From NCBI RefSeq assembly GCF_029023785.1, contig NZ_CP118955.1:866501-930500 (forward strand): a stretch of 64,000 bases of DNA. The letters run 5' to 3'. The position numbers and the translations under genes were made by a program. This DNA is from Enterococcus faecium (GTDB lineage Bacteria; Bacillota; Bacilli; Lactobacillales; Enterococcaceae). How positions within the stretch are numbered: the first letter of the stretch is position 1; every line of letters starts with the position of its first letter. Shown here one piece after another: positions 1 to 64,000 of the stretch. The notes under the pieces are model-generated. The model worked only from the letters and a program-made list of their open reading frames with translations, was not told where the DNA came from and ran no database searches.

Positions 1-701
1 AGTGTGTCATAAAGCCCTTCATCATTAAGATATTCTCGGATCGGTTCACTCGTTTCCTCGAGAGATTGGTGTACTTTCGGAAGATATAAAGGCAAGATAG
101 CGCTAAAAGTTAAGAAACAAATAAGCAGAACTGTAGTCAATGACTGGAATCGAGTGTTTCCCGACAACAACCGGATGGAGAAAAATTGCCTTGCTGCCAG
201 ATACACGAACAAAACAGTTACTACCGCAATCATTTCGTACAGTAAATCTTTTTTCCGAAAAACGGTAAGCATCATGAAGTAAGCCATCAAAGAAAGAAAG
301 GGTGCGTACCAATAGTCGTAATCCACGGTCAATGTAATAAATAAATAGATCAGCAACATTATGAGAAAAAAAGCTGTCTTTTCTGGCAAATAATAAAGTT
401 TACCTTGGGATAGATGGAAGAATTCCTCTGTAACTGACGAAAAAAACTGTAAGATCCATAATATGGAAAATGTCTTCGAAGGAAAATATAAAAACAAACA
501 ACCTATCATTACTGGCAAAGAAAGCAGCAAACGTACCCATTTTTTAGGAATACAGCAGACAATAAGGCATAGGACACCAATAGTTAGGATAAGAAGGTAG
601 CTGTTTTGCAATTGATTAGCTACTACAAATATCGGAGCACCTACACTTAGTATCACAAAGGAGTAAACGCCACGCAGCCATTTTTCCCGTTTAATCGTCA
701 A
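1..701 (-). CDS. Transglutaminase-type membrane protein, N-terminal part (runs off window)
   Basis: I read an open frame from a TTG at 701 to the window edge with no stop. It begins MTIKREKWLRGVYSFVILSV and contains about five or six hydrophobic segments separated by short basic loops, so it is an integral membrane protein. The start overlaps the stop of the DUF58 gene by 11 bases and has an AGGAGG eight bases upstream, which implies translational coupling. In many Firmicutes the third gene of a MoxR-DUF58 operon encodes a TgpA-like protein with a membrane N-terminus and an external transglutaminase domain. The catalytic domain would lie outside the window, so the family name rests on gene order. 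Confidence 0.6.
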   Translation of the reverse strand, partial: MTIKREKWLRGVYSFVILSVGAPIFVVANQLQNSYLLILTIGVLCLIVCCIPKKWVRLLLSLPVMIGCLFLYFPSKTFSILWILQFFSSVTEEFFHLSQGKLYYLPEKTAFFLIMLLIYLFITLTVDYDYWYAPFLSLMAYFMMLTVFRKKDLLYEMIAVVTVLFVYLAARQFFSIRLLSGNTRFQSLTTVLLICFLTFSAILPLYLPKVHQSLEETSEPIREYLNDEGLYDT

Positions 702-1763
702 TCCATTCACCTCCTGGCAATGAACATATCTTGTCTTTTTCTTGGACCATGAGTTGTTTTTCTACGAAATAAACAAGATAAACCGTTCGATCTTTTGACA
801 ATGTTTCAATAGCTTCTGAGACTTCAGGAGAATTCTCAGGAACAAAGAGGACGATTTGTTTTTTTGCATATTTTTTCAAGTGTGTGAAAAAAGCTTTCTC
901 ATCGCCAGCTTCCAAAGAAGCAAAATAGGTATGACCGGGGTCTTTGCCATGAAAGGCGCGGTTGCCTAATATCAGAAGTTCCGGCTGCTTTTCTTTTTTC
1001 AAATGCCATAAAGAAAAATACAAGTCTAGCAGAGGTTCAAATTTTGGACTGGGCGAACCCCAAAAGCAAAAAAGAGGAGAACATTCTTCTTCTTGATAAT
1101 CGTATTCACGGTATAACCACTCTTGAGTATGAGCAGACAATTTCCAATCGATTCGGTTGAAAGAATCACCTGGACGATAAGCGCGATGTTCCCGAAAATC
1201 AAGACCTCTTTGGTACGCGTTCAGCTGCTGTTTTTTTTCCAGAACTCTCTGTAATTTTTCTGCTTGAATCTTACAAAAAGCAGGCAGAACAGTCACAGGA
1301 AAAGAGATCTCTCTTTTTGCACTTTTTCTGAAAAGTCCTAGACTATCATAGGCTGTAAAAATGACAGTTAATGTTTCATGGCATCCTCTTTCTTTTGGCT
1401 GCCAAAGCAATTGGACTTCTTGCGGTTTATTTGTAAGAATCAAAATCTCTTGTTTTTTTCTGCAAAGATTGCTGGGAAGCCGATTTGTAAACGAGGGAGA
1501 AGTAAAGAAAAAGTTCTCTTTTTTGCTATGGAAAAAATAACCTGCATACTTTTTTTGCGATAAACGAGTGGCTGCAATGTACAAGTAACCGAAAGTTTCT
1601 TTAGAAAGCTGCTTAATGAAATCAAGCTCCATGATACATAAAGAGTAAAAAAGGCCAACAAGAACCAGCCTAAAGAATTGTTGAATACAAGAGCAAAAAG
1701 CACAATGATGAAATATACCAGAAATAACACAAAATTAATGAAATAATCTTTGATTTTTTCCAT
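691..1763 (-). pseudogene. DUF58 domain protein, frameshifted
   Basis: The gene should read from ATG 1763 to TAA 691 (about 357 residues), but the two halves lie in different frames. The first 107 codons give two membrane segments and a beta-rich region and stop at 1440. The second frame holds the DUF58 signature with YQRGLDFREHRAYRPGDS and RIDWKLSAHT. The frames meet at a run of seven A on the coding strand (1453-1459); eight A would restore one protein. DUF58 proteins accompany MoxR ATPases and have a von Willebrand-like fold. The cause could be a real deletion, phase variation at a homopolymer, or a sequencing error. The family call is firm; the functional state is not. Confidence 0.8.
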
Positions 1764-1776
1764 TGTCTACCTCAAT

Positions 1777-2721
1777 CTACCTCACAGGAATAGGAATTTG
1801 TGCAACAAGAGTATGAATGATTTGTTTCTTTTCGTCTTCCTTCAATGAACGATCGTAAAAAATCAGGCGATGGGAAAACACGTAAGGAACTAAATCCTGC
1901 AAATCTTTGGGCGTGACGTAATTTCTCCCATGGATTAAAGCATAAGCTTTTGCTGCCTGAATAAAGGAAAGGCTTCCTCGTGGACTGATGCCAAGCTGGA
2001 TGGCAGCATGACTTCTTGTTGCTGACACTAACTGCAAGGCATAAGATGCCACTTCGGGACTGACAAAGACATTCGCCACATTTGTTTTTATTTCTTCTAT
2101 TTCATAACTGTTCAATACTTCATTTAAGTTATCCAACACTTTTTCGAATTTATCCAAAAGTAGCAAAAGTTCGTCATCAAAAGAAGGATAACCGATTTGT
2201 AGTCGGAATAAAAAACGATCGAGCTGTGCTTCCGGCAAAGGATATGTTCCTTCGTACTCGATTGGATTTTGCGTAGCTAAGACAAAAAAATGATTGTCTA
2301 GAGGGTATGTATTGTTGTCGATCGTTGCATGATTCTCGGCCATTGCTTCTAAAAGTGCTGACTGAGTACGAGGAGTCGTACGATTGATCTCATCTGCCAA
2401 CAAGATCGTGGTAAAGATCGGTCTCGGACGAAATTCAAACTCTTTTGATTGTGAATTGTATACGGAAAAACCAAGAATATCACTAGGCAGCAGATCAGGA
2501 GTACATTGGACTCTGCTGAAGGTTCCCTGTACAGCTTTTGCTAGTGCTTTGACCAGTAACGTTTTACCTACACCGGGAATATCTTCGAATAAGACATGAC
2601 CACCTGCTAATAGGGCCACGATCATCAATTGGATAGTTGAACGTTTGCCGATGACCGCTTTTTCTAATTCTTATATCAACTGATCGATTTTTTGTTTGGA
2701 TTCTTCTATTTTTTCTTCCAT
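1777..2721 (-). pseudogene. MoxR-family AAA+ ATPase with early stop codon
   Basis: The full frame runs from ATG 2721, behind an AAGGTGAT ribosome site, but codon 17 is TAA (2671-2673). After the stop the frame continues ELEKAVIGKRSTIQLMIVALL, a typical MoxR N-terminus. Downstream are Walker A (EDIPGVGKT), Walker B (LLADEINRT), sensor 1 (ATQNPIEYEGT) and the arginine-containing LDRF segment. MoxR ATPases act as chaperones for partner proteins of the DUF58 and transglutaminase type, which follow here. Re-initiation at the Met-Met at 2628 could make a 283-residue protein that retains Walker A but lacks the VIG region. The stop codon is directly visible; whether any active protein is made is open. 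Confidence 0.85.
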
Positions 2722-2978
2722 TTTCACATCACCTTCTCATAAAATCACTATTTATTTCATTGTAATGGAAGGGAATACATCCTACAAGCAAAGTGATCTT
2801 ATTATGTTTTTTTAAAGTACATTCGTTTTGAAATGAGAATACGATTAAATTGAGTAAAATAAAAAATAATGAGGAAGATTTGCGTATTTAAATAAATAGA
2901 AAGGGAGTTTTTTATCTTTTTAGGAGTGAACCCATTTTGATCAAACAATATGTTTAGAAATCAGGTGAGAAATGATCG

Positions 2979-4268
2979 ATGAGATGGCAAAAACTATTAT
3001 CAAAAAATGCACAGAATTTATTTTCACTAATCAATCTAATGAAAGATTTGATCTGGCGAAAAGCTGATTTAGCTGAAGAACTGAAAATCGATGTTAAAAC
3101 AGTGGATCGGCATCTGAAACGTTTGGCGGAAAGCGACTGTCCCATTCAGCTGATTCTTCATAAGAAAACCGTTCAGTTAGTTTATGATCAAGGATATAGC
3201 GAACCTTATCTCTTGTTTGTTTTTCTGATCCAATCACCCCCGTTTTGTTTACTGAAAAATCTGCTATTGAATGAACCTTACGAGCAGAAGTACGATCGTT
3301 CTACGCAAGAGCGATTGAGAAAGTGGTTTGGCGAGTACCACCTTTCTTTTTCTTATAAAAAAGCACAGATCTTTGGTTCAGAAAGAAAAGTAAGATATCT
3401 GCTGTTTTGCTTTTTGAAAGATTTTCCGCATTTTTTTGCAGATGATGGAGAGCAGTCCTTTTCTGAGATGTTCATCCAATTATTGAAGCAAAGAAAGGAT
3501 CCGGCAGAAATCGAGATTTTAGGAGACAGTCGAACACTATTCTTTGAATTGTTTCCTGAATTGCTATTTAGAGAGGAGCAGATTTTGCCAATAAAAGAAA
3601 AAAATTATCTAGCAATTTTGCGCTTGAGCTGTAACCAGATTACTGAAAAGCGGTGGAAACGGATAGAAGAGACACAAGACTATCGGAAATTGACGATTGT
3701 GACTGAAAAGCTTGATTCGCTGTTTTGGCTGAATAGCGAATTTGAGAGCGAAAGCAAATCAAAGCTGACAAAAGTACTTTACCAAGAATGACTTCGTTAC
3801 GTAATTGGTATCCATGACCGGCTGATAGAAGAAGTTCGTTATTATCAGGAAACATTAGAAAAATTTCCCAATTCCAAAGATAAACTATATCAATTTCGGC
3901 TAGCGATCCAACAAGCACTTGCACACCCCGCAGTAGAGTGGGGGATGCTTTTACTGAAAACACTCCAGGAACGAGGGTATTTAGATGTCCACCCTCCTGA
4001 AGTGAAAATCGTCTTTTTTTTTCGCTATGAACACCAAGAAGCAAGAAGACTTGCTGGGGTACTGAACAAAACGCTAAGACATCGAAAACGGATCTCTATA
4101 CATGTATGTACTCGAAATAAGCCGCCTCGGTATGCAGATCTAGTGATCACCGATCATTTTTTTCCACTAGACCATAACGAAGATCAAAAAACGTATCTGT
4201 ACCATCCTTCATTTGGTATCGAAAGACTTCTTACCGATATCAATTACTGGTTAGGCAAAAACCGATAA
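2979..4268 (+). pseudogene. Mga-like transcriptional regulator interrupted by in-frame TGA
   Basis: ATG 2979 opens a 270-codon frame that ends at TGA 3789-3791. The same frame then continues without a break to TAA 4268, giving 429 codons in total. The N-terminus has a winged-helix segment (DLAEELKIDVKTVDRHLKRL, about residues 29-48). The middle resembles the PRD-like region of Mga/AtxA regulators. The C-terminus (VKIVFFFRYEHQEARRLAGV) resembles the EIIB-like end of that family. The gene is divergent from the moxR operon, so it may once have controlled it. With the stop, only the DNA-binding and central parts would be made. The Mga assignment comes from architecture and length and is moderately sure. 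Confidence 0.65.
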
Positions 4269-4341
4269 AACCTTTGGAAAAAAGATCAAAACAAGTCAGT
4301 CTGTGCTATAATAAAAAGCGATTAGTAAAGGAGGAAATCCA

Positions 4342-4911
4342 TTGGAATTAAAGAAATTAGAAGTTCCCACATCTTCGATCACAGAAGTGAAACGATCGCC
4401 GATGGATGTATTTGCTCAAGCGAGAGACGCGGGAACTGGCGTATATATATTTAATCGTGAAAAAGTAGCTGGCGTGATGCTGACCCAAGAACAATACGAA
4501 ACGCTCTTGCAAGAACTAGATGTCCTTCGTCAAACAGTGAAAGTGGAGAGGAAAGAACCAAAAGAAATAAACGAAGAACCTATTAACAAAACAGCTTCCG
4601 TCGTATCCAATGCTGAAGGGATGGAAGAGCTGGCCCAAACATTACAGCACTCGCTCATTACTGGTGTGACGATTACAGCAAAAAATCTAGATGAACGAAT
4701 GGTAGCACTAGGTTTTATTACGAAAAAGACCGGATTTGGCGGAGTCGTGGATATGCTTAGCGAGTTGATGGAAACTGGGAAAATCAACTACCAGTTAAGA
4801 AGAAAACCGCAAAATCGGACAATCATAGCTGAAATCATAGGAGAGCAAAACAGTCAATCTCAATTGATGGATAAAATCATCATCAAGAAAATTTTTCTAC
4901 ATGAGCTATAA
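4342..4911 (+). CDS. Phd/YefM-like antitoxin protein with extra C-terminal region
   Basis: The start is TTG 4342, seven bases after GGAGGA, behind an extended -10 (TG-C-TATAAT, 4303-4311). Residues 10-60 fit the Phd/YefM antitoxin fold: a short strand, [20 protein letters not shown], then [15 protein letters not shown]. Such proteins bind DNA and neutralise a partner toxin. At 189 residues it is about twice the usual length; the rest is a charged linker and a region I do not recognise (about residues 90-175). No toxin gene lies next to it. The last residues ([11 protein letters not shown]) look unnatural and the neighbouring short frame at 4901 reads like a displaced C-terminus, so the end may be frameshifted. 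Confidence 0.5.
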
Positions 4912-4984
4912 GAAAACCATGTTCGCACTTCTAGGCAAGCCAGGCTTTGAAGACCTTGCCAAAGAATTGAACGAACGCCTTTAA
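4901..4984 (+). other. Short 27-codon frame, possible displaced gene end
   Basis: ATG 4901 to TAA 4984 encodes [20 protein letters not shown] followed by KELNERL. It overlaps the end of the Phd-like gene in another frame and has no good ribosome site. The amphipathic, orderly composition suggests the true C-terminus of the upstream protein after a one-base slip, or a relic. It may also be chance. Confidence 0.25.
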
Positions 4985-5048
4985 GATAAGGGTTTTTCGC
5001 TAGATTTAAAAAATCAGTGATAGAAACATGTTCGCTTATAAATAAAAT

Positions 5049-5069
5049 TAGTGATAGTTTTAGTGATAG
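5049..5069. repeat. Putative attachment-site repeat, left copy
   Basis: TAGTGATAGTTTTAGTGATA lies just beyond the 3' end of the integrase relic, where attachment sites of tyrosine-recombinase phages are usually found. Nineteen of 20 bases recur at 10771-10790. The motif is itself a tandem of TAGTGATAG, so the match is weaker evidence than its length suggests. Confidence 0.4.
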
Positions 5070-5076
5070 TGAGCTT

Positions 5077-5106
5077 AAAAAAGCACTCAATTTGAGTGCT
5101 TTTTTA
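5077..5106 (-). terminator. Terminator of the integrase relic
   Basis: AAGCACTCAA and TTGAGTGCTT form a stem flanked by A and T runs, so it can end transcription from either side. It overlaps the last codons of the integrase fragment. Confidence 0.7.
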
Positions 5107-5345
5107 TTTGCTCTTCTATATAGTTTTCTAGTTGATTCATTGATCTTTTTTTCACTTCGGGAGAAATATGGGCATAGACTTGTGTAGTGGAAACATCTTT
5201 ATGACCTAAAAAATCTTTGATATCTTCTAAAGGTATTCCTGCTTGTCTCGTTCTAGCTGAAAAAGCAAAACATAATGTTGGTGTTTTCCTTTCAGCATAT
5301 CTATCAGCAAGATGTAGAGTAGGACAACCTCGTGAGCCAAAAGTC
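5087..5345 (-). pseudogene. Phage tyrosine integrase, C-terminal fragment
   Basis: The last 60 codons read TRQAGIPLEDIKDFLGHKDV then STTQVYAHISPEVKK. This is the end of a tyrosine recombinase, with the LGH box and the catalytic tyrosine of the QVYAH motif. The upstream residues (HLADRYAERKTPTLCFAFSA) do not match the usual HDLRHT box, so the catalytic Arg-His part is lost or scrambled. Upstream sequence is replaced by the lysin fragment near 5345. It cannot be active. Confidence 0.75.
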
Positions 5346-5347
5346 CT

Positions 5348-6040
5348 GTGCAAATCGAGTTACAACACACACATGATAAAGAAACTTTTGAAAAGAACTA
5401 TAAAGTATACGTTGAATTGGCAAGAGATTCAGCAATGAAATATGGTATTCCATTAACATTAGACACTCCTTATAACCAACCAGGAATCAAATCGCATTTA
5501 TGGGTAACACAAAATATTTGGGGCGATCATACAGATCCTTACGGTTATCTTTCTGAAATGGGTGTAAGTAAAGAAAAACTAGCCTATGATTTGGCTCATG
5601 GTTTTACGGATGATAATCCAACTACTTCGGAGGATAAACCAGTAATTGATCCAACTCGAGCAGGTGCTGCAAATTCTACGCTGACAGATGGAACAAATTA
5701 CGCCCACATTGATCAGTTCGGAGAAATCGAAAACGCAAACTTGCATGTAGCTGGATGGCACATTGCTAATTATAAATACGAGTATATTTTCATTATGGAC
5801 TACAATACTGGAAAAGAACTAGCTAGAGTAAGAGCTGATGGGATTTATAGACCAGACGTAAATCAAGCTTATAATACTTTAGGAAATGTTGGCTATCATG
5901 TATCTTTCAATATGCGTGATTTCCCTAATAAGAAAGTATACGTCATGATGCGTGCGACAAACGATCCAGAAGGAAATACTAAGGGTGGAGCACAAGATTT
6001 TCATGACAAGCGTTGGTATTTAAATATTCCACAACGATAA
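5348..6040 (+). pseudogene. Phage endolysin (amidase), N-terminally truncated
   Basis: The frame begins in the middle of an amidase_2 (PGRP-type) N-acetylmuramoyl-L-alanine amidase domain: IELQHT, then YGIPLTLDTP, GIKSHLWVTQ and WGDHTDPYGYL. The HTDP histidine is a zinc ligand in this family. After a linker (about residues 95-125) comes a beta-rich domain (LHVAGWHIANYKYEYIFIMD) of a type seen at the C-terminus of lysins from lactic acid bacteria, probably wall-binding. The first zinc ligand and perhaps 80 residues are missing. A GTG at 5348 could start translation, but there is no convincing ribosome site. The truncation point faces the integrase fragment, so one deletion probably removed the prophage interior. 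Confidence 0.75.
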
Positions 6041-6151
6041 AAAATCCCCCCCTCTTTGAGGGGCGGTACATAAAAATGGATAGGCTACAATTAACTAGAC
6101 AGAAAAATTAAGGTGTGTAGACTAGAAGAAAACATACCAGGAGGAATTTTT

Positions 6152-6442
6152 ATGTCTAAGAGAACACGAAGAACTTTTTCACAAGAATTCAAGCAACAAA
6201 TCGTCAATCTTTACTTAGCTGGAAAGCCACGTGTAGAAATCATTCGAGAATATGAACTAACGGCTTCAGCATTTGACAAATGGGTAAAGCAATCTAAAAC
6301 GAGTGGTTCATTCAAAGAAAAAGATAATCTTACGCCTGAACAAAAAGAATTGTTAGAACTACGTAAAAGAAACCAGCAATTAGAAATGGAAAATGATATT
6401 TTAAAGCAAGCAGCGCTGATATTCGGACGAAGAGACAAGTAA
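6152..6442 (+). CDS. IS3-family transposase OrfA
   Basis: A 96-residue protein with an N-terminal helix-turn-helix (FSQEFKQQIVNLYLAGKPRV, then ELTASAFDKWVKQ) and a C-terminal leucine-zipper-like helix (LELRKRNQQLEMENDILKQA). AGGAGG stands seven bases upstream of ATG 6152. In IS3 elements OrfA binds the ends and is joined to OrfB by a -1 frameshift. Homologous ends are seen in many Gram-positive IS3 members. Confidence 0.85.
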   Translation: MSKRTRRTFSQEFKQQIVNLYLAGKPRVEIIREYELTASAFDKWVKQSKTSGSFKEKDNLTPEQKELLELRKRNQQLEMENDILKQAALIFGRRDK

Positions 6443-6477
6443 TCGATGCGAATAAGCATCTTTACCCTATATCAGCG

Positions 6478-7314
6478 ATGTGCAGAATATTAGGTCTATC
6501 ACGTCAGTCCTATTATTATCAATCAAAACCAAAGAAAGACGAATCAGAACTTGAAGAAGTAGTCGCTGAAGAATTTATCCGCAGCCGAAAGGCCTACGGC
6601 TCAAGAAAAATAAAAAAAGCCTTATCAAAACGAGGCATTCAGATCAGCCGACGAAAAATTAGTAGAATCATGAAAAATAGAGGATTAAAATCGAGCTATA
6701 CTGTTGCTTATTTTAAAGTACATCATTCTACTTGCAATGAAGCCAAAACGACAAACGTATTGAATCGTAAATTCTTAAGAGACAACCCATTAGAAGCGAT
6801 CGTAACAGACTTGACTTATGTACGAGTCGGGAAAAAATGGAATTATGTCTGTTTCATTTTGGATCTGTTCAATCGAGAAATTCTCGGCTATTCTTGTGGA
6901 GAACATAAAGATGCCGTTCTAGTAAAAAAAGCATTTAGCCGTATCAAACAACCTCTGACAGAGGTTGAGATTTTTCATACTGATCGTGGAAAAGAGTTTG
7001 ATAACCAAGCTATTGATGAATTATTAACAACTTTTGACATCAATCGATCATTGAGTCATAAAGGCTGTCCTTTTGATAATGCCGTAGCTGAATCAACTTA
7101 TAAGTCGTTGAAGGTAGAATTTGTCTATCAATACACATTTGAAACCTTACAACAATTGGATTTGGAGTTATTTGACTATGTCAATTGGTGGAACCACCTT
7201 CGGTTGCACGGTACACTTGGCTACGAGACACCGGTTGGTTACCGTAACCAGAGATTGGCGCAGCGAATCCTTGATAATGAGCTCGGATGTGCTAACGCTA
7301 GCGAGGCAGTCTAA
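6478..7314 (+). CDS. IS3-family transposase OrfB (DDE integrase)
   Basis: 278 residues with the rve integrase core. The catalytic acidic residues are in VTDLTYV, FHTDRGKEF and, after a conserved spacing, NAVAESTYKSLK. An HTH_21 region precedes them (SRKAYGSRKIKKALSKRG). The natural N-terminus probably lies upstream in the OrfA overlap, reached by ribosomal frameshift. The C-terminal tail after GTLGYETPVGYRNQ is unusual and runs into a hairpin, so the last 15 residues may not be part of the ancestral protein. Confidence 0.85.
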   Translation: MCRILGLSRQSYYYQSKPKKDESELEEVVAEEFIRSRKAYGSRKIKKALSKRGIQISRRKISRIMKNRGLKSSYTVAYFKVHHSTCNEAKTTNVLNRKFLRDNPLEAIVTDLTYVRVGKKWNYVCFILDLFNREILGYSCGEHKDAVLVKKAFSRIKQPLTEVEIFHTDRGKEFDNQAIDELLTTFDINRSLSHKGCPFDNAVAESTYKSLKVEFVYQYTFETLQQLDLELFDYVNWWNHLRLHGTLGYETPVGYRNQRLAQRILDNELGCANASEAV

Positions 7315-7372
7315 CTTTAACTGTTAGCTCCTGCCGAAGATCGTCACATCCGAGGAGGCTCATTGTCAAGGA
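7268..7372. repeat. Long imperfect hairpin at the IS3 right end
   Basis: TCCTTGATAATGAGC and TCGGATGTG (7268-7291) pair with CACATCCGA and GCTCATTGTCAAGGA (7345-7372), with a three-base bulge. Inside, GGCAG pairs with CTGCC and CTAAC with GTTAG. The whole 105 bases can fold into one long stem. It may be an IS end, a miniature palindromic repeat, or a regulatory RNA. Confidence 0.6.
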
Positions 7373-7677
7373 CAATCGGAATAGCATACGGAAAGAAGTT
7401 CTGCACCTTATAAAATTTGTCAAAAAAACTGTTGCCATTCCAAAATTTATTATTTAGATTCTATAAACATGTGCAACTTATCTAACAACAAAGTATATAT
7501 TCTACAGAAGTAAACAAATAGCTTATATTTTAGGATGTACACAAATTGACAAGTATAATAAAACTTTGATAAAATACAAATGTTTTTTTATTTTTATATG
7601 TGATTAGTTAGAACTTACTTAAATCCTATTATAATATTTTTGTTAATGATTTTAATAAAATGATTGGAGAGAAAATG
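7373..7677. other. AT-rich gap without a recognisable gene
   Basis: About 300 bases of AT-rich sequence between the IS3 hairpin and the DUF4231-type gene. I see no gene, and nothing beyond a possible promoter for the next gene (TATAAT-like ATTATAATATT near 7629-7639). Confidence 0.5.
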
Positions 7678-8091
7678 ATGGATCAAAAAGCGTTTATCGA
7701 ATCTATTGATTCTACAATCGATAGATTAAAAAAAGAAATTCGATTTTATAATAGAGTAATTGGTATCGGAAATATTATAAAAATAGTCTTATCAGCTAGT
7801 ATCCCAATATTAATTGATCAGGCTTCCGAACACAGGTCTTTACTATTGATTGTTTCAATTGCTTCAGCAATAATTACAATTATACAAAGTGGGATGTCTG
7901 CATTTAATTATCAAGATAAAGTACAGACTTCGACAGAGTTATTAATGAAAATTGAAAAAGAAAAGTTGTTATATATAACGAAAACATCCCCATATAATAA
8001 AACAGATGAAGAAAATTTCCATTTAATCGTTACAACCCTTCAAACTGAATTAAATGATATTATCTCTGATTTTAATCAAGTTAATAACTAA
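7678..8091 (+). CDS. DUF4231/SLATT-like membrane protein
   Basis: The start is ATG 7678, seven bases after GGAGAG; ATG 7675 is also possible. It encodes 137 residues: an amphipathic helix (FIESIDSTIDRLKKEIRFYN), two membrane segments (about residues 30-70, IIKIVLSASIPILI and LLLIVSIASAIITII), then a cytoplasmic helical tail with ELLMKIEKEKLLYITKTSPY. This order, two helices followed by a KEK..Y...Y motif, matches DUF4231/SLATT proteins. Some SLATT proteins are membrane effectors in defence systems. No sensor partner is visible here. It lies in a prophage remnant, lower in GC than the core genes, and ends at a strong terminator. Confidence 0.6.
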   Translation: MDQKAFIESIDSTIDRLKKEIRFYNRVIGIGNIIKIVLSASIPILIDQASEHRSLLLIVSIASAIITIIQSGMSAFNYQDKVQTSTELLMKIEKEKLLYITKTSPYNKTDEENFHLIVTTLQTELNDIISDFNQVNN

Positions 8092-8137
8092 AAATTTATT
8101 TAATTAGAAAGTAGTGCAGATAATACTAATTGTACAA

Positions 8138-8199
8138 TTAAGAAAAGAGATAAGACTTTACATTCCTAAAAAAATGTAAAGTCTTATCTCTTTTCTTAA
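8138..8199 (+). terminator. Strong terminator with 27-bp perfect stem
   Basis: TTAAGAAAAGAGATAAGACT and seven more bases (8138-8164) are perfectly repeated in inverse at 8173-8199, with an eight-base loop. The arms start and end in A- and T-rich runs, so it can work in both directions. It follows the DUF4231-type gene by 46 bases. Confidence 0.8.
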
Positions 8200-8322
8200 T
8201 GCTATAAATTCATAATAACATTATGGACAATAAATTTAAAATTTATTCAGACTGTAGACAAACTCCTAAATTTAGAGTGTTGTTTGCAGTCTGACGACTC
8301 AAAAATGAGTCGTATAAATCAA

Positions 8323-8580
8323 TTATAGTAATAAGTCATTGATTTCTTTAAATTCTTTATCAAGTTCTTTTTCATCATATTTTTCATATTTATCAGCTTC
8401 ATGAAGAACTTTTTTAATTTCATGAATAGCCTTTCGTTCAACTAACCATTTTTTTAGGTTATGTTTTTTTTCTGGATTTTCAGATAACGTATCAAGTTCG
8501 TCTAACTCTTTATCCAGTTTATTGACAACAGAAACAATTTTGTTTACAACTTTTTCTTCTTTGTTTTCTAAATTTGACAT
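8323..8580 (-). CDS. Small charged helical protein of unknown function (copy 1)
   Basis: 85 residues, almost wholly charged and helical (KLDKELDELDTLSENPEKKH; YEKYDEKELDKEFKEINDLL). There is no signal peptide or membrane segment. I do not recognise the family. It is divergent from bsh with 162 bases between the starts. A GGACGTGA sequence precedes the ATG. The stop codon differs from copy 2 (TAA here, TGA there) because the duplicated segment ends just before it. Confidence 0.55.
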   Translation of the reverse strand: MSNLENKEEKVVNKIVSVVNKLDKELDELDTLSENPEKKHNLKKWLVERKAIHEIKKVLHEADKYEKYDEKELDKEFKEINDLLL

Positions 8581-8742
8581 TTATCTTCACGTCCTTTTTA
8601 TTTGATAATTTAAGTATAGAACTTTGATATAGTTTATACAAATAAAAACGCTTCTTTGTGTATTCTGTGCTTTTCTTTTGGAATGAGGAAAACTTTGGAG
8701 TAATATGAACGTGGACAGAAAAATATTTAGGAGGAATAAACT

Positions 8743-9717
8743 ATGTGTACGTCTATTACTTATGTAACAAGTGATCATTATTTTGGAAGGAATTTTGATT
8801 ATGAAATATCTTACAATGAAGTAGTCACTATTACTCCAAGAAATTATAAGTTGAATTTTCGAAAGGTAAATGATTTGGATACTCATTATGCAATGATTGG
8901 TATTGCCGCTGGTATAGCTGACTACCCTCTTTATTACGATGCGACAAATGAAAAAGGATTGAGTATGGCTGGACTAAATTTTTCTGGGTATGCTGATTAT
9001 AAAGAAATACAAGAAGAGAAAGACAATGTATCTCCTTTTGAATTTATTCCTTGGATTTTAGGACAATGCTCAACAGTAGGAGAAGCTAAAAAATTGTTAA
9101 AAAATATCAATTTAGCAAATATAAATTATAGTGACGAACTTCCTTTATCCCCTTTACATTGGCTATTAGCTGATAAAGAAAAATCAATTGTCATTGAAAG
9201 TATGAAAGATGGACTTCATATATATGATAACCCTGTGGGCGTTCTTACCAATAATCCTTCATTTGACTATCAATTATTTAATTTAAACAATTATCGTGTC
9301 TTATCGAGTGAAACTCCTAAAAATAATTTTTCAAATCAAATAAGTTTGAATGCCTATAGCCGCGGTATGGGAGGGATAGGCTTGCCTGGAGATTTATCCT
9401 CAGTATCTCGTTTTGTTAAAGCGACTTTTACGAAGCTGAATTCTGTATCTGGAGATTCAGAGTCAGAAAGTATTAGTCAATTTTTCCATATCTTAGGTTC
9501 AGTAGAACAACAAAAAGGTTTGTGTGATGTTGGTGATGGAAAATATGAATATACAATTTATTCTTCTTGTTGCAATGTTGACAAAGGAATCTATTATTAT
9601 CGAACATATGAAGACAGTCAAATTACTGCAATTGATATGAATAAAGAAGACTTAGATAGTCATAAGTTAATTAGTTATCCAATTATAGAAAAACAACAAA
9701 TTAAATATATAAATTAG
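8743..9717 (+). CDS. bsh: Bile salt hydrolase (choloylglycine hydrolase), copy 1
   Basis: 324 residues of the Ntn-hydrolase choloylglycine family, which cleaves the amide bond of glycine- or taurine-conjugated bile acids in the cytoplasm. Catalytic residues are present: Cys2 (exposed after Met removal), Arg16 and Asp19 in GRNFDYE, Asn in AGLNFSGYADY, Asn in LTNNPSFDYQL and Arg in SVSRFVKATF. Length and sequence fit known enterococcal enzymes. AGGAGG lies nine bases before the ATG. The gene is repeated identically at 46802-47776. It sits in a prophage-like islet, so it is probably acquired or moved DNA. Confidence 0.95.
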   Translation: MCTSITYVTSDHYFGRNFDYEISYNEVVTITPRNYKLNFRKVNDLDTHYAMIGIAAGIADYPLYYDATNEKGLSMAGLNFSGYADYKEIQEEKDNVSPFEFIPWILGQCSTVGEAKKLLKNINLANINYSDELPLSPLHWLLADKEKSIVIESMKDGLHIYDNPVGVLTNNPSFDYQLFNLNNYRVLSSETPKNNFSNQISLNAYSRGMGGIGLPGDLSSVSRFVKATFTKLNSVSGDSESESISQFFHILGSVEQQKGLCDVGDGKYEYTIYSSCCNVDKGIYYYRTYEDSQITAIDMNKEDLDSHKLISYPIIEKQQIKYIN

Positions 9718-9758
9718 TTAATGTGTTGTGATTGATTATTTAATATAGATATAATACA

Positions 9759-9825
9759 AAAAGGCAAAGATATTTTCAAAACATTTTTTCTTGATGTGAT
9801 ATCCTTGTCTTTTTTGTAATGTTTT
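9759..9825 (+). terminator. Terminator of bsh copy 1
   Basis: AAAAAGGCAA and GATAT pair with ATATC and TTGTCTTTTTT across a 25-base loop, followed by T residues. It is the first terminator-like structure after bsh. Confidence 0.6.
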
Positions 9826-10446
9826 TAACTTATTGCTTTTGCAAAATTTATTTACCTGTTTTCTGGATCAACGATAGTGTATATTATGCTATCCTTGTTT
9901 GGATTTTAGGACGTTTAAAGAGGCACTTTTTTACATAACTTAATCCATAGACCTTTTAAGCCTGCTGTGAGATAATAATAAAGAAGAGTTTAAAGCGCAC
10001 CCCAAACCACTTCCCCATAAGTGTATTACGCTTTAAACTCTTTTATATTTGAATTCACTAAGAAGCATACCATATTTTTGAAAAAAAGTGAGAAAAAAGG
10101 CTTATAATTAGGATTTAGAGTAATTAATTAGATGTTTATTTTATAGGACTGATATTATAGATTACAAATAGTATCGTATTTCGCAATCTTAAAATTATCT
10201 TCTTACTGTGAATAAGATAATAAAATTTGTATTTGTCCTTTTTAGGTAACTTATTTTAATCTATATACCTTTCTGGATCAACGAAAGTATACTTTATATA
10301 GTCATAACGCCGATGGTAACTATGCACTGTAACGATAATGCTGCTAAAATATCTTTTTACGAAAAACATCACAAGGAAAAACTTAACTATGGTATTATCT
10401 AAACATAATTTTTTCGGTATTTAATATTTAATTAGGAGGTAATATT
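9826..10446. other. Gene-poor stretch with a hairpin and gene relics
   Basis: AAGAGTTTAAAGCG (9984-9997) and its inverse (10029-10044) form a terminator-like stem with an inner CACTT/AAGTG hairpin. On the minus strand 10256-10315 encodes the last 20 codons of a gene (ending TFVDPERYID) complete only in copy 2, and 9860-9893 holds a decayed cousin (YTIVDPE). From 10316 a short frame with NDNAAKISFYEK resembles a relic at 58470-58520 (NDYASKRFFYEK). I see no complete gene. Confidence 0.5.
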
Positions 10447-10764
10447 TTGCTTTTTTATAGTAATTTTATCTTAATAGTAGCGATATTATTACTTCTGAAT
10501 ATATGGATTTTTGATAGGAGTAGAAATGCAAGTATAGGTTTTAGAACTAAACGAAGTCTGTCTTCTAAAAAAAATTGGGTATACTCACAAACTATTTTTT
10601 ATGGAGGAATTGTTTTAATTAGTTTACTTTCTTCAACACTTTATTCTTTGAATATTATAGATGTTTCCACCTCAAATTCAATATCTATTATTGGAATCAT
10701 TATTGCTGCAATTATTACACAACTGTTTTTAGTGTTTGGAGAGAAGAAAAGAAGTAAAAAATAG
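10447..10764 (+). CDS. Small SdpI-like membrane protein
   Basis: TTG start eight bases after TAGGAGGT. It encodes 105 residues with an N-terminal membrane helix (FILIVAILLLLNIWIF), a polar segment GFRTKRSLSSKKNWVYSQ and two further helices. The GxRTxxS...W pattern after the first helix is typical of SdpI-family proteins, some of which give immunity to peptide toxins. A paralogue with about 75% identity is at 58592. Both lie within about 200 bases of a suspected attachment site. Function is inferred from the motif only. Confidence 0.55.
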   Translation: MLFYSNFILIVAILLLLNIWIFDRSRNASIGFRTKRSLSSKKNWVYSQTIFYGGIVLISLLSSTLYSLNIIDVSTSNSISIIGIIIAAIITQLFLVFGEKKRSKK

Positions 10765-10770
10765 AAAAAC

Positions 10771-10790
10771 TAGTGATAGTTTTGGTGATA
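10771..10790. repeat. Putative attachment-site repeat, right copy
   Basis: TAGTGATAGTTTTGGTGATA differs by one base from the copy at 5049-5068. It is just downstream of the SdpI-like gene and is followed by core-like genes, as expected for the far end of an integrated element. Confidence 0.4.
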
Positions 10791-10799
10791 TAAGAAAAA

Positions 10800-10846
10800 C
10801 ATATATGTATAAAAAGAAGAAAGTAGCTTCTCTTTGTACATATATG
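10800..10846. terminator. Bidirectional terminator
   Basis: CATATATGTA and AAAAGAAG pair with CTTCTCTTTG and TACATATATG; T residues follow. It separates the SdpI-like gene from the convergent membrane protein gene. Confidence 0.6.
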
Positions 10847-10854
10847 GTTTGTTT

Positions 10855-11220
10855 TTATGGATGCCGAGCTTTTTTATAAGATAAGGCTACCGCCCATAAC
10901 GACCCAAGGATTTGTGGAACTAAGTAAATACCTGCAAGAAGCAAGATCAGCTGGGTCGGTTTTAAAGGATGATAGAAGTAACGCCATTCAGTAAAATTGG
11001 CGCAAAATAAATAGGAAGTGACAGTAGATATAATATTGGCAATGAATAAAGATATAATACGCCTGTTCCTTTGAAAATAATATCCAGCAAAAAGAGATAA
11101 AAATATCAATGTGATGAACCCGCTTACGGAATGATAACGAAAATCAAGCAGTAAGGCGAAATGCACATAAGGAACAAAAGATAAAAGCAACGGAAGGTTT
11201 TTCCAGCAAGTTTTTATCAT
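10855..11220 (-). CDS. Four-helix membrane protein, unknown
   Basis: 121 residues with about four hydrophobic helices (LLLSFVPYVHFALLLDF; FITLIFLSLFAGYYF; IISLFIANIISTVTSYLF; LILLLAGIYLVPQILGSL) and a basic C-terminus (YKKARHP). GGTGGTGA lies seven bases upstream of the ATG. I do not recognise the family. It is convergent with the SdpI-like gene. Confidence 0.55.
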   Translation of the reverse strand: MIKTCWKNLPLLLSFVPYVHFALLLDFRYHSVSGFITLIFLSLFAGYYFQRNRRIISLFIANIISTVTSYLFCANFTEWRYFYHPLKPTQLILLLAGIYLVPQILGSLWAVALSYKKARHP

Positions 11221-11427
11221 CTTTCATCACCACCTAACAAGTGTTATTATTTTGTTAGTTTTATTGTAAATTGAATCCTGCAATAATCAATTACTTTTTC
11301 ATTATTTCTAGATTAAATGAATAAACTCTCATGCCATTATCTCTAAAAAAAAAGTTTTTCCCCCTAATTTTTTTAGATAGAAAATTGTATAGTATGATGA
11401 GAGAAAAAGTAGTTTGGGGGAACGTTA

Positions 11428-11910
11428 ATGAGAAGAAAAGCAGTAATCGATCGGCTTTATTTATTTTTTTGGTTTTTTCCTATCGTTTTGCTACCTTTTA
11501 CATGGGTAAATGCTGTTGTACAAGGTGCGGAGATATTAGGCCTGATCCAAGGAAGCGGATTAGTGGTTTCTAGGAATTTTCCAGCTTTGACTGTTTTCTA
11601 TTTAGTGATAAGTGTAGGTCTCTTATTACCAAAATCTCTGATCAATCACTACAATTGGCAGCTGCTTTACTTTTCTTGCTTATTAGTATTTACATCTATG
11701 TTTTCTTTGCTGCCTCGCTTGATTATCGGCCCTAATGGTTTGAGCGAGAGTGGATTGAAGGATTCAGCTTATTCCTCCATGTATTTCTTGACGATCAAAC
11801 CATGGTTCTATTTAGTAATTGCCTCATTTATTCTTGCAACATTTTTTTACTTCTGGACAGAAATCAGGATAAAAAGTGAACGATCTGTATCTATAAAAAA
11901 TAACTATTGA
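11428..11910 (+). CDS. Membrane protein, unknown
   Basis: 160 residues with about four membrane helices (LYLFFWFFPIVLLPFTWV; ALTVFYLVISVGLLLP; LLYFSCLLVFTSMFSLLP; WFYLVIASFILATFFYFW) and a basic tail. A GGGGGA ribosome site stands six bases before the ATG. Family not recognised; probably a core-genome gene of enterococci because it lies between the islet and pstS. Confidence 0.6.
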   Translation: MRRKAVIDRLYLFFWFFPIVLLPFTWVNAVVQGAEILGLIQGSGLVVSRNFPALTVFYLVISVGLLLPKSLINHYNWQLLYFSCLLVFTSMFSLLPRLIIGPNGLSESGLKDSAYSSMYFLTIKPWFYLVIASFILATFFYFWTEIRIKSERSVSIKNNY

Positions 11911-11925
11911 TGGTGGATCATCAGT

Positions 11926-11975
11926 AAAAAAGCATATGAGCTGCGTAAAATGCATGTTTCTCATATGCTTTTTTT
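11926..11975 (+). terminator. Terminator after the 11428 gene
   Basis: AAAAAGCATATGAG and CTCATATGCTTTTT pair across a 19-base loop and end in a T run. Confidence 0.75.
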
Positions 11976-12002
11976 ATTATTATGTAAAGAATGCGAAAAA
12001 CG

Positions 12003-12040
12003 TTTACATGATTTTTACATAACTTAACTATATTTTTACA
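12003..12040 (+). promoter_or_regulatory. PhoP-box-like repeats upstream of pstS
   Basis: TTTACA occurs at 12003, 12014 and 12035, with a degenerate copy (TTAACT) at 12024. The repeats are 10-11 bases apart, one helical turn. This is the layout of PhoP boxes in Gram-positive phosphate regulons (TT[A/T]ACA-like hexamers, 5-base gaps). The matching phoPR genes are 6 kb away. Confidence 0.65.
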
Positions 12041-12106
12041 GCAACCATACGAGGGATTTACAGTCGACTGATAAACTTTAGTTGTAAATAAGAAAGGAGC
12101 AATAAA

Positions 12107-12997
12107 ATGAAAAAAGTATTGTTTACTCTAGGTATGATGGGAATTCTTTTAGCCGGATGCGGCTCAGGATCAGGAAATACAGATGGCTCTGCCACACAAA
12201 ATAATTCAAGTGACTCAAATGAACAAGTAAAAATCGTTGCGGTAGGTTCGACAGCATTACAGCCGTTAGTCGATGCAGCACAAGAAAGCTTTGTACAAGA
12301 AAATCCAAATTATCAAATCTCTGTACAAGGAGGAGGAAGCGGAACTGGTTTGAGCCAAGTCGAAGCTGGAGCAGTTACTATCGGAAACTCTGATGTATTT
12401 GCAGAAGAAAGAGACGGAGTTGATGCTTCAAAATTAGTGGATCATAAAGTAGCAGTGGTCGGGATGGCACCAATCGTCAATAAAGATACAGATGTCAAAG
12501 ATATCACCAAACAGGAATTGATTGATATCTTTACAGGAAAAATCACTAACTGGAAGGAAGTTGGCGGGAAAGATCAAAAAATCAACGTCGTGAACCGTGC
12601 AAACGGCAGCGGTACCCGCGCGACATTCGAAAAATGGGGACTGGATGGTGCTACCCCTGTGCAGTCCCAAGAACAAGATTCATCAGGAACAGTTCGGCAG
12701 CTGGTAAGTCAAACACCAGGAGCAATCAGCTATTTAGCTTTCTCATATCTCGATGATTCCACACAAGCACTAAGTATCGACGGTGTAGAACCAAAAGAAG
12801 AGAATGTAGCAGATAACAGCTGGGGAATCTGGTCATATGAACATATGTACACGAACGGAAAACCTTCCCCTGAAGTCCAAAAATTCTTAGACTACATGAT
12901 GACAGAAGAAATCCAAGAAGGACCTGTCAAAGAATTGGGCTATTTACCAATCACAATGATGGAAGTAGAACGTGATCACGAAGGAAATATCAAATAA
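12107..12997 (+). CDS. pstS: Phosphate ABC transporter substrate-binding lipoprotein
   Basis: 296 residues. It has a lipoprotein signal with lipobox LAGC (Cys19), an acidic/Ser-rich linker, then the PBP-like domain. Phosphate-contact motifs are visible: VGSTALQPL, QGGGSGTGLSQVEAG and NRANGSGTRATFEKW. PstS captures inorganic phosphate for the PstCAB importer. The permease and ATPase genes are not adjacent, so this is a stand-alone or second pstS. AGAAAGGAGC precedes the ATG. The PhoP-box-like repeats 67-104 bases upstream imply induction under phosphate starvation. Confidence 0.9.
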   Translation: MKKVLFTLGMMGILLAGCGSGSGNTDGSATQNNSSDSNEQVKIVAVGSTALQPLVDAAQESFVQENPNYQISVQGGGSGTGLSQVEAGAVTIGNSDVFAEERDGVDASKLVDHKVAVVGMAPIVNKDTDVKDITKQELIDIFTGKITNWKEVGGKDQKINVVNRANGSGTRATFEKWGLDGATPVQSQEQDSSGTVRQLVSQTPGAISYLAFSYLDDSTQALSIDGVEPKEENVADNSWGIWSYEHMYTNGKPSPEVQKFLDYMMTEEIQEGPVKELGYLPITMMEVERDHEGNIK

Positions 12998-13321
12998 CTA
13001 GCAGATAAACATGCCACGGTAGTCGTTACTATTAAGGAAAAATCAACTATGTTTCCCCACATATACATTTTTCCTTTAATTGTGAAAAATAGTTCCTCAT
13101 ATTTTGCCGTTTTTTGAGCTAATACCGAGGGTCAGCTGATTGAACACCGTTTATTCGAAAAAAAGAGCTACGACATAGAACTGTCGTAGCTTTTTTTTGC
13201 TATATGACAGGAATGAAAGGTGTTTGCAAGCTTAATGTGAGGAACACTTTCCATATCTGTTCTATACTGGATAGGAGAAGTTTGGAAATATCCAGAAAAC
13301 GAAATCAATCGAGGTAGCCAC
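12998..13321. other. Intergenic region between pstS and the ATPase gene
   Basis: No gene is seen. A terminator lies at 13166-13198 (AGCTACGACA / TGTCGTAGCT followed by eight T). The rest is leader for the ATPase gene; I find no clear riboswitch-like fold. Confidence 0.6.
13166..13198 (+). terminator. Terminator upstream of the ATPase gene
   Basis: A perfect ten-base stem AGCTACGACA / TGTCGTAGCT with a six-base loop, preceded by A and followed by eight T. Confidence 0.85.
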
Positions 13322-15796
13322 ATGAAGAATAAATGGATAAATCGAAGTAAAAAAAAGAAAGTAACACAAAGATCATCAGATAAAGTCATCCGTCTTTTTC
13401 CATCGTATAAAGAAGGATTAACGGCAGATCAAGTCAAGGAACGAATAGAAAAAGGTGCAGCAAATAATTCAGTCGATCCCACATTCAAAACAAATCAGCA
13501 AATCGTATTGGAAAACATATTTACGTATTTCAATTTGATCTTTCTTATCTTAGCCATTTTGCTTTGTTTAGTAGAATCCTATAAGAACTTGACTTTTTTA
13601 CCAGTTATCATAGCCAATACAGGAATCGCCATTTTTCAGGAAATTCGATCCAAAAAGATCTTGGACGAACTAAATGTTTTAAATACAGCAAAAGTCAATG
13701 TCATACGAGACGGGATAGAACAAACAATAGATATAGAAGACCTTGTAATAGATGACATTGTTATTTTAGAGACTGGACATCAAATTCCAGCAGATGCAGA
13801 GGTCGTGGAAGGGAAACTGCAAGTTAATGAGGCTTTATTGACAGGCGAAGCAGATGAAATAACCAAAGAAATAGGCGATCCATTAATGTCCGGCAGTTTC
13901 ATTGTTTCCGGAAAAGCTTACGCCCGATTAGACAAAGTTGGAGCAGATTCGTATATTTCCCAGCTGACAGTCAAAGCCAAGACAATGGGAGAAGGAGAAC
14001 AGTCGGAGATGATTGCTTCTCTTAATCAATTGATCAAATGGATTGGGATCATCATTATTCCTATCGGTATCCTGCTTTTTTCTCAAAGTTACTTTTTTAA
14101 TGGAAACACGATCAAAGAAAGTGTCGTTGCAATGGAAGCAGCATTGATCGGTATGATACCTGAAGGACTGTACTTGCTGACGACGATTGCATTAGCATTA
14201 AGTGCGACTAAACTAGCAAAGCAAAGAGTTCTTTTACACAATATGAAAAGCATTGAGACATTGGCAAGGGTAAATGTCCTTTGTGTAGATAAAACAGGAA
14301 CGATCACAGAAAATAAAATGTCTGTTCAAAAAGTGATCGTCTCTAAAAAACAAGAAATAATCAGTCAGTCAGATCAATTGGAAGCATGCATTGCTGACTA
14401 TGCAAAAGCGATGGCAGGAGACAATGCAACAATGGAAGCTTTTAAAGCATATTTTACAAAAACCACTGATCAATCCTATCACCATGTTATTCCTTTTTCT
14501 TCTGTCCAAAAATTCAGCAGTGTAGCGTTGGCAGACAAGGTGTATGTTTTAGGAGCGCCCGAAATGGTTTTGCGCGATCAATTGCCGGAATATGCGGAAG
14601 AGTTTGTTTCTTTCGCTGAAAAAGGCTATCGCGTGTTGGTCTTTGGTGTGTACGATGGGATTCTTGAAGAACCAGTATTGACAGAAGCAGTCACACCATT
14701 AGGCTATATTCTGATTGCTAATCCTATCAGAAAAGAAGCAAGAGCCACATTTGATTACTTCAAAAAACAGCAAGTAGCCATCAAAGTGATTTCTGGAGAT
14801 AATCCGCTCACCGTATCCAATGTAGCTGTCCAAGCAGGGATTTCACATGCTGATCAGTACGTTGATGCATCTAAATTATCAGAAGAAGAATATGAAGCAG
14901 CTGTCGAAAAATATACAGTTTTTGGACGCGTCAAGCCAGAACAAAAGAAAATCTTCGTTCAATTGCTAAAGCGTCGTAACAATACAGTAGCTATGACAGG
15001 TGATGGCGTGAATGATATTCTAGCCATGAAAGAAGCAGACTGCAGTATAGCGATGGCTTCCGGAAATGAAGCCGCCATGCAGGCCTCACAAGTGGTCTTA
15101 CTTGATTCTGACTTTTCACGCATGCCAGAAGTTGTTGCAGAAGGACGGCGCGTTGTGAACAATATTGAGCGATCAGCCAGCTTGTTTTTAGTGAAGAATA
15201 TTTTCTCCTTTTTGCTCTCACTGTTTTCAGTGATCTTTGCTCTGACCTATCCTTTAGAACCATCACAAATCACATTGATTAGTTTGTTTACTATCGGACT
15301 TCCATCTTTCTTGCTTGCTCTAGAAGAAAACAAAAAGCGAATCAGAGGGAAATTCATCATGAATGTGATGGAAAAAGCTGTGCCAGGTGGACTAACAGAT
15401 ATGATCGTAGTCGGTGCGTTGGTGATCTGCGGGGTGACTTTGAATCTAAATAAAACAGATGTTTCTACAGCATCTACCATGCTTTTGATTGCAGTAGGGT
15501 TCCTCGTTCTCTATAAAATCTGTTCACCGCTGAATAAATTCAGAAGTCAGATCATTCTTTTCTGTGCTAGCGGTAACTTTTTTTCGGTCATCTTTTTGCA
15601 TAAGCTGTTTTCAATCACCGGTATCTCAGCTGTATCACTTTTGCTGTTGAGCATTCTATTTTTCTCGGCAGATTCGATTTTTAGGCATTTGACCACATTG
15701 GTAGAATATTTGTTTGAACGTAAAAATGAAAAAGAGCAAAAGCCGTTTAGTCGCGTAGTTAAAAAATTTCTATCGATATTTAAACGAGAAAATTGA
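13322..15796 (+). CDS. CtpE-like cation-transporting P-type ATPase
   Basis: 824 residues. Domain order: short cytoplasmic N-terminus, two helices, actuator domain with LTGEADEITK, two helices with GMIPEGLYLLTT in the fourth, phosphorylation motif DKTGTIT (Asp323), nucleotide domain, hinge TGDGVNDILAMKEAD, and a C-terminal set of six helices. The PEGL motif instead of the PEGLP of classical calcium pumps or the CPC of metal pumps points to the CtpE group, linked in mycobacteria to calcium uptake. The ion is an inference. It stands alone, between pstS and the convergent phoPR operon, and shares a bidirectional terminator with phoR. Confidence 0.8.
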   Translation: MKNKWINRSKKKKVTQRSSDKVIRLFPSYKEGLTADQVKERIEKGAANNSVDPTFKTNQQIVLENIFTYFNLIFLILAILLCLVESYKNLTFLPVIIANTGIAIFQEIRSKKILDELNVLNTAKVNVIRDGIEQTIDIEDLVIDDIVILETGHQIPADAEVVEGKLQVNEALLTGEADEITKEIGDPLMSGSFIVSGKAYARLDKVGADSYISQLTVKAKTMGEGEQSEMIASLNQLIKWIGIIIIPIGILLFSQSYFFNGNTIKESVVAMEAALIGMIPEGLYLLTTIALALSATKLAKQRVLLHNMKSIETLARVNVLCVDKTGTITENKMSVQKVIVSKKQEIISQSDQLEACIADYAKAMAGDNATMEAFKAYFTKTTDQSYHHVIPFSSVQKFSSVALADKVYVLGAPEMVLRDQLPEYAEEFVSFAEKGYRVLVFGVYDGILEEPVLTEAVTPLGYILIANPIRKEARATFDYFKKQQVAIKVISGDNPLTVSNVAVQAGISHADQYVDASKLSEEEYEAAVEKYTVFGRVKPEQKKIFVQLLKRRNNTVAMTGDGVNDILAMKEADCSIAMASGNEAAMQASQVVLLDSDFSRMPEVVAEGRRVVNNIERSASLFLVKNIFSFLLSLFSVIFALTYPLEPSQITLISLFTIGLPSFLLALEENKKRIRGKFIMNVMEKAVPGGLTDMIVVGALVICGVTLNLNKTDVSTASTMLLIAVGFLVLYKICSPLNKFRSQIILFCASGNFFSVIFLHKLFSITGISAVSLLLLSILFFSADSIFRHLTTLVEYLFERKNEKEQKPFSRVVKKFLSIFKREN

Positions 15797-15819
15797 CGAA
15801 AAGTATCTCAAAAAAGAGT

Positions 15820-15900
15820 AAAAAAGAACAACCACTCGTGTATCTTTCGAAGCAGGATGAGTCATCCAACTTTAAAACGCACGAGCAGTTGCTCTTTTTT
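15820..15900. terminator. Bidirectional terminator between ATPase gene and phoR
   Basis: AAAAAAGAACAACCACTCGTG-type sequence at 15820-15840 pairs with 15880-15900, with A runs on one side and T runs on the other, so it serves both convergent genes. Confidence 0.75.
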
Positions 15901-17635
15901 ACATTTTCGGAATGGTAACGGTGAAAGTCGAACCTGTTCCAAGATGACTGTCTACAGTAATCGTACCATGAAGGAGTTGCACGTAGTCTTTTACAATCGC
16001 TAACCCTAATCCGGTCCCGCCTGAATGCCGGCTTCGCGCCTTGTCTACGCGGTAAAAACGCTCAAAGATCCGTTCCTGATCCTCAATGTCGATACCTATA
16101 CCAAAGTCTTGGACAGAAAACGATAGATCATCTGTTGCCTGATAGCGGATAATAATCTCGCTGTCGCTTTTTGAATATTGGACAGCATTTTCAATCAGAT
16201 TTTTGATAATTGGATAAAGGATATCTGTTTTAGTAGTAAATGGTTCGTTCTTTCCAATCAATCGAATCGTCAACCGTTTCTTTTCGATGATTGGCTGATA
16301 ATTTTGAACGATTTGCTGGAAATAAGGTTCTGTATAAATTGTCTGGATCTCGTAAGAATTCTCGCCATCTTTTGACAGCTGGATGATTTCCCGAATCAGT
16401 TTATCTAACCGGATCGCATCTTTTTGCATGATCTCAAGAAAAGAAGTCAGAGTTTGCGGGTCATCTTTTGCACCATCCAGTAAAGTCTCGGTAAAACCAA
16501 TCAGTGAAGTCACAGGAGTTTTTAATTCGTGAGAGACGTTGCCAACGAAATCCTTTTGTAGCTTTTCTAAACGTCGCACTTTCGTTAAGTCATACGCCAC
16601 CCCTAGAATCTGTCCGGTACCTTCTGAATTAGTAAAGTAGCGCAAACTCAAGTCTAATGTCTGCCGACCTTCTGTAAGGGTGATCTCCTGATGGATCAGC
16701 GGATGCTCAGGAGTCACTTGATGAATCAGCTGAATGAGTTTTGGCTCTTGAATGACTTCTGTGTACCGCTGTTCAGGTTGATAGCTTACCACGTTTAAAT
16801 GTAGCTGCATCTTTGGATTAAGCAGTAGTAAACGAGAATCAGCATCATCAATCAGGAATACGCCAATCATCAGTTCGTTCAGTAACGTATATAATTGCTC
16901 TTCTGTGGTAGTATACGCCCGATACATCTTACTCATTTGTTCGCTCAACGCATTGATCGTCTGATACAATTCTTCCCATTGATCGGGTGTTTGCATGATT
17001 ACTTCCGCCTGATTAGGATTTTGCACCATTTTTTTTAGTACGGGCAGCACGGTTTTCAATGGCTGGTTTTTTTGATAGATCAGATAATAGATCATTCCTG
17101 CAAGAACAAGGAAGAAAGACAGAAAGAAGAAAAAGACCCAACGGCGAAAACTCTCAGTTCTCGGTAAAAAACCGCTTGTCGGTTCTGCGATACGTAAAAT
17201 GGCTTCTAACTGGCCACTTTTTTTGACTGGTAATGCGACATATAAAAGATCCCCATTCAAAGTAGTACTTTTGCGCAAAGCGCTACCTAGGTTCCCACCA
17301 TTCAATACGGCTTTGATTTCGGGACGGGAGTTTCGCTGTTCATTCAATGTTTCATTGTTTGTGTCAAATAAGATCTTTCCAGTAGCATCCATTAAAGTAA
17401 TCCGTTCGTTCGACTGATGGACGAATTCTTCCAAAGCAGTTTTGTTTTGCGCTGCTTGGAGGTTTTCGACATCTAATTGCCGGATCAGCAGTTGTGCTTT
17501 TTTTGTCAGGTAGCTTTCTTGCTGTTCCACGATCTGCTGTTGAAAATAATTGGAAATCAATTGCCAGCCACCAAAAAACAAACTAACTAAAAGAATAAGA
17601 AAGAAGAGACGTTCATAAATTTTTTTCCATTTCAT
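15899..17635 (-). CDS. phoR: PhoR-like sensor histidine kinase
   Basis: 578 residues. Membrane helix (about 9-25), extracytoplasmic sensor (to about 165), second helix (168-187), a HAMP-like linker, a PAS domain (about 245-355), then HisKA with VSHELKTP (His369) and HATPase with the N, G1 and G2 boxes (NLIENAVQYS; DFGIGIDIED; GGTGLGLAIVKDYV). The FVGNVSHELKTPVTSLIGF context is characteristic of PhoR/WalK kinases. It overlaps the end of the response-regulator gene by four bases. With the PhoP-box-like repeats before pstS, a phosphate-sensing role is the best inference. Confidence 0.85.
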   Translation of the reverse strand: MKWKKIYERLFFLILLVSLFFGGWQLISNYFQQQIVEQQESYLTKKAQLLIRQLDVENLQAAQNKTALEEFVHQSNERITLMDATGKILFDTNNETLNEQRNSRPEIKAVLNGGNLGSALRKSTTLNGDLLYVALPVKKSGQLEAILRIAEPTSGFLPRTESFRRWVFFFFLSFFLVLAGMIYYLIYQKNQPLKTVLPVLKKMVQNPNQAEVIMQTPDQWEELYQTINALSEQMSKMYRAYTTTEEQLYTLLNELMIGVFLIDDADSRLLLLNPKMQLHLNVVSYQPEQRYTEVIQEPKLIQLIHQVTPEHPLIHQEITLTEGRQTLDLSLRYFTNSEGTGQILGVAYDLTKVRRLEKLQKDFVGNVSHELKTPVTSLIGFTETLLDGAKDDPQTLTSFLEIMQKDAIRLDKLIREIIQLSKDGENSYEIQTIYTEPYFQQIVQNYQPIIEKKRLTIRLIGKNEPFTTKTDILYPIIKNLIENAVQYSKSDSEIIIRYQATDDLSFSVQDFGIGIDIEDQERIFERFYRVDKARSRHSGGTGLGLAIVKDYVQLLHGTITVDSHLGTGSTFTVTIPKM

Positions 17636-18336
17636 CGTTTTGGTTCCTGAAACTTATAGCCAAATCCTCTAATAGTCACCAAGTACTTTGGATGTTTTGG
17701 ATCTCGCTCGATTTTTTCTCGCAAATGACTAACGTGTACATCTACGATTCGGCTTTGTCCTGCGAAGTCAAAATTCCAAATGCGGTCTAGCAATGTGTCT
17801 CGGTCGATCACACGGTCTTTTCGTTTCATGAAATAAACAAGTAATTCAAATTCTTTCGGTGTTAGTTCAATCAGATGGTCGTCTACGGTCACTTGATAAT
17901 TGGTCAAATCAGCAGTGATTTGTCCAATCGATAGATATTCAGGCTCAGCTTCATCTTTTGATTGCTTACGAGGTTCAATCCGTCTGAATATTGCTTTCAT
18001 ACGGGCTAATACTTCGCGAGGACTAAATGGTTTGGTCAAATAGTCGTCAGCACCTATTTCTAGGCCAATGATCCGATCCACTTGGTCATCTTTAGCCGTC
18101 AGCATCAAAATCGGTGTTTCATTTTTTTCTTGACGCAGCCGCTGAGTGATCTCCATGCCATCCATCGTTGGAAGCATCACATCTAAAATGATGAAATCAA
18201 ATGATTGTTCTAATGCTAATTCTAATCCTTCGCCTCCATCTGTGGCACTGGTTACCTTGTAGCCTTCTTTTTCCAAATTGAACGTCAAGAGCGTTACAAT
18301 AGAAGGTTCATCATCAACAACTAGTATTTTTTTCAT
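17632..18336 (-). CDS. phoP: PhoP-like OmpR-family response regulator
   Basis: 234 residues. Receiver domain with DDE at 8-10, phospho-acceptor Asp52 (LDVMLP) and Lys in LTKPFSP, then a winged-helix DNA-binding domain (ELTPKEFELLVYFMKRKDRV; RIVDVHVSHLREKIE; VTIRGFGYKF). The sequence fits the PhoP/PnpR branch. It is the first gene of a two-gene operon with phoR. GGAGAT is seven bases before the ATG. The likely target in the window is pstS. Confidence 0.85.
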   Translation of the reverse strand: MKKILVVDDEPSIVTLLTFNLEKEGYKVTSATDGGEGLELALEQSFDFIILDVMLPTMDGMEITQRLRQEKNETPILMLTAKDDQVDRIIGLEIGADDYLTKPFSPREVLARMKAIFRRIEPRKQSKDEAEPEYLSIGQITADLTNYQVTVDDHLIELTPKEFELLVYFMKRKDRVIDRDTLLDRIWNFDFAGQSRIVDVHVSHLREKIERDPKHPKYLVTIRGFGYKFQEPKR

Positions 18337-18366
18337 TCAAATCTCCTTTAAATAGGTTTCATTCTG

Positions 18367-18394
18367 TTTATATTTTAGCATAGAATCAGTACAA
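18367..18394 (-). promoter_or_regulatory. Candidate phoPR promoter
   Basis: On the minus strand TTGTAC (18394-18389) and TATAAA (18372-18367) are 16 bases apart and about 35 bases upstream of the phoP start. On the other strand a TATAAT at 18424-18429 is the likely -10 of the DUF523 gene. Confidence 0.4.
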
Positions 18395-18466
18395 AGGGCT
18401 ATTTTACAAAAGAAATAAATGGTATAATAGGAAGGCACTTTGCTGAATAGAAAGGAAGAACAGTCA

Positions 18467-18970
18467 ATGATTGGAATCAGTGCATGTTTAGGCGGTCTGG
18501 CCTGTCGCTATGATGGACAGAAAAAAGAAGTACCAGAATTGATGGAACTAGTTGAAACTGGAGAAGCTGTCATGGTCTGTCCAGAAGTGATCGGCGGATT
18601 ACCAATTCCTAGAGATCCCGCTGAAATCATTGGTGGAAATGGATTCGATGTGTGGAAAGATCAAGCAAAAGTATGGACGACAAGCGGCGAAGATGTAACG
18701 GAAGCGTACAAAAATGGCGCGATCAAAGCCTATCAAAAATTGCAGGAAAAACACATTGATCTAGTCATCATGAAGGAAAAAAGCCCTTCATGCGGAACCC
18801 ATTCGATTTATGACGGGAGTTTTTCCGGAATAAAAAAAAATGGTGCCGGAGTGGCTACTGCTTATTTTATTCAGCAAAAAATGACTGTGCTCTCTGATGA
18901 AGAATGGCTGAAAACTAGAGGTGAGCAGAATGGAAATCGAAAAGACCAATCGAATGAACGCGCTCTTTGA
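18467..18970 (+). CDS. DUF523 family protein
   Basis: 167 residues beginning [17 protein letters not shown]. Conserved Cys residues are in [24 protein letters not shown] and [13 protein letters not shown], the pattern of DUF523. Members include desulfurases that hold an Fe-S cluster, but the role here is unknown. The ATG at 18467 is chosen because AAAGGAAG lies nine bases upstream; an upstream in-frame TTG (18440) has no ribosome site. It overlaps the start of ylxM by 41 bases, forming an operon with ylxM-ffh. Confidence 0.8.
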
Positions 18971-19268
18971 ATTTTATTCGACCTTATTGACAGAAAAACA
19001 AATGAACTACATGGAATTATATTATGCAGATGATTTTTCATTAGGTGAGATCGCGGAAGAATACGAAGTAAGCCGACAAGCAGTATATGACAATATCAAG
19101 CGGACAAGCAAGATCTTGGAGGATTATGAAAAAAAACTCCATCTTTTTTCTAATTATATTGTTCGAGAACAGGTATTGGAAAATATGACTGCATATATTA
19201 CAGATAAGTACCCGGAAGATAAAAAACTACTTGAATATGTACAGCAAATTCAAGCAATCGAAGAATAA
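18930..19268 (+). CDS. ylxM: YlxM/p13-like DNA-binding protein
   Basis: 112 residues, UPF0122 family. It has a sigma-70 region-4-like helix-turn-helix ([20 protein letters not shown], then [20 protein letters not shown]). YlxM is encoded upstream of ffh in most Firmicutes and has been linked to the signal recognition particle. ATG 18930 is preferred, with GAGGTGAG five bases before it. It ends 20 bases before ffh. Confidence 0.9.
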
Positions 19269-19288
19269 ATAAAAGGAATGAAGAAAAT

Positions 19289-20707
19289 ATGGCATTTGAA
19301 AGCTTAACTGAACGTCTCCAGCAGGCGATGGGAAAAATAAGAAAAAAAGGAAAAGTATCAGAAGCTGACGTAAAAGAAATGATGCGGGAAATCCGCCTTG
19401 CCTTACTAGAAGCCGATGTTAACTTGCAAGTAGTCAAAGATTTTACTAAGCGCGTACGCGAACGTGCTGTAGGGGCAGAAGTGCTGGAAAGTTTATCACC
19501 TGCACAACAAATCGTAAAAATCGTTGATGAAGAATTGACGATCACACTTGGTTCTGAAACAGCAGAGTTAAATAAATCACCAAAAATACCAACTGTTATC
19601 ATGATGGCTGGTCTTCAAGGGGCAGGTAAAACGACCTTTACTGGTAAATTAGCCAATTATTTAAAGAAAAATGAAAATGCTCGTCCGCTCCTAATCGCAG
19701 GGGACGTATATCGACCAGCTGCGATCGACCAATTGAAAGTATTAGGTCAACAGCTAGACGTTCCTGTATTTGATATGGGAACTGAAGTCAGCCCGGTAGA
19801 GATCGTCCGTCAAGGGATGGAGTTAGCAAAAGAAAAGAAAAACGACTATGTATTGATCGATACGGCAGGACGTCTGCATATCGATGAAACATTGATGGAT
19901 GAGTTGAAACAAATCAAAGAATTGACGCAACCAAATGAGATTTTGCTTGTTGTCGATGCCATGACTGGTCAAGATGCCGTCAACGTAGCTGATAGCTTCA
20001 ACCAGCAATTAGGTATTACAGGGGTCGTCATCACTAAACTTGATGGGGATACTCGAGGCGGGGCAGCACTATCGATCCGCTCAGTGACAGGCGCACCAAT
20101 CAAATTCATCGGTTCTGGTGAAAAATTGACTGACTTAGAAGTATTCCACCCAGATCGTATGGCTAGCCGTATCCTTGGTATGGGGGATATGCTGACATTG
20201 ATTGAAAAAGCGCAGCAAGACTATGACGAGAAAAAAGCGGAAGAACTTGCACAGAAAATGCGGGAAAATTCATTCGATTTCAATGACTTTATTGAACAGC
20301 TTGATCAAGTGATGGGTATGGGCCCACTGGAAGATCTAATCAAAATGATCCCAGGAATGAATCAAGTCCCTGGAATCGAAAACGTCAAGGTAGATCCAAA
20401 AGATGTTGAACGCAAAAAAGCGATGGTTTATTCTATGACGCCAGCAGAAAGAGCAAATCCTGATCTGTTGAACCCAAGCCGTCGTCGCCGAATTGCTGCC
20501 GGTTCTGGAAACAGTGTTGTTGAAGTGAATCGAATGATCAAACAATTCAAGGAATCAAGAAAAATGATGCAGCAAATGTCCAAAGGGGATATGAATATCC
20601 CAGGTATGGACCAAATGTTTGGTTCAGGCGTCAAAGGAAAACTAGGCAAAATGGCGATGAATCGAATGATCAAGAAAAATAAGAAGAAAAAGAAAAAACG
20701 GAAATAA
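19289..20707 (+). CDS. ffh: Signal recognition particle GTPase Ffh
   Basis: 472 residues. N domain (1-95), G domain with GLQGAGKTTF (about 108-117), DTAGRLHID and TKLDGDTRGGA, then a methionine-rich M domain (MGMGPLEDLIKMIPGMNQVP; RMIKQFKESRKMMQQM) and a very basic tail. It binds 4.5S/SRP RNA and signal sequences and targets ribosomes to FtsY at the membrane. Essential gene. It follows ylxM in the usual order and ends before a terminator. Confidence 0.97.
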   Translation: MAFESLTERLQQAMGKIRKKGKVSEADVKEMMREIRLALLEADVNLQVVKDFTKRVRERAVGAEVLESLSPAQQIVKIVDEELTITLGSETAELNKSPKIPTVIMMAGLQGAGKTTFTGKLANYLKKNENARPLLIAGDVYRPAAIDQLKVLGQQLDVPVFDMGTEVSPVEIVRQGMELAKEKKNDYVLIDTAGRLHIDETLMDELKQIKELTQPNEILLVVDAMTGQDAVNVADSFNQQLGITGVVITKLDGDTRGGAALSIRSVTGAPIKFIGSGEKLTDLEVFHPDRMASRILGMGDMLTLIEKAQQDYDEKKAEELAQKMRENSFDFNDFIEQLDQVMGMGPLEDLIKMIPGMNQVPGIENVKVDPKDVERKKAMVYSMTPAERANPDLLNPSRRRRIAAGSGNSVVEVNRMIKQFKESRKMMQQMSKGDMNIPGMDQMFGSGVKGKLGKMAMNRMIKKNKKKKKKRK

Positions 20708-20711
20708 GATG

Positions 20712-20764
20712 AAAAAAACAGCTTCGGTACAGACTGAAAATGTCTACTGCCGGAGCTTTTCTAT
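20712..20764 (+). terminator. Terminator of ffh
   Basis: AAAACAGCTTCGGTA-CAGAC pairs with GTCT-ACTGCCGGAGCTTTT with small mismatches; T-rich tail. It closes the DUF523-ylxM-ffh operon. Confidence 0.65.
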
Positions 20765-20818
20765 CAGCAATTTTTATTCTTTACTAATACAATTACTCTA
20801 AACGAAGAGGTGGCACAG

Positions 20819-21397
20819 ATGAGATGTCCGTGGAGTGAACAAACAGAAAGTATGCGGCAATATCATGATACTGTCTGGGGTGTTCCTGAATATGATGACC
20901 AAAAGCTGTTCCGAAAATTGATGCTTGATATTAATCAAGCCGGATTGAGCTGGCAGACGATTTTAAATAAAAGTGAAGCATTCGATGAAGCATATGATCG
21001 ATTCGATATTAAAAAAGTCGCAAATTATGGAGAAACAAAAATCAGTGAACTAATGGAAAACAAAGGAATTATTCGTAACCGAAGAAAAATCGAAGCAGCC
21101 GTCCAAAACGCCAAAGCAGTCTTGAAAATTCAAGAAGAAATCGGCAGTTTTTCAGAGTATCTTTGGTCGTTTTCTAATGGAAAAATCGTTGATTCTTCTT
21201 ATCATTCACAAGAAGAAGTCCCAACAACAAGTCCTCTTTCAGATGAATTAGCAAAAGATCTAAAGAAAAGAGGATTTAAATTTATCGGAAGCACAACAAT
21301 CTATGCTTTTTTAGAAGCTGTCGGGATCATCAATGATCACCTTGACAGTTGTTTCCGCAAAGAAGAGGTCGTACGTATCGGCAGAAAGGGCGAATAA
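20819..21397 (+). CDS. tag: DNA-3-methyladenine glycosylase I
   Basis: 192 residues starting MRCPWSEQTESMRQYHDTVW. The family marks are the RCPW N-terminus, the HD/EWG-like YHDTVWGVPEYDD segment, QAGLSWQTILNKSEAFDEAY, and a C-terminal zinc-binding histidine in NDHLDSC. It removes 3-methyladenine from alkylated DNA. ATG 20819 is chosen over the in-frame GTG at 20810 because GAGGTGG is correctly spaced from it. It lies four bases upstream of the reductase gene's apparent ATG. Confidence 0.92.
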   Translation: MRCPWSEQTESMRQYHDTVWGVPEYDDQKLFRKLMLDINQAGLSWQTILNKSEAFDEAYDRFDIKKVANYGETKISELMENKGIIRNRRKIEAAVQNAKAVLKIQEEIGSFSEYLWSFSNGKIVDSSYHSQEEVPTTSPLSDELAKDLKKRGFKFIGSTTIYAFLEAVGIINDHLDSCFRKEEVVRIGRKGE

Positions 21398-21400
21398 AGC

Positions 21401-21921
21401 ATGCGAAAATCATATTTTATGGTGCTATAAGTTTAGATGGCTATTTGGCAACGAAAACGGATGATCTTCAATGGCTTTTTGACACTCCAACAGGTAAGCA
21501 AACCACTTATGAAGCTTTTTATGAAACAATCGATACGACCATCATGGGCAGAAAAACTTATCAGGAAGCAAAAAAATATTTGGAGACCGAAGCAATTTAT
21601 CCAGAGAAAAAGAATTTCGTTTTTTCCACCCACGCACAATTACAATTGCCAGATGCTGAGGTCGTAAACGAAGATCCTGTTGCTTTTCTAAAAAATCTAC
21701 AAATGACAGAAGGAAAAGATATCTGGGTTGTGGGTGGCGGTCGATTGATCAAACCGCTATTGGAACATCAAATGATTGATGAATGGTATATCCAGATTAC
21801 CCCTGTATTATTAGGGGACGGGATTCCTTTATTCCAAAAAGGAACATATGAAGCGCGTTTTGAAATGCTAGACACGACACGATTCGGTGAATTTATCGAA
21901 TTGCATTATGTACGAAAGTAG
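21401..21921 (+). CDS. DHFR-fold RibD-like reductase; start probably frameshifted
   Basis: The protein core runs KIIFYGAISLDGYLATKTDD to IELHYVRK, a RibD C-terminal/DHFR-like oxidoreductase (YyaP/YwjB type) with TIMGRKTYQEA, WVVGGGRLIKPLL and ITPVLLGDGIPLF. The natural ATG should be 21401 (ATGCGAAAA), but it is one base out of frame with the core. One extra A in the four-A run would give MRKIIFYGA. The only in-frame start otherwise is TTG 21349, inside tag, adding 17 unrelated residues. Either a one-base deletion or a base-calling error is likely. The substrate is unknown. Confidence 0.65.
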
Positions 21922-21934
21922 AAGTAAATAAAAT

Positions 21935-21983
21935 AAAAAAGGCAACTATATGCAGAAATGTCCTGTACATAGTTGCCTTTTTT
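21935..21983. terminator. Bidirectional terminator
   Basis: AAAAAAGGCAACTAT and ATAGTTGCCTTTTTT pair around a small loop; it ends both the plus-strand reductase gene and the minus-strand FMN reductase gene. Confidence 0.85.
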
Positions 21984-21999
21984 ATTACCGTTATGCTTT

Positions 22000-22554
22000 T
22001 TACTCTGTTAATTTGTTAGAAAAATCTAGATACGCATCTAAAATCGTTTGGAAGAAACTTAATGTTCCTTCAACGATATTACCATTTTCATCAATTAGAT
22101 TCGCAACGTTTCCGATATATGCTTCCGGTTGCTGCAAGGTTGGCACATTCAAAAAGACAAGTGATTGTCGTAGATGGTGGTTTGCGCCAAAGCCGCCGAT
22201 CCCACCTGGTGATGCAGTAACGACTAAACCTGGTTTATGATCCCAAACACTGTGTCCATAAGGTCTTGAGCCTACATCTAAAGCATTTTTCAATACTGCT
22301 GGCACAGAACGGTTGTATTCAGGAGTAACGAAAACGACACCGTCTAGTCCCCTCACTTCCTCACGAAAACGAGTCCATTCAGCAGGAGCCTGTTCTGGAG
22401 TTTCAAGATCCTCATTGTAAAATGGCAGATCATCGATTTTTACAAATACACTTTCGTACCCTTCAGGAAGCAATTTCGCAAAAGCTTCTGCTACTTTTTT
22501 GTTGTAAGAATCTTTTCTTAAACTACCAATAAAAAATCCAATTTTTTTTGTCAT
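22000..22554 (-). CDS. NADPH-dependent FMN reductase
   Basis: 184 residues with the flavodoxin-like fold. The FMN phosphate-binding loop is GSLRKDSYNKKVAEA (about 10-24), followed by YNEDLE, TPEYNRSVPAVLKNALDVGS and the SPGGIGGFGANHHLR loop. It resembles the azoreductase/chromate reductase group of NAD(P)H-flavin oxidoreductases. AGGAGG stands eight to nine bases upstream of the ATG. Physiological substrate unknown; a quinone or flavin redox role is usual. Confidence 0.85.
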   Translation of the reverse strand: MTKKIGFFIGSLRKDSYNKKVAEAFAKLLPEGYESVFVKIDDLPFYNEDLETPEQAPAEWTRFREEVRGLDGVVFVTPEYNRSVPAVLKNALDVGSRPYGHSVWDHKPGLVVTASPGGIGGFGANHHLRQSLVFLNVPTLQQPEAYIGNVANLIDENGNIVEGTLSFFQTILDAYLDFSNKLTE

Positions 22555-22739
22555 ACGATTTTTCCTCCTTCAAACTATCTATAACAATCTTACAAAAAAT
22601 AAGTAACTGGAGCAAATAAAAACACTTACTGACAAAAGCTACATAGAAGATAGATTACTTATTTTTAACAAAAAAGAAGTCTAAAATCTTCTATTTCCTA
22701 AAAAAAATCGAATTTAATCAAGCTGTAAAGAAAAAAAGC

Positions 22740-22768
22740 TTTACAGGGTAAAAAAAAACTGTTACACT
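22740..22768 (+). promoter_or_regulatory. Promoter of rpsP operon
   Basis: TTTACA (22740-22745) and TACACT (22763-22768) are 17 bases apart, and lie 39 bases upstream of rpsP. A GGAGGTGG ribosome site follows at 22790-22797. Confidence 0.55.
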
Positions 22769-22806
22769 ACATCTTGTGAATAAAACAATGGAGGTGGAAA
22801 TAAATA

Positions 22807-23082
22807 ATGGCAGTTAAAATCCGTTTAAAACGTATGGGTTCTAAAAAGAGTCCGTTTTACCGTATCGTCGTAGCTGATTCACGTTCTCCTCGTGATGGAC
22901 GTTTCATCGAAACTGTAGGTACTTACAATCCTTTGAAAGACCCTGCAGAAGTAGTTTTAAAAGAAGACTTAGTTCTTGACTGGTTATCAAAAGGTGCACA
23001 ACCTTCTGACACTGTACGTAACATCCTTTCAAAAGAAGGCGTTATGCAAAAACACCACGAAGCTAAATTCTCAAAGAAATAA
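22807..23082 (+). CDS. rpsP: 30S ribosomal protein S16
   Basis: 91 residues with the S16 pattern: [39 protein letters not shown] and [16 protein letters not shown]. It binds 16S rRNA early in 30S assembly. It begins the classic rpsP-khpA-rimM-trmD-rplS order; here a lipoprotein gene sits between khpA and rimM. Codon use is strongly biased, as in highly expressed genes. Confidence 0.98.
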
Positions 23083-23093
23083 GGTGACCGGAT

Positions 23094-23345
23094 ATGAAAG
23101 ATTTAAGCGACTTAGTCTTAACAATCGTTCGTCCGCTAGTCACTTATCCTGATCAAGTCAAGTTAGACGTCGTAGAGTCGAAAGACTTTTACGAGTACAA
23201 TCTAACAGTGGCTCCTGAAGATATTGGCCGTATCATTGGAAAACAAGGGCGTGTTGCTAAAGCAATCCGCACAATCGTTTACGGTGTTCGGATCAATGCA
23301 CCGAAAAAAGTGCGTTTGAATATCATCGATGATAAGGAAAAGTAA
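23094..23345 (+). CDS. khpA: KH-domain RNA-binding protein KhpA
   Basis: 83 residues of the YlqC/KhpA family. The single KH domain has the RNA-binding loop IGRIIGKQGRVAKAIRTIV. KhpA pairs with KhpB (Jag) and affects cell size and small-RNA function in streptococci and enterococci. It lies 11 bases after rpsP with a GGTGAC ribosome site. Confidence 0.93.
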   Translation: MKDLSDLVLTIVRPLVTYPDQVKLDVVESKDFYEYNLTVAPEDIGRIIGKQGRVAKAIRTIVYGVRINAPKKVRLNIIDDKEK

Positions 23346-23353
23346 ATAAACGT

Positions 23354-23386
23354 GCTGTACTCGAATTTTCGAGTGCAGCTTTTTTG
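23354..23386 (+). terminator. Terminator of rpsP-khpA
   Basis: GCTGTACTCGAA and TTCGAGTGCAGC form the stem with one mismatch; a T run follows. Confidence 0.8.
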
Positions 23387-23468
23387 TTTTTTTATTAATT
23401 GAAGAAATGATTATTTGGCAAAACAAGCAAGAAAGCGTATCCTTATAGGAGGAGGGAGTGAACAGCCA

Positions 23469-24260
23469 ATGAGAAAGAAAATGTTATTTATTCCATTTGC
23501 TCTATTGTTAAGCGCTTGTAGTTCGGTTACTCAAGAATCAGACAATACACATCTATCAAGCAGTATATCTGAAACTGTTACCAGTCCAGAAAAAAGTAGT
23601 ACCAAAACGGCTACCACCACTGAACAAACAATGGCTACCTCAAATAATGAGAAAAAGACTGCTTTAGACCAGTTGAAAGAACAACAGCCAAATGTTCCCA
23701 TGCCTCTAGATGTACCAGTCTCTTCAGGCTATCTCAATATCGCAGCGACACATACAAAGCAAGGTTATTCTATTTTATATTACAGAACAGATCGTCCCCT
23801 CGGGTTGAATGCTGACGAATTGAATCAAGAAACGCCTATTGCAACCTATCTATATCAATATGGGTTTGCTTCTAGTCAAGAAACAATCCAAGTTTTGCAG
23901 CCCTTTGAGATCGACACAAATGGTCAGCAAGTGGACTTAGGTTCTCGAATCACAGGGTATCAGCAAGGTGCAGCAGATTCAAGTTTTCTTGAATGGCAAG
24001 AAGGAAACTGGCGTATTCGAATCCGTGGGAATAATATAGAAGGCCAAGATCCCTTACTATTAGCTAAAGAAATCGTAGCTTATTTGGAAGAAAACAGTCT
24101 ACCAGCACCTGAACAATTTGGTAAAATTACTGTTGATATGGGTGATACGACGAATCGAGCCGTAGAAGTAAGCTGGCAAGAACCGAAAAATGCCTATACG
24201 ATCACTCATCAAGATCCTATGTCTGCGTTGAAGATGGCAGTTTCTATGAAGAGGTTGTGA
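23469..24260 (+). CDS. Putative lipoprotein
   Basis: 263 residues. Lipoprotein signal MRKKMLFIPFALLLSACSS with lipobox LSAC (Cys17), then about 50 Ser/Thr-rich residues, then a compact domain rich in beta strands (GYSILYYRTDRPLGLN; SFLEWQEGNWRIRIRGNN; VEVSWQEPKNAYTITH). The domain recalls enterococcal lipoproteins of unknown role. ATG 23469 has AGGAGGGAG eleven bases upstream. It interrupts the usual khpA-rimM order. Confidence 0.75.
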   Translation: MRKKMLFIPFALLLSACSSVTQESDNTHLSSSISETVTSPEKSSTKTATTTEQTMATSNNEKKTALDQLKEQQPNVPMPLDVPVSSGYLNIAATHTKQGYSILYYRTDRPLGLNADELNQETPIATYLYQYGFASSQETIQVLQPFEIDTNGQQVDLGSRITGYQQGAADSSFLEWQEGNWRIRIRGNNIEGQDPLLLAKEIVAYLEENSLPAPEQFGKITVDMGDTTNRAVEVSWQEPKNAYTITHQDPMSALKMAVSMKRL

Positions 24261-24429
24261 AATCAGCGCGCTGATCTGAGCCCATCATTTAACTCCAAGT
24301 CACAGGAAGTAATCAAAAATAGCACGCCGCATTTTTGCATAATTTTGGCTTAATACCTTAAAAGAAAACTAGAATTGCCTCTTCACACATGCTAAAATAA
24401 AACAGACAAAAAAGAAATGGGGATATAAG

Positions 24430-24951
24430 TTGACTGAATACTTGAATGTAGGAAAAATCGTAAACACACAAGGTATCAAAGGCGAAGTCCGTGTTATCTC
24501 AACAACGGATTTCCCAGAAGAACGTTACAAAAAAGGAACGGTGTTAACACTATTCCAAGACGGAAAAGCACCTGTGGAATTAACAGTCAAAAGTCATCGC
24601 AAACATAAAAATTTTGACTTATTGAGTTTTGAAGGACATCCTTCTATCAATGATGTGGAAAAATATCGGGATGGCATATTAAAAGTGTCAAAAGACAACT
24701 CTGTAGATCTAGCTGAAAATGAATTCTATTACCATGAGATCATCGGTCTGCATGTATTAGAAGATGGAACTGAGTTAGGTAAAGTAAAAGAAATCTTGTC
24801 ACCAGGTGCCAATGATGTTTGGGTCGTTCAACGTCCGAAAAAAGCTGATATATTGCTTCCATATATCGCTTCTGTCGTCAAAGAAGTCGATTTAGAAGCT
24901 GGAGTGGTCCGTGTAGAAATTCCAGAAGGACTGATTGACGATGAAGATTGA
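24430..24951 (+). CDS. rimM: Ribosome maturation factor RimM
   Basis: 173 residues with the N-terminal domain ([20 protein letters not shown]) and the C-terminal PRC-barrel ([44 protein letters not shown]). It binds S19 and helps 30S head assembly. Start is TTG 24430 behind ATGGGGAT. Its last 11 bases overlap trmD, so translation is coupled. Confidence 0.95.
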
Positions 24952-25702
24952 TGTATTGACTTTATTTCCAAGAATGTTTGAAGGTCCTATGGGGGAATCC
25001 ATCATCGGTAAGGCTGTAGATAAAGGATTATTAGATATCAATATCTCTAACTTCCGCGATTATTCAGATAACAAACATCAGACAGTAGATGATTATCCAT
25101 ACGGCGGTGGAGCAGGTATGCTGCTCAAAGTCCAGCCCATCTATGATAACATCCAAGCCATTGAAAAAGCTGCACCGGATGTCAAAAAAAGAGTAATTCT
25201 TCTTGACCCAGCTGGTAAACGATTCGATCAGAAAATGGCAGAAGAATTTTCACAAGAAGAACACTTAGTATTCATTTGTGGTCATTATGAGGGATATGAT
25301 GAACGTATCCGCACATTAGTGACAGATGAAGTTTCCTTAGGAGATTATGTCCTTACTGGGGGAGAATTAGGTGCGATGGTCATGATCGATGCAACAGTTC
25401 GGCTTTTGCCAGATGTGTTAGGGAATCAGACTTCAGCTCAAACGGATTCTTATTCAACCGGTTTATTGGAACATCCCCAATATACTCGCCCGGCAGAATA
25501 TAAAGGGATGAAAGTACCAGAAGTATTGACAAATGGAAATCATAAATTGATTGAAGAATGGCAATTAAAAGAATCACTAAGAAGGACCTATCAACGTCGG
25601 CCTGATCTTTTGGAAACACTTGAATGGACACCTCAAATGACGAAATTTTTAGAAGAAATCAAGAAAGAAGAACAAGAAAAAACAGCAGATGAAGCCAAGT
25701 GA
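24941..25702 (+). CDS. trmD: tRNA (guanine-N1)-methyltransferase
   Basis: 253 residues of the SPOUT family. Motifs: [55 protein letters not shown] with the AdoMet-binding trefoil knot, and [10 protein letters not shown]. It methylates G37 of tRNAs and prevents frameshifting; essential. ATG 24941 is chosen; an in-frame TTG is two codons upstream. Confidence 0.97.
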
Positions 25703-25754
25703 CTTTTTCTAAAATATTCTTTACAGTAGGTTGATAATATGTTAGTATTTTATG

Positions 25755-25820
25755 GTGAGTGCAAAAGCACTTAACTATTACGATATTCCGCTGTGAGAAA
25801 AGCTCATAAGAATATTTGGA
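25755..25820 (+). promoter_or_regulatory. Candidate rplS leader (L19 leader-like)
   Basis: Between trmD and rplS are a small stem AGTGC-AAAA-GCACT (25757-25770) and a longer pairing of GATATTC with GAATATT (about 25781-25818). Firmicutes often have a structured leader for autoregulation before rplS. The assignment rests on position and these stems only. Confidence 0.35.
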
Positions 25821-25837
25821 ATAAGGAGAAGAAAACC

Positions 25838-26185
25838 ATGAATCCATTAATCGAAGAATTAACAAAAGAACAATTACGTTCTGACATCCCAGCGTTCCGC
25901 CCTGGTGACACTGTGCGTGTTCACGCAAAAGTTGTTGAAGGTACTCGTGAACGTATCCAGTTATTTGAAGGTGTTGTTATCAAACGCCGCGGTGCTGGAA
26001 TCAGCGAAACTTATACAGTACGTAAAGTTTCTAACGGAGTGGGCGTTGAACGTACATTCCCATTGCATACACCACGTGTTGCAAAAATCGAAGTAGTTCG
26101 CTACGGTAAAGTACGTCGTGCAAAATTGTACTACCTACGTGCATTACACGGAAAAGCTGCTCGCATCAAAGAAATCCGTCGTTAA
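25838..26185 (+). CDS. rplS: 50S ribosomal protein L19
   Basis: 115 residues: [55 protein letters not shown] and [20 protein letters not shown]. It bridges the two ribosomal subunits. ATG 25838 follows AAGGAGAAG. The last 50 bases of the gene form the integration target of the genomic island: they are duplicated at 49045-49095, and the native gene is kept intact by the left copy. Confidence 0.97.
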
Positions 26186-26236
26186 TCATCGTTATCAGAC
26201 TGAGAAATAACCCTTGGTATTCAAGGGTTCTTTTTT
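26136..26236. repeat. Island boundary repeat, left copy (rplS 3' end)
   Basis: These 101 bases cover the last 50 bases of rplS, its terminator (stem 26209-26229) and the first T residues. They recur at 49045-49145 with three substitutions and no gaps, 22,909 bases apart, in direct orientation. This is the expected trace of site-specific integration into the 3' end of rplS. Confidence 0.85.
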
Positions 26237-26237
26237 T
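26209..26237 (+). terminator. rplS terminator
   Basis: AACCCTTG and CAAGGGTT form the stem around TATT-like loop, followed by seven T. Confidence 0.85.
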
Positions 26238-26293
26238 GTTATCTGTTTTTTTATATTAACGATTTCGATTTGGTACATTTTTGATTATATTAT

Positions 26294-27345
26294 TTGTCAA
26301 ATTAAGCGAGACAAAACTTTCCATTTACGTAACTCAAAAAAACTTCTAATGGTGTTTGGTAATTTAGTGATTTTCTAGGGATATGGTTTCTTTTAGACGC
26401 AACGGATGAGATGAATCCTTGATTGACTTGGTTGAATTCCATTTCTTTTGGTAGTCCATCTTTTCGGAGGAGTCCGTTTGAATGTTCATTTAATCCCCGT
26501 TGGGAAGGCGTTCCTGGGTCTGCGAAATAAATATCAATATCATTCGTATTACTAATACTTTTCCAATTAGAGAATTCTTTTCCACAATCAAAGGTAATTG
26601 ATTTGAAAAGATTTTTGGGTACGGATTGAAGCCATTCATTAATCGAATTTTCAATATCAACTGCCTTACGGCCTTCTGGTTTCAAGGCGATAATGGCTTT
26701 TGAAAGTCGCTCAACGAGTGTGATGACGGCACTTTTATGGTGGATGCCGACAATCGTATCACCCTCTAAATGTCCAAATTCTTCTTCGAAAACGACATAA
26801 TCTTTTTTACGTTCAGAAATATTTCTTTTGAATGCCTGTTTTCCACGTTTTTCCTTATAACCATTTGGTTTTCGTTTTCCTTGCATCGGTAAATGTAAAA
26901 CATTGAATTCTCCCGTCTTAAACCGGCGATAGAGGGTACTTACTGAACAAGAGAAGGTTCGCTCTGCACGGCCAATAATGACGTCTGGGGTCCAACCTTC
27001 AGTTGATCTTTTTTCAATGTATTCTTTTTCCTCAGCAGGAAAAATGATTTCGGTTCTCCCACAACGTCGCTTATTTTCTTTGTATTGTTCAAAGTATTCA
27101 AGTGCTGTTCCACCACATTTGAGAAAGTTATAGACATTGTAAATTGTTTGGCGTCCACGTTTAAGCTGCTTCGCAACGATAGCAACCGGAGTTTCTTGAT
27201 GAAAATATGCTTCTATCATTACAAGCTCGTTTGGTGTAAGATGGGTATAAGTCATTTATGTTCACTCTCCTTGTATGCTTTAGCGGGTATTACAATTTGA
27301 GTGTAACATAAATGGCTTTTTTATTTGTCTCGCTTAATTATACAA
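26294..27345 (-). mobile_element. IS30-family insertion sequence, copy A
   Basis: About 1052 bases with ends TTGTCAAATTAAGCGAGAC and TTGTATAATTAAGCGAGAC as inverted repeats. An element of equal length and with an identical transposase lies inverted at 59060-60111. It sits 57 bases inside the left end of the island. Confidence 0.9.
26302..27255 (-). CDS. IS30-family transposase
   Basis: 317 residues. N-terminal helix-turn-helix (LTPNELVMIEAYFHQETPVA; VAKQLKRGRQTIYNVYNFLK), then the DDE core: GHLEGDTIVGIHHKS, ITFDCGKEFSNW and NEHSNGLLRKDGLPKE with the final Glu. The ATG follows AAGGAGAGTGA. It is intact and presumably active. Confidence 0.93.
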   Translation of the reverse strand: MTYTHLTPNELVMIEAYFHQETPVAIVAKQLKRGRQTIYNVYNFLKCGGTALEYFEQYKENKRRCGRTEIIFPAEEKEYIEKRSTEGWTPDVIIGRAERTFSCSVSTLYRRFKTGEFNVLHLPMQGKRKPNGYKEKRGKQAFKRNISERKKDYVVFEEEFGHLEGDTIVGIHHKSAVITLVERLSKAIIALKPEGRKAVDIENSINEWLQSVPKNLFKSITFDCGKEFSNWKSISNTNDIDIYFADPGTPSQRGLNEHSNGLLRKDGLPKEMEFNQVNQGFISSVASKRNHIPRKSLNYQTPLEVFLSYVNGKFCLA

Positions 27346-27697
27346 ACGGCGATATTAAATTTAATTGTAGGTGAACACGAATTTTATAAATATTTATGGT
27401 GTTAATGACAAATGATATCCGACTCCTCTTCATACGTTCTGGACTATTTGCTAATAGATTAAAATTTCAGCATCTATTTCTGACCATAAATAAATGAGCT
27501 GCCGAAAAGCTGCCAAATCAGACTTGAAAATAAAGGAACAAAAACTTTTAAGTTTCTGACCCCGTAACTCACACTTCAAAATCTTACTTAAAAAGAAGTC
27601 TGAAAGAAAAAAAGAGTATTCAAAATTTTTTTCTAACTAGCTACATCACATCTATGCATTGACACTCAAAGAACCAGAATAAGTCATCAGAAAGCAA
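27346..27697. other. Island sequence without a recognised gene
   Basis: About 350 AT-rich bases between IS30 and a degenerate IS3. I find no frame with coding character and no clear repeat. Confidence 0.5.
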
Positions 27698-29160
27698 GGG
27701 GGTGCGGACATAATCCTGGACGAAAAAATAAACTTAGGAGGAATGTCCGTGTGTTTTCCCACAAAGAGCGTGTAAGGGCAATTCAGTTATTTTTAAAATA
27801 CGATTGCTCTTATGCTGCAACCATTCGAGAATTAGGGTATCCGTCGATTGGTGCACTACGGAAATGGTATAAAGAGTATTTGGAATCCGGAGAGCTCCAT
27901 CAGGAGCACCGAAAAAAATCAAAGTATTCTGAAGAACAAAAACGAATAGCGGTGAATCATTATTTTGAATATGGTCAATGTTATGCACGAACCATTCGCA
28001 TGCTTGGTTATCCTAATAGAGAGTCCTTGCGGCAGTGGTGTGAAGAACTTGCACCAGGAGCTAGAAAACTCCGAAAAAGTGCGGTAAAGTTAACACAAGA
28101 CCAAAAAGAAGCTGTGTTGAAAAAATTCTATAAACCGCAAACTAATAGGAAAAATTTAGCCGAATCTGAAGGAATTAGTAGAGTTACTCTATATCAATGG
28201 AAAAACACGGTTCTTGGAAAGGATTTTCCATTGCGTATGACTTTAAAAAATCAGGAAAAACAAAAAGAGCTACTTTTAAAGGAAGTAGAAGACTTACAAA
28301 AACAAGTACACCAATTACAGCTCGAAAAAGCATTACTCGAAGGAGCGGCTGAACTGCTAAAAAAAGAAAAAGGCGTCAATCTTCTTTGTCTATCAAATCA
28401 AGAAAAAACGATATTGATTGATGCCTTACGAAATCAGTTCACCTTGAAAGAGCTTCTTCAACAGCTCCAGTTGCCTAAAAGCAGCTATTTTTATCAAAAA
28501 CAAGCACTTGAGAAACCAGATAAGTATTACAAAGAACGTCAATTAATTATCACGATTTTCAATCATAACTTCTGTGCGTATGGTTACCGTAGAATTCACC
28601 AAGCTTTAAAAAATATGGGTAAAAAGCTTTCTGAAAAAGTTGTACGTAGATTGATGACTGAGGAAAATCTATTTGTTAAATTTTCTAGACGAAAAAAGTA
28701 TTCTTCGTATGCTGGGGAAATTTCTCCTGCACACCCCAATTTATTAAATCGGAATTTTAAAGCAAAGAAGCCAAATGAAAAATGGTTAACAGATATTACT
28801 GAATTTAGAATTCCCGCAGGGAAAATCTACTTATCACCACTTGTCGATTGTTACGATGGTGCTATTGTTAGTTGGACTATTGGAACAAAGCCAACTTGCT
28901 TCACTCTATGTCTAAAAAGGGTTATTCACCAGATAATTCAGCGTGCGAAGGTTTCTTTGGACGATTAAAAAACGAGATGTTTTATCAACGTGACTGGAAG
29001 AATACAACAATCAATCAGTTTATAAACAAATTGGATGATTATATTCATTGGTATAATAATCAACGAATTAAGTTATCTTTAGGAGGGCTAAGCCCTCTTC
29101 AATATCGGAAGAAGCAAAGATATATTTGTTAAAAAGGTCCAAAAAAATATCCGCACCCCC
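27698..29160 (+). mobile_element. Degenerate IS3-family element
   Basis: About 1463 bases with inverted ends GGGGGTGCGGACAT and, reversed, GGGGGTGCGGATAT. The encoded transposase has lost part of its catalytic core, so the copy cannot move by itself. Confidence 0.8.
27751..29132 (+). pseudogene. IS3-family transposase with internal deletion
   Basis: The first frame (405 codons) has three helix-turn-helix repeats (IRELGYPSIGALRKWY; IRMLGYPNRESLRQWC; AESEGISRVTLYQWK), a coiled coil, HTH_21 and the first part of the rve core (WLTDITEFRIPAGKIYLSPL). At about 28885, after WTIGTKP, sequence jumps and shifts frame to NLLHSMSKKGYSPDNSACEG, which carries the last catalytic Glu. The segment with the second Asp (HSDRG-type) is missing, so the enzyme is dead. 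A second frame, 28872-29132, keeps the C-terminus. Confidence 0.8.
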
Positions 29161-29192
29161 TTTTTTTTGTAAAAAACTATTGCACAATACAA

Positions 29193-29357
29193 GTGGCCTA
29201 CGGCTATCGAAATTTCCATAACTTTCGAGCAAGAATTTATCTCATTCAAGGCTTGATCTTCCAAGTAAAACAAAAACCAGTTAAGCACTCTGCCTAACTG
29301 GTTATGACTAAATTTTCAGTTGTATCTTTCTCTACCAACACTAAATGTCGAAGAGCC
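29193..29357 (+). mobile_element. ISL3-family element, right-end fragment
   Basis: The frame 29193-29297 encodes VAYGYRNFHNFRARIYLIQG and a short tail, the C-terminus of an ISL3-family transposase. It is followed by an ISL3-like terminal repeat which, read inward, is GGCTCTTCGACATTTAGTGT (ends at 29357). The rest of the element is gone. Confidence 0.7.
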
Positions 29358-29366
29358 TTTTTTCGT

Positions 29367-30245
29367 TTATGAATGTAAGACCGCTTCTCGAGCCAATGCC
29401 AAACAACCGAGCGTTCCAGCGTTGTCTTCTAATGCTGGGGTCACGATATATTTGCTTAACTCAGGTGTTTCGACATACCCATTGACCAATTTTGCAAATG
29501 CGTCGTGGACGTTTTGCAGCATATGGCGTTGTTTCATCACACCACCGCCAAAAATGATCACATCTGGAGAAAACATCAAGGTTGTATTGTAGGCACATTG
29601 AGCAATATAGGAGGCTTCGATTTCCCAATAAGGATCATCTTCTGCAACCTCTTGTCCTTTTTTCCCTAAGCGTTTTTCGATGGCGGGTCCAGCGGCCATC
29701 CCTTCTAAACAGTTGCCATGAAATGGACAGCTGCCAGCAAAGTCATCTTTTGGATGAGGGACGACGAGCATATGCCCCATTTCTGGATGACTAAACCCTT
29801 CGATAAAGCGCCCTTCTTGTAAGGCACCGCCGCCAACACCCGTACCGATCGTATAGTAAACGACACTGCTCAATCCTTTGCCACTGCCGAAGACATACTC
29901 ACCATAGGCAGCCGCATTGACATCTGTTGTCCAAGAAATCGGGATCGGAAATTCTTTTTTCATGGTACCGATGAAATCAAAATTTTGCCATGCCAATTTC
30001 GGGGTCGAGGTAATGTACCCATAAGTGGCGGAATCGCGATGGATATCGATAGGCCCAAATGAGCCAATCCCAATCCCTGCTAAATCTGCTTGGTATTGTT
30101 TGAAGAAGTCAATGACTAAAGGCATTGTTTCCTCAGGTGTCGTTGTCGGAAAGCTCACTCTTTCCTTGATCGTCATTTCTTCATCGCCAATGGCACACAC
30201 AAATTTTGTGCCGCCTGCTTCAATTGCACCGTATAGCATAGACAT
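29367..30245 (-). CDS. scrK: ROK-family fructokinase
   Basis: 292 residues: AIEAGGTKFVCAIG phosphate loop, GIGSFGPIDI, WTTDVNAAAYGEYVFGSGKG, a ROK zinc site (HPEMGHMLVVPHPKDDFAGS, then CPFHGNCLEG) and GGGVMKQRHML. It phosphorylates the fructose released by ScrB. GGGAGAA precedes the first ATG. It lies downstream of scrA on the same strand, 257 bases away, as part of the island sucrose cluster; the spacer before it is AT-rich and holds no gene. Confidence 0.9.
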   Translation of the reverse strand: MSMLYGAIEAGGTKFVCAIGDEEMTIKERVSFPTTTPEETMPLVIDFFKQYQADLAGIGIGSFGPIDIHRDSATYGYITSTPKLAWQNFDFIGTMKKEFPIPISWTTDVNAAAYGEYVFGSGKGLSSVVYYTIGTGVGGGALQEGRFIEGFSHPEMGHMLVVPHPKDDFAGSCPFHGNCLEGMAAGPAIEKRLGKKGQEVAEDDPYWEIEASYIAQCAYNTTLMFSPDVIIFGGGVMKQRHMLQNVHDAFAKLVNGYVETPELSKYIVTPALEDNAGTLGCLALAREAVLHS

Positions 30246-30502
30246 TTCTCCCTTTATTTTAGAATGAAATCACTAAATAAATGACTATATATCATATTTA
30301 AATTATTTTTTTATTTAGTAACATGACAAGTAAATAACTACTATTTTTTCTTTTTGAATTTTTATCATTTTTTAAAATTCTAATAATTTTTCATACAATT
30401 GATATATGAAAAGATTAAATAAAATGTTATTCTCAAATATTTGATTAATCTATATTATTTGATTTTGGAAAGAAAATTCCATCTTTACTCAGGGAAATAT
30501 AT

Positions 30503-32449
30503 TTATTTGATTTCAAGTAAATCAGTACCCTCAGTGACTGTATTTTCAGCTACTATATTTACTTCTGAATAATCCGAAGTATTGGTCACAATAATCATTG
30601 TTGTATCATCAAGACCTTCTTTCTCAATCATTGAACGGTCAAATGCTCCAAGAATATCGCCTTTTCTAACTTTTTGATTAGTAGTAACTTTTTGTGTAAA
30701 TCCTTTTCCTCCCATTGATACAGTATCAATACCAATATGAATTAGAACTTCAGCACCATTATTTGATTTAATACCATAAGCATGTCCAGTTTCAAACGTG
30801 AGTTGAATAGTACCATCTACTGGAGAATGGACCGTGTTTCCATTTGGTTTAATGGCAATCCCTTTTCCCATAGCTTCTGATGAAAAGACTGGATCATTTA
30901 CTGAAGAAAGACTAATCACTTTACCAGAAATGGGACTAACAATTGTTTCTGATGAAACTTTTGTTTGTGTTGATTCAACATCAGTAGATATTGGATCTGT
31001 TGTTGCTACTTTTGAAGAATTAACTGGTGTTTGTTCAGCAATTTCTTCTGCTTTAAAGATACCAGCAGCTTTTGTTTTACCGTAGAAGTAAGTAATTGCA
31101 AAAGCAACTACAAAGCTAATCAATTCACACAATACGTAAAATGGAATAGATGTTGCATTAATTGAAAGAAATCCCAAGAAACCTGCTGAACCAAGTGAAA
31201 CAGCAACTACTTTAAGTAATCCTGCTACTGCTGTAGCAATTCCTGAACCAATTAAAGCACAAAAGAATGGAAAGCGGTATTTTAAGTTAACTCCGAACAA
31301 GGCAGGCTCTGTAATTCCAAGAAGTGCTGAGACACCCGCAGAGGAAGCAAGACTTTTTGTCTTAGAATTTTTAGTTAAGAACCAAATGGCAAATGTTGCA
31401 GCACCTTGAGCAACGTTTGCCATAGATGCAACTACAAAGATAAAGTCTCCATGTCCGATACCATTTGTCCACGCTGAAAGTAATTGAGTTTCAATAGCTG
31501 GAAATGATTGATGTAAACCAGTCATGACTATAAGTGAATATGTTCCTCCAAAAATACCCATTCCAATAAATCCAGTAGTGTTATATAGCCAAACAATAAT
31601 GTCTGTAATTCCATTAGACAACAATAACATTACAGGGCCAATAACTGTGAAAGTCAAAAATCCAGTAATCATTACTGATAATAATGGCGTGAATGTAAAG
31701 TCAATAGATGATGGCAATTTTTTATGAAAGAATTTTTCTAATATAGATAATATCCAAACAGCTGCTAAAACTGGAATAACTTGATAAGCATAGTTTGTTT
31801 GTGAAACATGATAACCAAAAATATTCCAATATTCAGTTGAGCCACCAAGATCTGGTGTTGTCATGATCATACCAATTGCAGCACCAAGAAATTGGTTTGC
31901 TCCAAAACGTTTAGCAGCTGAAATACCTACTAAAATTGGTAAGAACATGAATGGTGCAGCGGACATCAGTTGGATCATTGAGGAAATACCTTCAATCGCA
32001 GGATACATTTCTTCAATTGATTTTGGTCCAAAAAGTCCAGCAGCTGTTAAAAAGTTTTGTAATGCCATTAATAAACCACCTGCAACAAGGGCAGGTATAA
32101 TTGGAACAAAAATATCTGATAATAATTTAATTAATGCCATAATGGGGTTGAATTTTTTATCTTTACTAGCAATTTGTTTTAAATCATCTGTTGAAATTTC
32201 CGAAAGTCCAGTTTTTTTGATAAGTTCGTCATAAACGAAATTAACATCACCTGCACCGATAATCACTTGATATTGTCCATCAATTTTAAATGTGCCTTTC
32301 ACATCTGGATTTTCGTCTAAAGCTTTTTGATTCACTTTCGTGTCATCTTTTAGTACGAGACGAAGACGTGTAGCGCAGTGTGCAGCTGCAATAAGGTTAT
32401 CTTTTCCGACCGCTTGTATTACGTCGGAAGCTACTTTACTGTAATTCAT
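30503..32449 (-). CDS. scrA: Sucrose-type PTS transporter EIIBCA
   Basis: 648 residues from ATG 32449, after AAGGAGTGA; an upstream in-frame ATG (32500) lies in the operator region and is rejected. Order: EIIB with the phospho-Cys motif [11 protein letters not shown] (about 26-36), a ten-helix EIIC domain (about 105-450), linker, and EIIA with the phospho-His in [16 protein letters not shown]. It imports and phosphorylates sucrose to sucrose-6-phosphate; specificity is inferred from the adjacent scrB. The fused EIIA makes it independent of a separate glucose-type EIIA. Confidence 0.88.
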
Positions 32450-32475
32450 TCGAATCACTCCTTTTTTATTTTTAC

Positions 32476-32596
32476 GTGAAAACGGTTCACTGAAATGCAA
32501 ATTTATTTTAGCATATCTTAAAAATATGTCAAACGTTTGTCATATAGTTTATTTTTTTAAATGAAATGATTGATTTTTCAACGGAAAACGTTTACC
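32476..32596. promoter_or_regulatory. Three LacI-type operators between scrA and scrB
   Basis: Palindromes with a central CG are found at 32476-32490 (GTGAAAACGGTTCAC), 32528-32541 (GTCAAACGTTTGTC) and 32583-32596 (GGAAAACGTTTACC). They lie about 52 bases apart, near five helical turns, which would permit looping. The probable ligand is the ScrR protein encoded by the cluster; the third may also serve CcpA. Confidence 0.65.
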
Positions 32597-32633
32597 ATAC
32601 TAGTTGTAAAAAGATAAATTGAAGGAGTAAAAT

Positions 32634-34073
32634 ATGAACTTACCTCGAGAAATACGATATCGTGCTTATTCTGATTGGACTAAAGATGAGATGGATAAAA
32701 TTAAGGATAATGTAAAACGATCACCTTGGCGTGCTAGCTATCATATCGAACCTAAAACAGGATTGTTAAACGATCCTAATGGTTTTTCTTTTTTTAACGG
32801 AAAATATACGCTTTTTTATCAAAATTGGCCATTTGGAGCTGCTCATGGGTTGAAAGAATGGGTACACAATGAATCAGATGATTTAATTCATTTTCATGTA
32901 ACAGGAGCAGAACTTCTTCCAGACACAAAACGAGATAGCCACGGCGCTTATTCCGGTTCTGCATATGAAATAGAGGAGAATCTATTCTTACTCTATACAG
33001 GAAACGTTCGAAATGAAAATTGGGAACGTGATACACTTCAAATCGGAGCATGGATGGATAAAGACTACAACATTACGAAAGGTGAGAATGTTCTTATTCA
33101 TAAACCTGCTGATGTAACTGATCATTTTCGTGATCCACAAATGTTTAATTATGAAGGACAATTGTATGCGATTGTTGGAGCACAAAATTTAGAAAAATCA
33201 GGCTTTATCAAACTTTACAAAGCGGATGACAATAACGTGGAAACATGGGAGGAAGTTGGCAACCTTGATTTTGGCGGCACTGGTTCAGAATACATGATTG
33301 AGTGTCCAAATCTAGTATTTGTAGACAAAAAACCTGTTCTCATTTATTGTCCTCAAGGGTTGGATAAATCTGAGCTAAATTATGGGAATATCTATCCGAA
33401 TACTTTTAAGATCTGTCAATCGCTTGACATAGAAAAAGTAAAACTTGTGGGCGCTTCAGAAATTCAAAATCTTGATTATGGATTTGAAGCGTATGCGACT
33501 CAAGGATTCAATACTCCTGATGGTCGTGCTCTGATTGTCAGTTGGATTGGACTACCTGATATCGATTATCCAACTGATAAGTATGATTATCAGGGAGCAA
33601 TGAGTCTTGTAAAAGAACTTTCAATAAAAGATGGTAAACTTTACCAATATCCAGTAGAAGCTATTACATCATTACGTGCTAGTTCTGAACAATTTACAGC
33701 AAAAGCAGAAACAAATAATACTTATGAGCTTGAACTAACTTTTCCTCCAAATCAGAAATCGGAGTTACTTCTTTTCTCTGATAGTAAAGGAAATGGACTT
33801 AGCTTGATTGTAGATACCAAAGAAGGAAAAATTATTTTAGATCGCAGCAAAGCAGGCATTCAATATGCCACTGACTTTGGTACGATTCGTGAATGCTCAA
33901 TTGATACTAAAGAAACAACTGCTAACATTTTTGTAGATAACTCAATCATTGAGATTTTTATTAATAAAGGAGAAAAAGTGTTTACTAGTCGTGTATTCCC
34001 TGAAAATCACCAAAATGGTATTCAAATCAAATCAGGCGAACCTACTGGAAAATACTTTGAATTAAAATATTAA
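32634..34073 (+). CDS. scrB: Sucrose-6-phosphate hydrolase (GH32)
   Basis: 479 residues. Nucleophile motif LLNDPNGF (Asp47), transition-state motif HFRDPQMF and acid/base motif MIECPNL, followed by a C-terminal beta-sandwich (IFVDNSIIEIFINKGEKVFT). It splits sucrose-6-P into glucose-6-P and fructose. GAAGGAG precedes the ATG. It is divergent from scrA and followed by scrR after one base, so scrB-scrR are co-transcribed. Confidence 0.93.
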   Translation: MNLPREIRYRAYSDWTKDEMDKIKDNVKRSPWRASYHIEPKTGLLNDPNGFSFFNGKYTLFYQNWPFGAAHGLKEWVHNESDDLIHFHVTGAELLPDTKRDSHGAYSGSAYEIEENLFLLYTGNVRNENWERDTLQIGAWMDKDYNITKGENVLIHKPADVTDHFRDPQMFNYEGQLYAIVGAQNLEKSGFIKLYKADDNNVETWEEVGNLDFGGTGSEYMIECPNLVFVDKKPVLIYCPQGLDKSELNYGNIYPNTFKICQSLDIEKVKLVGASEIQNLDYGFEAYATQGFNTPDGRALIVSWIGLPDIDYPTDKYDYQGAMSLVKELSIKDGKLYQYPVEAITSLRASSEQFTAKAETNNTYELELTFPPNQKSELLLFSDSKGNGLSLIVDTKEGKIILDRSKAGIQYATDFGTIRECSIDTKETTANIFVDNSIIEIFINKGEKVFTSRVFPENHQNGIQIKSGEPTGKYFELKY

Positions 34074-34074
34074 A

Positions 34075-35037
34075 ATGGTAGCAAAATTAACTGATGTCGC
34101 TGAATTAGCTGGAGTTAGCCCAACAACCGTTTCACGCGTCATTAATAATAAGGGATATTTATCAGAAAAAACAAAACAAAAAGTTCATGAAGCTATGAAA
34201 ACTCTTGGTTATAAACCAAATAATTTAGCACGTGGACTTCAAGGAAAGTCACCTCAGCTTATTGGTCTTATTTTTCCTAATATTAGTAATATCTTTTACT
34301 CTGAACTCATTGAGTATCTCGAAATAGAGTTATTTAAACATGGATATAAAACGATTATTTGCAATAGTCAAAATGATCCTGCTAAAGAGAGAGAATACAT
34401 TGAAATGCTTGAAGCCAACCAAGTTGATGGCATAATCTCATCAAGCCATAATCTTGGAATTGCTGATTATGAGCGTGTGAGAGCACCTATTGTTGCTTTT
34501 GATAGAAATTTAGCTCCTAATGTTTCCATTGTTTCTTCAGATAACTTTGAAGGGGGAAAACTTGCAGCTAAGACTTTACAAAAAAATGGTTGTCAAAATA
34601 CCATTATGATTACAGGAAATGATAACACGGATTCTCCCACAGAATTACGTGCACTAGGTTTTTCTTTTCAAAATCCAAATGGAAAAATTTTCAAAATTCC
34701 TAATAATCTGTCTACTATCCGTCGTGAAATGGAAATAAAGTCAACTATTATAAATCACAAACCAGATGGTATTTTTGTTTCTGATGATTTAACAGCCATT
34801 CTCACTATGAAAATTGCTCATCAACTTAAACTTAATATCCCAGAAGATTTAAAAATTATTGGATACGATGGTACCTCTTTTATTGAGAAATTTTTCCCAC
34901 AATTGACAACAATAAGACAACCAATTGATGAAATTGCAAGTCTTATTGTTGATATTCTTCTGAAAAAAATTAAAGGCGAAAAGACAAATAAGGATTATAT
35001 TTTACCAATCTCAATACTTTCTGGAGGAAGTATTTAA
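34075..35037 (+). CDS. scrR: Sucrose operon repressor, LacI family
   Basis: 320 residues. LacI helix-turn-helix at the N-terminus (KLTDVAELAGVSPTTVSRVI NNKGYLSEKT with hinge LARGLQGK), then a periplasmic-binding-like effector domain (IGLIFPNISNIFYSELIEYL; VDGIISSSHNLG; GYDGTSFIEKFFPQLTTIRQ). It probably represses scrA and scrB through the nearby palindromes. It begins directly after scrB and has no separate terminator before the IS3 element. Confidence 0.88.
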   Translation: MVAKLTDVAELAGVSPTTVSRVINNKGYLSEKTKQKVHEAMKTLGYKPNNLARGLQGKSPQLIGLIFPNISNIFYSELIEYLEIELFKHGYKTIICNSQNDPAKEREYIEMLEANQVDGIISSSHNLGIADYERVRAPIVAFDRNLAPNVSIVSSDNFEGGKLAAKTLQKNGCQNTIMITGNDNTDSPTELRALGFSFQNPNGKIFKIPNNLSTIRREMEIKSTIINHKPDGIFVSDDLTAILTMKIAHQLKLNIPEDLKIIGYDGTSFIEKFFPQLTTIRQPIDEIASLIVDILLKKIKGEKTNKDYILPISILSGGSI

Positions 35038-35206
35038 CGTTAAATTAATTTTTTAATGTCTATAAAATTCGTTAGAAAATACAATTTGTAGATATCCAAT
35101 TGATTTGTAAACAAAAAGGAGTTGTCAACTTGTAGTGACCCCCAAAAGTTAGACTTTTTTGGAGTGGAGAAATCCACTCCTTTTTTCATGCTCTAAAATG
35201 ATATTT

Positions 35207-36010
35207 TTACACAACTGTTACGGTTGTTTTACGAAATTGGACGGGACTTTGCCAGTTTAATTTCTGTTTTATCCGTTCACTATTGTAGTAATAGATATAG
35301 CTATCGATGGCTGATTTTAATTCCTCGAAACAGTTATAAACTTTCCCGTGAAAAATCTCTTGTTTTAATAAGCCAAAAAAATTCTCCATAAGTGAATTAT
35401 CTAAGCAGTTCCCTTTCCGAGACAGGCTTTGAAAGATTTTGTACTCCTTCAATTTGTTTCTATAAGCTTTCATTTGATACGCCCAACCTTGATCTGAGTG
35501 AAACGTACGACGATAGGGACAATCGTTAGTGGTCTGGATAGCTTCCTCCAAACTTTCCATTACCGCTAATGCATTGGGCTTTTCAGAGATACGATAGGAT
35601 AAAATCTCACTATTGAACATATCCATAAAAGGATCTAGATACAATTTCTTTTGACGGATAATGCCTTTGGCATCCACTTCATGGTATTTAAATTCAGTTG
35701 TATCCGTCGTGATTTTCTGATGGCAGATACTGGTGTAGAAACGACGATGGATCCGATTTTTGGCTACTGCTCCGACTTGTCCTCGATAAGAATTGTAGCG
35801 CCGTGATTTACGTGTGTATGTCGTTACTTTTATTCCTAGCTTCTTGATCAGGCGCTGAACTTTCTTTTTATTGATAGAGAACCCGCGGTTTCTTAGTTCA
35901 TTGGTCATCCGTAAACAGCCATAATCCTTGTGCTTCTCCCGAACTTTAAGCATTTCCGCTTCAATCTCTTGACCTGGATTTTTACGGTCCAATCGTTTTT
36001 GCCAGTACAT
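35207..36010 (-). CDS. IS3-family transposase OrfB
   Basis: 267 residues with HTH_21 (KHKDYGCLRMTNELRNRGFS) and the rve DDE core: TTDTTEFKYHEVDAKG, TFHSDQGWAYQMKAYRN and NCLDNSLMENFFGLLKQEIF. The visible ATG at 36010 is internal; by analogy the natural product is an OrfAB fusion made by a -1 frameshift in the overlap around 36050. Confidence 0.88.
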   Translation of the reverse strand: MYWQKRLDRKNPGQEIEAEMLKVREKHKDYGCLRMTNELRNRGFSINKKKVQRLIKKLGIKVTTYTRKSRRYNSYRGQVGAVAKNRIHRRFYTSICHQKITTDTTEFKYHEVDAKGIIRQKKLYLDPFMDMFNSEILSYRISEKPNALAVMESLEEAIQTTNDCPYRRTFHSDQGWAYQMKAYRNKLKEYKIFQSLSRKGNCLDNSLMENFFGLLKQEIFHGKVYNCFEELKSAIDSYIYYYNSERIKQKLNWQSPVQFRKTTVTVV

Positions 36011-36051
36011 AAAGGTTGCCTTAGGGAACTTTAAAGTTTCTAGAAGCTCAA

Positions 36052-36633
36052 CTAATTTAAACGGTCATCGGAGGCTTGCGATGATTCGTGCGATTGCTTC
36101 ATTCGTCGTTGTTGGGCTTCCTGTTTTCGCAGCTTCCTCAATTCTTTTAAAGAGGCATTTTCAATTTGAAGGGAACGGACTCGTTTCTCCAACTCCTCGA
36201 TGCGTTCACGTTCTTTAGACGTTGCTTTAGTTGTAGATTTTTTCTTATTTTTGGGTTCATATTTCTTAGACAAGATAGGTGGACATCCTTTCGTTTTTGA
36301 GAGTCCATCGATCCCACCCTCACGGAATTGATGCATCCAACTAGCGATCAAATTAGGGTTGTTCATGTTAAGTGTGTTGGCAACTTCACGATAGGACAGC
36401 TCACTTGTTAGATATAACTCTATCGCATCCAGCTTAAATTGAACAGAATATTTTTTCTTTTGTCGCTTTCTTACTAGACCCTCTTCACCAAATACTTGAT
36501 AGGCATTGATCCAGCGCTTCACTTGTGATGGAACCTTAATGGAATGTTTCTTTGCCAGATAATCACTTCCGCCTTTACCATCCAAATAATCATGAACGAT
36601 CTTTAATTTAAGTTCAAAAGTATACTTAGCTAT
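36052..36633 (-). CDS. IS3-family transposase OrfA, start codon apparently ATA
   Basis: The frame reads AKYTFELKLKIVHDYLDGKG from 36630 downward, then two helix-turn-helix units (KHSIKVPSQVKRWINAYQVF; LSYREVANTLNMNNPNLIAS) and a coiled coil. Relatives begin with MAKY, but here the codon is ATA (36633-36631). Either ATA is used or the start is damaged; the first ATG is at 36585, within the first helix-turn-helix. Confidence 0.7.
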   Translation of the reverse strand: MAKYTFELKLKIVHDYLDGKGGSDYLAKKHSIKVPSQVKRWINAYQVFGEEGLVRKRQKKKYSVQFKLDAIELYLTSELSYREVANTLNMNNPNLIASWMHQFREGGIDGLSKTKGCPPILSKKYEPKNKKKSTTKATSKERERIEELEKRVRSLQIENASLKELRKLRKQEAQQRRMKQSHESSQASDDRLN

Positions 36634-36808
36634 AAAAAATACCGACCTCCAAAAGTTAGATTTTTTGGTCTAACTTTTGGGGGTCGGTACAAAACTTAAA
36701 AGTTTTAGACCCTTTTATTTTCTTAATGGCTTCAGTCAGTTTTGTGCGTAAAGCGTGCGAAACAAGAAAACCGCGCGTTTCTACGCGTGGAAGAAGTATC
36801 TTTAGCGA

Positions 36809-36874
36809 TAAAAACTCCTTTCGATATACTAGTGAGTGGCTACCAACCGCTCATCAGATCGAAAGGAGTTTTTT
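36809..36874 (+). promoter_or_regulatory. Hairpin that hides the tnpA ribosome site
   Basis: AAAAACTCCTTTCGAT pairs with ATCGAAAGGAGTTTTT across an inner GAGTGG/CCGCTC stem. The GGAG ribosome site (36865-36868) is inside the stem. IS200 elements are known to block translation of tnpA this way and to use the same hairpin as a terminator against outside transcription. Confidence 0.8.
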
Positions 36875-36875
36875 C

Positions 36876-37331
36876 ATGTCAAATGACGATAAAAGTTTAG
36901 CATATACTCGTTGGAATTGTAAGTATCATATTATTTTTACACCAAAATATCGACGAAAAGTAATCTATGGGCAATTACGAAAAGATCTTGGAAAAATACT
37001 TAGGAAGTTGTGCGAAATGAAAGATGTGGAAATCATAGAAGCACATGCAATGCTAGATCATATTCACATGCTTGTTCGAGTACCACCAAAAATATGTATA
37101 TCCAGTTTTATGGGGTATCTGAAAGGTCGTAGTGCGGTACTAATCCACGAGCAGCACGCAAATCTCAAATATAAATACGGAAACAAATCCTTTTGGTCGA
37201 AGAGATACTATGTGAGTACAGTCGGATTGAATCAAAAGACAAATGAAAAATACATCCGTGAACAAGAAGCTGATGATCGCATTCGATATATTATAAGTAA
37301 AAGAGAGTACGTAGAACCATTTAAAAAATAA
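36876..37331 (+). CDS. tnpA: IS200/IS605 transposase TnpA (Y1)
   Basis: 151 residues: KYHIIFTPKYRRKVIYGQLR, the HUH motif in MLDHIHMLVRVPP, and the catalytic Tyr in the helix beginning VGLNQKTNEKYIREQEADDR. It transposes as single-stranded DNA. ATG 36876 has its ribosome site seven bases upstream, in the inhibitory stem. Confidence 0.93.
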   Translation: MSNDDKSLAYTRWNCKYHIIFTPKYRRKVIYGQLRKDLGKILRKLCEMKDVEIIEAHAMLDHIHMLVRVPPKICISSFMGYLKGRSAVLIHEQHANLKYKYGNKSFWSKRYYVSTVGLNQKTNEKYIREQEADDRIRYIISKREYVEPFKK

Positions 37332-37515
37332 AGAGAAGTAAGTGAGTGAAGATGAGCAGTTGGCGGTCTTTTAAAAATCCCCTTTTAAGGGGCAGCGAGT
37401 GTCGACCCCTTCTAGGGGGATTAAAAATACACCCGTCCTCACGGGTGTATGGGTTACTGATAGACTTGATTTTAACTGGTGTCAGAAACTTATGTCCAGA
37501 AAGGGTGATGAAATT

Positions 37516-37616
37516 TTGGCAATTTACGGCTATTCAAGAATTAGCACAAGCAACCAAGATTACAAAATACAAATTCAAACATTAGAAAATGCTGGCGCAG
37601 AAATAATCTTCCTAGA
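37516..37616 (+). pseudogene. Serine resolvase, N-terminal fragment
   Basis: A TTG start gives LAIYGYSRISTSNQDYKIQI then QTLENAGAEIIF. This is the start of a resolvase/invertase, with the catalytic Ser in YSRIST. It breaks after about 33 residues where the sequence becomes the end of an IS30 transposase gene. Inactive. Confidence 0.7.
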
Positions 37617-37700
37617 AAATCACTGGATTATCGAACACCTTTGGAAGTATTTTTGAGTTACGTAAGTATTGATGATCTGTCTAACTTAATTTGACAATTA
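37617..37700 (+). mobile_element. IS30-family relic (3' end)
   Basis: The frame KSLDYRTPLEVFLSYV and the end TTAATTTGACAA match the 3' ends of the two IS30 types in this window (KSLNYQTPLEVFLSYV). Only about 85 bases remain, fused to the resolvase fragment. Confidence 0.7.
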
Positions 37701-37916
37701 AGAGTATATTTACTTCAGATGGTAAGGCAACAAAATAAAATACAATAGGCAGATGAACTAATAAATAAAATCTGTATTAAATACAGATAAATTAATATAA
37801 AAATCAAAAGGATCATAAACTTTTAACAAGTGATGAAATGGGTGGAAATTGATTCTTATAGACAGTTTGTCTCATAACATTGAAGTATTTTGCAATTTTA
37901 GCATTGAAACACTTTT

Positions 37917-38230
37917 TTAATCTTCAACGTTGTTCTTATAAACAAGATGATTGGGAATCTTTTGAATTAACACTGTATAGCTTAGAACACCCTTTATAGA
38001 AAACATTCGCTTAGCAATCTTAATAATTCCTTGTGCCCGATGTCGTTTAGATTCAGTAGGTTCCTGCTCATCGATCATGGAAAAAATTTGAAGGATCAGA
38101 TCCTTAATAAATTTATTTAAGAGAGGATGATCCATTGCTTCATCCATACTCGATAAACTAGTGATAATGAGCTACACGTTTTTCTTTCAAGTTGATCAAT
38201 AGCTTCCACGATAAAAATATCTTTAGATAA
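37917..38230 (-). pseudogene. Serine resolvase, internal fragment
   Basis: MDEAMDHPLLNKFIKDLILQ and IFSMIDEQEPTESKRHRAQG match the long helix of plasmid-type resolvases. Upstream (38160-38215) a frame with EAIDQLERKT matches the catalytic domain end, but with stops, and downstream the sequence leaves the family after IAKR. The gene is scrambled. Together with the fragment at 37516 it marks old plasmid or transposon DNA. Confidence 0.65.
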
Positions 38231-38376
38231 AATCAAGAACCGTAGGAACTACGGGGATATTTGGTCAATAAGAGCCACCGCTATTAGTAAAAAATAAGCT
38301 ATCAAGTATGCTCTCATCCCAAGAATTGCCTACTTCAATCGTTAAAAACCGTTAGGTTTAGCTAAGTGGGGGTAGT

Positions 38377-39195
38377 TCACTCAATACTTTTATCAATAAT
38401 AGAGCGCAAAACTTTTTCTCTTAATTCAACTGAATCAATATTATTGTTTTGTTCATAACCATGAACTAATAGATCACAAATATAAAGTTGTGATATTTTT
38501 CCAGCTAAAGATCCACCATTAAGAAATTCTTCAATGGCTGTTTGTAAAACTAAGTCTGCAGACTTTCCTATAGGTGAATGAATATAGTTAGTTATAGCAA
38601 TAATTTTTGCGCCATTTTTTTTAGCTATTTTCAATGAATCATAAGTATCTTTCGTTTTCCCAGATAAAGAAAAAATGATTACTAAATCATTAACTGTTAA
38701 TAAAGAAGCGACTTGGGCTTGAAAATGAGGGTCTAGTACAGCTTTTGCTTGAACTCCTACGCGAAGAAACATATTTTCTAAATCAAGACTAGTATTTCCA
38801 CTAGATCCCACTCCAAATATATATATGTTTTTTGATTGAGTGATCATTTTAATGGCTTCATTCAATTTTTCTTCGTCTAAAAGCCTAATAGTGGAATAGA
38901 GAGCTTCTGTTAAACTATTAGCAATTTCATCATAGTACTTTACACTAGTCGGATGTTCTTTTTTTTGACTAAAGTCTTCCTTTGCAATTTCAATTTTTAA
39001 ATCAGAAAAACCAGAAAAACCAATTTTTTGACAAAAGCGAATAATAGTAGCATCGCCAACTTTTGTGTTTTTCTTAATATCACTCATCGTACTATAAATA
39101 ATAGTTTTCCCAGAATTTAAAATAAAATCAGCGACTTTTTTTTCAGACTTCGTTAAAAATGGATAATTTTCTTTAATTAAATAGATATAACTCAT
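38377..39195 (-). CDS. RpiR/MurR-family regulator with SIS domain
   Basis: 272 residues. N-terminal RpiR helix-turn-helix (LTKSEKKVADFILNSGKTII; VGDATIIRFCQKIGFSGFSD) and a C-terminal SIS domain for sugar phosphates (IYIFGVGSSGNTSLDLENMF; DLVIIFSLSGKTKDTYDSLK). It is divergent from nanE with 160 bases between the starts, so it probably controls the nanE-PTS operon in response to an amino-sugar phosphate. Confidence 0.85.
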   Translation of the reverse strand: MSYIYLIKENYPFLTKSEKKVADFILNSGKTIIYSTMSDIKKNTKVGDATIIRFCQKIGFSGFSDLKIEIAKEDFSQKKEHPTSVKYYDEIANSLTEALYSTIRLLDEEKLNEAIKMITQSKNIYIFGVGSSGNTSLDLENMFLRVGVQAKAVLDPHFQAQVASLLTVNDLVIIFSLSGKTKDTYDSLKIAKKNGAKIIAITNYIHSPIGKSADLVLQTAIEEFLNGGSLAGKISQLYICDLLVHGYEQNNNIDSVELREKVLRSIIDKSIE

Positions 39196-39275
39196 ACAAA
39201 CTCCTCTACAATTTCAACTTTTCTCCATTATACTCCAAAATAATAAAAAAAACTCCTAAATACTCTATTTTTATC

Positions 39276-39330
39276 TTTACTTTTATGAAAGCGGATGCTA
39301 TATTATTTTTGGAGTTATTATCCAAAAATA
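39276..39330 (+). promoter_or_regulatory. nanE promoter with operator palindrome and cre site
   Basis: -35 TTTACT (39276) and -10 TATATT (39299) are 17 bases apart. Between them, 39285-39299 (ATGAAAGCGGATGCT) fits the 15-base cre consensus. A palindrome TATTTTTGGA-N7-TCCAAAAATA (39304-39330) starts at the end of the -10, well placed to block initiation; the RpiR-type regulator is the likely ligand. Confidence 0.6.
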
Positions 39331-39355
39331 ATAAAAAATTGGAGTGTTTAGGATA

Positions 39356-40045
39356 ATGGATAAAAAAAGGTTTTTAGATCTTATTTCAAAAGGTTTGATT
39401 GTTTCATGTCAAGCATTACCTGGTGAACCATTTTACAAAGAGGAAGAAAGTTTAATGCCTTATTTTGCTTTGGCTGCTCAAAGGGCTGGAGCAGTTGGTA
39501 TACGTGCAAATTCTGTTCGAGATATTATTGAAATTAGAAAGTGTGTATCATTACCAATGATTGGAATTATTAAAAGAGATTATCCACCAGAATCTCCATT
39601 CATTACTGCCACTATGAGAGAAGTAGATGAATTAGTAGAAACCGGTGTTGAGGTAATCGCTCTTGATTGCACTCTTAGAAATCGGCATGATGGACTATCT
39701 ATAAATTCTTTTATTACTAAAATAAAAGAAAAATATCCTCATCAGTTATTTATGGCAGATATTTCTACATTTGAAGAAGGCAAAAATGCATATAAAGCAG
39801 GAATAGATTTTGTAGGAACTACTTTAAGTGGATATACTGAGGAAAGTAAAAAACAAGATGGGCCAGATATAGATTTGATTAAAAAATTGGTAGAAGAAGG
39901 GATTTGTGTAATTGCTGAGGGAAGGATTCATACTCCAGAACAAGCAAAAGAGATAAAAAAAATAGGAGTTGCAGGTATTGTTGTGGGTGGTGCTATTACT
40001 CGACCACAGGAAATTGCATCAAGATTTGTTAAAGCATTAAGTTAG
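39356..40045 (+). CDS. nanE: N-acetylmannosamine-6-phosphate 2-epimerase
   Basis: 229 residues of the NanE TIM-barrel family: [62 protein letters not shown] and [18 protein letters not shown]. It converts ManNAc-6-P to GlcNAc-6-P. ATG 39356 is chosen; GGAG at 39341-39344 is 11 bases away, and a GTG at 39344 overlaps it. NanA lyase and NanK kinase are absent here, so the substrate may enter already phosphorylated by the adjacent PTS. Confidence 0.92.
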
Positions 40046-40058
40046 GGGGAGAAATAAA

Positions 40059-41561
40059 ATGTTTAAAAAATTTTCACAATTAGGACGCGCTTTCATGTTA
40101 CCAATTGCTATATTACCAGTAGCCGGATTACTATTGGGACTGGGAGGAGCGTTAACAAATGAGAGTGCTATAAATGCTTATCCATTTTTAGATCAACCGT
40201 GGTTGCATACAATTTTAAGTATTATGAGTTATGCTGGAAATGCAGTTTTTGCAAACCTAGCACTAATTTTTGCAATTGGTATTGCTGTAGGACTTGCAAA
40301 TGGAGATAAAGGAACAGCTGGTTTAGCTGGTGGAGTAGCTTATCTAGTATATACTGCAACTATTAGTGGGTTTCTTGAACTTTTTTCATCAAAAGATGCA
40401 ACACTAGATACAGGTGTAGTGGGATCAATTGTTGTTGGTGGTACTGTTGCATTTTTACACAATCGATATAGAAAAATTGAATTACCACAATTCTTAGGTT
40501 TTTTTGGAGGATCAAGATTTATTCCGATTGTTTCTAGTTTAGCTGCAATCATTATTAGTTCTGTCTTTTACTTAATTTGGCCACCAATTCAAAATGGTTT
40601 AGTAGTTGCTGGTGAACAAATTGCTCAAATGGGTAGTTTAGGAACTTTTTTATATGGTTTTTTATTGCGTTTAACAGGTGCTGTTGGACTACACCACACC
40701 ATTTACCCTTTGTTCTGGTATACATCTTTAGGTGGTACCGAAACTGTAGCTGGATCAACAATTGCTGGAGCCCAAAATATTTTCTTTGCCCAACTAGCTG
40801 ATCCAAACCACACTGGTCTGTTTACTTATGGTACTAGATTTTTTGCAGGAAGATTTGCAACAATGATGTTTGGATTACCTGCAGCATGTTATGCAATGTA
40901 TCGTGCAATTCCTAAGAAAAATCGTAAAAAGAATGGTGGGCTTTATTTTAGCGGGGCCCTTACATCATTTTTAACTGGAATTACTGAACCAGTTGAATAT
41001 ATGTTTTTATTTGTTGCTCCTTGGCTTTATGTGATTCATGCATTCTTAGATGGATTATCTTTTTATTTTGCTGATATCTTAAATATTCGTGTAGGGAATT
41101 CCTTTTCAGGTGGTTTGATCGACTTTTTATTATTCGGTGTACTTCAAGGGAATGACAAAACTAATTGGTTAAAATTAATTCCTTTTGGTATTGCATGGGC
41201 ATTTATATATTTCTTTGTTTTTACATTCTTTATCAAAAAATTTAAGGTAGATATTCCTGGAATGGAAGAAGAATCAGAAGTTCATTCTGAAAAAGTAATA
41301 AACAAAAATACATCATTACATGAAGAGTCTCTTATCATTATTGAAGCTCTTGGTGGAAAAGAAAATATTGAGTCTGTTGAAGCTTGTGCAACTCGTTTGC
41401 GTGTTGCTGTTACGAATGGGGAGATTATTCAAAAACAAACAATAAAAGACACTGGTGCAACTGCTGTCTTCGAAGTGAAGGGTGGCATCCAAGCTGTTTT
41501 TGGAGGGAAAGCTGACTTATTAAGTCAAGAAATCAATCAAATATTAGGAAAAGATAATTAG
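40059..41561 (+). CDS. PTS transporter EIICB, glucose/GlcNAc superfamily
   Basis: 500 residues. A ten-helix EIIC domain (about 1-390; FSQLGRAFMLPIAILPVAGL, LTGAVGLHHTIYPLFWYTSL, GITEPVEYMFLFVAPWLYVI) is followed by EIIB with phospho-Cys in VEACATRLRVAV (about residue 447). There is no fused EIIA; that is the next gene. Because nanE precedes it, the likely substrate is ManNAc or a related amino sugar, delivered as the 6-phosphate. A GGGGGAG ribosome site and a 13-base gap link it to nanE. Confidence 0.85.
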   Translation: MFKKFSQLGRAFMLPIAILPVAGLLLGLGGALTNESAINAYPFLDQPWLHTILSIMSYAGNAVFANLALIFAIGIAVGLANGDKGTAGLAGGVAYLVYTATISGFLELFSSKDATLDTGVVGSIVVGGTVAFLHNRYRKIELPQFLGFFGGSRFIPIVSSLAAIIISSVFYLIWPPIQNGLVVAGEQIAQMGSLGTFLYGFLLRLTGAVGLHHTIYPLFWYTSLGGTETVAGSTIAGAQNIFFAQLADPNHTGLFTYGTRFFAGRFATMMFGLPAACYAMYRAIPKKNRKKNGGLYFSGALTSFLTGITEPVEYMFLFVAPWLYVIHAFLDGLSFYFADILNIRVGNSFSGGLIDFLLFGVLQGNDKTNWLKLIPFGIAWAFIYFFVFTFFIKKFKVDIPGMEEESEVHSEKVINKNTSLHEESLIIIEALGGKENIESVEACATRLRVAVTNGEIIQKQTIKDTGATAVFEVKGGIQAVFGGKADLLSQEINQILGKDN

Positions 41562-41573
41562 GAGGTTTTTAAT

Positions 41574-42050
41574 ATGTTTGAAATTTTCAAAAAGAAAAAA
41601 CAAGAAACTTTTTATGCACCTTGTTCCGGAAAAATCATTTCCATCACAGAAGTAAATGATCCTGTCTTTTCACAAAAATTACTAGGTGATGGTTTTGCCG
41701 TCATACCTGATGGTTCAAAAATTTATGCTCCATTGGCTGGTCGAGTAACAAATATATTTCCTACTAAACATGCTATTAATATAAAAAGCAACTCAGGCAT
41801 TGATTATTTGATTCATATTGGAATTGATACAGTCGAATTACAAGGAGAGCCTTTTTCGATTTGTGTTCAAGAAAATGATGAGGTTACTCTTGAAACCTCG
41901 TTGGTTGATGTGGATTTTGACAAAATAATAAAATCTGGTAAAGATACTTCTGTTATAGTTGTTTTTCCGGAGAAAAATCAGTTCAATGATTTAATAATAG
42001 ATAATGGTCGAATTGCTCATGGGAATTCATGTGGAAAAATCACTTTTTAA
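41574..42050 (+). CDS. PTS EIIA component, glucose (Crr) type
   Basis: 158 residues: APCSGKIISITEVNDPVFSQ, DGFAVIPDGSKIYAPLAGRV and the phospho-His motif [14 protein letters not shown]. It passes phosphate from HPr to the EIIB of the preceding protein. It starts 12 bases after the EIICB gene, behind TAGGAGG, and ends the operon. Confidence 0.9.
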   Translation: MFEIFKKKKQETFYAPCSGKIISITEVNDPVFSQKLLGDGFAVIPDGSKIYAPLAGRVTNIFPTKHAINIKSNSGIDYLIHIGIDTVELQGEPFSICVQENDEVTLETSLVDVDFDKIIKSGKDTSVIVVFPEKNQFNDLIIDNGRIAHGNSCGKITF

Positions 42051-42111
42051 AAAAGTGTATATAAAAAGCTATAAAATAAGCTAAATAGGATATTTGTCAA
42101 ATGAAGTTGGT

Positions 42112-42147
42112 GAACAGAAAGAACTGTTTTCTTTCTGTTCATTTTTT
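42112..42147 (+). terminator. Terminator of the nanE-PTS operon
   Basis: GAACAGAAAG and CTTTCTGTTC pair around AACTGTTTT and a T run follows. Confidence 0.8.
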
Positions 42148-42205
42148 TATTTTATTAGTAATGATTCCCCATGCCAAATCATGATCCGTAATTTAAAGTT
42201 ATGAT

Positions 42206-43258
42206 TTGTCAAATTAAGCTAGAATAAAATGCTTCTTGTACATAGCTCAAAAATATTTCGATTGGTGTTCTGTAATTCAATGATTTTCTTGGAATATGAT
42301 TACGTTGATTGCTGACACTGGAAATAAATGTCTGATTCACTTCTCTAAAATCCATTGATTTCGGCAGTCCATTACGACGCAGAATCCCGTTAGAATTCTC
42401 GTTTAATGGGCGTTGAGAAGGTGTTCCAGGGTCCGCAAAATATATATCAATATCATGTTGGTTACTAATGGCTTTCCAGTTAGAAAATTCTTTTCCACAG
42501 TCAAACGTAATAGATTTAAAGAAGTTTTTAGGGAAGCGAGAAAACCATTGATTAAGGGCAGTTTCAATATCTAATGCCTTACGGCCGTTGGGTTTAATCG
42601 TGATAATGACTTTAGATAATCTTTCAACTAAAGTAATGACGGCACTTTTATGATGAATGCCAACGATCGTATCACCTTCAAGGTGACCAAACTCAGAATT
42701 GAAATCAGGATAATTATCAGGTCGATCATGGATTGAGCGCTGATACTGTTGTTTTCCCCGTTTTTCCTGATGGCCATTGGGTTTTCTTTTACCTTTCATC
42801 GGTAGTGTGTCAATATCAAATATTCCTTTAGAAAATAAACGATAAAGTGTTCTCATACCGCATGAAACAGGCCTTTCTTTTCGCCCGATAATGACGTCAG
42901 GCATCCAACCAAGAGTGACTTTCTCTTTAATGTAATCTACTTCATGAGCAGGTAATTGAATGACTTTTCTACCACATTTTTTCTTATTTTCTTTATACTG
43001 GTGCCAATAATCAAGAGCAGTCTTGCCTTGCTTGAACTTATTGACTACATTATAAATAGTTTGTATAGCACGTCCCATTCGGTTAGCGATTTCAACCGGC
43101 TTATTATGTTGAAGATAATATGATTCTATCATTGTCAGTTTGTCTATGGTAAGATGTTTGTAGGTCATTTATGGTTACACTCCTTTGTTTTCTTTCGTCG
43201 GAAATACAATTTGAGTGTACCATAAATGCCTTTTTATTTTTCTAACTTAATTTTACAA
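42206..43258 (-). mobile_element. IS30-family insertion sequence, second type
   Basis: About 1053 bases with ends TTGTCAAATTAAGCTAGAA and TTGTAAAATTAAGTTAGAA. It is related to, but clearly different from, the IS30 copies at 26294 and 59060. Confidence 0.88.
42209..43168 (-). CDS. IS30-family transposase (second type)
   Basis: 319 residues with helix-turn-helix (HLTIDKLTMIESYYLQHNKP; IANRMGRAIQTIYNVVNKF) and DDE core GHLEGDTIVGIHHKS, ITFDCGKEFSNWKAI, NENSNGILRRNGLPK. The catalytic half is nearly the same as in the other IS30 type, while the N-terminal half has diverged, suggesting different end recognition. Confidence 0.92.
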   Translation of the reverse strand: MTYKHLTIDKLTMIESYYLQHNKPVEIANRMGRAIQTIYNVVNKFKQGKTALDYWHQYKENKKKCGRKVIQLPAHEVDYIKEKVTLGWMPDVIIGRKERPVSCGMRTLYRLFSKGIFDIDTLPMKGKRKPNGHQEKRGKQQYQRSIHDRPDNYPDFNSEFGHLEGDTIVGIHHKSAVITLVERLSKVIITIKPNGRKALDIETALNQWFSRFPKNFFKSITFDCGKEFSNWKAISNQHDIDIYFADPGTPSQRPLNENSNGILRRNGLPKSMDFREVNQTFISSVSNQRNHIPRKSLNYRTPIEIFLSYVQEAFYSSLI

Positions 43259-43354
43259 TTCGCGTGTATTATAAGAAAAGCTAAGAATGATAATTAATCG
43301 ATTTTCAAAATATATAATAAAAAGATACAATGAGTTAACTATACAAATCAAAAG

Positions 43355-43391
43355 AAGAAGCAGGGGGATAGCATACCTATGCTTCTTTTTT
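43355..43391 (+). terminator. Terminator upstream of the polymerase gene
   Basis: AAGAAGCA and TGCTTCTT pair around GGGGGATAGCATACCTA and a T run follows. Confidence 0.6.
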
Positions 43392-43422
43392 ATGTATTTA
43401 GCTATTTCTTCTTTACAATATC

Positions 43423-43434
43423 GAACATATGTTT
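43423..43434 (+). promoter_or_regulatory. SOS (LexA/DinR) box of the Y-family polymerase gene
   Basis: CGAACATATGTTTG (box core 43423-43434) differs from the Gram-positive consensus GAAC-N4-GTTC only at the last base. It overlaps a likely -10 (GTATAA, 43435-43440) and lies 30 bases before the start codon. Confidence 0.65.
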
Positions 43435-43463
43435 GTATAACGTGAAAGAATGGAGTGTTATTT

Positions 43464-44789
43464 ATGATGGATTATTCAAAAGAGCCAGTAAATGATTACT
43501 TTTTAATCGATATGAAAAGCTTTTACGCAAGTGTCGAATGTATAGAAAGAAATTTAGATCCATTAACAACAGAACTTGTTGTTATGAGTCGATCTGATAA
43601 TACTGGTTCAGGATTGATATTAGCTTCTTCTCCTGAAGCAAAAAAGCGGTATGGTATTACAAATGTGAGTAGACCACGTGACTTACCACAACCATTTCCT
43701 AAAACACTACACGTTGTTCCACCACGTATGAACCTATATATCAAGCGAAATATGCAGGTAAATAATATTTTCAGAAGATATGTGGCTGATGAAGATCTAC
43801 TGATTTACTCGATCGATGAATCAATCTTAAAAGTGACCCGATCACTGAATCTTTTTACGACTGAAGGAACACGAAGTCAGCGAAGGAAGAAGCTCGCTCA
43901 AATGATCCAAGAACGTATTAAAGAAGAGTTAGGTTTGATTGCTACGGTAGGCGTCGGCGATAATCCCCTTTTGGCTAAACTAGCCTTAGACAATGAAGCA
44001 AAGCATAATGAAGGATTTATTGCGGAATGGACGTACGAAAACGTTCCTGAAAAAGTATGGAATATTCCTGAAATGACGGACTTTTGGGGCATTGGCTCTC
44101 GAATGAAGAAAAGACTCAATCAGATGGGGATTATGAGCATTAGAGATCTTGCTAACTGGAATCCATACACCATTAAGAGCCGTTTAGGTGTGATTGGCTT
44201 ACAGCTATACTTTCATGCAAATGGTATTGATCGAACTGATATAGCAATCCCACCAGAACCGACAAAAGAAAAGTCCTATGGTAATTCACAAGTGTTGCCA
44301 CGTGATTATACTAGAAGAAATGAAATCGAGCTGGTTGTAAAAGAAATGGCGGAACAAGTAGCCATTCGTATCAGACAGCATAATTGTAAAACAGGATGTG
44401 TCCATTTAGACATTGGTACATCGATCTTAGAAACGAGACCAGGGTTCTCACACCAGATGAAAATCCCTATCACAGACAATACAAAGGAATTGCAGAATTA
44501 TTGTCTTTTCTTGTTTGATAAGTATTATGAAGGACAAGAAGTCCGCCACGTCGGAATCACTTACAGCAAGCTATTTTATACTGATTCGCTTCAGCTGGAT
44601 TTATTTAGTGATCCACAAAAGCAAATTGACGAAGAAAATTTAGATAAAATTATTGACAAGATTCGGCAAAAATATGGTTTTACGTCGATTGTACATGCTT
44701 CTTCAATGTTAGAAGGCGCTAGAAGCATTACTAGAAGCACACTTGTTGGTGGTCATGCGGGCGGAAATGGGGGAATTAAAAATGATTGA
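43464..44789 (+). CDS. Y-family DNA polymerase, UvrX/UmuC-like
   Basis: 441 residues. Palm motifs FLIDMKSFYASVECIERN and YSIDESILKV carry the metal-binding acids, with a helix-hairpin-helix (FWGIGSRMKKRLNQMGIMSI) and the little-finger domain after about residue 240. The C-terminus has QLDLFSDP, a beta-clamp-binding motif. Such enzymes copy damaged DNA with low fidelity and are frequent on enterococcal plasmids. ATG 43464 follows GGAG by eight bases; an upstream GTG is rejected. The SOS box implies damage induction. Confidence 0.9.
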   Translation: MMDYSKEPVNDYFLIDMKSFYASVECIERNLDPLTTELVVMSRSDNTGSGLILASSPEAKKRYGITNVSRPRDLPQPFPKTLHVVPPRMNLYIKRNMQVNNIFRRYVADEDLLIYSIDESILKVTRSLNLFTTEGTRSQRRKKLAQMIQERIKEELGLIATVGVGDNPLLAKLALDNEAKHNEGFIAEWTYENVPEKVWNIPEMTDFWGIGSRMKKRLNQMGIMSIRDLANWNPYTIKSRLGVIGLQLYFHANGIDRTDIAIPPEPTKEKSYGNSQVLPRDYTRRNEIELVVKEMAEQVAIRIRQHNCKTGCVHLDIGTSILETRPGFSHQMKIPITDNTKELQNYCLFLFDKYYEGQEVRHVGITYSKLFYTDSLQLDLFSDPQKQIDEENLDKIIDKIRQKYGFTSIVHASSMLEGARSITRSTLVGGHAGGNGGIKND

Positions 44790-45132
44790 TTACAATGATC
44801 GTGGTCGTTTAAAGTGGGCAGGGTTTTATTTATCTGATCATACTGAAGAGATCGATGCGGACAATGAGCAACGTACCAATCATAATTTGGCAAAAGAACA
44901 AATGACGACTGAAGATATTGTGAAAGTATTGAACGCTGCAGTCATAAAAAATAGATCAGTATGTATCCAAAAAGAAGAACGAAACGCCGAAGGATACTAT
45001 CCATACGATATTGTTGGAAAGATCTTAGGTAGTGATGAGCTGGGAATCTACGTTGGAAAAGACAAAATTCACTACGACGAAATACGGCACATTGAATTTT
45101 ACCAGGATAATAAGTGGAGTCGACTAGAATGA
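44782..45132 (+). CDS. YolD-like protein
   Basis: 116 residues starting MIDYNDRGRLKWAGFYLSDH, the pattern of YolD-like proteins (DRGxxKWxxFxxPEH). They are often paired with UvrX/UmuC-type polymerases and are thought to help them. It overlaps the polymerase gene by eight bases behind GGGGGA, so the two are translated together. Confidence 0.85.
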   Translation: MIDYNDRGRLKWAGFYLSDHTEEIDADNEQRTNHNLAKEQMTTEDIVKVLNAAVIKNRSVCIQKEERNAEGYYPYDIVGKILGSDELGIYVGKDKIHYDEIRHIEFYQDNKWSRLE

Positions 45133-45168
45133 ACATTATCCAGCAATATGAGCTAAAGTATATAACAT

Positions 45169-46208
45169 ACCCGTGGTGCTAGTTAATTTTTTCCTAGAGG
45201 AAAATGTCTAAACATGTTGGTAAATCAACAAAAAAACGCATATAGTAGTCTCAAAACTCCCAAGAAATGAGGACTACATATGCGTTCATCAAAATATACT
45301 GAACATTATACAGATACTTTTATAACATTCAAGGAAATTATGAGAACTGTTTCTAACATATACCACAATTGTGTACCAGATAAGATTAAAAACCGAAGAA
45401 ATACTGATCAACTGAAGCAACGCGATACAGTGATTATTGCTTGTGTTATATGGGGCATAATTAATGGCTATACTAGCCAAAGAGCCACGTATAGAGCGGT
45501 TTGTTCCGTCTTATTTCCTAATGGTGACTTTCCTAGTAGGAGTCGATTCACTCGCTTAAGTTCAAACTTAGCTTACACTATCAAGTTTATTCGATACTTT
45601 TTCATCAAGAAGCTCACCAAAGGTGAACTAGTCGGAATTATAGATAGTTTTCCTAGTCCATTATGTAAGCCAGTTAGAAATAGACAAGCAAAACTATTGA
45701 ATCAAATAGCCAAAGTTGGCTATAACTCAACAAAAAAATCTTATTTTTATGGTCTTAAAATTCATATGATCGTTACTAAGACTGGCTTTCCGATTACTTA
45801 CTCAATCACGAATCCAGGTGTCCATGACGTGAAAGTGTTAGAGACTTTATCGGAAGAAGCGAATCTTCCCAATATCCTAGGGGACAAAGGATATATTAGC
45901 CATAAAATCCATGAAAAGCTTGCCCTTAAGGGCATTACTATATCCGTTCCGCCACGTAAAAACATGGATAAATCAGAAAAACTAGACCACAGCTTACTTG
46001 GAAAACAAAGAAAAACAGTTGAGACTGTTTTTTCTTCCTTAGAAAAATTAGGTTGTCAAAATTTCAACTCACGTTCTGTTAAAGGGCTAGAGAGTAGATT
46101 TGAAAGCATATTACTGGCTTACAGTGTTCTATTAAGTCGAGCACAACGACGTTTTGAAGGAACTTTGAGATATTCTTTAGGATATTAAAATTAACTAGCA
46201 CCACGGGT
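45169..46208 (+). mobile_element. IS982-family insertion sequence
   Basis: 1040 bases with perfect 22-base inverted ends beginning ACCCGTGGTGCTAGTTAATT. The flanks TATAACAT and TATAATAA are similar but not a clean target duplication. It lies downstream of the yolD-like gene; length and ends fit ISEfm1-type elements, though the name is not proven. Confidence 0.9.
45280..46188 (+). CDS. IS982-family transposase
   Basis: 302 residues with the DDE_Tnp_1 core: GELVGIIDSFPSPLCKPVRN, NILGDKGYISHKIHEKL and TVETVFSSLEKLG. Intact frame. AAATGAGGAC precedes the ATG. Confidence 0.92.
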   Translation: MRSSKYTEHYTDTFITFKEIMRTVSNIYHNCVPDKIKNRRNTDQLKQRDTVIIACVIWGIINGYTSQRATYRAVCSVLFPNGDFPSRSRFTRLSSNLAYTIKFIRYFFIKKLTKGELVGIIDSFPSPLCKPVRNRQAKLLNQIAKVGYNSTKKSYFYGLKIHMIVTKTGFPITYSITNPGVHDVKVLETLSEEANLPNILGDKGYISHKIHEKLALKGITISVPPRKNMDKSEKLDHSLLGKQRKTVETVFSSLEKLGCQNFNSRSVKGLESRFESILLAYSVLLSRAQRRFEGTLRYSLGY

Positions 46209-46270
46209 TATAATAATAGTCGTAATAGCTGATGAATCAAATTCCCAATCTTTTTACGCATTTAAACAGC

Positions 46271-46296
46271 GAAGCGTCTTCGGACGCTTCTTTTTT
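46271..46296 (+). terminator. Terminator, probably of the polymerase operon
   Basis: GAAGCGTC-TTCG-GACGCTTC with a six-T tail. The IS982 copy separates it from the yolD-like gene it probably served. Confidence 0.75.
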
Positions 46297-46381
46297 GTAC
46301 TACAATCAATATTTATATTTGGATTACCTCCAGATAGTTTCTTTGTATAAAAAAACGACTCATAATGAGTCGTTTAATAGA

Positions 46382-46639
46382 TCAGAGTAATAAGTCATTG
46401 ATTTCTTTAAATTCTTTATCAAGTTCTTTTTCATCATATTTTTCATATTTATCAGCTTCATGAAGAACTTTTTTAATTTCATGAATAGCCTTTCGTTCAA
46501 CTAACCATTTTTTTAGGTTATGTTTTTTTTCTGGATTTTCAGATAACGTATCAAGTTCGTCTAACTCTTTATCCAGTTTATTGACAACAGAAACAATTTT
46601 GTTTACAACTTTTTCTTCTTTGTTTTCTAAATTTGACAT
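46382..46639 (-). CDS. Small charged helical protein of unknown function (copy 2)
   Basis: Identical 85-residue product to 8323-8580, ending in TGA instead of TAA. Family not recognised. Divergent from bsh copy 2. Confidence 0.55.
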   Translation of the reverse strand: MSNLENKEEKVVNKIVSVVNKLDKELDELDTLSENPEKKHNLKKWLVERKAIHEIKKVLHEADKYEKYDEKELDKEFKEINDLLL

Positions 46640-48374
46640 TTATCTTCACGTCCTTTTTATTTGATAATTTAAGTATAGAACTTTGATATAGTTTATACAA
46701 ATAAAAACGCTTCTTTGTGTATTCTGTGCTTTTCTTTTGGAATGAGGAAAACTTTGGAGTAATATGAACGTGGACAGAAAAATATTTAGGAGGAATAAAC
46801 TATGTGTACGTCTATTACTTATGTAACAAGTGATCATTATTTTGGAAGGAATTTTGATTATGAAATATCTTACAATGAAGTAGTCACTATTACTCCAAGA
46901 AATTATAAGTTGAATTTTCGAAAGGTAAATGATTTGGATACTCATTATGCAATGATTGGTATTGCCGCTGGTATAGCTGACTACCCTCTTTATTACGATG
47001 CGACAAATGAAAAAGGATTGAGTATGGCTGGACTAAATTTTTCTGGGTATGCTGATTATAAAGAAATACAAGAAGAGAAAGACAATGTATCTCCTTTTGA
47101 ATTTATTCCTTGGATTTTAGGACAATGCTCAACAGTAGGAGAAGCTAAAAAATTGTTAAAAAATATCAATTTAGCAAATATAAATTATAGTGACGAACTT
47201 CCTTTATCCCCTTTACATTGGCTATTAGCTGATAAAGAAAAATCAATTGTCATTGAAAGTATGAAAGATGGACTTCATATATATGATAACCCTGTGGGCG
47301 TTCTTACCAATAATCCTTCATTTGACTATCAATTATTTAATTTAAACAATTATCGTGTCTTATCGAGTGAAACTCCTAAAAATAATTTTTCAAATCAAAT
47401 AAGTTTGAATGCCTATAGCCGCGGTATGGGAGGGATAGGCTTGCCTGGAGATTTATCCTCAGTATCTCGTTTTGTTAAAGCGACTTTTACGAAGCTGAAT
47501 TCTGTATCTGGAGATTCAGAGTCAGAAAGTATTAGTCAATTTTTCCATATCTTAGGTTCAGTAGAACAACAAAAAGGTTTGTGTGATGTTGGTGATGGAA
47601 AATATGAATATACAATTTATTCTTCTTGTTGCAATGTTGACAAAGGAATCTATTATTATCGAACATATGAAGACAGTCAAATTACTGCAATTGATATGAA
47701 TAAAGAAGACTTAGATAGTCATAAGTTAATTAGTTATCCAATTATAGAAAAACAACAAATTAAATATATAAATTAGTTAATGTGTTGTGATTGATTATTT
47801 AATATAGATATAATACAAAAAGGCAAAGATATTTTCAAAACATTTTTTCTTGATGTGATATCCTTGTCTTTTTTGTAATGTTTTTAACTTATTGCTTTTG
47901 CAAAATTTATTTACCTGTTTTCTGGATCAACGATAGTGTATATTATGCTATCCTTGTTTGGATTTTAGGACGTTTAAAGAGGCACTTTTTTACATAACTT
48001 AATCCATAGACCTTTTAAGCCTGCTGTGAGATAATAATAAAGAAGAGTTTAAAGCGCACCCCAAACCACTTCCCCATAAGTGTATTACGCTTTAAACTCT
48101 TTTATATTTGAATTCACTAAGAAGCATACCATATTTTTGAAAAAAAGTGAGAAAAAAGGCTTATAATTAGGATTTAGAGTAATTAATTAGATGTTTATTT
48201 TATAGGACTGATATTATAGATTACAAATAGTATCGTATTTCGCAATCTTAAAATTATCTTCTTACTGTGAATAAGATAATAAAATTTGTATTTGTCCTTT
48301 TTAGGTAACTTATTTTAATCTATATACCTTTCTGGATCAACGAAAGTATACTTTATATAGTCATAACGCCGATG
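46386..48374. repeat. Duplicated 2-kb bsh segment, copy 2
   Basis: Direct repeat of 8327-10315 (offset 38,059). Just left of both copies a CGACTCA/TGAGTCG hairpin is present but with different flanking bases, so the ancestral contexts were related. On the right, copy 2 continues into a complete gene (48315-48614), whereas copy 1 breaks inside it; copy 2 therefore looks like the older right context. Confidence 0.9.
46802..47776 (+). CDS. bsh: Bile salt hydrolase, copy 2
   Basis: Identical at the protein level to the copy at 8743-9717, with the same upstream 160 bases and the same downstream terminator, so both copies should be expressed equally. All choloylglycine hydrolase catalytic residues (Cys2, Arg16, Asp19, both Asn, Arg) are kept. 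This copy lies inside the rplS island. Confidence 0.95.
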   Translation: MCTSITYVTSDHYFGRNFDYEISYNEVVTITPRNYKLNFRKVNDLDTHYAMIGIAAGIADYPLYYDATNEKGLSMAGLNFSGYADYKEIQEEKDNVSPFEFIPWILGQCSTVGEAKKLLKNINLANINYSDELPLSPLHWLLADKEKSIVIESMKDGLHIYDNPVGVLTNNPSFDYQLFNLNNYRVLSSETPKNNFSNQISLNAYSRGMGGIGLPGDLSSVSRFVKATFTKLNSVSGDSESESISQFFHILGSVEQQKGLCDVGDGKYEYTIYSSCCNVDKGIYYYRTYEDSQITAIDMNKEDLDSHKLISYPIIEKQQIKYIN

Positions 48375-48614
48375 ATCGCTTCGAGCGTCTGGCACGTCAG
48401 TCACGACATCAAACAAAAAATATACGTCTTTCTTCATTCTAGTTTTCGCAGCAGGGATTTTAAAGTAGTTCTTATTAGAATAGTAGAGATTGATTAATAA
48501 GCTATCTTCGATTGCTAAAAAGAAAACTTCTGAATTCCATACTTTATAAAAATCTTTGATAAATCTATTCGAATGGTCAAATTTAAACCATAATTGCGTC
48601 TCATTAAAAAGCAT
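48315..48614 (-). CDS. Small protein of unknown function, second gene of SOS-boxed pair
   Basis: 99 residues (MLFNETQLWFKFDHSNRFIK to TFVDPERYID), no membrane segment. ATG 48614 has GGAG eight bases upstream; ATG 48620 is too close. It overlaps or abuts the gene before it, so the two form an operon. A relic with the same N-terminus (MEGKTQLWFKHVPSNKFF) lies at 60112-60180 and C-terminal relics lie in the 9.8-10.3 kb islet. I do not recognise a family. Confidence 0.55.
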   Translation of the reverse strand: MLFNETQLWFKFDHSNRFIKDFYKVWNSEVFFLAIEDSLLINLYYSNKNYFKIPAAKTRMKKDVYFLFDVVTDVPDARSDHRRYDYIKYTFVDPERYID

Positions 48615-48619
48615 AACCA

Positions 48620-48850
48620 TTACTCCGATCTATTTTTAAACTTAGTTTCTACCTCTAATATATATCGAGTTTTTATTTTGCCTTCAGAGAATACTGTTTC
48701 TTTTTTTGCAGTTACAGGTTGGTTATTTTCGGAAAAAGCTAATATAGCTAAGATTGAAACATCCATCTGGAATTTATCTTTTTTGCTGCTTTTCTCATAA
48801 AAGTCTGCATATTCGTCACTGATATTTTTTCTAATAAATTCTTCCATCAT
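48620..48850 (-). CDS. Small protein of unknown function, first gene of SOS-boxed pair
   Basis: 76 residues from ATG 48850 (MMEEFIRKNISDEYADFYEK to LEVETKFKNRSE), acidic, no membrane segment. GAGGTGA stands five bases upstream. A perfect SOS box is 26 bases before the start. The pair lies about 200 bases from the right island boundary and points into the island. Function unknown. Confidence 0.55.
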   Translation of the reverse strand: MMEEFIRKNISDEYADFYEKSSKKDKFQMDVSILAILAFSENNQPVTAKKETVFSEGKIKTRYILEVETKFKNRSE

Positions 48851-48875
48851 AAAAATCACCTCAAAACGATTATAC

Positions 48876-48887
48876 GAACTTACGTTC
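48876..48887 (-). promoter_or_regulatory. SOS (LexA/DinR) box
   Basis: GAACTTACGTTC is a perfect GAAC-N4-GTTC box. On the minus strand it is followed by CGTATAAT, a good -10, and then the GAGGTGA ribosome site, so it should repress the two small genes until DNA damage. Confidence 0.7.
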
Positions 48888-49044
48888 TTATTGTAAAGCG
48901 ATATTTGAGGGGCAAAAAGGGGGCAAAAATGCGTTTACCTTTGATATATCTCAGATTGAACATAGTGTTTATTTTATGTCGGTATTGTTGATTTATAGCT
49001 GTTTTGAGGGTGTTAGATACATAATAGAATATAGTGGTTTTGTT

Positions 49045-49145
49045 TACGTGCATTACACGGAAAAGCTGCTCGTATCAAAGAAATCCGTCGTTAATCATTG
49101 TTATCAGACTGAGAAAGAACCCTTGGTATTCAAGGGTTCTTTTTT
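49045..49145. repeat. Island boundary repeat, right copy (duplicate rplS end)
   Basis: Ungapped copy of 26136-26236 with three changes (C/T, C/T, T/G). It holds a non-functional rplS tail, encoding the [14 protein letters not shown] residues, and its terminator. Native chromosome resumes at about 49146. Confidence 0.85.
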
Positions 49146-49352
49146 CTTAGCATGTAATTTGAACACCCTGATCCAGTTTTTTTCTTTAATTATTGGTAGG
49201 GGAGAATAATGGATTAGAATAAATCTACCTATAAGTAGTAGTAAAAAAAAGAGCACTATGATAATATCTTTCTTAAGAGTAACCGCTTTAATAAAAAATC
49301 CAGAATATTCTAACATAAATGGAGTATTCTTAGAATCAAAAGGAGAAAGAAG

Positions 49353-49646
49353 ATGGTTTATACTTATACGGAGCAAGAAAAAATGAAAGTTTGAGACACA
49401 TTCATGAATGATGGAAAAGTAAAACAAGTACCAAGTTCAACAAAAAAGAAAAACATCCTATTGAAAGAAGTCTTGAAACGCTTTGACCATGGAGTGACTT
49501 ATACAGAAACAGAGGTTAATTCGATACTGCTGAACGTATTTTCTAGTGGCGATTATGTCGAACAAAGACGTTATCTAATCACATTTGGCTTTTTCAAAAG
49601 AAGTTCAGACGGTCGGGCATATCAGATGATGGGAATTGAAAATTAG
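49353..49646 (+). pseudogene. DUF2087 protein with in-frame TGA
   Basis: ATG 49353, eight bases after AGGAGA, opens MVYTYTEQEKMKV and then TGA (49392-49394). The same frame continues DTFMNDGKVKQVPSSTKKKN, ILLKEVLKRFDHGVTYTETE and YLITFGFFKRSSDGRAYQ, the DUF2087 pattern. The stop falls where the family has a hydrophobic residue before the [R/K]TFF-like turn. Re-initiation at ATG 49404 is possible but has no ribosome site. DUF2087 often accompanies ArsR-type regulators; none is here. Confidence 0.75.
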
Positions 49647-49667
49647 AAGTTTTAATTTATACTCATT

Positions 49668-49721
49668 GAAAAAAGTTCAAGTATGCGATATTGGTTCTAC
49701 ACCGCATACTTGAACTTTTTT
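49668..49721 (+). terminator. Terminator after the DUF2087 gene
   Basis: AAAAAAGTTCAAGTATGCG and CGCATACTTGAACTTTTTT form a perfect 19-base stem, active in both directions. Confidence 0.9.
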
Positions 49722-49735
49722 TGTCATCTGTATCT

Positions 49736-49905
49736 ATAATACAAAGCCAAGAACGTTATTCAAAATATGGATAGCTATGATAAAAGCTAATGAGCGATTC
49801 GCAGTTAAATAAGCAATCGTCAGTAAAATCGTTCCAGGAGCGTACATGAAAAAATCAATTGGATGCGTTACATGAATAAAGATAATTCTCTTTTATTTGT
49901 ACGAA
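49736..49905 (-). pseudogene. CPBP-family membrane protease, C-terminal fragment
   Basis: The minus-strand frame reads KRIIFIHVTHPIDFFMYAPG, then TILLTIAYLTANRSLAFIIA and IHILNNVLGFVL before TAG. The conserved His in FIHVTH and the IHxxNN motif are those of CPBP (Abi) intramembrane proteases. All upstream parts are missing; the frame ends at the junction with the GH88 fragment. Confidence 0.65.
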
Positions 49906-49909
49906 TAAA

Positions 49910-50251
49910 TACCAAAACGTACCTCCTAAAATTAGATTCAAAGAAGATAGCAAAGAGGAAAAAGATAGTTCTGCAGCAGCTATAGCGGCATGTGGATTGC
50001 TAGAACTTTCCAAACAACTGCCTGTTTCAGATCCTCGTCATTTCGATTACGAAGAGATAGCAATCAAAATCTTGGAAGAATTACAGAAAAACTATACAAC
50101 GAAACGAGTTAACGGATCAAACGGTCTGCTTCTCCATGCCGTTTATGATAAAAACAGCTTAAAAGGTGTAGATGAATGTGTGATCTGGGGCGATTACTTT
50201 TATGTAGAAGGAATCACTCGTCTAGCTAAAACATGGTACTGTTACTGGTGA
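49910..50251 (+). pseudogene. GH88 unsaturated glucuronyl hydrolase, C-terminal fragment
   Basis: The frame reads EEKDSSAAAIAACGLLELSK and later LLLHAVYDKNSLKGVDECVI, WGDYFYVEGITRLAKTWYC, ending in TGA. This is the last quarter of a GH88 enzyme, with the catalytic-domain Asp in KDSSAAAI and the WGDYFYxE signature. These enzymes act on unsaturated uronic-acid disaccharides from host glycosaminoglycans or pectin. The N-terminal two-thirds are lost. It directly precedes a matching sugar ABC transporter. Confidence 0.75.
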
Positions 50252-50279
50252 TGTATAAGAGAAGAGGAGGATTCATATA

Positions 50280-51539
50280 ATGAAGCGATGGAAAAAAATG
50301 ATGATTGGATCAATAGTTTTAGGAATGTCACTCGTATTTGGTGCTTGTGGTAATCAAGAAGACAGTAGTGAAGAATCAGCAAATGAAATTACCGTTTCGA
50401 CATGGAATTATGAAACAACACCTGAATTCAAAGCGCTCTTTGAAGCATTCGAAAAGAAAACGGGAATCAAAGTGAAAGCAGTAGATATTGCTTCAGATGA
50501 TTATGATACGAAACTCACCACGATGCTTTCTTCTGGAGACACGACAGATGTATTGACGATGAAAAATCTTTTGTCGTATTCAAATTATGCTTTACGAGAT
50601 CAGTTAGTCGATCAACCAGAACGAATTAGAGAATTAGACACTGATGCTGCTGAAGAAACATATGAAATGTATGATATCGATGGAAAAACATATGCATTGC
50701 CATATCGAACGGACTTTTGGGTACTATATTACAATAAGAAAATGTTTGATGATGCAGGAATCGAATATCCAAAAAATCTAACTTGGGACGAATATGAAGA
50801 TTTAGCAAAAAAACTTAGTAAAAATGACGGACAAGTTTACGGAGCATATCAACATATCTGGCGTTCGACAATCCAAGCTATTGCAGCTGCTCAAAACGAG
50901 GCGAATCTTGTTGAACCAGATTATCAATATATGACTGATTATTATGATCGAGCATTGAGGATGCAAAAAGAAGGCGCGCAGATGGATTTTGGCACGGCTA
51001 AATCAACGAAAGTAACCTATCAGTCTCAATTTGAAGAACAAAAAGCAGCAATGATGTACATGGGAACTTGGTATATGGCTGGCATACTCGCAAACAAAGA
51101 AGCAAGTAAGACAGAAGTAGAATGGGGAATTACAGCTATTCCTCAGAAGAAAAAAGGAGAATCGGTCACGACGTTTGGCTCACCAACAGCATTTGCTGTC
51201 AATAAAAACTCAAAGAAACAAAAAGCGGCGCAAGAATTTATTGAATTTGCAGCCAGTGAAGAAGGAGCAAAAGTATTAGCAGGAGTAGGAGTAGTTCCTT
51301 CATATCGTACGGATGAGATTGATCAGCTTTATTTTAATCTCGCTGGAATGCCAACGGATGAAATTTCTAAAAAAGCTTTTTCTCCTGATGAAATCAAACT
51401 TGAATTTCCGATTGATACGTATGGGCCTGCAATCGATAAGATTTTACAAGAAGAATATGACTTAGTTTTGGTTGGAGATGAAACGCCGGAAAAAGGAACG
51501 GTAAATATGGAGAAACGTGTAGCTGCGGAAAAAGAATAA
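50280..51539 (+). CDS. Sugar ABC transporter substrate-binding lipoprotein
   Basis: 419 residues. Lipobox FGAC (Cys23) after MKRWKKMMIGSIVLGMSLV, then a family-1 solute-binding fold (TVSTWNYETTPEFKALFEAF; LPYRTDFWVLYYNKKMFDDA; MMYMGTWYMAGI; TFGSPTAFAVNKNSKKQKAA). It delivers an oligosaccharide to the two permeases that follow. GAGGAGG stands nine bases before the ATG. The ATPase is not encoded here; such systems often share MsmX/MsmK. The upstream GH88 fragment suggests uronic-acid oligosaccharides. Confidence 0.88.
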   Translation: MKRWKKMMIGSIVLGMSLVFGACGNQEDSSEESANEITVSTWNYETTPEFKALFEAFEKKTGIKVKAVDIASDDYDTKLTTMLSSGDTTDVLTMKNLLSYSNYALRDQLVDQPERIRELDTDAAEETYEMYDIDGKTYALPYRTDFWVLYYNKKMFDDAGIEYPKNLTWDEYEDLAKKLSKNDGQVYGAYQHIWRSTIQAIAAAQNEANLVEPDYQYMTDYYDRALRMQKEGAQMDFGTAKSTKVTYQSQFEEQKAAMMYMGTWYMAGILANKEASKTEVEWGITAIPQKKKGESVTTFGSPTAFAVNKNSKKQKAAQEFIEFAASEEGAKVLAGVGVVPSYRTDEIDQLYFNLAGMPTDEISKKAFSPDEIKLEFPIDTYGPAIDKILQEEYDLVLVGDETPEKGTVNMEKRVAAEKE

Positions 51540-51591
51540 TCATGAAAGGAGAGAAGCCAAGAGATCAAACACTCTTGGTTTCGTCATCGAA

Positions 51592-52488
51592 ATGGAGAAT
51601 AGTATAAATAAGAAAGCTACAAATCATTTGCGTAGAAAACGAACGTGGATCGCTTATTCGTTTATCGCCCCGAATTTCATTGGTTTTTTCGTTTTTACAT
51701 TAATACCAATCCTGTTTTCGCTTGTACTAGCATTTATGAAATGGGATTCTTTTTCAACGCCAGAATTTGCTGGACTAGATAACTTTCGTAAAATGGCCAA
51801 CGATGAGACATTTTGGATTTCTTTGAAAAATACTTTTTTATATACCGCTGCTGTAGTGCCTGGCACACTTGTTTGTTCGTTAGGGCTAGCTTTACTACTA
51901 AATCAGAAAATTAGAGGGATGAAGCTTTTTCGTACGATATTTTTCTTTCCGTATGTTACTTCCTTAGTAGCAATTGCTGTTGTTTGGAATATGTTGTTTC
52001 ATCCAACAGTGGGACCTATTAATATCTTTTTAAGACGATTTATTGAACATCCTCCAGGTTGGACTTCAAGTTCAAATTGGGCGCTTTGGGCAATTGTAAT
52101 TGTCAGTATTTGGCGAGGGATGGGTTATTACATGATTCTATACCTTGCAGGACTACAAAGTATCCAAAAAGAACTATATGAAGCGTCTTCGCTAGATGGA
52201 GCAAACCGTTGGAAACAATTTTTGAATGTGACATTACCTTCGTTGAGACCAACAACCTTCTTTGTAACGATCATGCTTGTCATCAATTGTTTCAAGGTGT
52301 TTGACCTTGTGCAAGTGATGACGGATGGCGGCCCTGGTCGAGCGACAAATGTGCTGGTTTACCAAATCTACAATGAAGCATTCAAAAAATTTGATTTTGG
52401 TTATGCTTCAGCTATTTCACTTGTTTTGTTCGTAATTGTTTTGGGCGTTACGGTTGTTCAATTTTCTTGGAATAAGCGTCGTACTTAG
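51592..52488 (+). CDS. Sugar ABC transporter permease (MalF-like)
   Basis: 298 residues, six helices, and the EAA loop YEASSLDGANRWKQFLNVTL that contacts the ATPase. Begins IAYSFIAPNFIGFFVFTLIP. It forms a heterodimer with the next protein. 52 bases follow the binding-protein gene. Confidence 0.9.
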   Translation: MENSINKKATNHLRRKRTWIAYSFIAPNFIGFFVFTLIPILFSLVLAFMKWDSFSTPEFAGLDNFRKMANDETFWISLKNTFLYTAAVVPGTLVCSLGLALLLNQKIRGMKLFRTIFFFPYVTSLVAIAVVWNMLFHPTVGPINIFLRRFIEHPPGWTSSSNWALWAIVIVSIWRGMGYYMILYLAGLQSIQKELYEASSLDGANRWKQFLNVTLPSLRPTTFFVTIMLVINCFKVFDLVQVMTDGGPGRATNVLVYQIYNEAFKKFDFGYASAISLVLFVIVLGVTVVQFSWNKRRT

Positions 52489-52498
52489 GAGGTGTGAT

Positions 52499-53368
52499 AT
52501 GGAAGAGAGTGTTCGAAATGAAAGAAAAAAAGCAAAAATTCGTTCAAAAAACATGCCCTTTATTCAATGGTTGGGTATGATTCTGCTGATTGTATTAGCT
52601 TTATTGACGATCATTCCTTTTTTATGGATGGTTTCTGCTTCATTCAAAGCAAATAATGAAGTGTTAACGATTCCGATTCAATGGATCCCTAAAACTTGGC
52701 ATTTAGAGAATTATCTGGTTATTTGGTCTCGTATTCCTTTAGTGACATTTTTTAAGAATACAGCTTTTTTAAGCGTTGTGATCACGTTGATTCAGTTGTT
52801 TACTTCTAGTTTTGCTGTTTACGGGTTTTCTGAACTAAATTTTAAAGGGCGCGATATTTTATTTTTAGCATATATCGGCACGATTGCTGTCCCTTGGCAG
52901 TCTTATATGATCCCGCAGTTCATTATGATGAGAAAAGTGGGTTTAACAGATACGTTGTGGTCGTTGGTGCTATTACAAGCGTTCAATGCTTTTGGTGTGT
53001 TCTTGTTGAAGCAATATTACAGTAGTATCCCAGATTCTTTATGTGAGAGTGCGCGGATCGATGGCTTATCAGAGTGGGAAATCTATCGCAAGATCATTTT
53101 ACCTCTTACAAAACCGGCGATTGCCAGTTTGACGATCATCACATTCGTTAATACATGGAACGATTATATGGGGCCATTCATTTATTTGTCTTCTACGGAA
53201 AATAAAACAATCCAGTTAGGGTTGAAAATGTTTATTGGGCTATTTGATGCAGAGTACGCATTAATCATGGCTGCCTCAGTTGTTTCTGTTCTTCCTGTTG
53301 CTTTTATATTTTTAGCGATGCAAAAATATTTTGTAGAAGGGATCGCTTCATCAGGAATGAAGGAATAG
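52499..53368 (+). CDS. Sugar ABC transporter permease (MalG-like)
   Basis: 289 residues from ATG 52499, after AGGAGGTGTG. Six helices and the EAA motif CESARIDGLSEWEIYRKIIL. The C-terminus (KYFVEGIASSGMKE) is typical for MalG-type permeases. It starts ten bases after the first permease gene. Confidence 0.9.
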   Translation: MEESVRNERKKAKIRSKNMPFIQWLGMILLIVLALLTIIPFLWMVSASFKANNEVLTIPIQWIPKTWHLENYLVIWSRIPLVTFFKNTAFLSVVITLIQLFTSSFAVYGFSELNFKGRDILFLAYIGTIAVPWQSYMIPQFIMMRKVGLTDTLWSLVLLQAFNAFGVFLLKQYYSSIPDSLCESARIDGLSEWEIYRKIILPLTKPAIASLTIITFVNTWNDYMGPFIYLSSTENKTIQLGLKMFIGLFDAEYALIMAASVVSVLPVAFIFLAMQKYFVEGIASSGMKE

Positions 53369-53377
53369 GAGGTGATT

Positions 53378-54040
53378 ATGAAAGAGCAGCGTTTTGACAA
53401 AAATGTTTATATGGAATTCTTTTATTGGTTGTATCAATCATTGGCAAGTAGCCTTTGTTTTTGGTGTGTCAATATCTTGTATATAGCAGCTGCGTTCCTT
53501 TTGTCGATAGATGGAAGGAATGTCTTTTCCTTTATTTTTTCTTTACTTTTTATTGGTCCAGGTTGCATCGTGATGATAGGTATGACAGAAGAATTAGCAA
53601 AAGAAAAAAGTTTTTCACCAGTACGTTTGTTCATAAAGACGTTTCGCCAATTTTGGCTAAAGGGATTTTTTTATTGGCTATTTGCTTGGATAGTTAGTGT
53701 GATAATGATTTTTGATTGTTTCTTTTTTATACGTTTTTCTTATGGAAAATGGTTGATTCCGTTGTTTGTTTTACTTGCTTGTTTATCAGTTTCCTTTAGC
53801 ATCAACTGCTGGTATTTTCAGGTGAGAAATCCAGCGTCGAAACCAAATCAAGTTCTACGGATAGCGTTCTACTATACGTTGAAAAAATGGTATGTGAGTT
53901 TACTAGATTTTTTACTATTGACAAGTTTGTTTCTCTTCTTTTTCGTAAAGCCCCAATGGTGTATTCTACTAGGTCCTTCTATCGTATTTGGTTTGATTTA
54001 CTTCAACAATCGTAAATTGATGAGAACTATGGATCTGTAG
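53378..54040 (+). CDS. YesL-like membrane protein (DUF624)
   Basis: 220 residues from ATG 53378, after AGGAGGTGA. Five hydrophobic helices; the order and the LxxxLFIGPGCIVMIGMTEELA segment fit DUF624/YesL, proteins commonly found with uronic-acid and pectin-oligosaccharide ABC transporters. Role unknown. It closes the operon. Confidence 0.75.
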   Translation: MKEQRFDKNVYMEFFYWLYQSLASSLCFWCVNILYIAAAFLLSIDGRNVFSFIFSLLFIGPGCIVMIGMTEELAKEKSFSPVRLFIKTFRQFWLKGFFYWLFAWIVSVIMIFDCFFFIRFSYGKWLIPLFVLLACLSVSFSINCWYFQVRNPASKPNQVLRIAFYYTLKKWYVSLLDFLLLTSLFLFFFVKPQWCILLGPSIVFGLIYFNNRKLMRTMDL

Positions 54041-54066
54041 ACTTTATAAATTGAAACTTTCAATTA

Positions 54067-54105
54067 AGAATGACAGTTTTTTATGTAAAAACTGTCATTC
54101 TTTTT
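54067..54105 (+). terminator. Terminator of the ABC operon
   Basis: AGAATGACAGTTTTT and AAAAACTGTCATTCT form a perfect stem, followed by TTTTC. Confidence 0.88.
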
Positions 54106-54245
54106 CATTTTTTGAAACATATGGCTAAACAAATGAAATAAAACATGCTATACTTTTGAATGAAACAGGTTTAGAAACTGTATCACTTATTTGTGATTAT
54201 TTCTAACTAATAATTAAAAATAAAGCATAAAAAGGACGATGTTCA

Positions 54246-55910
54246 ATGGCTAAAAAAATGAAACAAGGTTCGAAATCTGTAGTAGAAAGTTTGATTAATC
54301 ATCATGTTGATTATGTATTCGGTATACCAGGTGCAAAAATCGATGGTGTATTTAATGAATTAGAGGATCAAGGTCCTGAATTAATCGTGACTCGTCACGA
54401 ACAAAATGCTGCATTTATGGCACAAGCAATCGGACGTATTACAGGAGAGCCAGGAGTAGTTATCGCAACAAGTGGTCCTGGTGCTAGTAACTTAGCTACA
54501 GGTTTGGTAACAGCGACAGCAGAAGGTGACCCAGTTTTAGCAATTGCCGGACAAGTAAAACGAAGCGATCTATTGAAGTTGACCCATCAAAGCATGGATA
54601 ATGCAGCACTGTTCCAGCCAATCACAAAATACAGTGCAGAAATCCAAGATCCAGAAACAATTTCAGAAGTGATTGCCAATGCTTATCGTATGGCTAAGAG
54701 TTCAAAAAAAGGCGCGAGCTTTATCAGTATCCCGCAAGATGTAGTGGATGCACCTGTCCAAGGTAATGTCATCAAGCCATTGAGCGATCCTAAATTAGGT
54801 TCTGCTTCTGCAGATGATATCCGTTACCTAGCTGAACGCATTAGAGAAGCAAAACTACCGGTACTATTAGTAGGTATGCGAGGATCAAGTGAAAAAGAAA
54901 CGTTAGCCATCAGGCAATTAGTTGAAAAGACAGCATTGCCTGTTGTAGAGACATTCCAAGCAGCTGGAGTGATCTCACGTGAATTAGAAGCGCATTTCTT
55001 TGGTCGTGTGGGTTTATTTAGAAACCAACCAGGAGATATGCTTTTGAAACGAAGTGATCTAGTTATTGCAATTGGCTATGATCCAATCGAATATGAAGCA
55101 AGAAACTGGAATGCGGAAAAAGATGCGCGGATCATTGTGATCGATGAAGCGCCAGCTGAAATCGATCCTTTTATGCAGCCTGAAAGAGAATTGATCGGTG
55201 ATATCTCAGCCACTCTTGATTTATTGACAGGTTCATTAGAGCCTCAACAAGTGTCAGAAGATGCAAAAGAATATTTAGCATCTCTTCAAGCAAAATTAAC
55301 GGAGCGGGACATTGTTCAATCAAAAGGAGAAGCAGGTATCTTGCATCCTTTAGAAGTTATTAACACGCTTCAGTCAAAAGTAACAGATGATATGACTGTT
55401 ACCGTAGATGTAGGTAGTCATTATATTTGGATGGCACGCCACTTTAGAAGTTATGAACCTCGTCATTTGTTATTCAGTAATGGTATGCAAACGCTTGGTG
55501 TTGCATTGCCATGGGCGATTTCTGCTGCATTGGTGCGTCCAAATACACAAATCGTATCAGTTTCCGGCGATGGGGGATTTTTATTCTCTGCCCAGGATTT
55601 AGAAACGGCGGTACGTAAAAAATTGAATATCGTTCATTTGATTTGGAATGATGGACACTACAATATGGTAGAGTTCCAAGAAAAAATGAAATATCAGCGG
55701 GCGTCAGGTGTAGACTTTGGTCCAGTTGATTTTGTGAAATATGCAGAAGCTTTTGGCGCTAAAGGAATCCGAGCTACAAGTGTAGAGGAATTAGAAAAAG
55801 CTTTAGAAGAAGGATTTGCGACAGAAGGACCCGTAATTATTGATATTCCGATTGATTACCGTGATAATGAGAAATTGGGAGAAACAATCTTACCAGATCA
55901 ATTCTATTAA
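54246..55910 (+). CDS. alsS: Acetolactate synthase, catabolic
   Basis: 554 residues of the ThDP family. The catalytic Glu is in [20 protein letters not shown], and the ThDP/Mg site is [20 protein letters not shown] with [11 protein letters not shown]. It lacks the FAD-rich features of biosynthetic IlvB and is followed by budA, so it is the catabolic enzyme: two pyruvate to acetolactate for acetoin formation. An extended -10 (TG-C-TATACT, 54146-54154) lies upstream. Confidence 0.93.
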
Positions 55911-55922
55911 GGAAGTGTCGAC

Positions 55923-56633
55923 ATGACTGAAAAAATCTTATACCAGCACGGGACATTAGGAGCTTTGATGGCCGGCTTGATGGATGGAACAGAAACGATT
56001 GCTCATATATTAGAAAAAGGAACTCTGGGATTGGGAACATTGCATGGGCTTGATGGTGAAGTCATCTTTTTAGATGGCGTAGCTTATCAAGGAAGATCAG
56101 ATGGCTCAGTTGCCCAATTAGATGGAAGTGAACTTACCCCCTATGCAGCAATTACAGATTTTACGCCAGATACTAGTTTTTCTGTCTCAAAAACTGCAGA
56201 TGGAGAACAATTGAAAAAAGACATATTAGTAAGAGAAGCCGGGGAAAACCTATTTTTGGCAGTGAAGATAACTGGATTATTCAAAAATATGCACATCCGT
56301 ATCATGCCGAAGCAAGAAAAACCTTACAGAAGACTAGCAAAAATTTCAGAGTCTCAACCAGAATTCCAACAAAGCAATGTCCAAGGAACATTAGTCGGGT
56401 TCTTTACGCCTGAATTATTCCAAGGAGTTGCTGCAGCGGGATTTCACCTGCATTTTATCGATGATACACATACATTTGGCGGACATGTAATGGATTTTGA
56501 AGTGGCTGAAGGAAAAGTTGAGATTAGCCGCATCTCGTCCCTTGTACAGCATTTTCCAGTTGATGATCCGACTTTTGTTCACGAAACGATTGATTATGCT
56601 GATTTAGCAGCAGAAATCCAACAAGCAGAATAG
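55923..56633 (+). CDS. budA: Alpha-acetolactate decarboxylase
   Basis: 236 residues: YQHGTLGALMAGLMDGTETI, LGTLHGLDGEVIFLDGVAYQ, GFFTPELFQGVAAAGFHLHF and DTHTFGGHVMDFE with the zinc-binding His residues. It makes acetoin from acetolactate, removing acid equivalents. It begins 12 bases after alsS, behind AAGGAAGTG. Confidence 0.93.
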   Translation: MTEKILYQHGTLGALMAGLMDGTETIAHILEKGTLGLGTLHGLDGEVIFLDGVAYQGRSDGSVAQLDGSELTPYAAITDFTPDTSFSVSKTADGEQLKKDILVREAGENLFLAVKITGLFKNMHIRIMPKQEKPYRRLAKISESQPEFQQSNVQGTLVGFFTPELFQGVAAAGFHLHFIDDTHTFGGHVMDFEVAEGKVEISRISSLVQHFPVDDPTFVHETIDYADLAAEIQQAE

Positions 56634-56643
56634 AAAAAGACAG

Positions 56644-56690
56644 CGAGATGCGTTCAAGGTGATTAACCTGACGTATCTCGTTTTTTTGAG
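56644..56690 (+). terminator. Terminator of alsS-budA
   Basis: CGAGATGCGT and ACGTATCTCG pair across the loop; seven T follow. Confidence 0.75.
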
Positions 56691-56762
56691 GAGAAAACCT
56701 AGCGTTTACAAAAAAACTGAGCTATAATCTTCTCCATAGATCAAAAAGGAGCGGTTTTTATC

Positions 56763-57260
56763 ATGTGGACAGAAAAACAGAAAAAAGATGCATACGAAAT
56801 TTTATTATTACAGCAACAAGGATTATTAGAAGCAGAAGATAACTGGTTAGCAAATTTAGCAAATTCATCTGCATTGTTGAATGAGACTTTGCCTGAGACT
56901 GTCTTTGCAGGATATTATTTATTCGATGGTAATGAATTGATTTTAGGACCGTTCCAAGGGCGAGTTTCTTGCACACGTATCAAGATGGGAAAAGGAGTTT
57001 GTGGAGAATCAGCTGAAAAACAAGAAACATTGATCGTTGATGATGTCAAAACCCATGCAAATTACATTTCCTGCGATTCAGCCGCACAATCAGAAATCGT
57101 AGTGCCAATGGTAAAAGAAGGTAATTTAATCGGTGTTTTAGATATCGATTGCGGAGTAACGAAAGGGTATGATGAAATCGATCAAGCATTTCTAGAAAAA
57201 TATGTAGATCTTTTATTATCAAATTTTAATATAAATGCTTTTTCATTTATTAATAACTAA
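56763..57260 (+). CDS. msrC: Free methionine-(R)-sulfoxide reductase (GAF domain)
   Basis: 165 residues, a single GAF domain. The fRMsr Cys set is present: LGPFQGRVSCTRIKMGKGVC and HANYISCDSAAQSEIVVPM. It reduces free Met-R-sulfoxide with thioredoxin. The ATG follows AAGGAGCGG. It is a single-gene unit with its own terminator. Confidence 0.88.
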   Translation: MWTEKQKKDAYEILLLQQQGLLEAEDNWLANLANSSALLNETLPETVFAGYYLFDGNELILGPFQGRVSCTRIKMGKGVCGESAEKQETLIVDDVKTHANYISCDSAAQSEIVVPMVKEGNLIGVLDIDCGVTKGYDEIDQAFLEKYVDLLLSNFNINAFSFINN

Positions 57261-57307
57261 AATCGTCTATTGAAACAAAAAAGAAGAGAAATCAAGAATA
57301 AAAAGAG

Positions 57308-57346
57308 CCGGAAAGACAGTGGGCATTTCTGTTTTTCGGTTTTTTT
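57308..57346 (+). terminator. Terminator of msrC
   Basis: CCGGAAAGACAG and CTGTTTTTCGG pair imperfectly; a T run follows. Confidence 0.65.
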
Positions 57347-57444
57347 ATTTTTTTATAAAATCACAAGTGTTATTGATTTTCATAATCATATTTTAATGTT
57401 ATTATCATTTTAAATAATGAAAAAACATTAAGGATGGATGAAAT

Positions 57445-57705
57445 ATGAATAACGAAACTATCATTTTAGGAAAAAAATATATTTGCCAACCTATTGGCTT
57501 GAAACAAAAAGTGGTTGGAGAAGTAATCAGTAAATTAGAAAATTGTGTTGTGATCTGCGTAGACGAATATCATGACGTCGATCGCAATGAAATATTAGAA
57601 AAATGCGGAAAAGTAGTGGCAAAATATACTCACGTTTATGAGTTGGAAACAACAGAATATCTATATAACTATAGCAACAAATATGAACATACTTTAGTTT
57701 CATAA
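57445..57705 (+). CDS. Small conserved-looking protein, unknown
   Basis: 86 residues, MNNETIILGKKYICQPIGLK to YNYSNKYEHTLVS. It has a beta-rich start and no membrane segment. AAGGATGG precedes the ATG. I do not recognise the family. Confidence 0.55.
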   Translation: MNNETIILGKKYICQPIGLKQKVVGEVISKLENCVVICVDEYHDVDRNEILEKCGKVVAKYTHVYELETTEYLYNYSNKYEHTLVS

Positions 57706-57716
57706 AGATTTAAATA

Positions 57717-57762
57717 AAGTGCCTTCAAAAGCGAGAAGACCAAGCTTTTGAAGGCACTTTAT
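57717..57762 (+). terminator. Terminator after the 57445 gene
   Basis: AAAGTGCCTTCAAAAGC and GCTTTTGAAGGCACTTT pair perfectly around a short loop. Confidence 0.88.
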
Positions 57763-57794
57763 TTAGTTGGCAGTGATTGTTCATGATTTTTGAT

Positions 57795-58306
57795 TTATTC
57801 AAAAGGTTTGCCTAGAGAATCTGTCTCTGTAACGAGGCCTGGTGGAGAAACTCGATAAAAACCTATACTGCCAGAACTGTCCTATTTTCGGATAGACAAA
57901 CTAGTAGTTTTAAAAAGATCATCCGATCCAATCATTTCAAAAAATGCAAAACTGATATCAGGATCATTTAGCTCAGGCTTGTTATCGTAAAGCATTTATA
58001 AAGGTTGCATTTAGTTAGGAGTAAACGCGAAACTATCATCATTATTTGCTGAAGAAGATGAAGAAGCTAATTCAGAGTTTGTTTGAAATAAAGGAGACGT
58101 GCTGACAGTTTCTTTACCCTGTTTTTTGCAGAGGTAGAAACTTTTATATCGGAAGTTTCTACCGGAGAATTTTTCTCATTTGTAGAAATTGTTGAATCGA
58201 TACTATTCGAAATTTGCGTATCTGAAGGTATGTTCTTTGATGCAGAAGTCCCACAAGCAGTAAGTAACAATAAATTTGATAAACTGATAAACAGAATTCT
58301 TTTCAT
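57795..58306 (-). pseudogene. Decayed lipoprotein gene
   Basis: ATG 58306 gives a clear lipoprotein start, MKRILFISLSNLLLLTACGT (lipobox LTAC). After about 60 Ser/Thr-rich residues the frame shifts at about 58125 and then meets TAA, TAA and TAG codons (SFAFTPN stop; ISFAFFEMIGSDDLFKTTSL ... RK stop; SIGFYRVSPPGLVTETDSLG). Several independent lesions show old decay. Confidence 0.7.
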
Positions 58307-58413
58307 TATGTACACACTCCTTATAGTATCGTTTAGCATACACCTATGCTCAGTATTAGGCAAAATCAATGCAAAACTATCAAGTCTTTTATAGTATCTA
58401 TTAGTCTTAGTAA

Positions 58414-58427
58414 TACATATATGGAGA
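58414..58427. repeat. Putative attachment repeat at tmRNA islet, left copy
   Basis: TACATATATGGAGA is identical to 60403-60416, which spans the 3' end of ssrA. A second shared sequence, GCAAAATCAATGCAAAA, lies about 50 bases to the left here and about 100 bases to the left of the other copy. Confidence 0.55.
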
Positions 58428-58591
58428 GGGTGATATCCCAGTTCAAACCAGATACATTGGTTACCATCTGTATTAACGATTATGCCTCTAAACGCTTTTT
58501 TTATGAAAAAATTTATAAGTGAAAACGTAGGTATGATATTATCTAGAGGTCATTTTTTTGGGTATTTAAATAGTTGCTAGGAGGATAGCTT

Positions 58592-58906
58592 TTGGATTTT
58601 TACAGTAATTTTATCTTAATAATAGCAATATTATTACTTCTAAATATTTGGTTTTTTGATAAGAGTAGAAATGCAGGGATAGGTTTTAGAACCAAACGAA
58701 GTACGTCTTCTGAAAAAAAGTGGGTATATTCACAGACTATTTTTTACGGAGGGGTTATTTCAATCAGTTTACTTTCTTCAACACTTTATTCTTTTAATGT
58801 TATAGACGTTTCCATGTCAAATTTTATATCTATTATTGGAATCCTTATTTCTGCAATTATTACACAACTACTTCTTGTGTTTGAAGAGAAGTCAAAAAAT
58901 AATTAA
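58592..58906 (+). CDS. Small SdpI-like membrane protein (paralogue of 10447)
   Basis: TTG start eight bases after AGGAGG. It encodes 104 residues with helix FILIIAILLLLNIWFF, motif GFRTKRSTSSEKKWVYSQ and two further helices. The upstream 130 bases are also related to those before the 10447 gene. It lies 165 bases inside the left attachment-like repeat. Confidence 0.55.
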   Translation: MDFYSNFILIIAILLLLNIWFFDKSRNAGIGFRTKRSTSSEKKWVYSQTIFYGGVISISLLSSTLYSFNVIDVSMSNFISIIGILISAIITQLLLVFEEKSKNN

Positions 58907-59059
58907 AGCAATTATGCCTTTTAGTACAGGAATTATTACTTCTTACAAATGTATAGCGAATGTGAAGCCTGCTGTTTTAATTGTTCTAGAAAAACTTTTG
59001 AGTGAACAATTATTTTATGTTAGGATGAATTAATTTCTCTAGAGTTTATAATTCGCCGT

Positions 59060-60111
59060 TTGTATAATTAAGCGAGACAAATAAAAAAGCCATTTATGTT
59101 ACACTCAAATTGTAATACCCGCTAAAGCATACAAGGAGAGTGAACATAAATGACTTATACCCATCTTACACCAAACGAGCTTGTAATGATAGAAGCATAT
59201 TTTCATCAAGAAACTCCGGTTGCTATCGTTGCGAAGCAGCTTAAACGTGGACGCCAAACAATTTACAATGTCTATAACTTTCTCAAATGTGGTGGAACAG
59301 CACTTGAATACTTTGAACAATACAAAGAAAATAAGCGACGTTGTGGGAGAACCGAAATCATTTTTCCTGCTGAGGAAAAAGAATACATTGAAAAAAGATC
59401 AACTGAAGGTTGGACCCCAGACGTCATTATTGGCCGTGCAGAGCGAACCTTCTCTTGTTCAGTAAGTACCCTCTATCGCCGGTTTAAGACGGGAGAATTC
59501 AATGTTTTACATTTACCGATGCAAGGAAAACGAAAACCAAATGGTTATAAGGAAAAACGTGGAAAACAGGCATTCAAAAGAAATATTTCTGAACGTAAAA
59601 AAGATTATGTCGTTTTCGAAGAAGAATTTGGACATTTAGAGGGTGATACGATTGTCGGCATCCACCATAAAAGTGCCGTCATCACACTCGTTGAGCGACT
59701 TTCAAAAGCCATTATCGCCTTGAAACCAGAAGGCCGTAAGGCAGTTGATATTGAAAATTCGATTAATGAATGGCTTCAATCCGTACCCAAAAATCTTTTC
59801 AAATCAATTACCTTTGATTGTGGAAAAGAATTCTCTAATTGGAAAAGTATTAGTAATACGAATGATATTGATATTTATTTCGCAGACCCAGGAACGCCTT
59901 CCCAACGGGGATTAAATGAACATTCAAACGGACTCCTCCGAAAAGATGGACTACCAAAAGAAATGGAATTCAACCAAGTCAATCAAGGATTCATCTCATC
60001 CGTTGCGTCTAAAAGAAACCATATCCCTAGAAAATCACTAAATTACCAAACACCATTAGAAGTTTTTTTGAGTTACGTAAATGGAAAGTTTTGTCTCGCT
60101 TAATTTGACAA
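59060..60111 (+). mobile_element. IS30-family insertion sequence, copy B
   Basis: Same length and transposase as copy A at 26294-27345, in opposite orientation. Its right end interrupts the small SOS-boxed gene relic at 60112. Confidence 0.9.
59150..60103 (+). CDS. IS30-family transposase
   Basis: 317 residues identical to the product of 26302-27255, with helix-turn-helix and complete DDE core. Presumably active. Confidence 0.93.
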   Translation: MTYTHLTPNELVMIEAYFHQETPVAIVAKQLKRGRQTIYNVYNFLKCGGTALEYFEQYKENKRRCGRTEIIFPAEEKEYIEKRSTEGWTPDVIIGRAERTFSCSVSTLYRRFKTGEFNVLHLPMQGKRKPNGYKEKRGKQAFKRNISERKKDYVVFEEEFGHLEGDTIVGIHHKSAVITLVERLSKAIIALKPEGRKAVDIENSINEWLQSVPKNLFKSITFDCGKEFSNWKSISNTNDIDIYFADPGTPSQRGLNEHSNGLLRKDGLPKEMEFNQVNQGFISSVASKRNHIPRKSLNYQTPLEVFLSYVNGKFCLA

Positions 60112-60180
60112 ATAATAATTAAAAAAACTTATTTGAAGGAACATGCTTAAACCATAATTGTGTTTTTCCTTCCATCAGCA
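60112..60180 (-). pseudogene. SOS-boxed small gene, 5' fragment cut by IS30
   Basis: ATG 60180 reads MLMEGKTQLWFKHVPSNKFF and then enters IS30. It matches the start of the 48315-48614 product (NETQLWFKFDHSNRF). GAGGTGA is the ribosome site. Only about 20 codons survive. Confidence 0.65.
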
Positions 60181-60207
60181 TAAAAGTTCACCTCAAAAAG
60201 AGTGTAC

Positions 60208-60219
60208 GAACAAAAGTTC
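60208..60219 (-). promoter_or_regulatory. SOS (LexA/DinR) box at tmRNA islet
   Basis: GAACAAAAGTTC is a perfect GAAC-N4-GTTC box. It is 28 bases before the truncated gene, the same spacing and surrounding bases (TTTTGAGGTGA) as at 48876. Confidence 0.65.
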
Positions 60220-60349
60220 TTTTTGTAAACCTTAAAATAGATTTTCCTGAATACGTATTGGGGATTTCTAAATGTTTGAATGTTTTTTTGAATGCAAAAT
60301 CAATGCAAAAAATTTTGTATTTCTCTACTTTTCTCTCCTTGACCAAAAT

Positions 60350-60377
60350 AAAAAAACGTTGATTTAACAACGTTTTT
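60350..60377 (-). terminator. Terminator downstream of ssrA
   Basis: AAAAACGTTG and CAACGTTTTT pair around ATTTAA. It is 33 bases beyond the tmRNA end but on the islet side of the attachment repeat, so the islet appears to supply the terminator. Confidence 0.7.
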
Positions 60378-60402
60378 CATACATGTTTATCTGTCTCAAC
60401 CA

Positions 60403-60416
60403 TACATATATGGAGA
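60403..60416. repeat. Putative attachment repeat at tmRNA islet, right copy
   Basis: TACATATATGGAGA covers the last six bases of ssrA and eight bases beyond. Identical to 58414-58427. The 3' end of tmRNA is a common target for phage and island integrases. Confidence 0.55.
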
Positions 60417-60774
60417 CGGCGGGAGTCGAACCCGCGTCCAAACACATCGCCACTTAAAAATCTACGTTCATAGTCAACTCATTTAAGGATTCACTTTACA
60501 GCTTGCCGAGTGACAGGCATTCTGTATCGCTAGTCTGATGTTCTCTTTTTCAACTTACAGACGGAAAGTTGAAACGTATCCCACTAAAGTTAGGACCCTT
60601 ACTCGAGCACATGGGCGATGCCGAGAGGATCTACGCTAACTGTTTTTAGGCAGCTAAAGCGTAAGAGTTGTTTTCGTTTTTAGCAGTTATATTTAACTGT
60701 AACGTTTTTACGTAGACGTAACCTACGAAACGCAATTCAAGCTCGACTGTGCCTGTCGAATCCGTAACGTCCCC
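60411..60774 (-). ncRNA. ssrA: Transfer-messenger RNA
   Basis: 364 bases. The 5' end GGGGACG (60774-60768) pairs with the 3' end CGTCTCC plus A (60417-60411); CCA is not encoded. The T-arm GGGTTCGACTCCC is at 60424-60441. The tag frame at 60684-60646 reads AKNENNSYALAA then TAA, the enterococcal tag. It rescues stalled ribosomes and marks the peptides for ClpXP. Confidence 0.97.
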
Positions 60775-60880
60775 GTTAGCTAACAAGGGTTACGTGTATT
60801 TTTCATACAAAATTAGTATAGCATATATTGGGATAAATTCAATAAAAAAGCGAATCATATCCCATTATTTATATAATAAC

Positions 60881-60930
60881 TGCCCCTTTCTTAAGAAAAA
60901 ATAAGCGATTTTCTTAAGAAAAGAGGTAGC
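60881..60930 (-). terminator. Terminator of the Cof-type phosphatase gene
   Basis: TTTCTTAAGAAAA is inverted at both arms, extended by CTGCCCC / GAGGTAG with two mismatches. Confidence 0.65.
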
Positions 60931-60944
60931 TTCAAAAAAAGATC

Positions 60945-61718
60945 TTAAATCAGATCAAAATACTTCAATGCGTGGACAATTCCGCCTTCTGTATTTTTCT
61001 TTGTGATAAAGGTAGAAAGTTCTTTTAATCCGTCATAGGCGTTGTCCATAGCGATTTTGTTGTCGCAAGCTTCCAACAAGGCAAAATCATTCGGACCATC
61101 GCCAAATCCAAAAGTAGGAACTTTTTCCAGCTGAAGTTCTTTTTGCAGACGTTTGACACCTGCCCCTTTTGAGATTCCTTTCTTCACTGTATCGATCGAG
61201 TAAGGACCATTCCGATAAAAAGTTAGCTCAGGAAAATGTTCGTGATAGTATTCGTCACCTGATTGAGATAAGATCAGCAACATATTTACTGTGTTTTCTT
61301 TAAAGCCTAAAGGATCAATTTCCGGAACATCTGAATGAATGAAGTCGTAAGCATTGATCATTGTTTGGCTATGACCGGTACACCAGATTTTCTGATCGTT
61401 ATAGTAAGAAAGTTCATGACCGTTCAACTGTACATGATCATACATTTTTTGACATTCTTCTGAAGAAAATGTTTGAGAATAGATTTCTTCGCCGTCTACT
61501 CGAATGAAAGAACCATTCATGGTGACCGCAGAAGTAATGCCCGCATCTTCCATGATAGAGTGGATTTCTGCTTCTGTACGTCCTGTAGCGATGACGGGGA
61601 GAACATTGTTTTCTTTTAATGCGTTCATAGCTTTTGCCACTTCGGGTGTGATTTTTGATTTCGCATCTAGTAATGTTCCATCAAGATCAAAGAAAGTGAT
61701 TGCACGATAATTTGACAC
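60945..61718 (-). CDS. Cof-type HAD phosphatase
   Basis: 257 residues. HAD motif I FFDLDGTLLD (nucleophile in DLDGT), motif II TGRTEA, motif III Lys in KGISKGAGVKRL and motif IV GFGDGPNDFALLEACD. The C2B cap is of the Cof type, which hydrolyses sugar phosphates or flavin precursors. Start GTG 61718, eight bases after AAGGAG. Confidence 0.88.
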   Translation of the reverse strand: MSNYRAITFFDLDGTLLDAKSKITPEVAKAMNALKENNVLPVIATGRTEAEIHSIMEDAGITSAVTMNGSFIRVDGEEIYSQTFSSEECQKMYDHVQLNGHELSYYNDQKIWCTGHSQTMINAYDFIHSDVPEIDPLGFKENTVNMLLILSQSGDEYYHEHFPELTFYRNGPYSIDTVKKGISKGAGVKRLQKELQLEKVPTFGFGDGPNDFALLEACDNKIAMDNAYDGLKELSTFITKKNTEGGIVHALKYFDLI

Positions 61719-61861
61719 AAATAAAACTCCTTTTTTATTGGAATAAGTTTATCTTAACAAAGAATGAACAAAAGACAAACCTTTCGTGAAGAATTCCTGA
61801 ACATATTGGTTCAGTCAACAATTTAGAGTATACTATAAGAAGAGAATTTAGGAGGGAAAGA

Positions 61862-62212
61862 ATGATTTTTTTCAGTATTGGTATCTTATTCTTAATAATT
61901 GGCAGTCTTTTTCGGATTCTGCCCTCAAAAGGAAATCTGCCTTTTTATGGGTATCATTCGCCTCTTGCCGCAAAAACAGACGCTCATTGGCGGCTGGCTC
62001 AAAAGACAAGCGGAAACTGGTTTTTTCTTATGGGCTTACTGATGGCATTGATCGGCTATTATTTAAAGACATCTGGGCATACGAATTATTTTCTGATTGA
62101 AATGCTTCTGCTAGTATTTCCAATTATGCCTATTTTTATTATGACAGAAAAGACATTACAGAAATATGACCTGGAAACTGGAGGGAACGATAATGAATAT
62201 TTTAATGATTGA
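61862..62212 (+). CDS. SdpI-family membrane protein
   Basis: 116 residues, three membrane helices. After the first helix comes YGYHSPLAAKTDAHWRLAQK, the GYxSxxAxxxxxxWxxAQ pattern of SdpI-family proteins. It begins the operon of the two-component system that follows and overlaps its first gene by 20 bases. A link to envelope stress or peptide resistance is a plausible inference only. Confidence 0.7.
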   Translation: MIFFSIGILFLIIGSLFRILPSKGNLPFYGYHSPLAAKTDAHWRLAQKTSGNWFFLMGLLMALIGYYLKTSGHTNYFLIEMLLLVFPIMPIFIMTEKTLQKYDLETGGNDNEYFND

Positions 62213-62909
62213 AGATAATCAATCTGTTTCTGAAATGATGCAGATGTTTTTCTTAAATGAAGGTTGGGAAGCAACTTTCAAGTATGATGGAAAAGAAGGG
62301 CTCGATGCCTTTTTAGAAAACCCACAACATTGGGATATGATTACACTAGACCTGAATTTGCCCACACTGGACGGTATGCTAGTAGGAAGAGAGATCCGCA
62401 AAGTTTCAAGTACTGTGCCGATTATCATGCTGACAGCTAGAGATTCTGAAAGCGATCAGGTGATCGGCTTAGAGATGGGGGCAGATGATTATGTCACAAA
62501 ACCTTTCAGTCCTCTGACGCTTATTGCTCGAATGAAAGCTTTGCATCGCCGTAGTGAGTTGGCAGAAGCAAGAGAAGAAGCAGCAGTTTCAGATGATCAT
62601 TTTGATATCGAGACTAGTCATTTCAAGATGAATACGAAAACACGAGAAGCGTATCTGGACAACCGGCCAATTGAAGGACTGACGCCTAAAGAGTTCGATC
62701 TATTGTTTACTTTAGCAAAAAAACCACGTCAAGTATTCTCTCGGGAGCAGTTGCTTGAATTAGTCTGGGATTATCAGTACTTTGGTGATGAACGGACAGT
62801 GGACGCCCATATCAAGAAATTACGACAAAAAATCGAAAAGGTCGGACCACAAGTCATCCAAACTGTTTGGGGAGTCGGCTACAAATTCGATGATTCTGGT
62901 GTTGCCTAA
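62193..62909 (+). CDS. OmpR-family response regulator
   Basis: 238 residues from ATG 62193, nine bases after GGAGG. Receiver with acidic pocket EDN, phospho-Asp53 (LDLNLP) and Lys in VTKPFSP; winged-helix domain with GLTPKEFDLLFTLAKKPRQV and TVDAHIKKLRQKIE. An in-frame upstream ATG (62166) is rejected for lack of a ribosome site. Its TAA overlaps the kinase ATG by one base. Confidence 0.9.
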   Translation: MNILMIEDNQSVSEMMQMFFLNEGWEATFKYDGKEGLDAFLENPQHWDMITLDLNLPTLDGMLVGREIRKVSSTVPIIMLTARDSESDQVIGLEMGADDYVTKPFSPLTLIARMKALHRRSELAEAREEAAVSDDHFDIETSHFKMNTKTREAYLDNRPIEGLTPKEFDLLFTLAKKPRQVFSREQLLELVWDYQYFGDERTVDAHIKKLRQKIEKVGPQVIQTVWGVGYKFDDSGVA

Positions 62910-64000
62910 TGCGTTATTTGTATCAGCAACTCTTAGCTTTTTGCGGAATGGTCGCGTTGATCTTATTGATCGTTGGAGTTTCTTTTACACAACTGACAAA
63001 ACAAACGATTGAAGAAAACAATTACCAGCAACTGTTTGGATATGCTGAATCAGTTGAAAAGACAACGCAAACCTATGCCGATACGCTCCCGCAGTTTAGT
63101 CAAGATCAGGCGTTTCAAAATGCATTGCTGCTGACAGAGCAAGTACTGACAGAACAAAATGTGAACTTTATATTTATCGATAAAAACGAACGTGTCATTT
63201 ATCCGACTAATACAGCTTTACTGAATTTTACCTTAACAGCTGATCAATGGAAAAATCTGAGGAATGGACGTCAAGAAAAATTCACATCGAATAAAAATAT
63301 TTTAGGACAAGCACAGGCGACCTCTTACGCACTTGTGCCATTTAATTTGAATCATGAATTCTATGGAGCACTTGTAGTTAGTCAACCTGCGCGAAATATC
63401 GATAACAGCGTTCGTCCAATTACACTGAACCTGTTCAAAGGATTTATTTTTTCCAGTATCGTTGCAGTTATTGCCAGCTATGCTTTTGCAGCATTCCAAG
63501 TTAAGCGTATCAATCGGTTAAGGAATGCGACGAAAGAAGTGACGAATGGTAATTTTGATGTACAGCTCCCCGTACATGACAAAGATGAATTTGATGAGTT
63601 AGCAGATGATTTCAATAAAATGACGAATTCATTGAGAGAATCTCAAGCAGAAATTGAAGAACAAGAAAATCGTCGAAGACAATTTATGGCAGATGCTTCT
63701 CACGAGATGAGAACACCTCTTACGACAATCAACGGACTTCTGGAAGGGTTAGAATACAATGCAATCCCTGAAAATCAGCGAGAAAACGCGATTAAATTGA
63801 TGAAAAATGAAACAGAGCGTCTGATCCGTTTGGTGAATGAAAACTTGGATTATGAAAAAATCCGTACGAATCAAATCAGTATGGTCATTAAAAAATTCAA
63901 TGGAACAGAAACATTGAAAAATATTGTTGCACAGTTAGAAGCTAAAGCAGAAGCAGCAGGAGATACATTGACATTGAAAGCCGTTGATGATATTGATGTT
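62909..64000 (+). CDS. Sensor histidine kinase, partial (runs off window)
   Basis: ATG 62909 in TAATG; 364 codons are in the window. Helix 1 (about 7-29), an extracytoplasmic domain to about 172, helix 2 (174-194), HAMP (RINRLRNATKEVTNGNFDVQ, about 200-240) and HisKA with ADASHEMRTPLTTINGLLEG (His265). The ATP-binding domain lies beyond the window. The signal is unknown; the upstream SdpI-like gene hints at envelope stress. Confidence 0.9.
   Translation, partial: MRYLYQQLLAFCGMVALILLIVGVSFTQLTKQTIEENNYQQLFGYAESVEKTTQTYADTLPQFSQDQAFQNALLLTEQVLTEQNVNFIFIDKNERVIYPTNTALLNFTLTADQWKNLRNGRQEKFTSNKNILGQAQATSYALVPFNLNHEFYGALVVSQPARNIDNSVRPITLNLFKGFIFSSIVAVIASYAFAAFQVKRINRLRNATKEVTNGNFDVQLPVHDKDEFDELADDFNKMTNSLRESQAEIEEQENRRRQFMADASHEMRTPLTTINGLLEGLEYNAIPENQRENAIKLMKNETERLIRLVNENLDYEKIRTNQISMVIKKFNGTETLKNIVAQLEAKAEAAGDTLTLKAVDDIDV

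Follow-up and report, generated by a model that had tools for sequence, protein, structure and literature searches.

According to the accessible text of PMC7487436, Group B Streptococcus prophages with an integrase of type GBSInt3 use the rplS 3' end as their insertion site. The use of rplS as a streptococcal phage site is therefore already in print. Literature searches for an enterococcal rplS prophage site returned none. In Enterococcus faecium, the esp pathogenicity island occupies the 3' end of the ribosomal protein gene rpsI, with an imperfect direct repeat of 54 bp at its boundaries (PMC2858755). Genes for bile salt hydrolase (bsh) were reported within E. faecium prophage regions, and transfer by phages was proposed (Kondo et al. 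2021, PMC8386436). Prophage-borne bsh is thus also in print. Such genes are described in the available parts of PMC8386436, and those of PMC11959909, PMC13098223, PMC12773493 and PMC9262338 mention no phage-encoded bsh. PMC9262338, as far as its accessible text goes, counts the activity of bile-salt hydrolase among probiotic traits. A further related class is the cis-mobilizable element or CIME, defined in the consulted part of PMC5704250 as a decayed ICE or IME.

Here we analyzed an island at the rplS end of E. faecium, contained in a 64,000-nucleotide stretch of contig NZ_CP118955.1 (the window; all coordinates refer to it). It shares its target with the GBSInt3 prophages, but the att core given for these in the accessible text of PMC7487436 is absent from the repeat found here, and the prophages are streptococcal, not enterococcal. 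Like the esp island, it lies at a ribosomal protein gene 3' end with an imperfect direct repeat. However, that island targets rpsI and is linked with conjugative and integrative elements in the available sections of PMC2858755, in contrast to the phage-derived ends found here at rplS. A bsh gene in a prophage is common to this locus and the prophages of PMC8386436; the available parts of that source name neither an rplS site nor a right-end position, and here the phage has decayed while bsh was kept.

Results

A displaced rplS tail and phage DNA mark the island ends

The rplS gene (ribosomal protein L19, 115 aa; 25838..26185, + strand) is intact in translation, and its last 50 bases lie inside a direct repeat. 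A repeat search placed attL, consisting of the rplS 3' end, stop codon and terminator, at 26136..26236 (+), and attR, a displaced rplS tail with terminator, at 49045..49145 (+). Both copies are 101 nt long and 97% identical, with a spacing of 22,909 nt and three mismatches (26164, 26190 and 26208), as a reading made from the sequence alone had described. Exact runs within the repeat reach 28 nt. When the window was simulated 20 times under a first-order Markov model, the longest exact repeats measured 15-19 nt, which excludes chance. A genome-wide search of the strain returned these two copies and no third. This rules out a repeat scattered through the genome, the finding that would have spoken against an island. 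The attR copy still encodes the C-terminal reading of rplS (19 residues, not shown). It is followed by the chromosomal right flank with a DUF2087 gene (49146..49646, +). In relative G005 this flank adjoins a single rplS tail, representing the empty site that the sequence-only reading had anticipated in other strains. The claim made in that reading, integration at the rplS 3' end with restoration of the coding end, is borne out.

Besides the repeats, phage DNA in the island is confined to a residual left arm (26237..26287), which is followed by the integrase gene in relatives, and to the right end (46209..49044), which has matches in an integrase-bearing viral contig and in genome G014. The right end contains a DUF5960 gene (phrog_16386; 48315..48620, - strand; Pfam and phrog match) and a small ORF of 79 aa (48620..48859, -), whose DNA is also present in contigs L007, OR848098 (L008) and L001. 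Phage contig OR848098 carries the window right end (48025-49145) at 91.6% identity, one internal tail copy, and the left arm up to 26287 (26136-26287 at 96%), directly followed by an integrase ORF of 381 aa. This protein matches PF00589 (1.2e-26) and is thus a tyrosine integrase. A tyrosine integrase adjoins the rplS tail in OR848098, in a contig of 'E. avicola' and in Enterococcus sp. 10A9_DIV0425, so that related elements with an integrase beside the repeat do exist. The order rplS, tail, arm, integrase is shared by contig L128 and Enterococcus sp. 10A9_DIV0425 (L129), and close relatives of the phage integrase are found in 21 IMG/VR contigs. The 10A9_DIV0425 locus, at the same coordinates as G014, has two tail copies. 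Window positions 46208-48850 are 99.0% identical in the integrase-bearing contig IMGVR_UViG_2558860789_000001, and 46208-49145 is matched in pieces in G014 (98.2-99.8%). In G014 the integrase alignment is interrupted and no integrase ORF exceeds 235 aa; this relative therefore does not demonstrate a functional enzyme.

Within the island itself, no PF00589 or PF00239 match passed the genome profile search, confirming the reported lack of a visible integrase gene. The best match to the phage integrase in the whole strain is 26% identical. A Pfam scan of 19 of the 31 island ORFs of at least 80 aa revealed neither genes for phage replication, structure or lysis nor relaxase or conjugation domains. 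The absence of integrase plus relaxase or transfer genes from these scans and profile searches argues against an ICE or IME. With PF00589 in the relatives and no passing PF00239 match in the island, a serine integrase as maker of the repeat is ruled out; the initial alternative of a tyrosine or serine integrase is thereby narrowed to the former. The att repeats were presumably produced by a temperate phage whose tyrosine integrase acted at the rplS end. The element is a prophage remnant and not a working prophage: att repeats and phage ends were kept, and its own integrase is gone.

The bile salt hydrolase gene belongs to the phage right end

The second bsh copy (46802..47776, +) is an intact ORF of 324 aa with a PF02275 match, and the closest solved relative of its product is 4wl3, a bile salt hydrolase. 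In IMGVR_UViG_2558860789_000001 the integrase lies at one end and bsh with the right end at the other. Nine of 16 aligned bsh-bearing viral loci run on into the DUF5960 gene. In four of nine relatives compared, bsh is 99.4-99.8% identical and surrounded by phage right-end DNA. The trmD-rplS region of these four is only 82-95% identical, so that bsh must have moved between species recently. From this comparison, bsh copy 2 evidently arrived with the phage, not with the megaplasmid DNA described below.

The island interior is megaplasmid DNA bounded by IS elements

The region 26288-46208 matches rep_cluster_893 megaplasmids of E. faecium in overlapping pieces. Block 1 (27352..35130) comprises an IS3-type remnant (27751-28968), scrK (29367-30245, -), a sucrose PTS gene (30503-32500, -), scrB (32634-34073, +) and a LacI-type regulator (34075-35037, +), the latter four assigned by domain scan. 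It is contiguous with the left IS30 element in plasmids L132, L134 and L135. In these three of four fetched plasmids having the IS30/plasmid junction, the window from 26279 to 35060/35130, IS30 included, is 99.4-99.5% identical. Block 2 (35131..42202) contains a split IS3 (35207-36585), an IS200/IS605 element (36726-37331), an IS30 fragment (37599-37709), an RpiR-type regulator (38377-39195, -), nanE (39344-40045) and genes for PTS IIBC (40059-41561) and IIA (41574-42050); 28143-42202 is contiguous in plasmid L030 at 99.66%. After an IS30-like IS6770 (about 42203..43265, -; transposase 42209-43168), block 3 (43266..45168, +) carries a Y-family DNA polymerase (43455-44789). This block is 99.6% identical in L104 and L106, in which it comes after the sucrose genes. 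The strain's genome contains a single sucrose tract and hence no remaining donor copy. Among plasmid records, none contains the tract in full and the best covers 70% of the island; assembly in more than one step or a plasmid not yet seen is therefore required.

The cargo noted earlier (sucrose system, nanE-PTS, Y-family polymerase and bsh copy 2) was recovered by domain scan, and the count of seven IS elements or remnants holds when ISEfm1 and the left IS30 are added to the five above. The proposed resolvase relics are weak: a sub-threshold PF00239 match (37399-37656) and a 'resolvase' annotation in a plasmid stretch matching the window were found.

Both phage/plasmid joints coincide with IS ends. 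At the left joint lies the first IS30-family element (26288..27351, -; transposase 26302-27255), and at the right joint ISEfm1 of the IS982 family (45169..46208, +; transposase 45280-46188). The IS30 flanks, TTA and ATA, show no target duplication. A 3-base duplication is present at five of six other IS30 copies of the genome, and one control also lacks it. Target duplication is likewise absent at ISEfm1, but little follows from this, since the plasmid-borne copy that shares its left flank has none either, nor does one of two copies in L105. The IS30/plasmid junction (27352 side) was found in five plasmid records at at least 99.3%, and the polymerase-side/ISEfm1 junction in one (NZ_CP034948.1, 100%). 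The viral contigs searched lack the ISEfm1/phage-right-end junction. Prophages carrying just one of the two elements, IS30 or ISEfm1, at these positions were not found. As the joints lie at IS ends and the IS/plasmid joints recur on plasmids, IS-mediated recombination best explains both the swap and the lost integrase.

Discussion

The island is very probably a phage-insertion shell whose middle was replaced by rep_cluster_893 megaplasmid DNA through IS-mediated recombination. A temperate phage would have integrated by recombination between attP and the rplS end, leaving the 101-bp repeats; the empty site, the joined ends of the phage and an occupied relative were compared for this step. The phage would have carried bsh near its right end, as its relatives do. 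The observed junctions lie at one copy of IS30, in the left arm, and one of ISEfm1, close to the right end; recombination at these two copies may then have exchanged the integrase-to-lysis core for ~19.9 kb of megaplasmid DNA. In this presumed order, the product would be a chromosomal att-flanked island without integrase, combining functions for sucrose, an N-acetylmannosamine-type sugar and bile salts. The view of one block brought by an integrating element thus stands for the ends and bsh, but not for the sugar genes and polymerase.

Entry as one mobile element (an ICE/IME, or a plasmid with its own integrase) with all cargo and later integrase loss has a possible model in plasmid NZ_CP040905, where a second, dissimilar integrase gene abuts an rplS tail and a DUF2087 gene within a sugar-gene-rich stretch. 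Yet both ends of the block match the phage and not that element, the plasmid sequence begins and ends at IS ends, and coverage of the block by any plasmid record stays below 80%. We reject this very improbable route. If the plasmid DNA had been delivered by a composite transposon or a translocatable unit with IS boundaries, instead of by homologous recombination, an IS at both junctions would be accounted for. A composite transposon needs two copies of the same IS and a target duplication; here IS30 and IS982 elements bound the DNA, the IS30 flanks lack a duplication, and each IS separates plasmid DNA from phage DNA. A composite transposon is rejected, and this mode of delivery as a whole is improbable. 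It is quite conceivable, if somewhat less than even, that another strain donated the finished island through large chromosomal recombination. Contig L001, from a different strain, contains the left end, IS30 included, at 99.9% identity, and PMC5038250 reportedly deals with large chromosomal exchange in E. faecium. The complete island was not found in any other strain, however (the genus search comprised 15 genomes), and import moves the event to another lineage while leaving its mechanism unchanged. It is compatible with replacement of a prophage core by megaplasmid DNA.

The island probably cannot leave on its own, and the earlier term "trapped" is fair for this strain, given the 26% integrase match. 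The site is not dead, however. In L001, the right end of a relative phage is joined to the same left end, and the contig stops inside IS30. Docking of this phage in tandem before the same left end is the better reading of L001, though not proof; a circular phage whose arm contains IS30 is less favoured, since the integrase stop forms the start of the contig and the IS30 gene boundary its end, a pattern of trimmed proviruses. The two integrases found at the enterococcal rplS end, those of the phage and of NZ_CP040905, are 25% identical, and this end apparently serves as an integration site for two dissimilar integrases.

In the consulted part of PMC5704250, a CIME keeps attL and attR and has lost integration and transfer genes; both are true of the island, the loss as judged from the integrase profile searches and the 19 scanned ORFs. 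Tandem accretion with another element, a further trait of CIMEs, would have a counterpart in L001 if the candidate docking there is real. A CIME descends from an ICE or IME, whereas this island is a decayed prophage with phage ends. We regard it as unlikely that the island acts as a phage-driven analogue, an att-flanked shell making captured megaplasmid genes cargo for a docking phage. If so, a related phage would dock at rplS and possibly excise or carry the cargo, and conjugative megaplasmids, chromosome and phages would be linked in one exchange cycle.

The island is a clear new case of a known type of genome patchwork. It presents at base resolution how a chromosomal island may gain plasmid genes without an integrase bringing them, and the phage contribution (bsh) can be told apart from that of the megaplasmid (sugar genes). 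The prophage would give the address, and the IS elements the swap.

Results

An island bounded by two rplS tails

The sequence-only reading had claimed a 101-bp direct repeat of the rplS 3' end and terminator at both ends of the island (26136-49145), and this was borne out, including its three mismatches (tail copies at 26136-26236 and 49045-49145). The longest exact repeat in 20 of 20 simulated windows was 15-19 nt, and a genome search revealed no third copy in the strain's own genome. The rplS gene of the window is intact, and the right tail copy still holds the last rplS codons and the stop. The tail was present in 15 of 15 genomes of a genus search. A second copy of at least 100 nt was found in two of these, the window's genome and Enterococcus sp. 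10A9_DIV0425 (G014); an extra match in genome G013 spans 29 nt near a contig start. The empty site anticipated by the same reading was found in genome G005, where a single tail runs straight into the DUF2087 region (window 49045-49729 aligned as a single piece, 85%). Apart from G005, the DUF2087 region was beside the tail in no other chromosomal rplS locus among those aligned. In genome G009, which yielded a single tail, a 169-nt stretch downstream of rplS is similar to the phage arm (94.7%); the arm may thus derive in part from captured host DNA.

A phage as the integrating element

Phage remnants are found at the left (26136-26287) and right (46208 or 46209 to 49145) of the island. Two wastewater contigs, unverified records labelled as Listeria phages, hold the junction right end-tail-left arm, which is the expected attP. 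OR848098 has one internal tail with sequence of the window's right end on one side and of its left arm (26237-26287) on the other, and a 381-aa integrase ORF after the left arm. In OR846730 both contig ends carry the tail (105 and 77 nt), as for a linearised circle. Enterococcal sequence (rplS, prophage or bsh) is present in these and further unverified wastewater contigs labelled as Listeria phages (L006-L009, L031, L032; OR846730, OR848098, OR847222, OR847748, OR849008), so the host labels look unreliable. The right end (46208-48850) is 99.0% identical to the 42.3-kb IMGVR_UViG_2558860789_000001, which bears an integrase at the end opposite this match.

The phage integrase is a tyrosine recombinase (PF00589; phrog_1). 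Close relatives (92-100%) are encoded in 21 IMG/VR contigs and two GTDB genomes. Beyond the integrase, four of these 23 loci (L116, L123, L128, L129) include the same arm and all or part of the tail; nearly all remaining loci without arm or tail sequence are contig pieces ending at the integrase stop. L127, with a partial integrase, extends beyond it, yet the tail was not seen. In L128 the order is rplS, tail, arm. This contig is binned as Candidatus Enterococcus avicola, a label that may be wrong given that its 95 rplS bases before the tail are identical to those of the window. The integrase ORFs of G014 reach at most 235 aa, and the G014 alignment to OR848098 is broken. The right end of G014 matches in pieces (98.2-99.8%) up to the second tail, with a masked stretch between bsh and the DUF5960 gene and one right-end piece beyond the tail; thus, this copy is also rearranged.

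bsh copy 2 is phage cargo

The bsh copy 2 protein matches solved bile salt hydrolases. Relatives are encoded in 18 viral loci, 15 of them at least 93% identical (two of those partial at contig ends), and bsh continues into the DUF5960 gene in 9 of 16 aligned viral loci. Of the 21 contigs with the integrase (11 are at least 30 kb; the others may not reach the right end), just one is also among the bsh-bearing loci, so bsh is one option near the phage right end. OR848098 carries another gene there (932-1633, phrog_9243). Nucleotide identity of bsh was compared with that of trmD-rplS in nine relatives. Excess bsh identity was found in four (G005, 99.6 vs 95.1%; G014, 99.8 vs 81.6%; G004, 99.4 vs 83.9%; G012, 99.4 vs 82.0%), and less or none in the other five (G011, 91.0 vs 82.7%; G010, 82.7 vs 82.3%; G009, 84.2 vs 85.3%; G007, 72.8 vs 82.7%; G006, 72.9 vs 81.8%).

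The other prophage remnant of the window carries bsh at a different site. This second decayed prophage (5044-10790) has its own 25-bp repeat (5044-5068 and 10766-10790, 92%), an integrase C-terminal fragment (5087-5353), bsh copy 1 (8743-9717), an endolysin fragment and a DUF4231-type gene. Window positions 8294-10315 and 46355-48374 are 99.6% identical. A third bsh-like gene lies outside the window (C1:950315-951286; 83% protein identity, one internal TGA).

The island middle is megaplasmid DNA

Some sequence of the island was matched by 1,630 plasmid records; the best covers 70% of it and none covers 80%. In three of four plasmids fetched for the IS30 junction (L132, L134, L135), 26279 to 35060 or 35130 is unbroken and includes the IS30 copy (26288-27351); the fourth, L133, is fragmented. 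The junction query was at least 80% covered by six records, five at ≥99.3% and one at 89%. Plasmid L030 matches 28143-42202 at 99.66%, and 43266-45168 is located after the sucrose genes in L104 and L106. The junction of the polymerase side with ISEfm1 (45169-46208) is 100% identical in NZ_CP034948.1, the sole record of 850 matching with at least 80% query coverage. All eight plasmids (L030, L104, L106, L131-L135) are of replicon type rep_cluster_893. The strain's own genome has a single copy of the sucrose tract. Of the IS30 element, contig C1 carries seven or more near-full-length copies and C2 at least two partial ones (40 of 63 candidates scored).

At the left junction the phage match extends to 26287 and IS30 starts at 26288; at the right junction, ISEfm1 reaches to 46208, with phage DNA from there on. 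The 3-base flanks of this IS30 are TTA and ATA, and five of six other IS30 copies of the genome have equal flanks. The plasmid IS30 in L132 and L135 has ATAT on both sides, its right flank identical to the window's. Recombination between prophage and plasmid IS copies is the simplest account. Cointegration followed by deletion, in two steps, would look the same. The flanks of the window's ISEfm1 also differ from each other, a weak control as other copies lack a duplication too: the plasmid copy in L131 shares the left flank and has no duplication, and L105 holds one copy with a 9-bp duplication and a second copy without. Beyond the proposed IS recombination, the multi-copy IS30 is likely a driver of further rearrangement.

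Discussion

The rplS tail fits a still active address. Contig L001 of another strain (43.2 kb, read at its two ends) starts with a full-length integrase ORF and stops at the IS30 gene. It contains a relative phage's right end (91.6%), one tail with the window's left alleles, the left arm and IS30, and its tail-arm-IS30 stretch is 99.9% identical to window 26136-27255. This order is compatible with phage insertion ahead of the same left end. The phage integrase has no close counterpart in the window's strain (best match, 26% identical).

Plasmids NZ_CP040905 and CP138458 contain the rplS tail from about 49072 onward and the DUF2087 region. As each whole record has one core copy (≤1 mismatch), the plasmids seem to have captured a right junction. 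The gene ending beside the tail in NZ_CP040905 is annotated as integrase and is 25% identical to the phage integrase; we infer that a second integrase uses the rplS-tail site. Megaplasmids L004 and L005 hold the rplS tail and DUF2087 region amid sugar genes, a sequence arrangement suggesting that DNA of the rplS locus has moved into this same class of plasmids.

In the literature, the rplS 3' end is a prophage site in group B Streptococcus (PMC7487436), an S. pyogenes prophage is located between gph and rplS (PMC8115907), rpsI is an island site in E. faecium (PMC2858755), E. faecium prophages carrying bsh are described (PMC8386436), and cis-mobilizable elements are defined as keeping attL and attR after loss of integration and transfer genes (PMC5704250). 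The assembly history of the rplS island is unusually clear.
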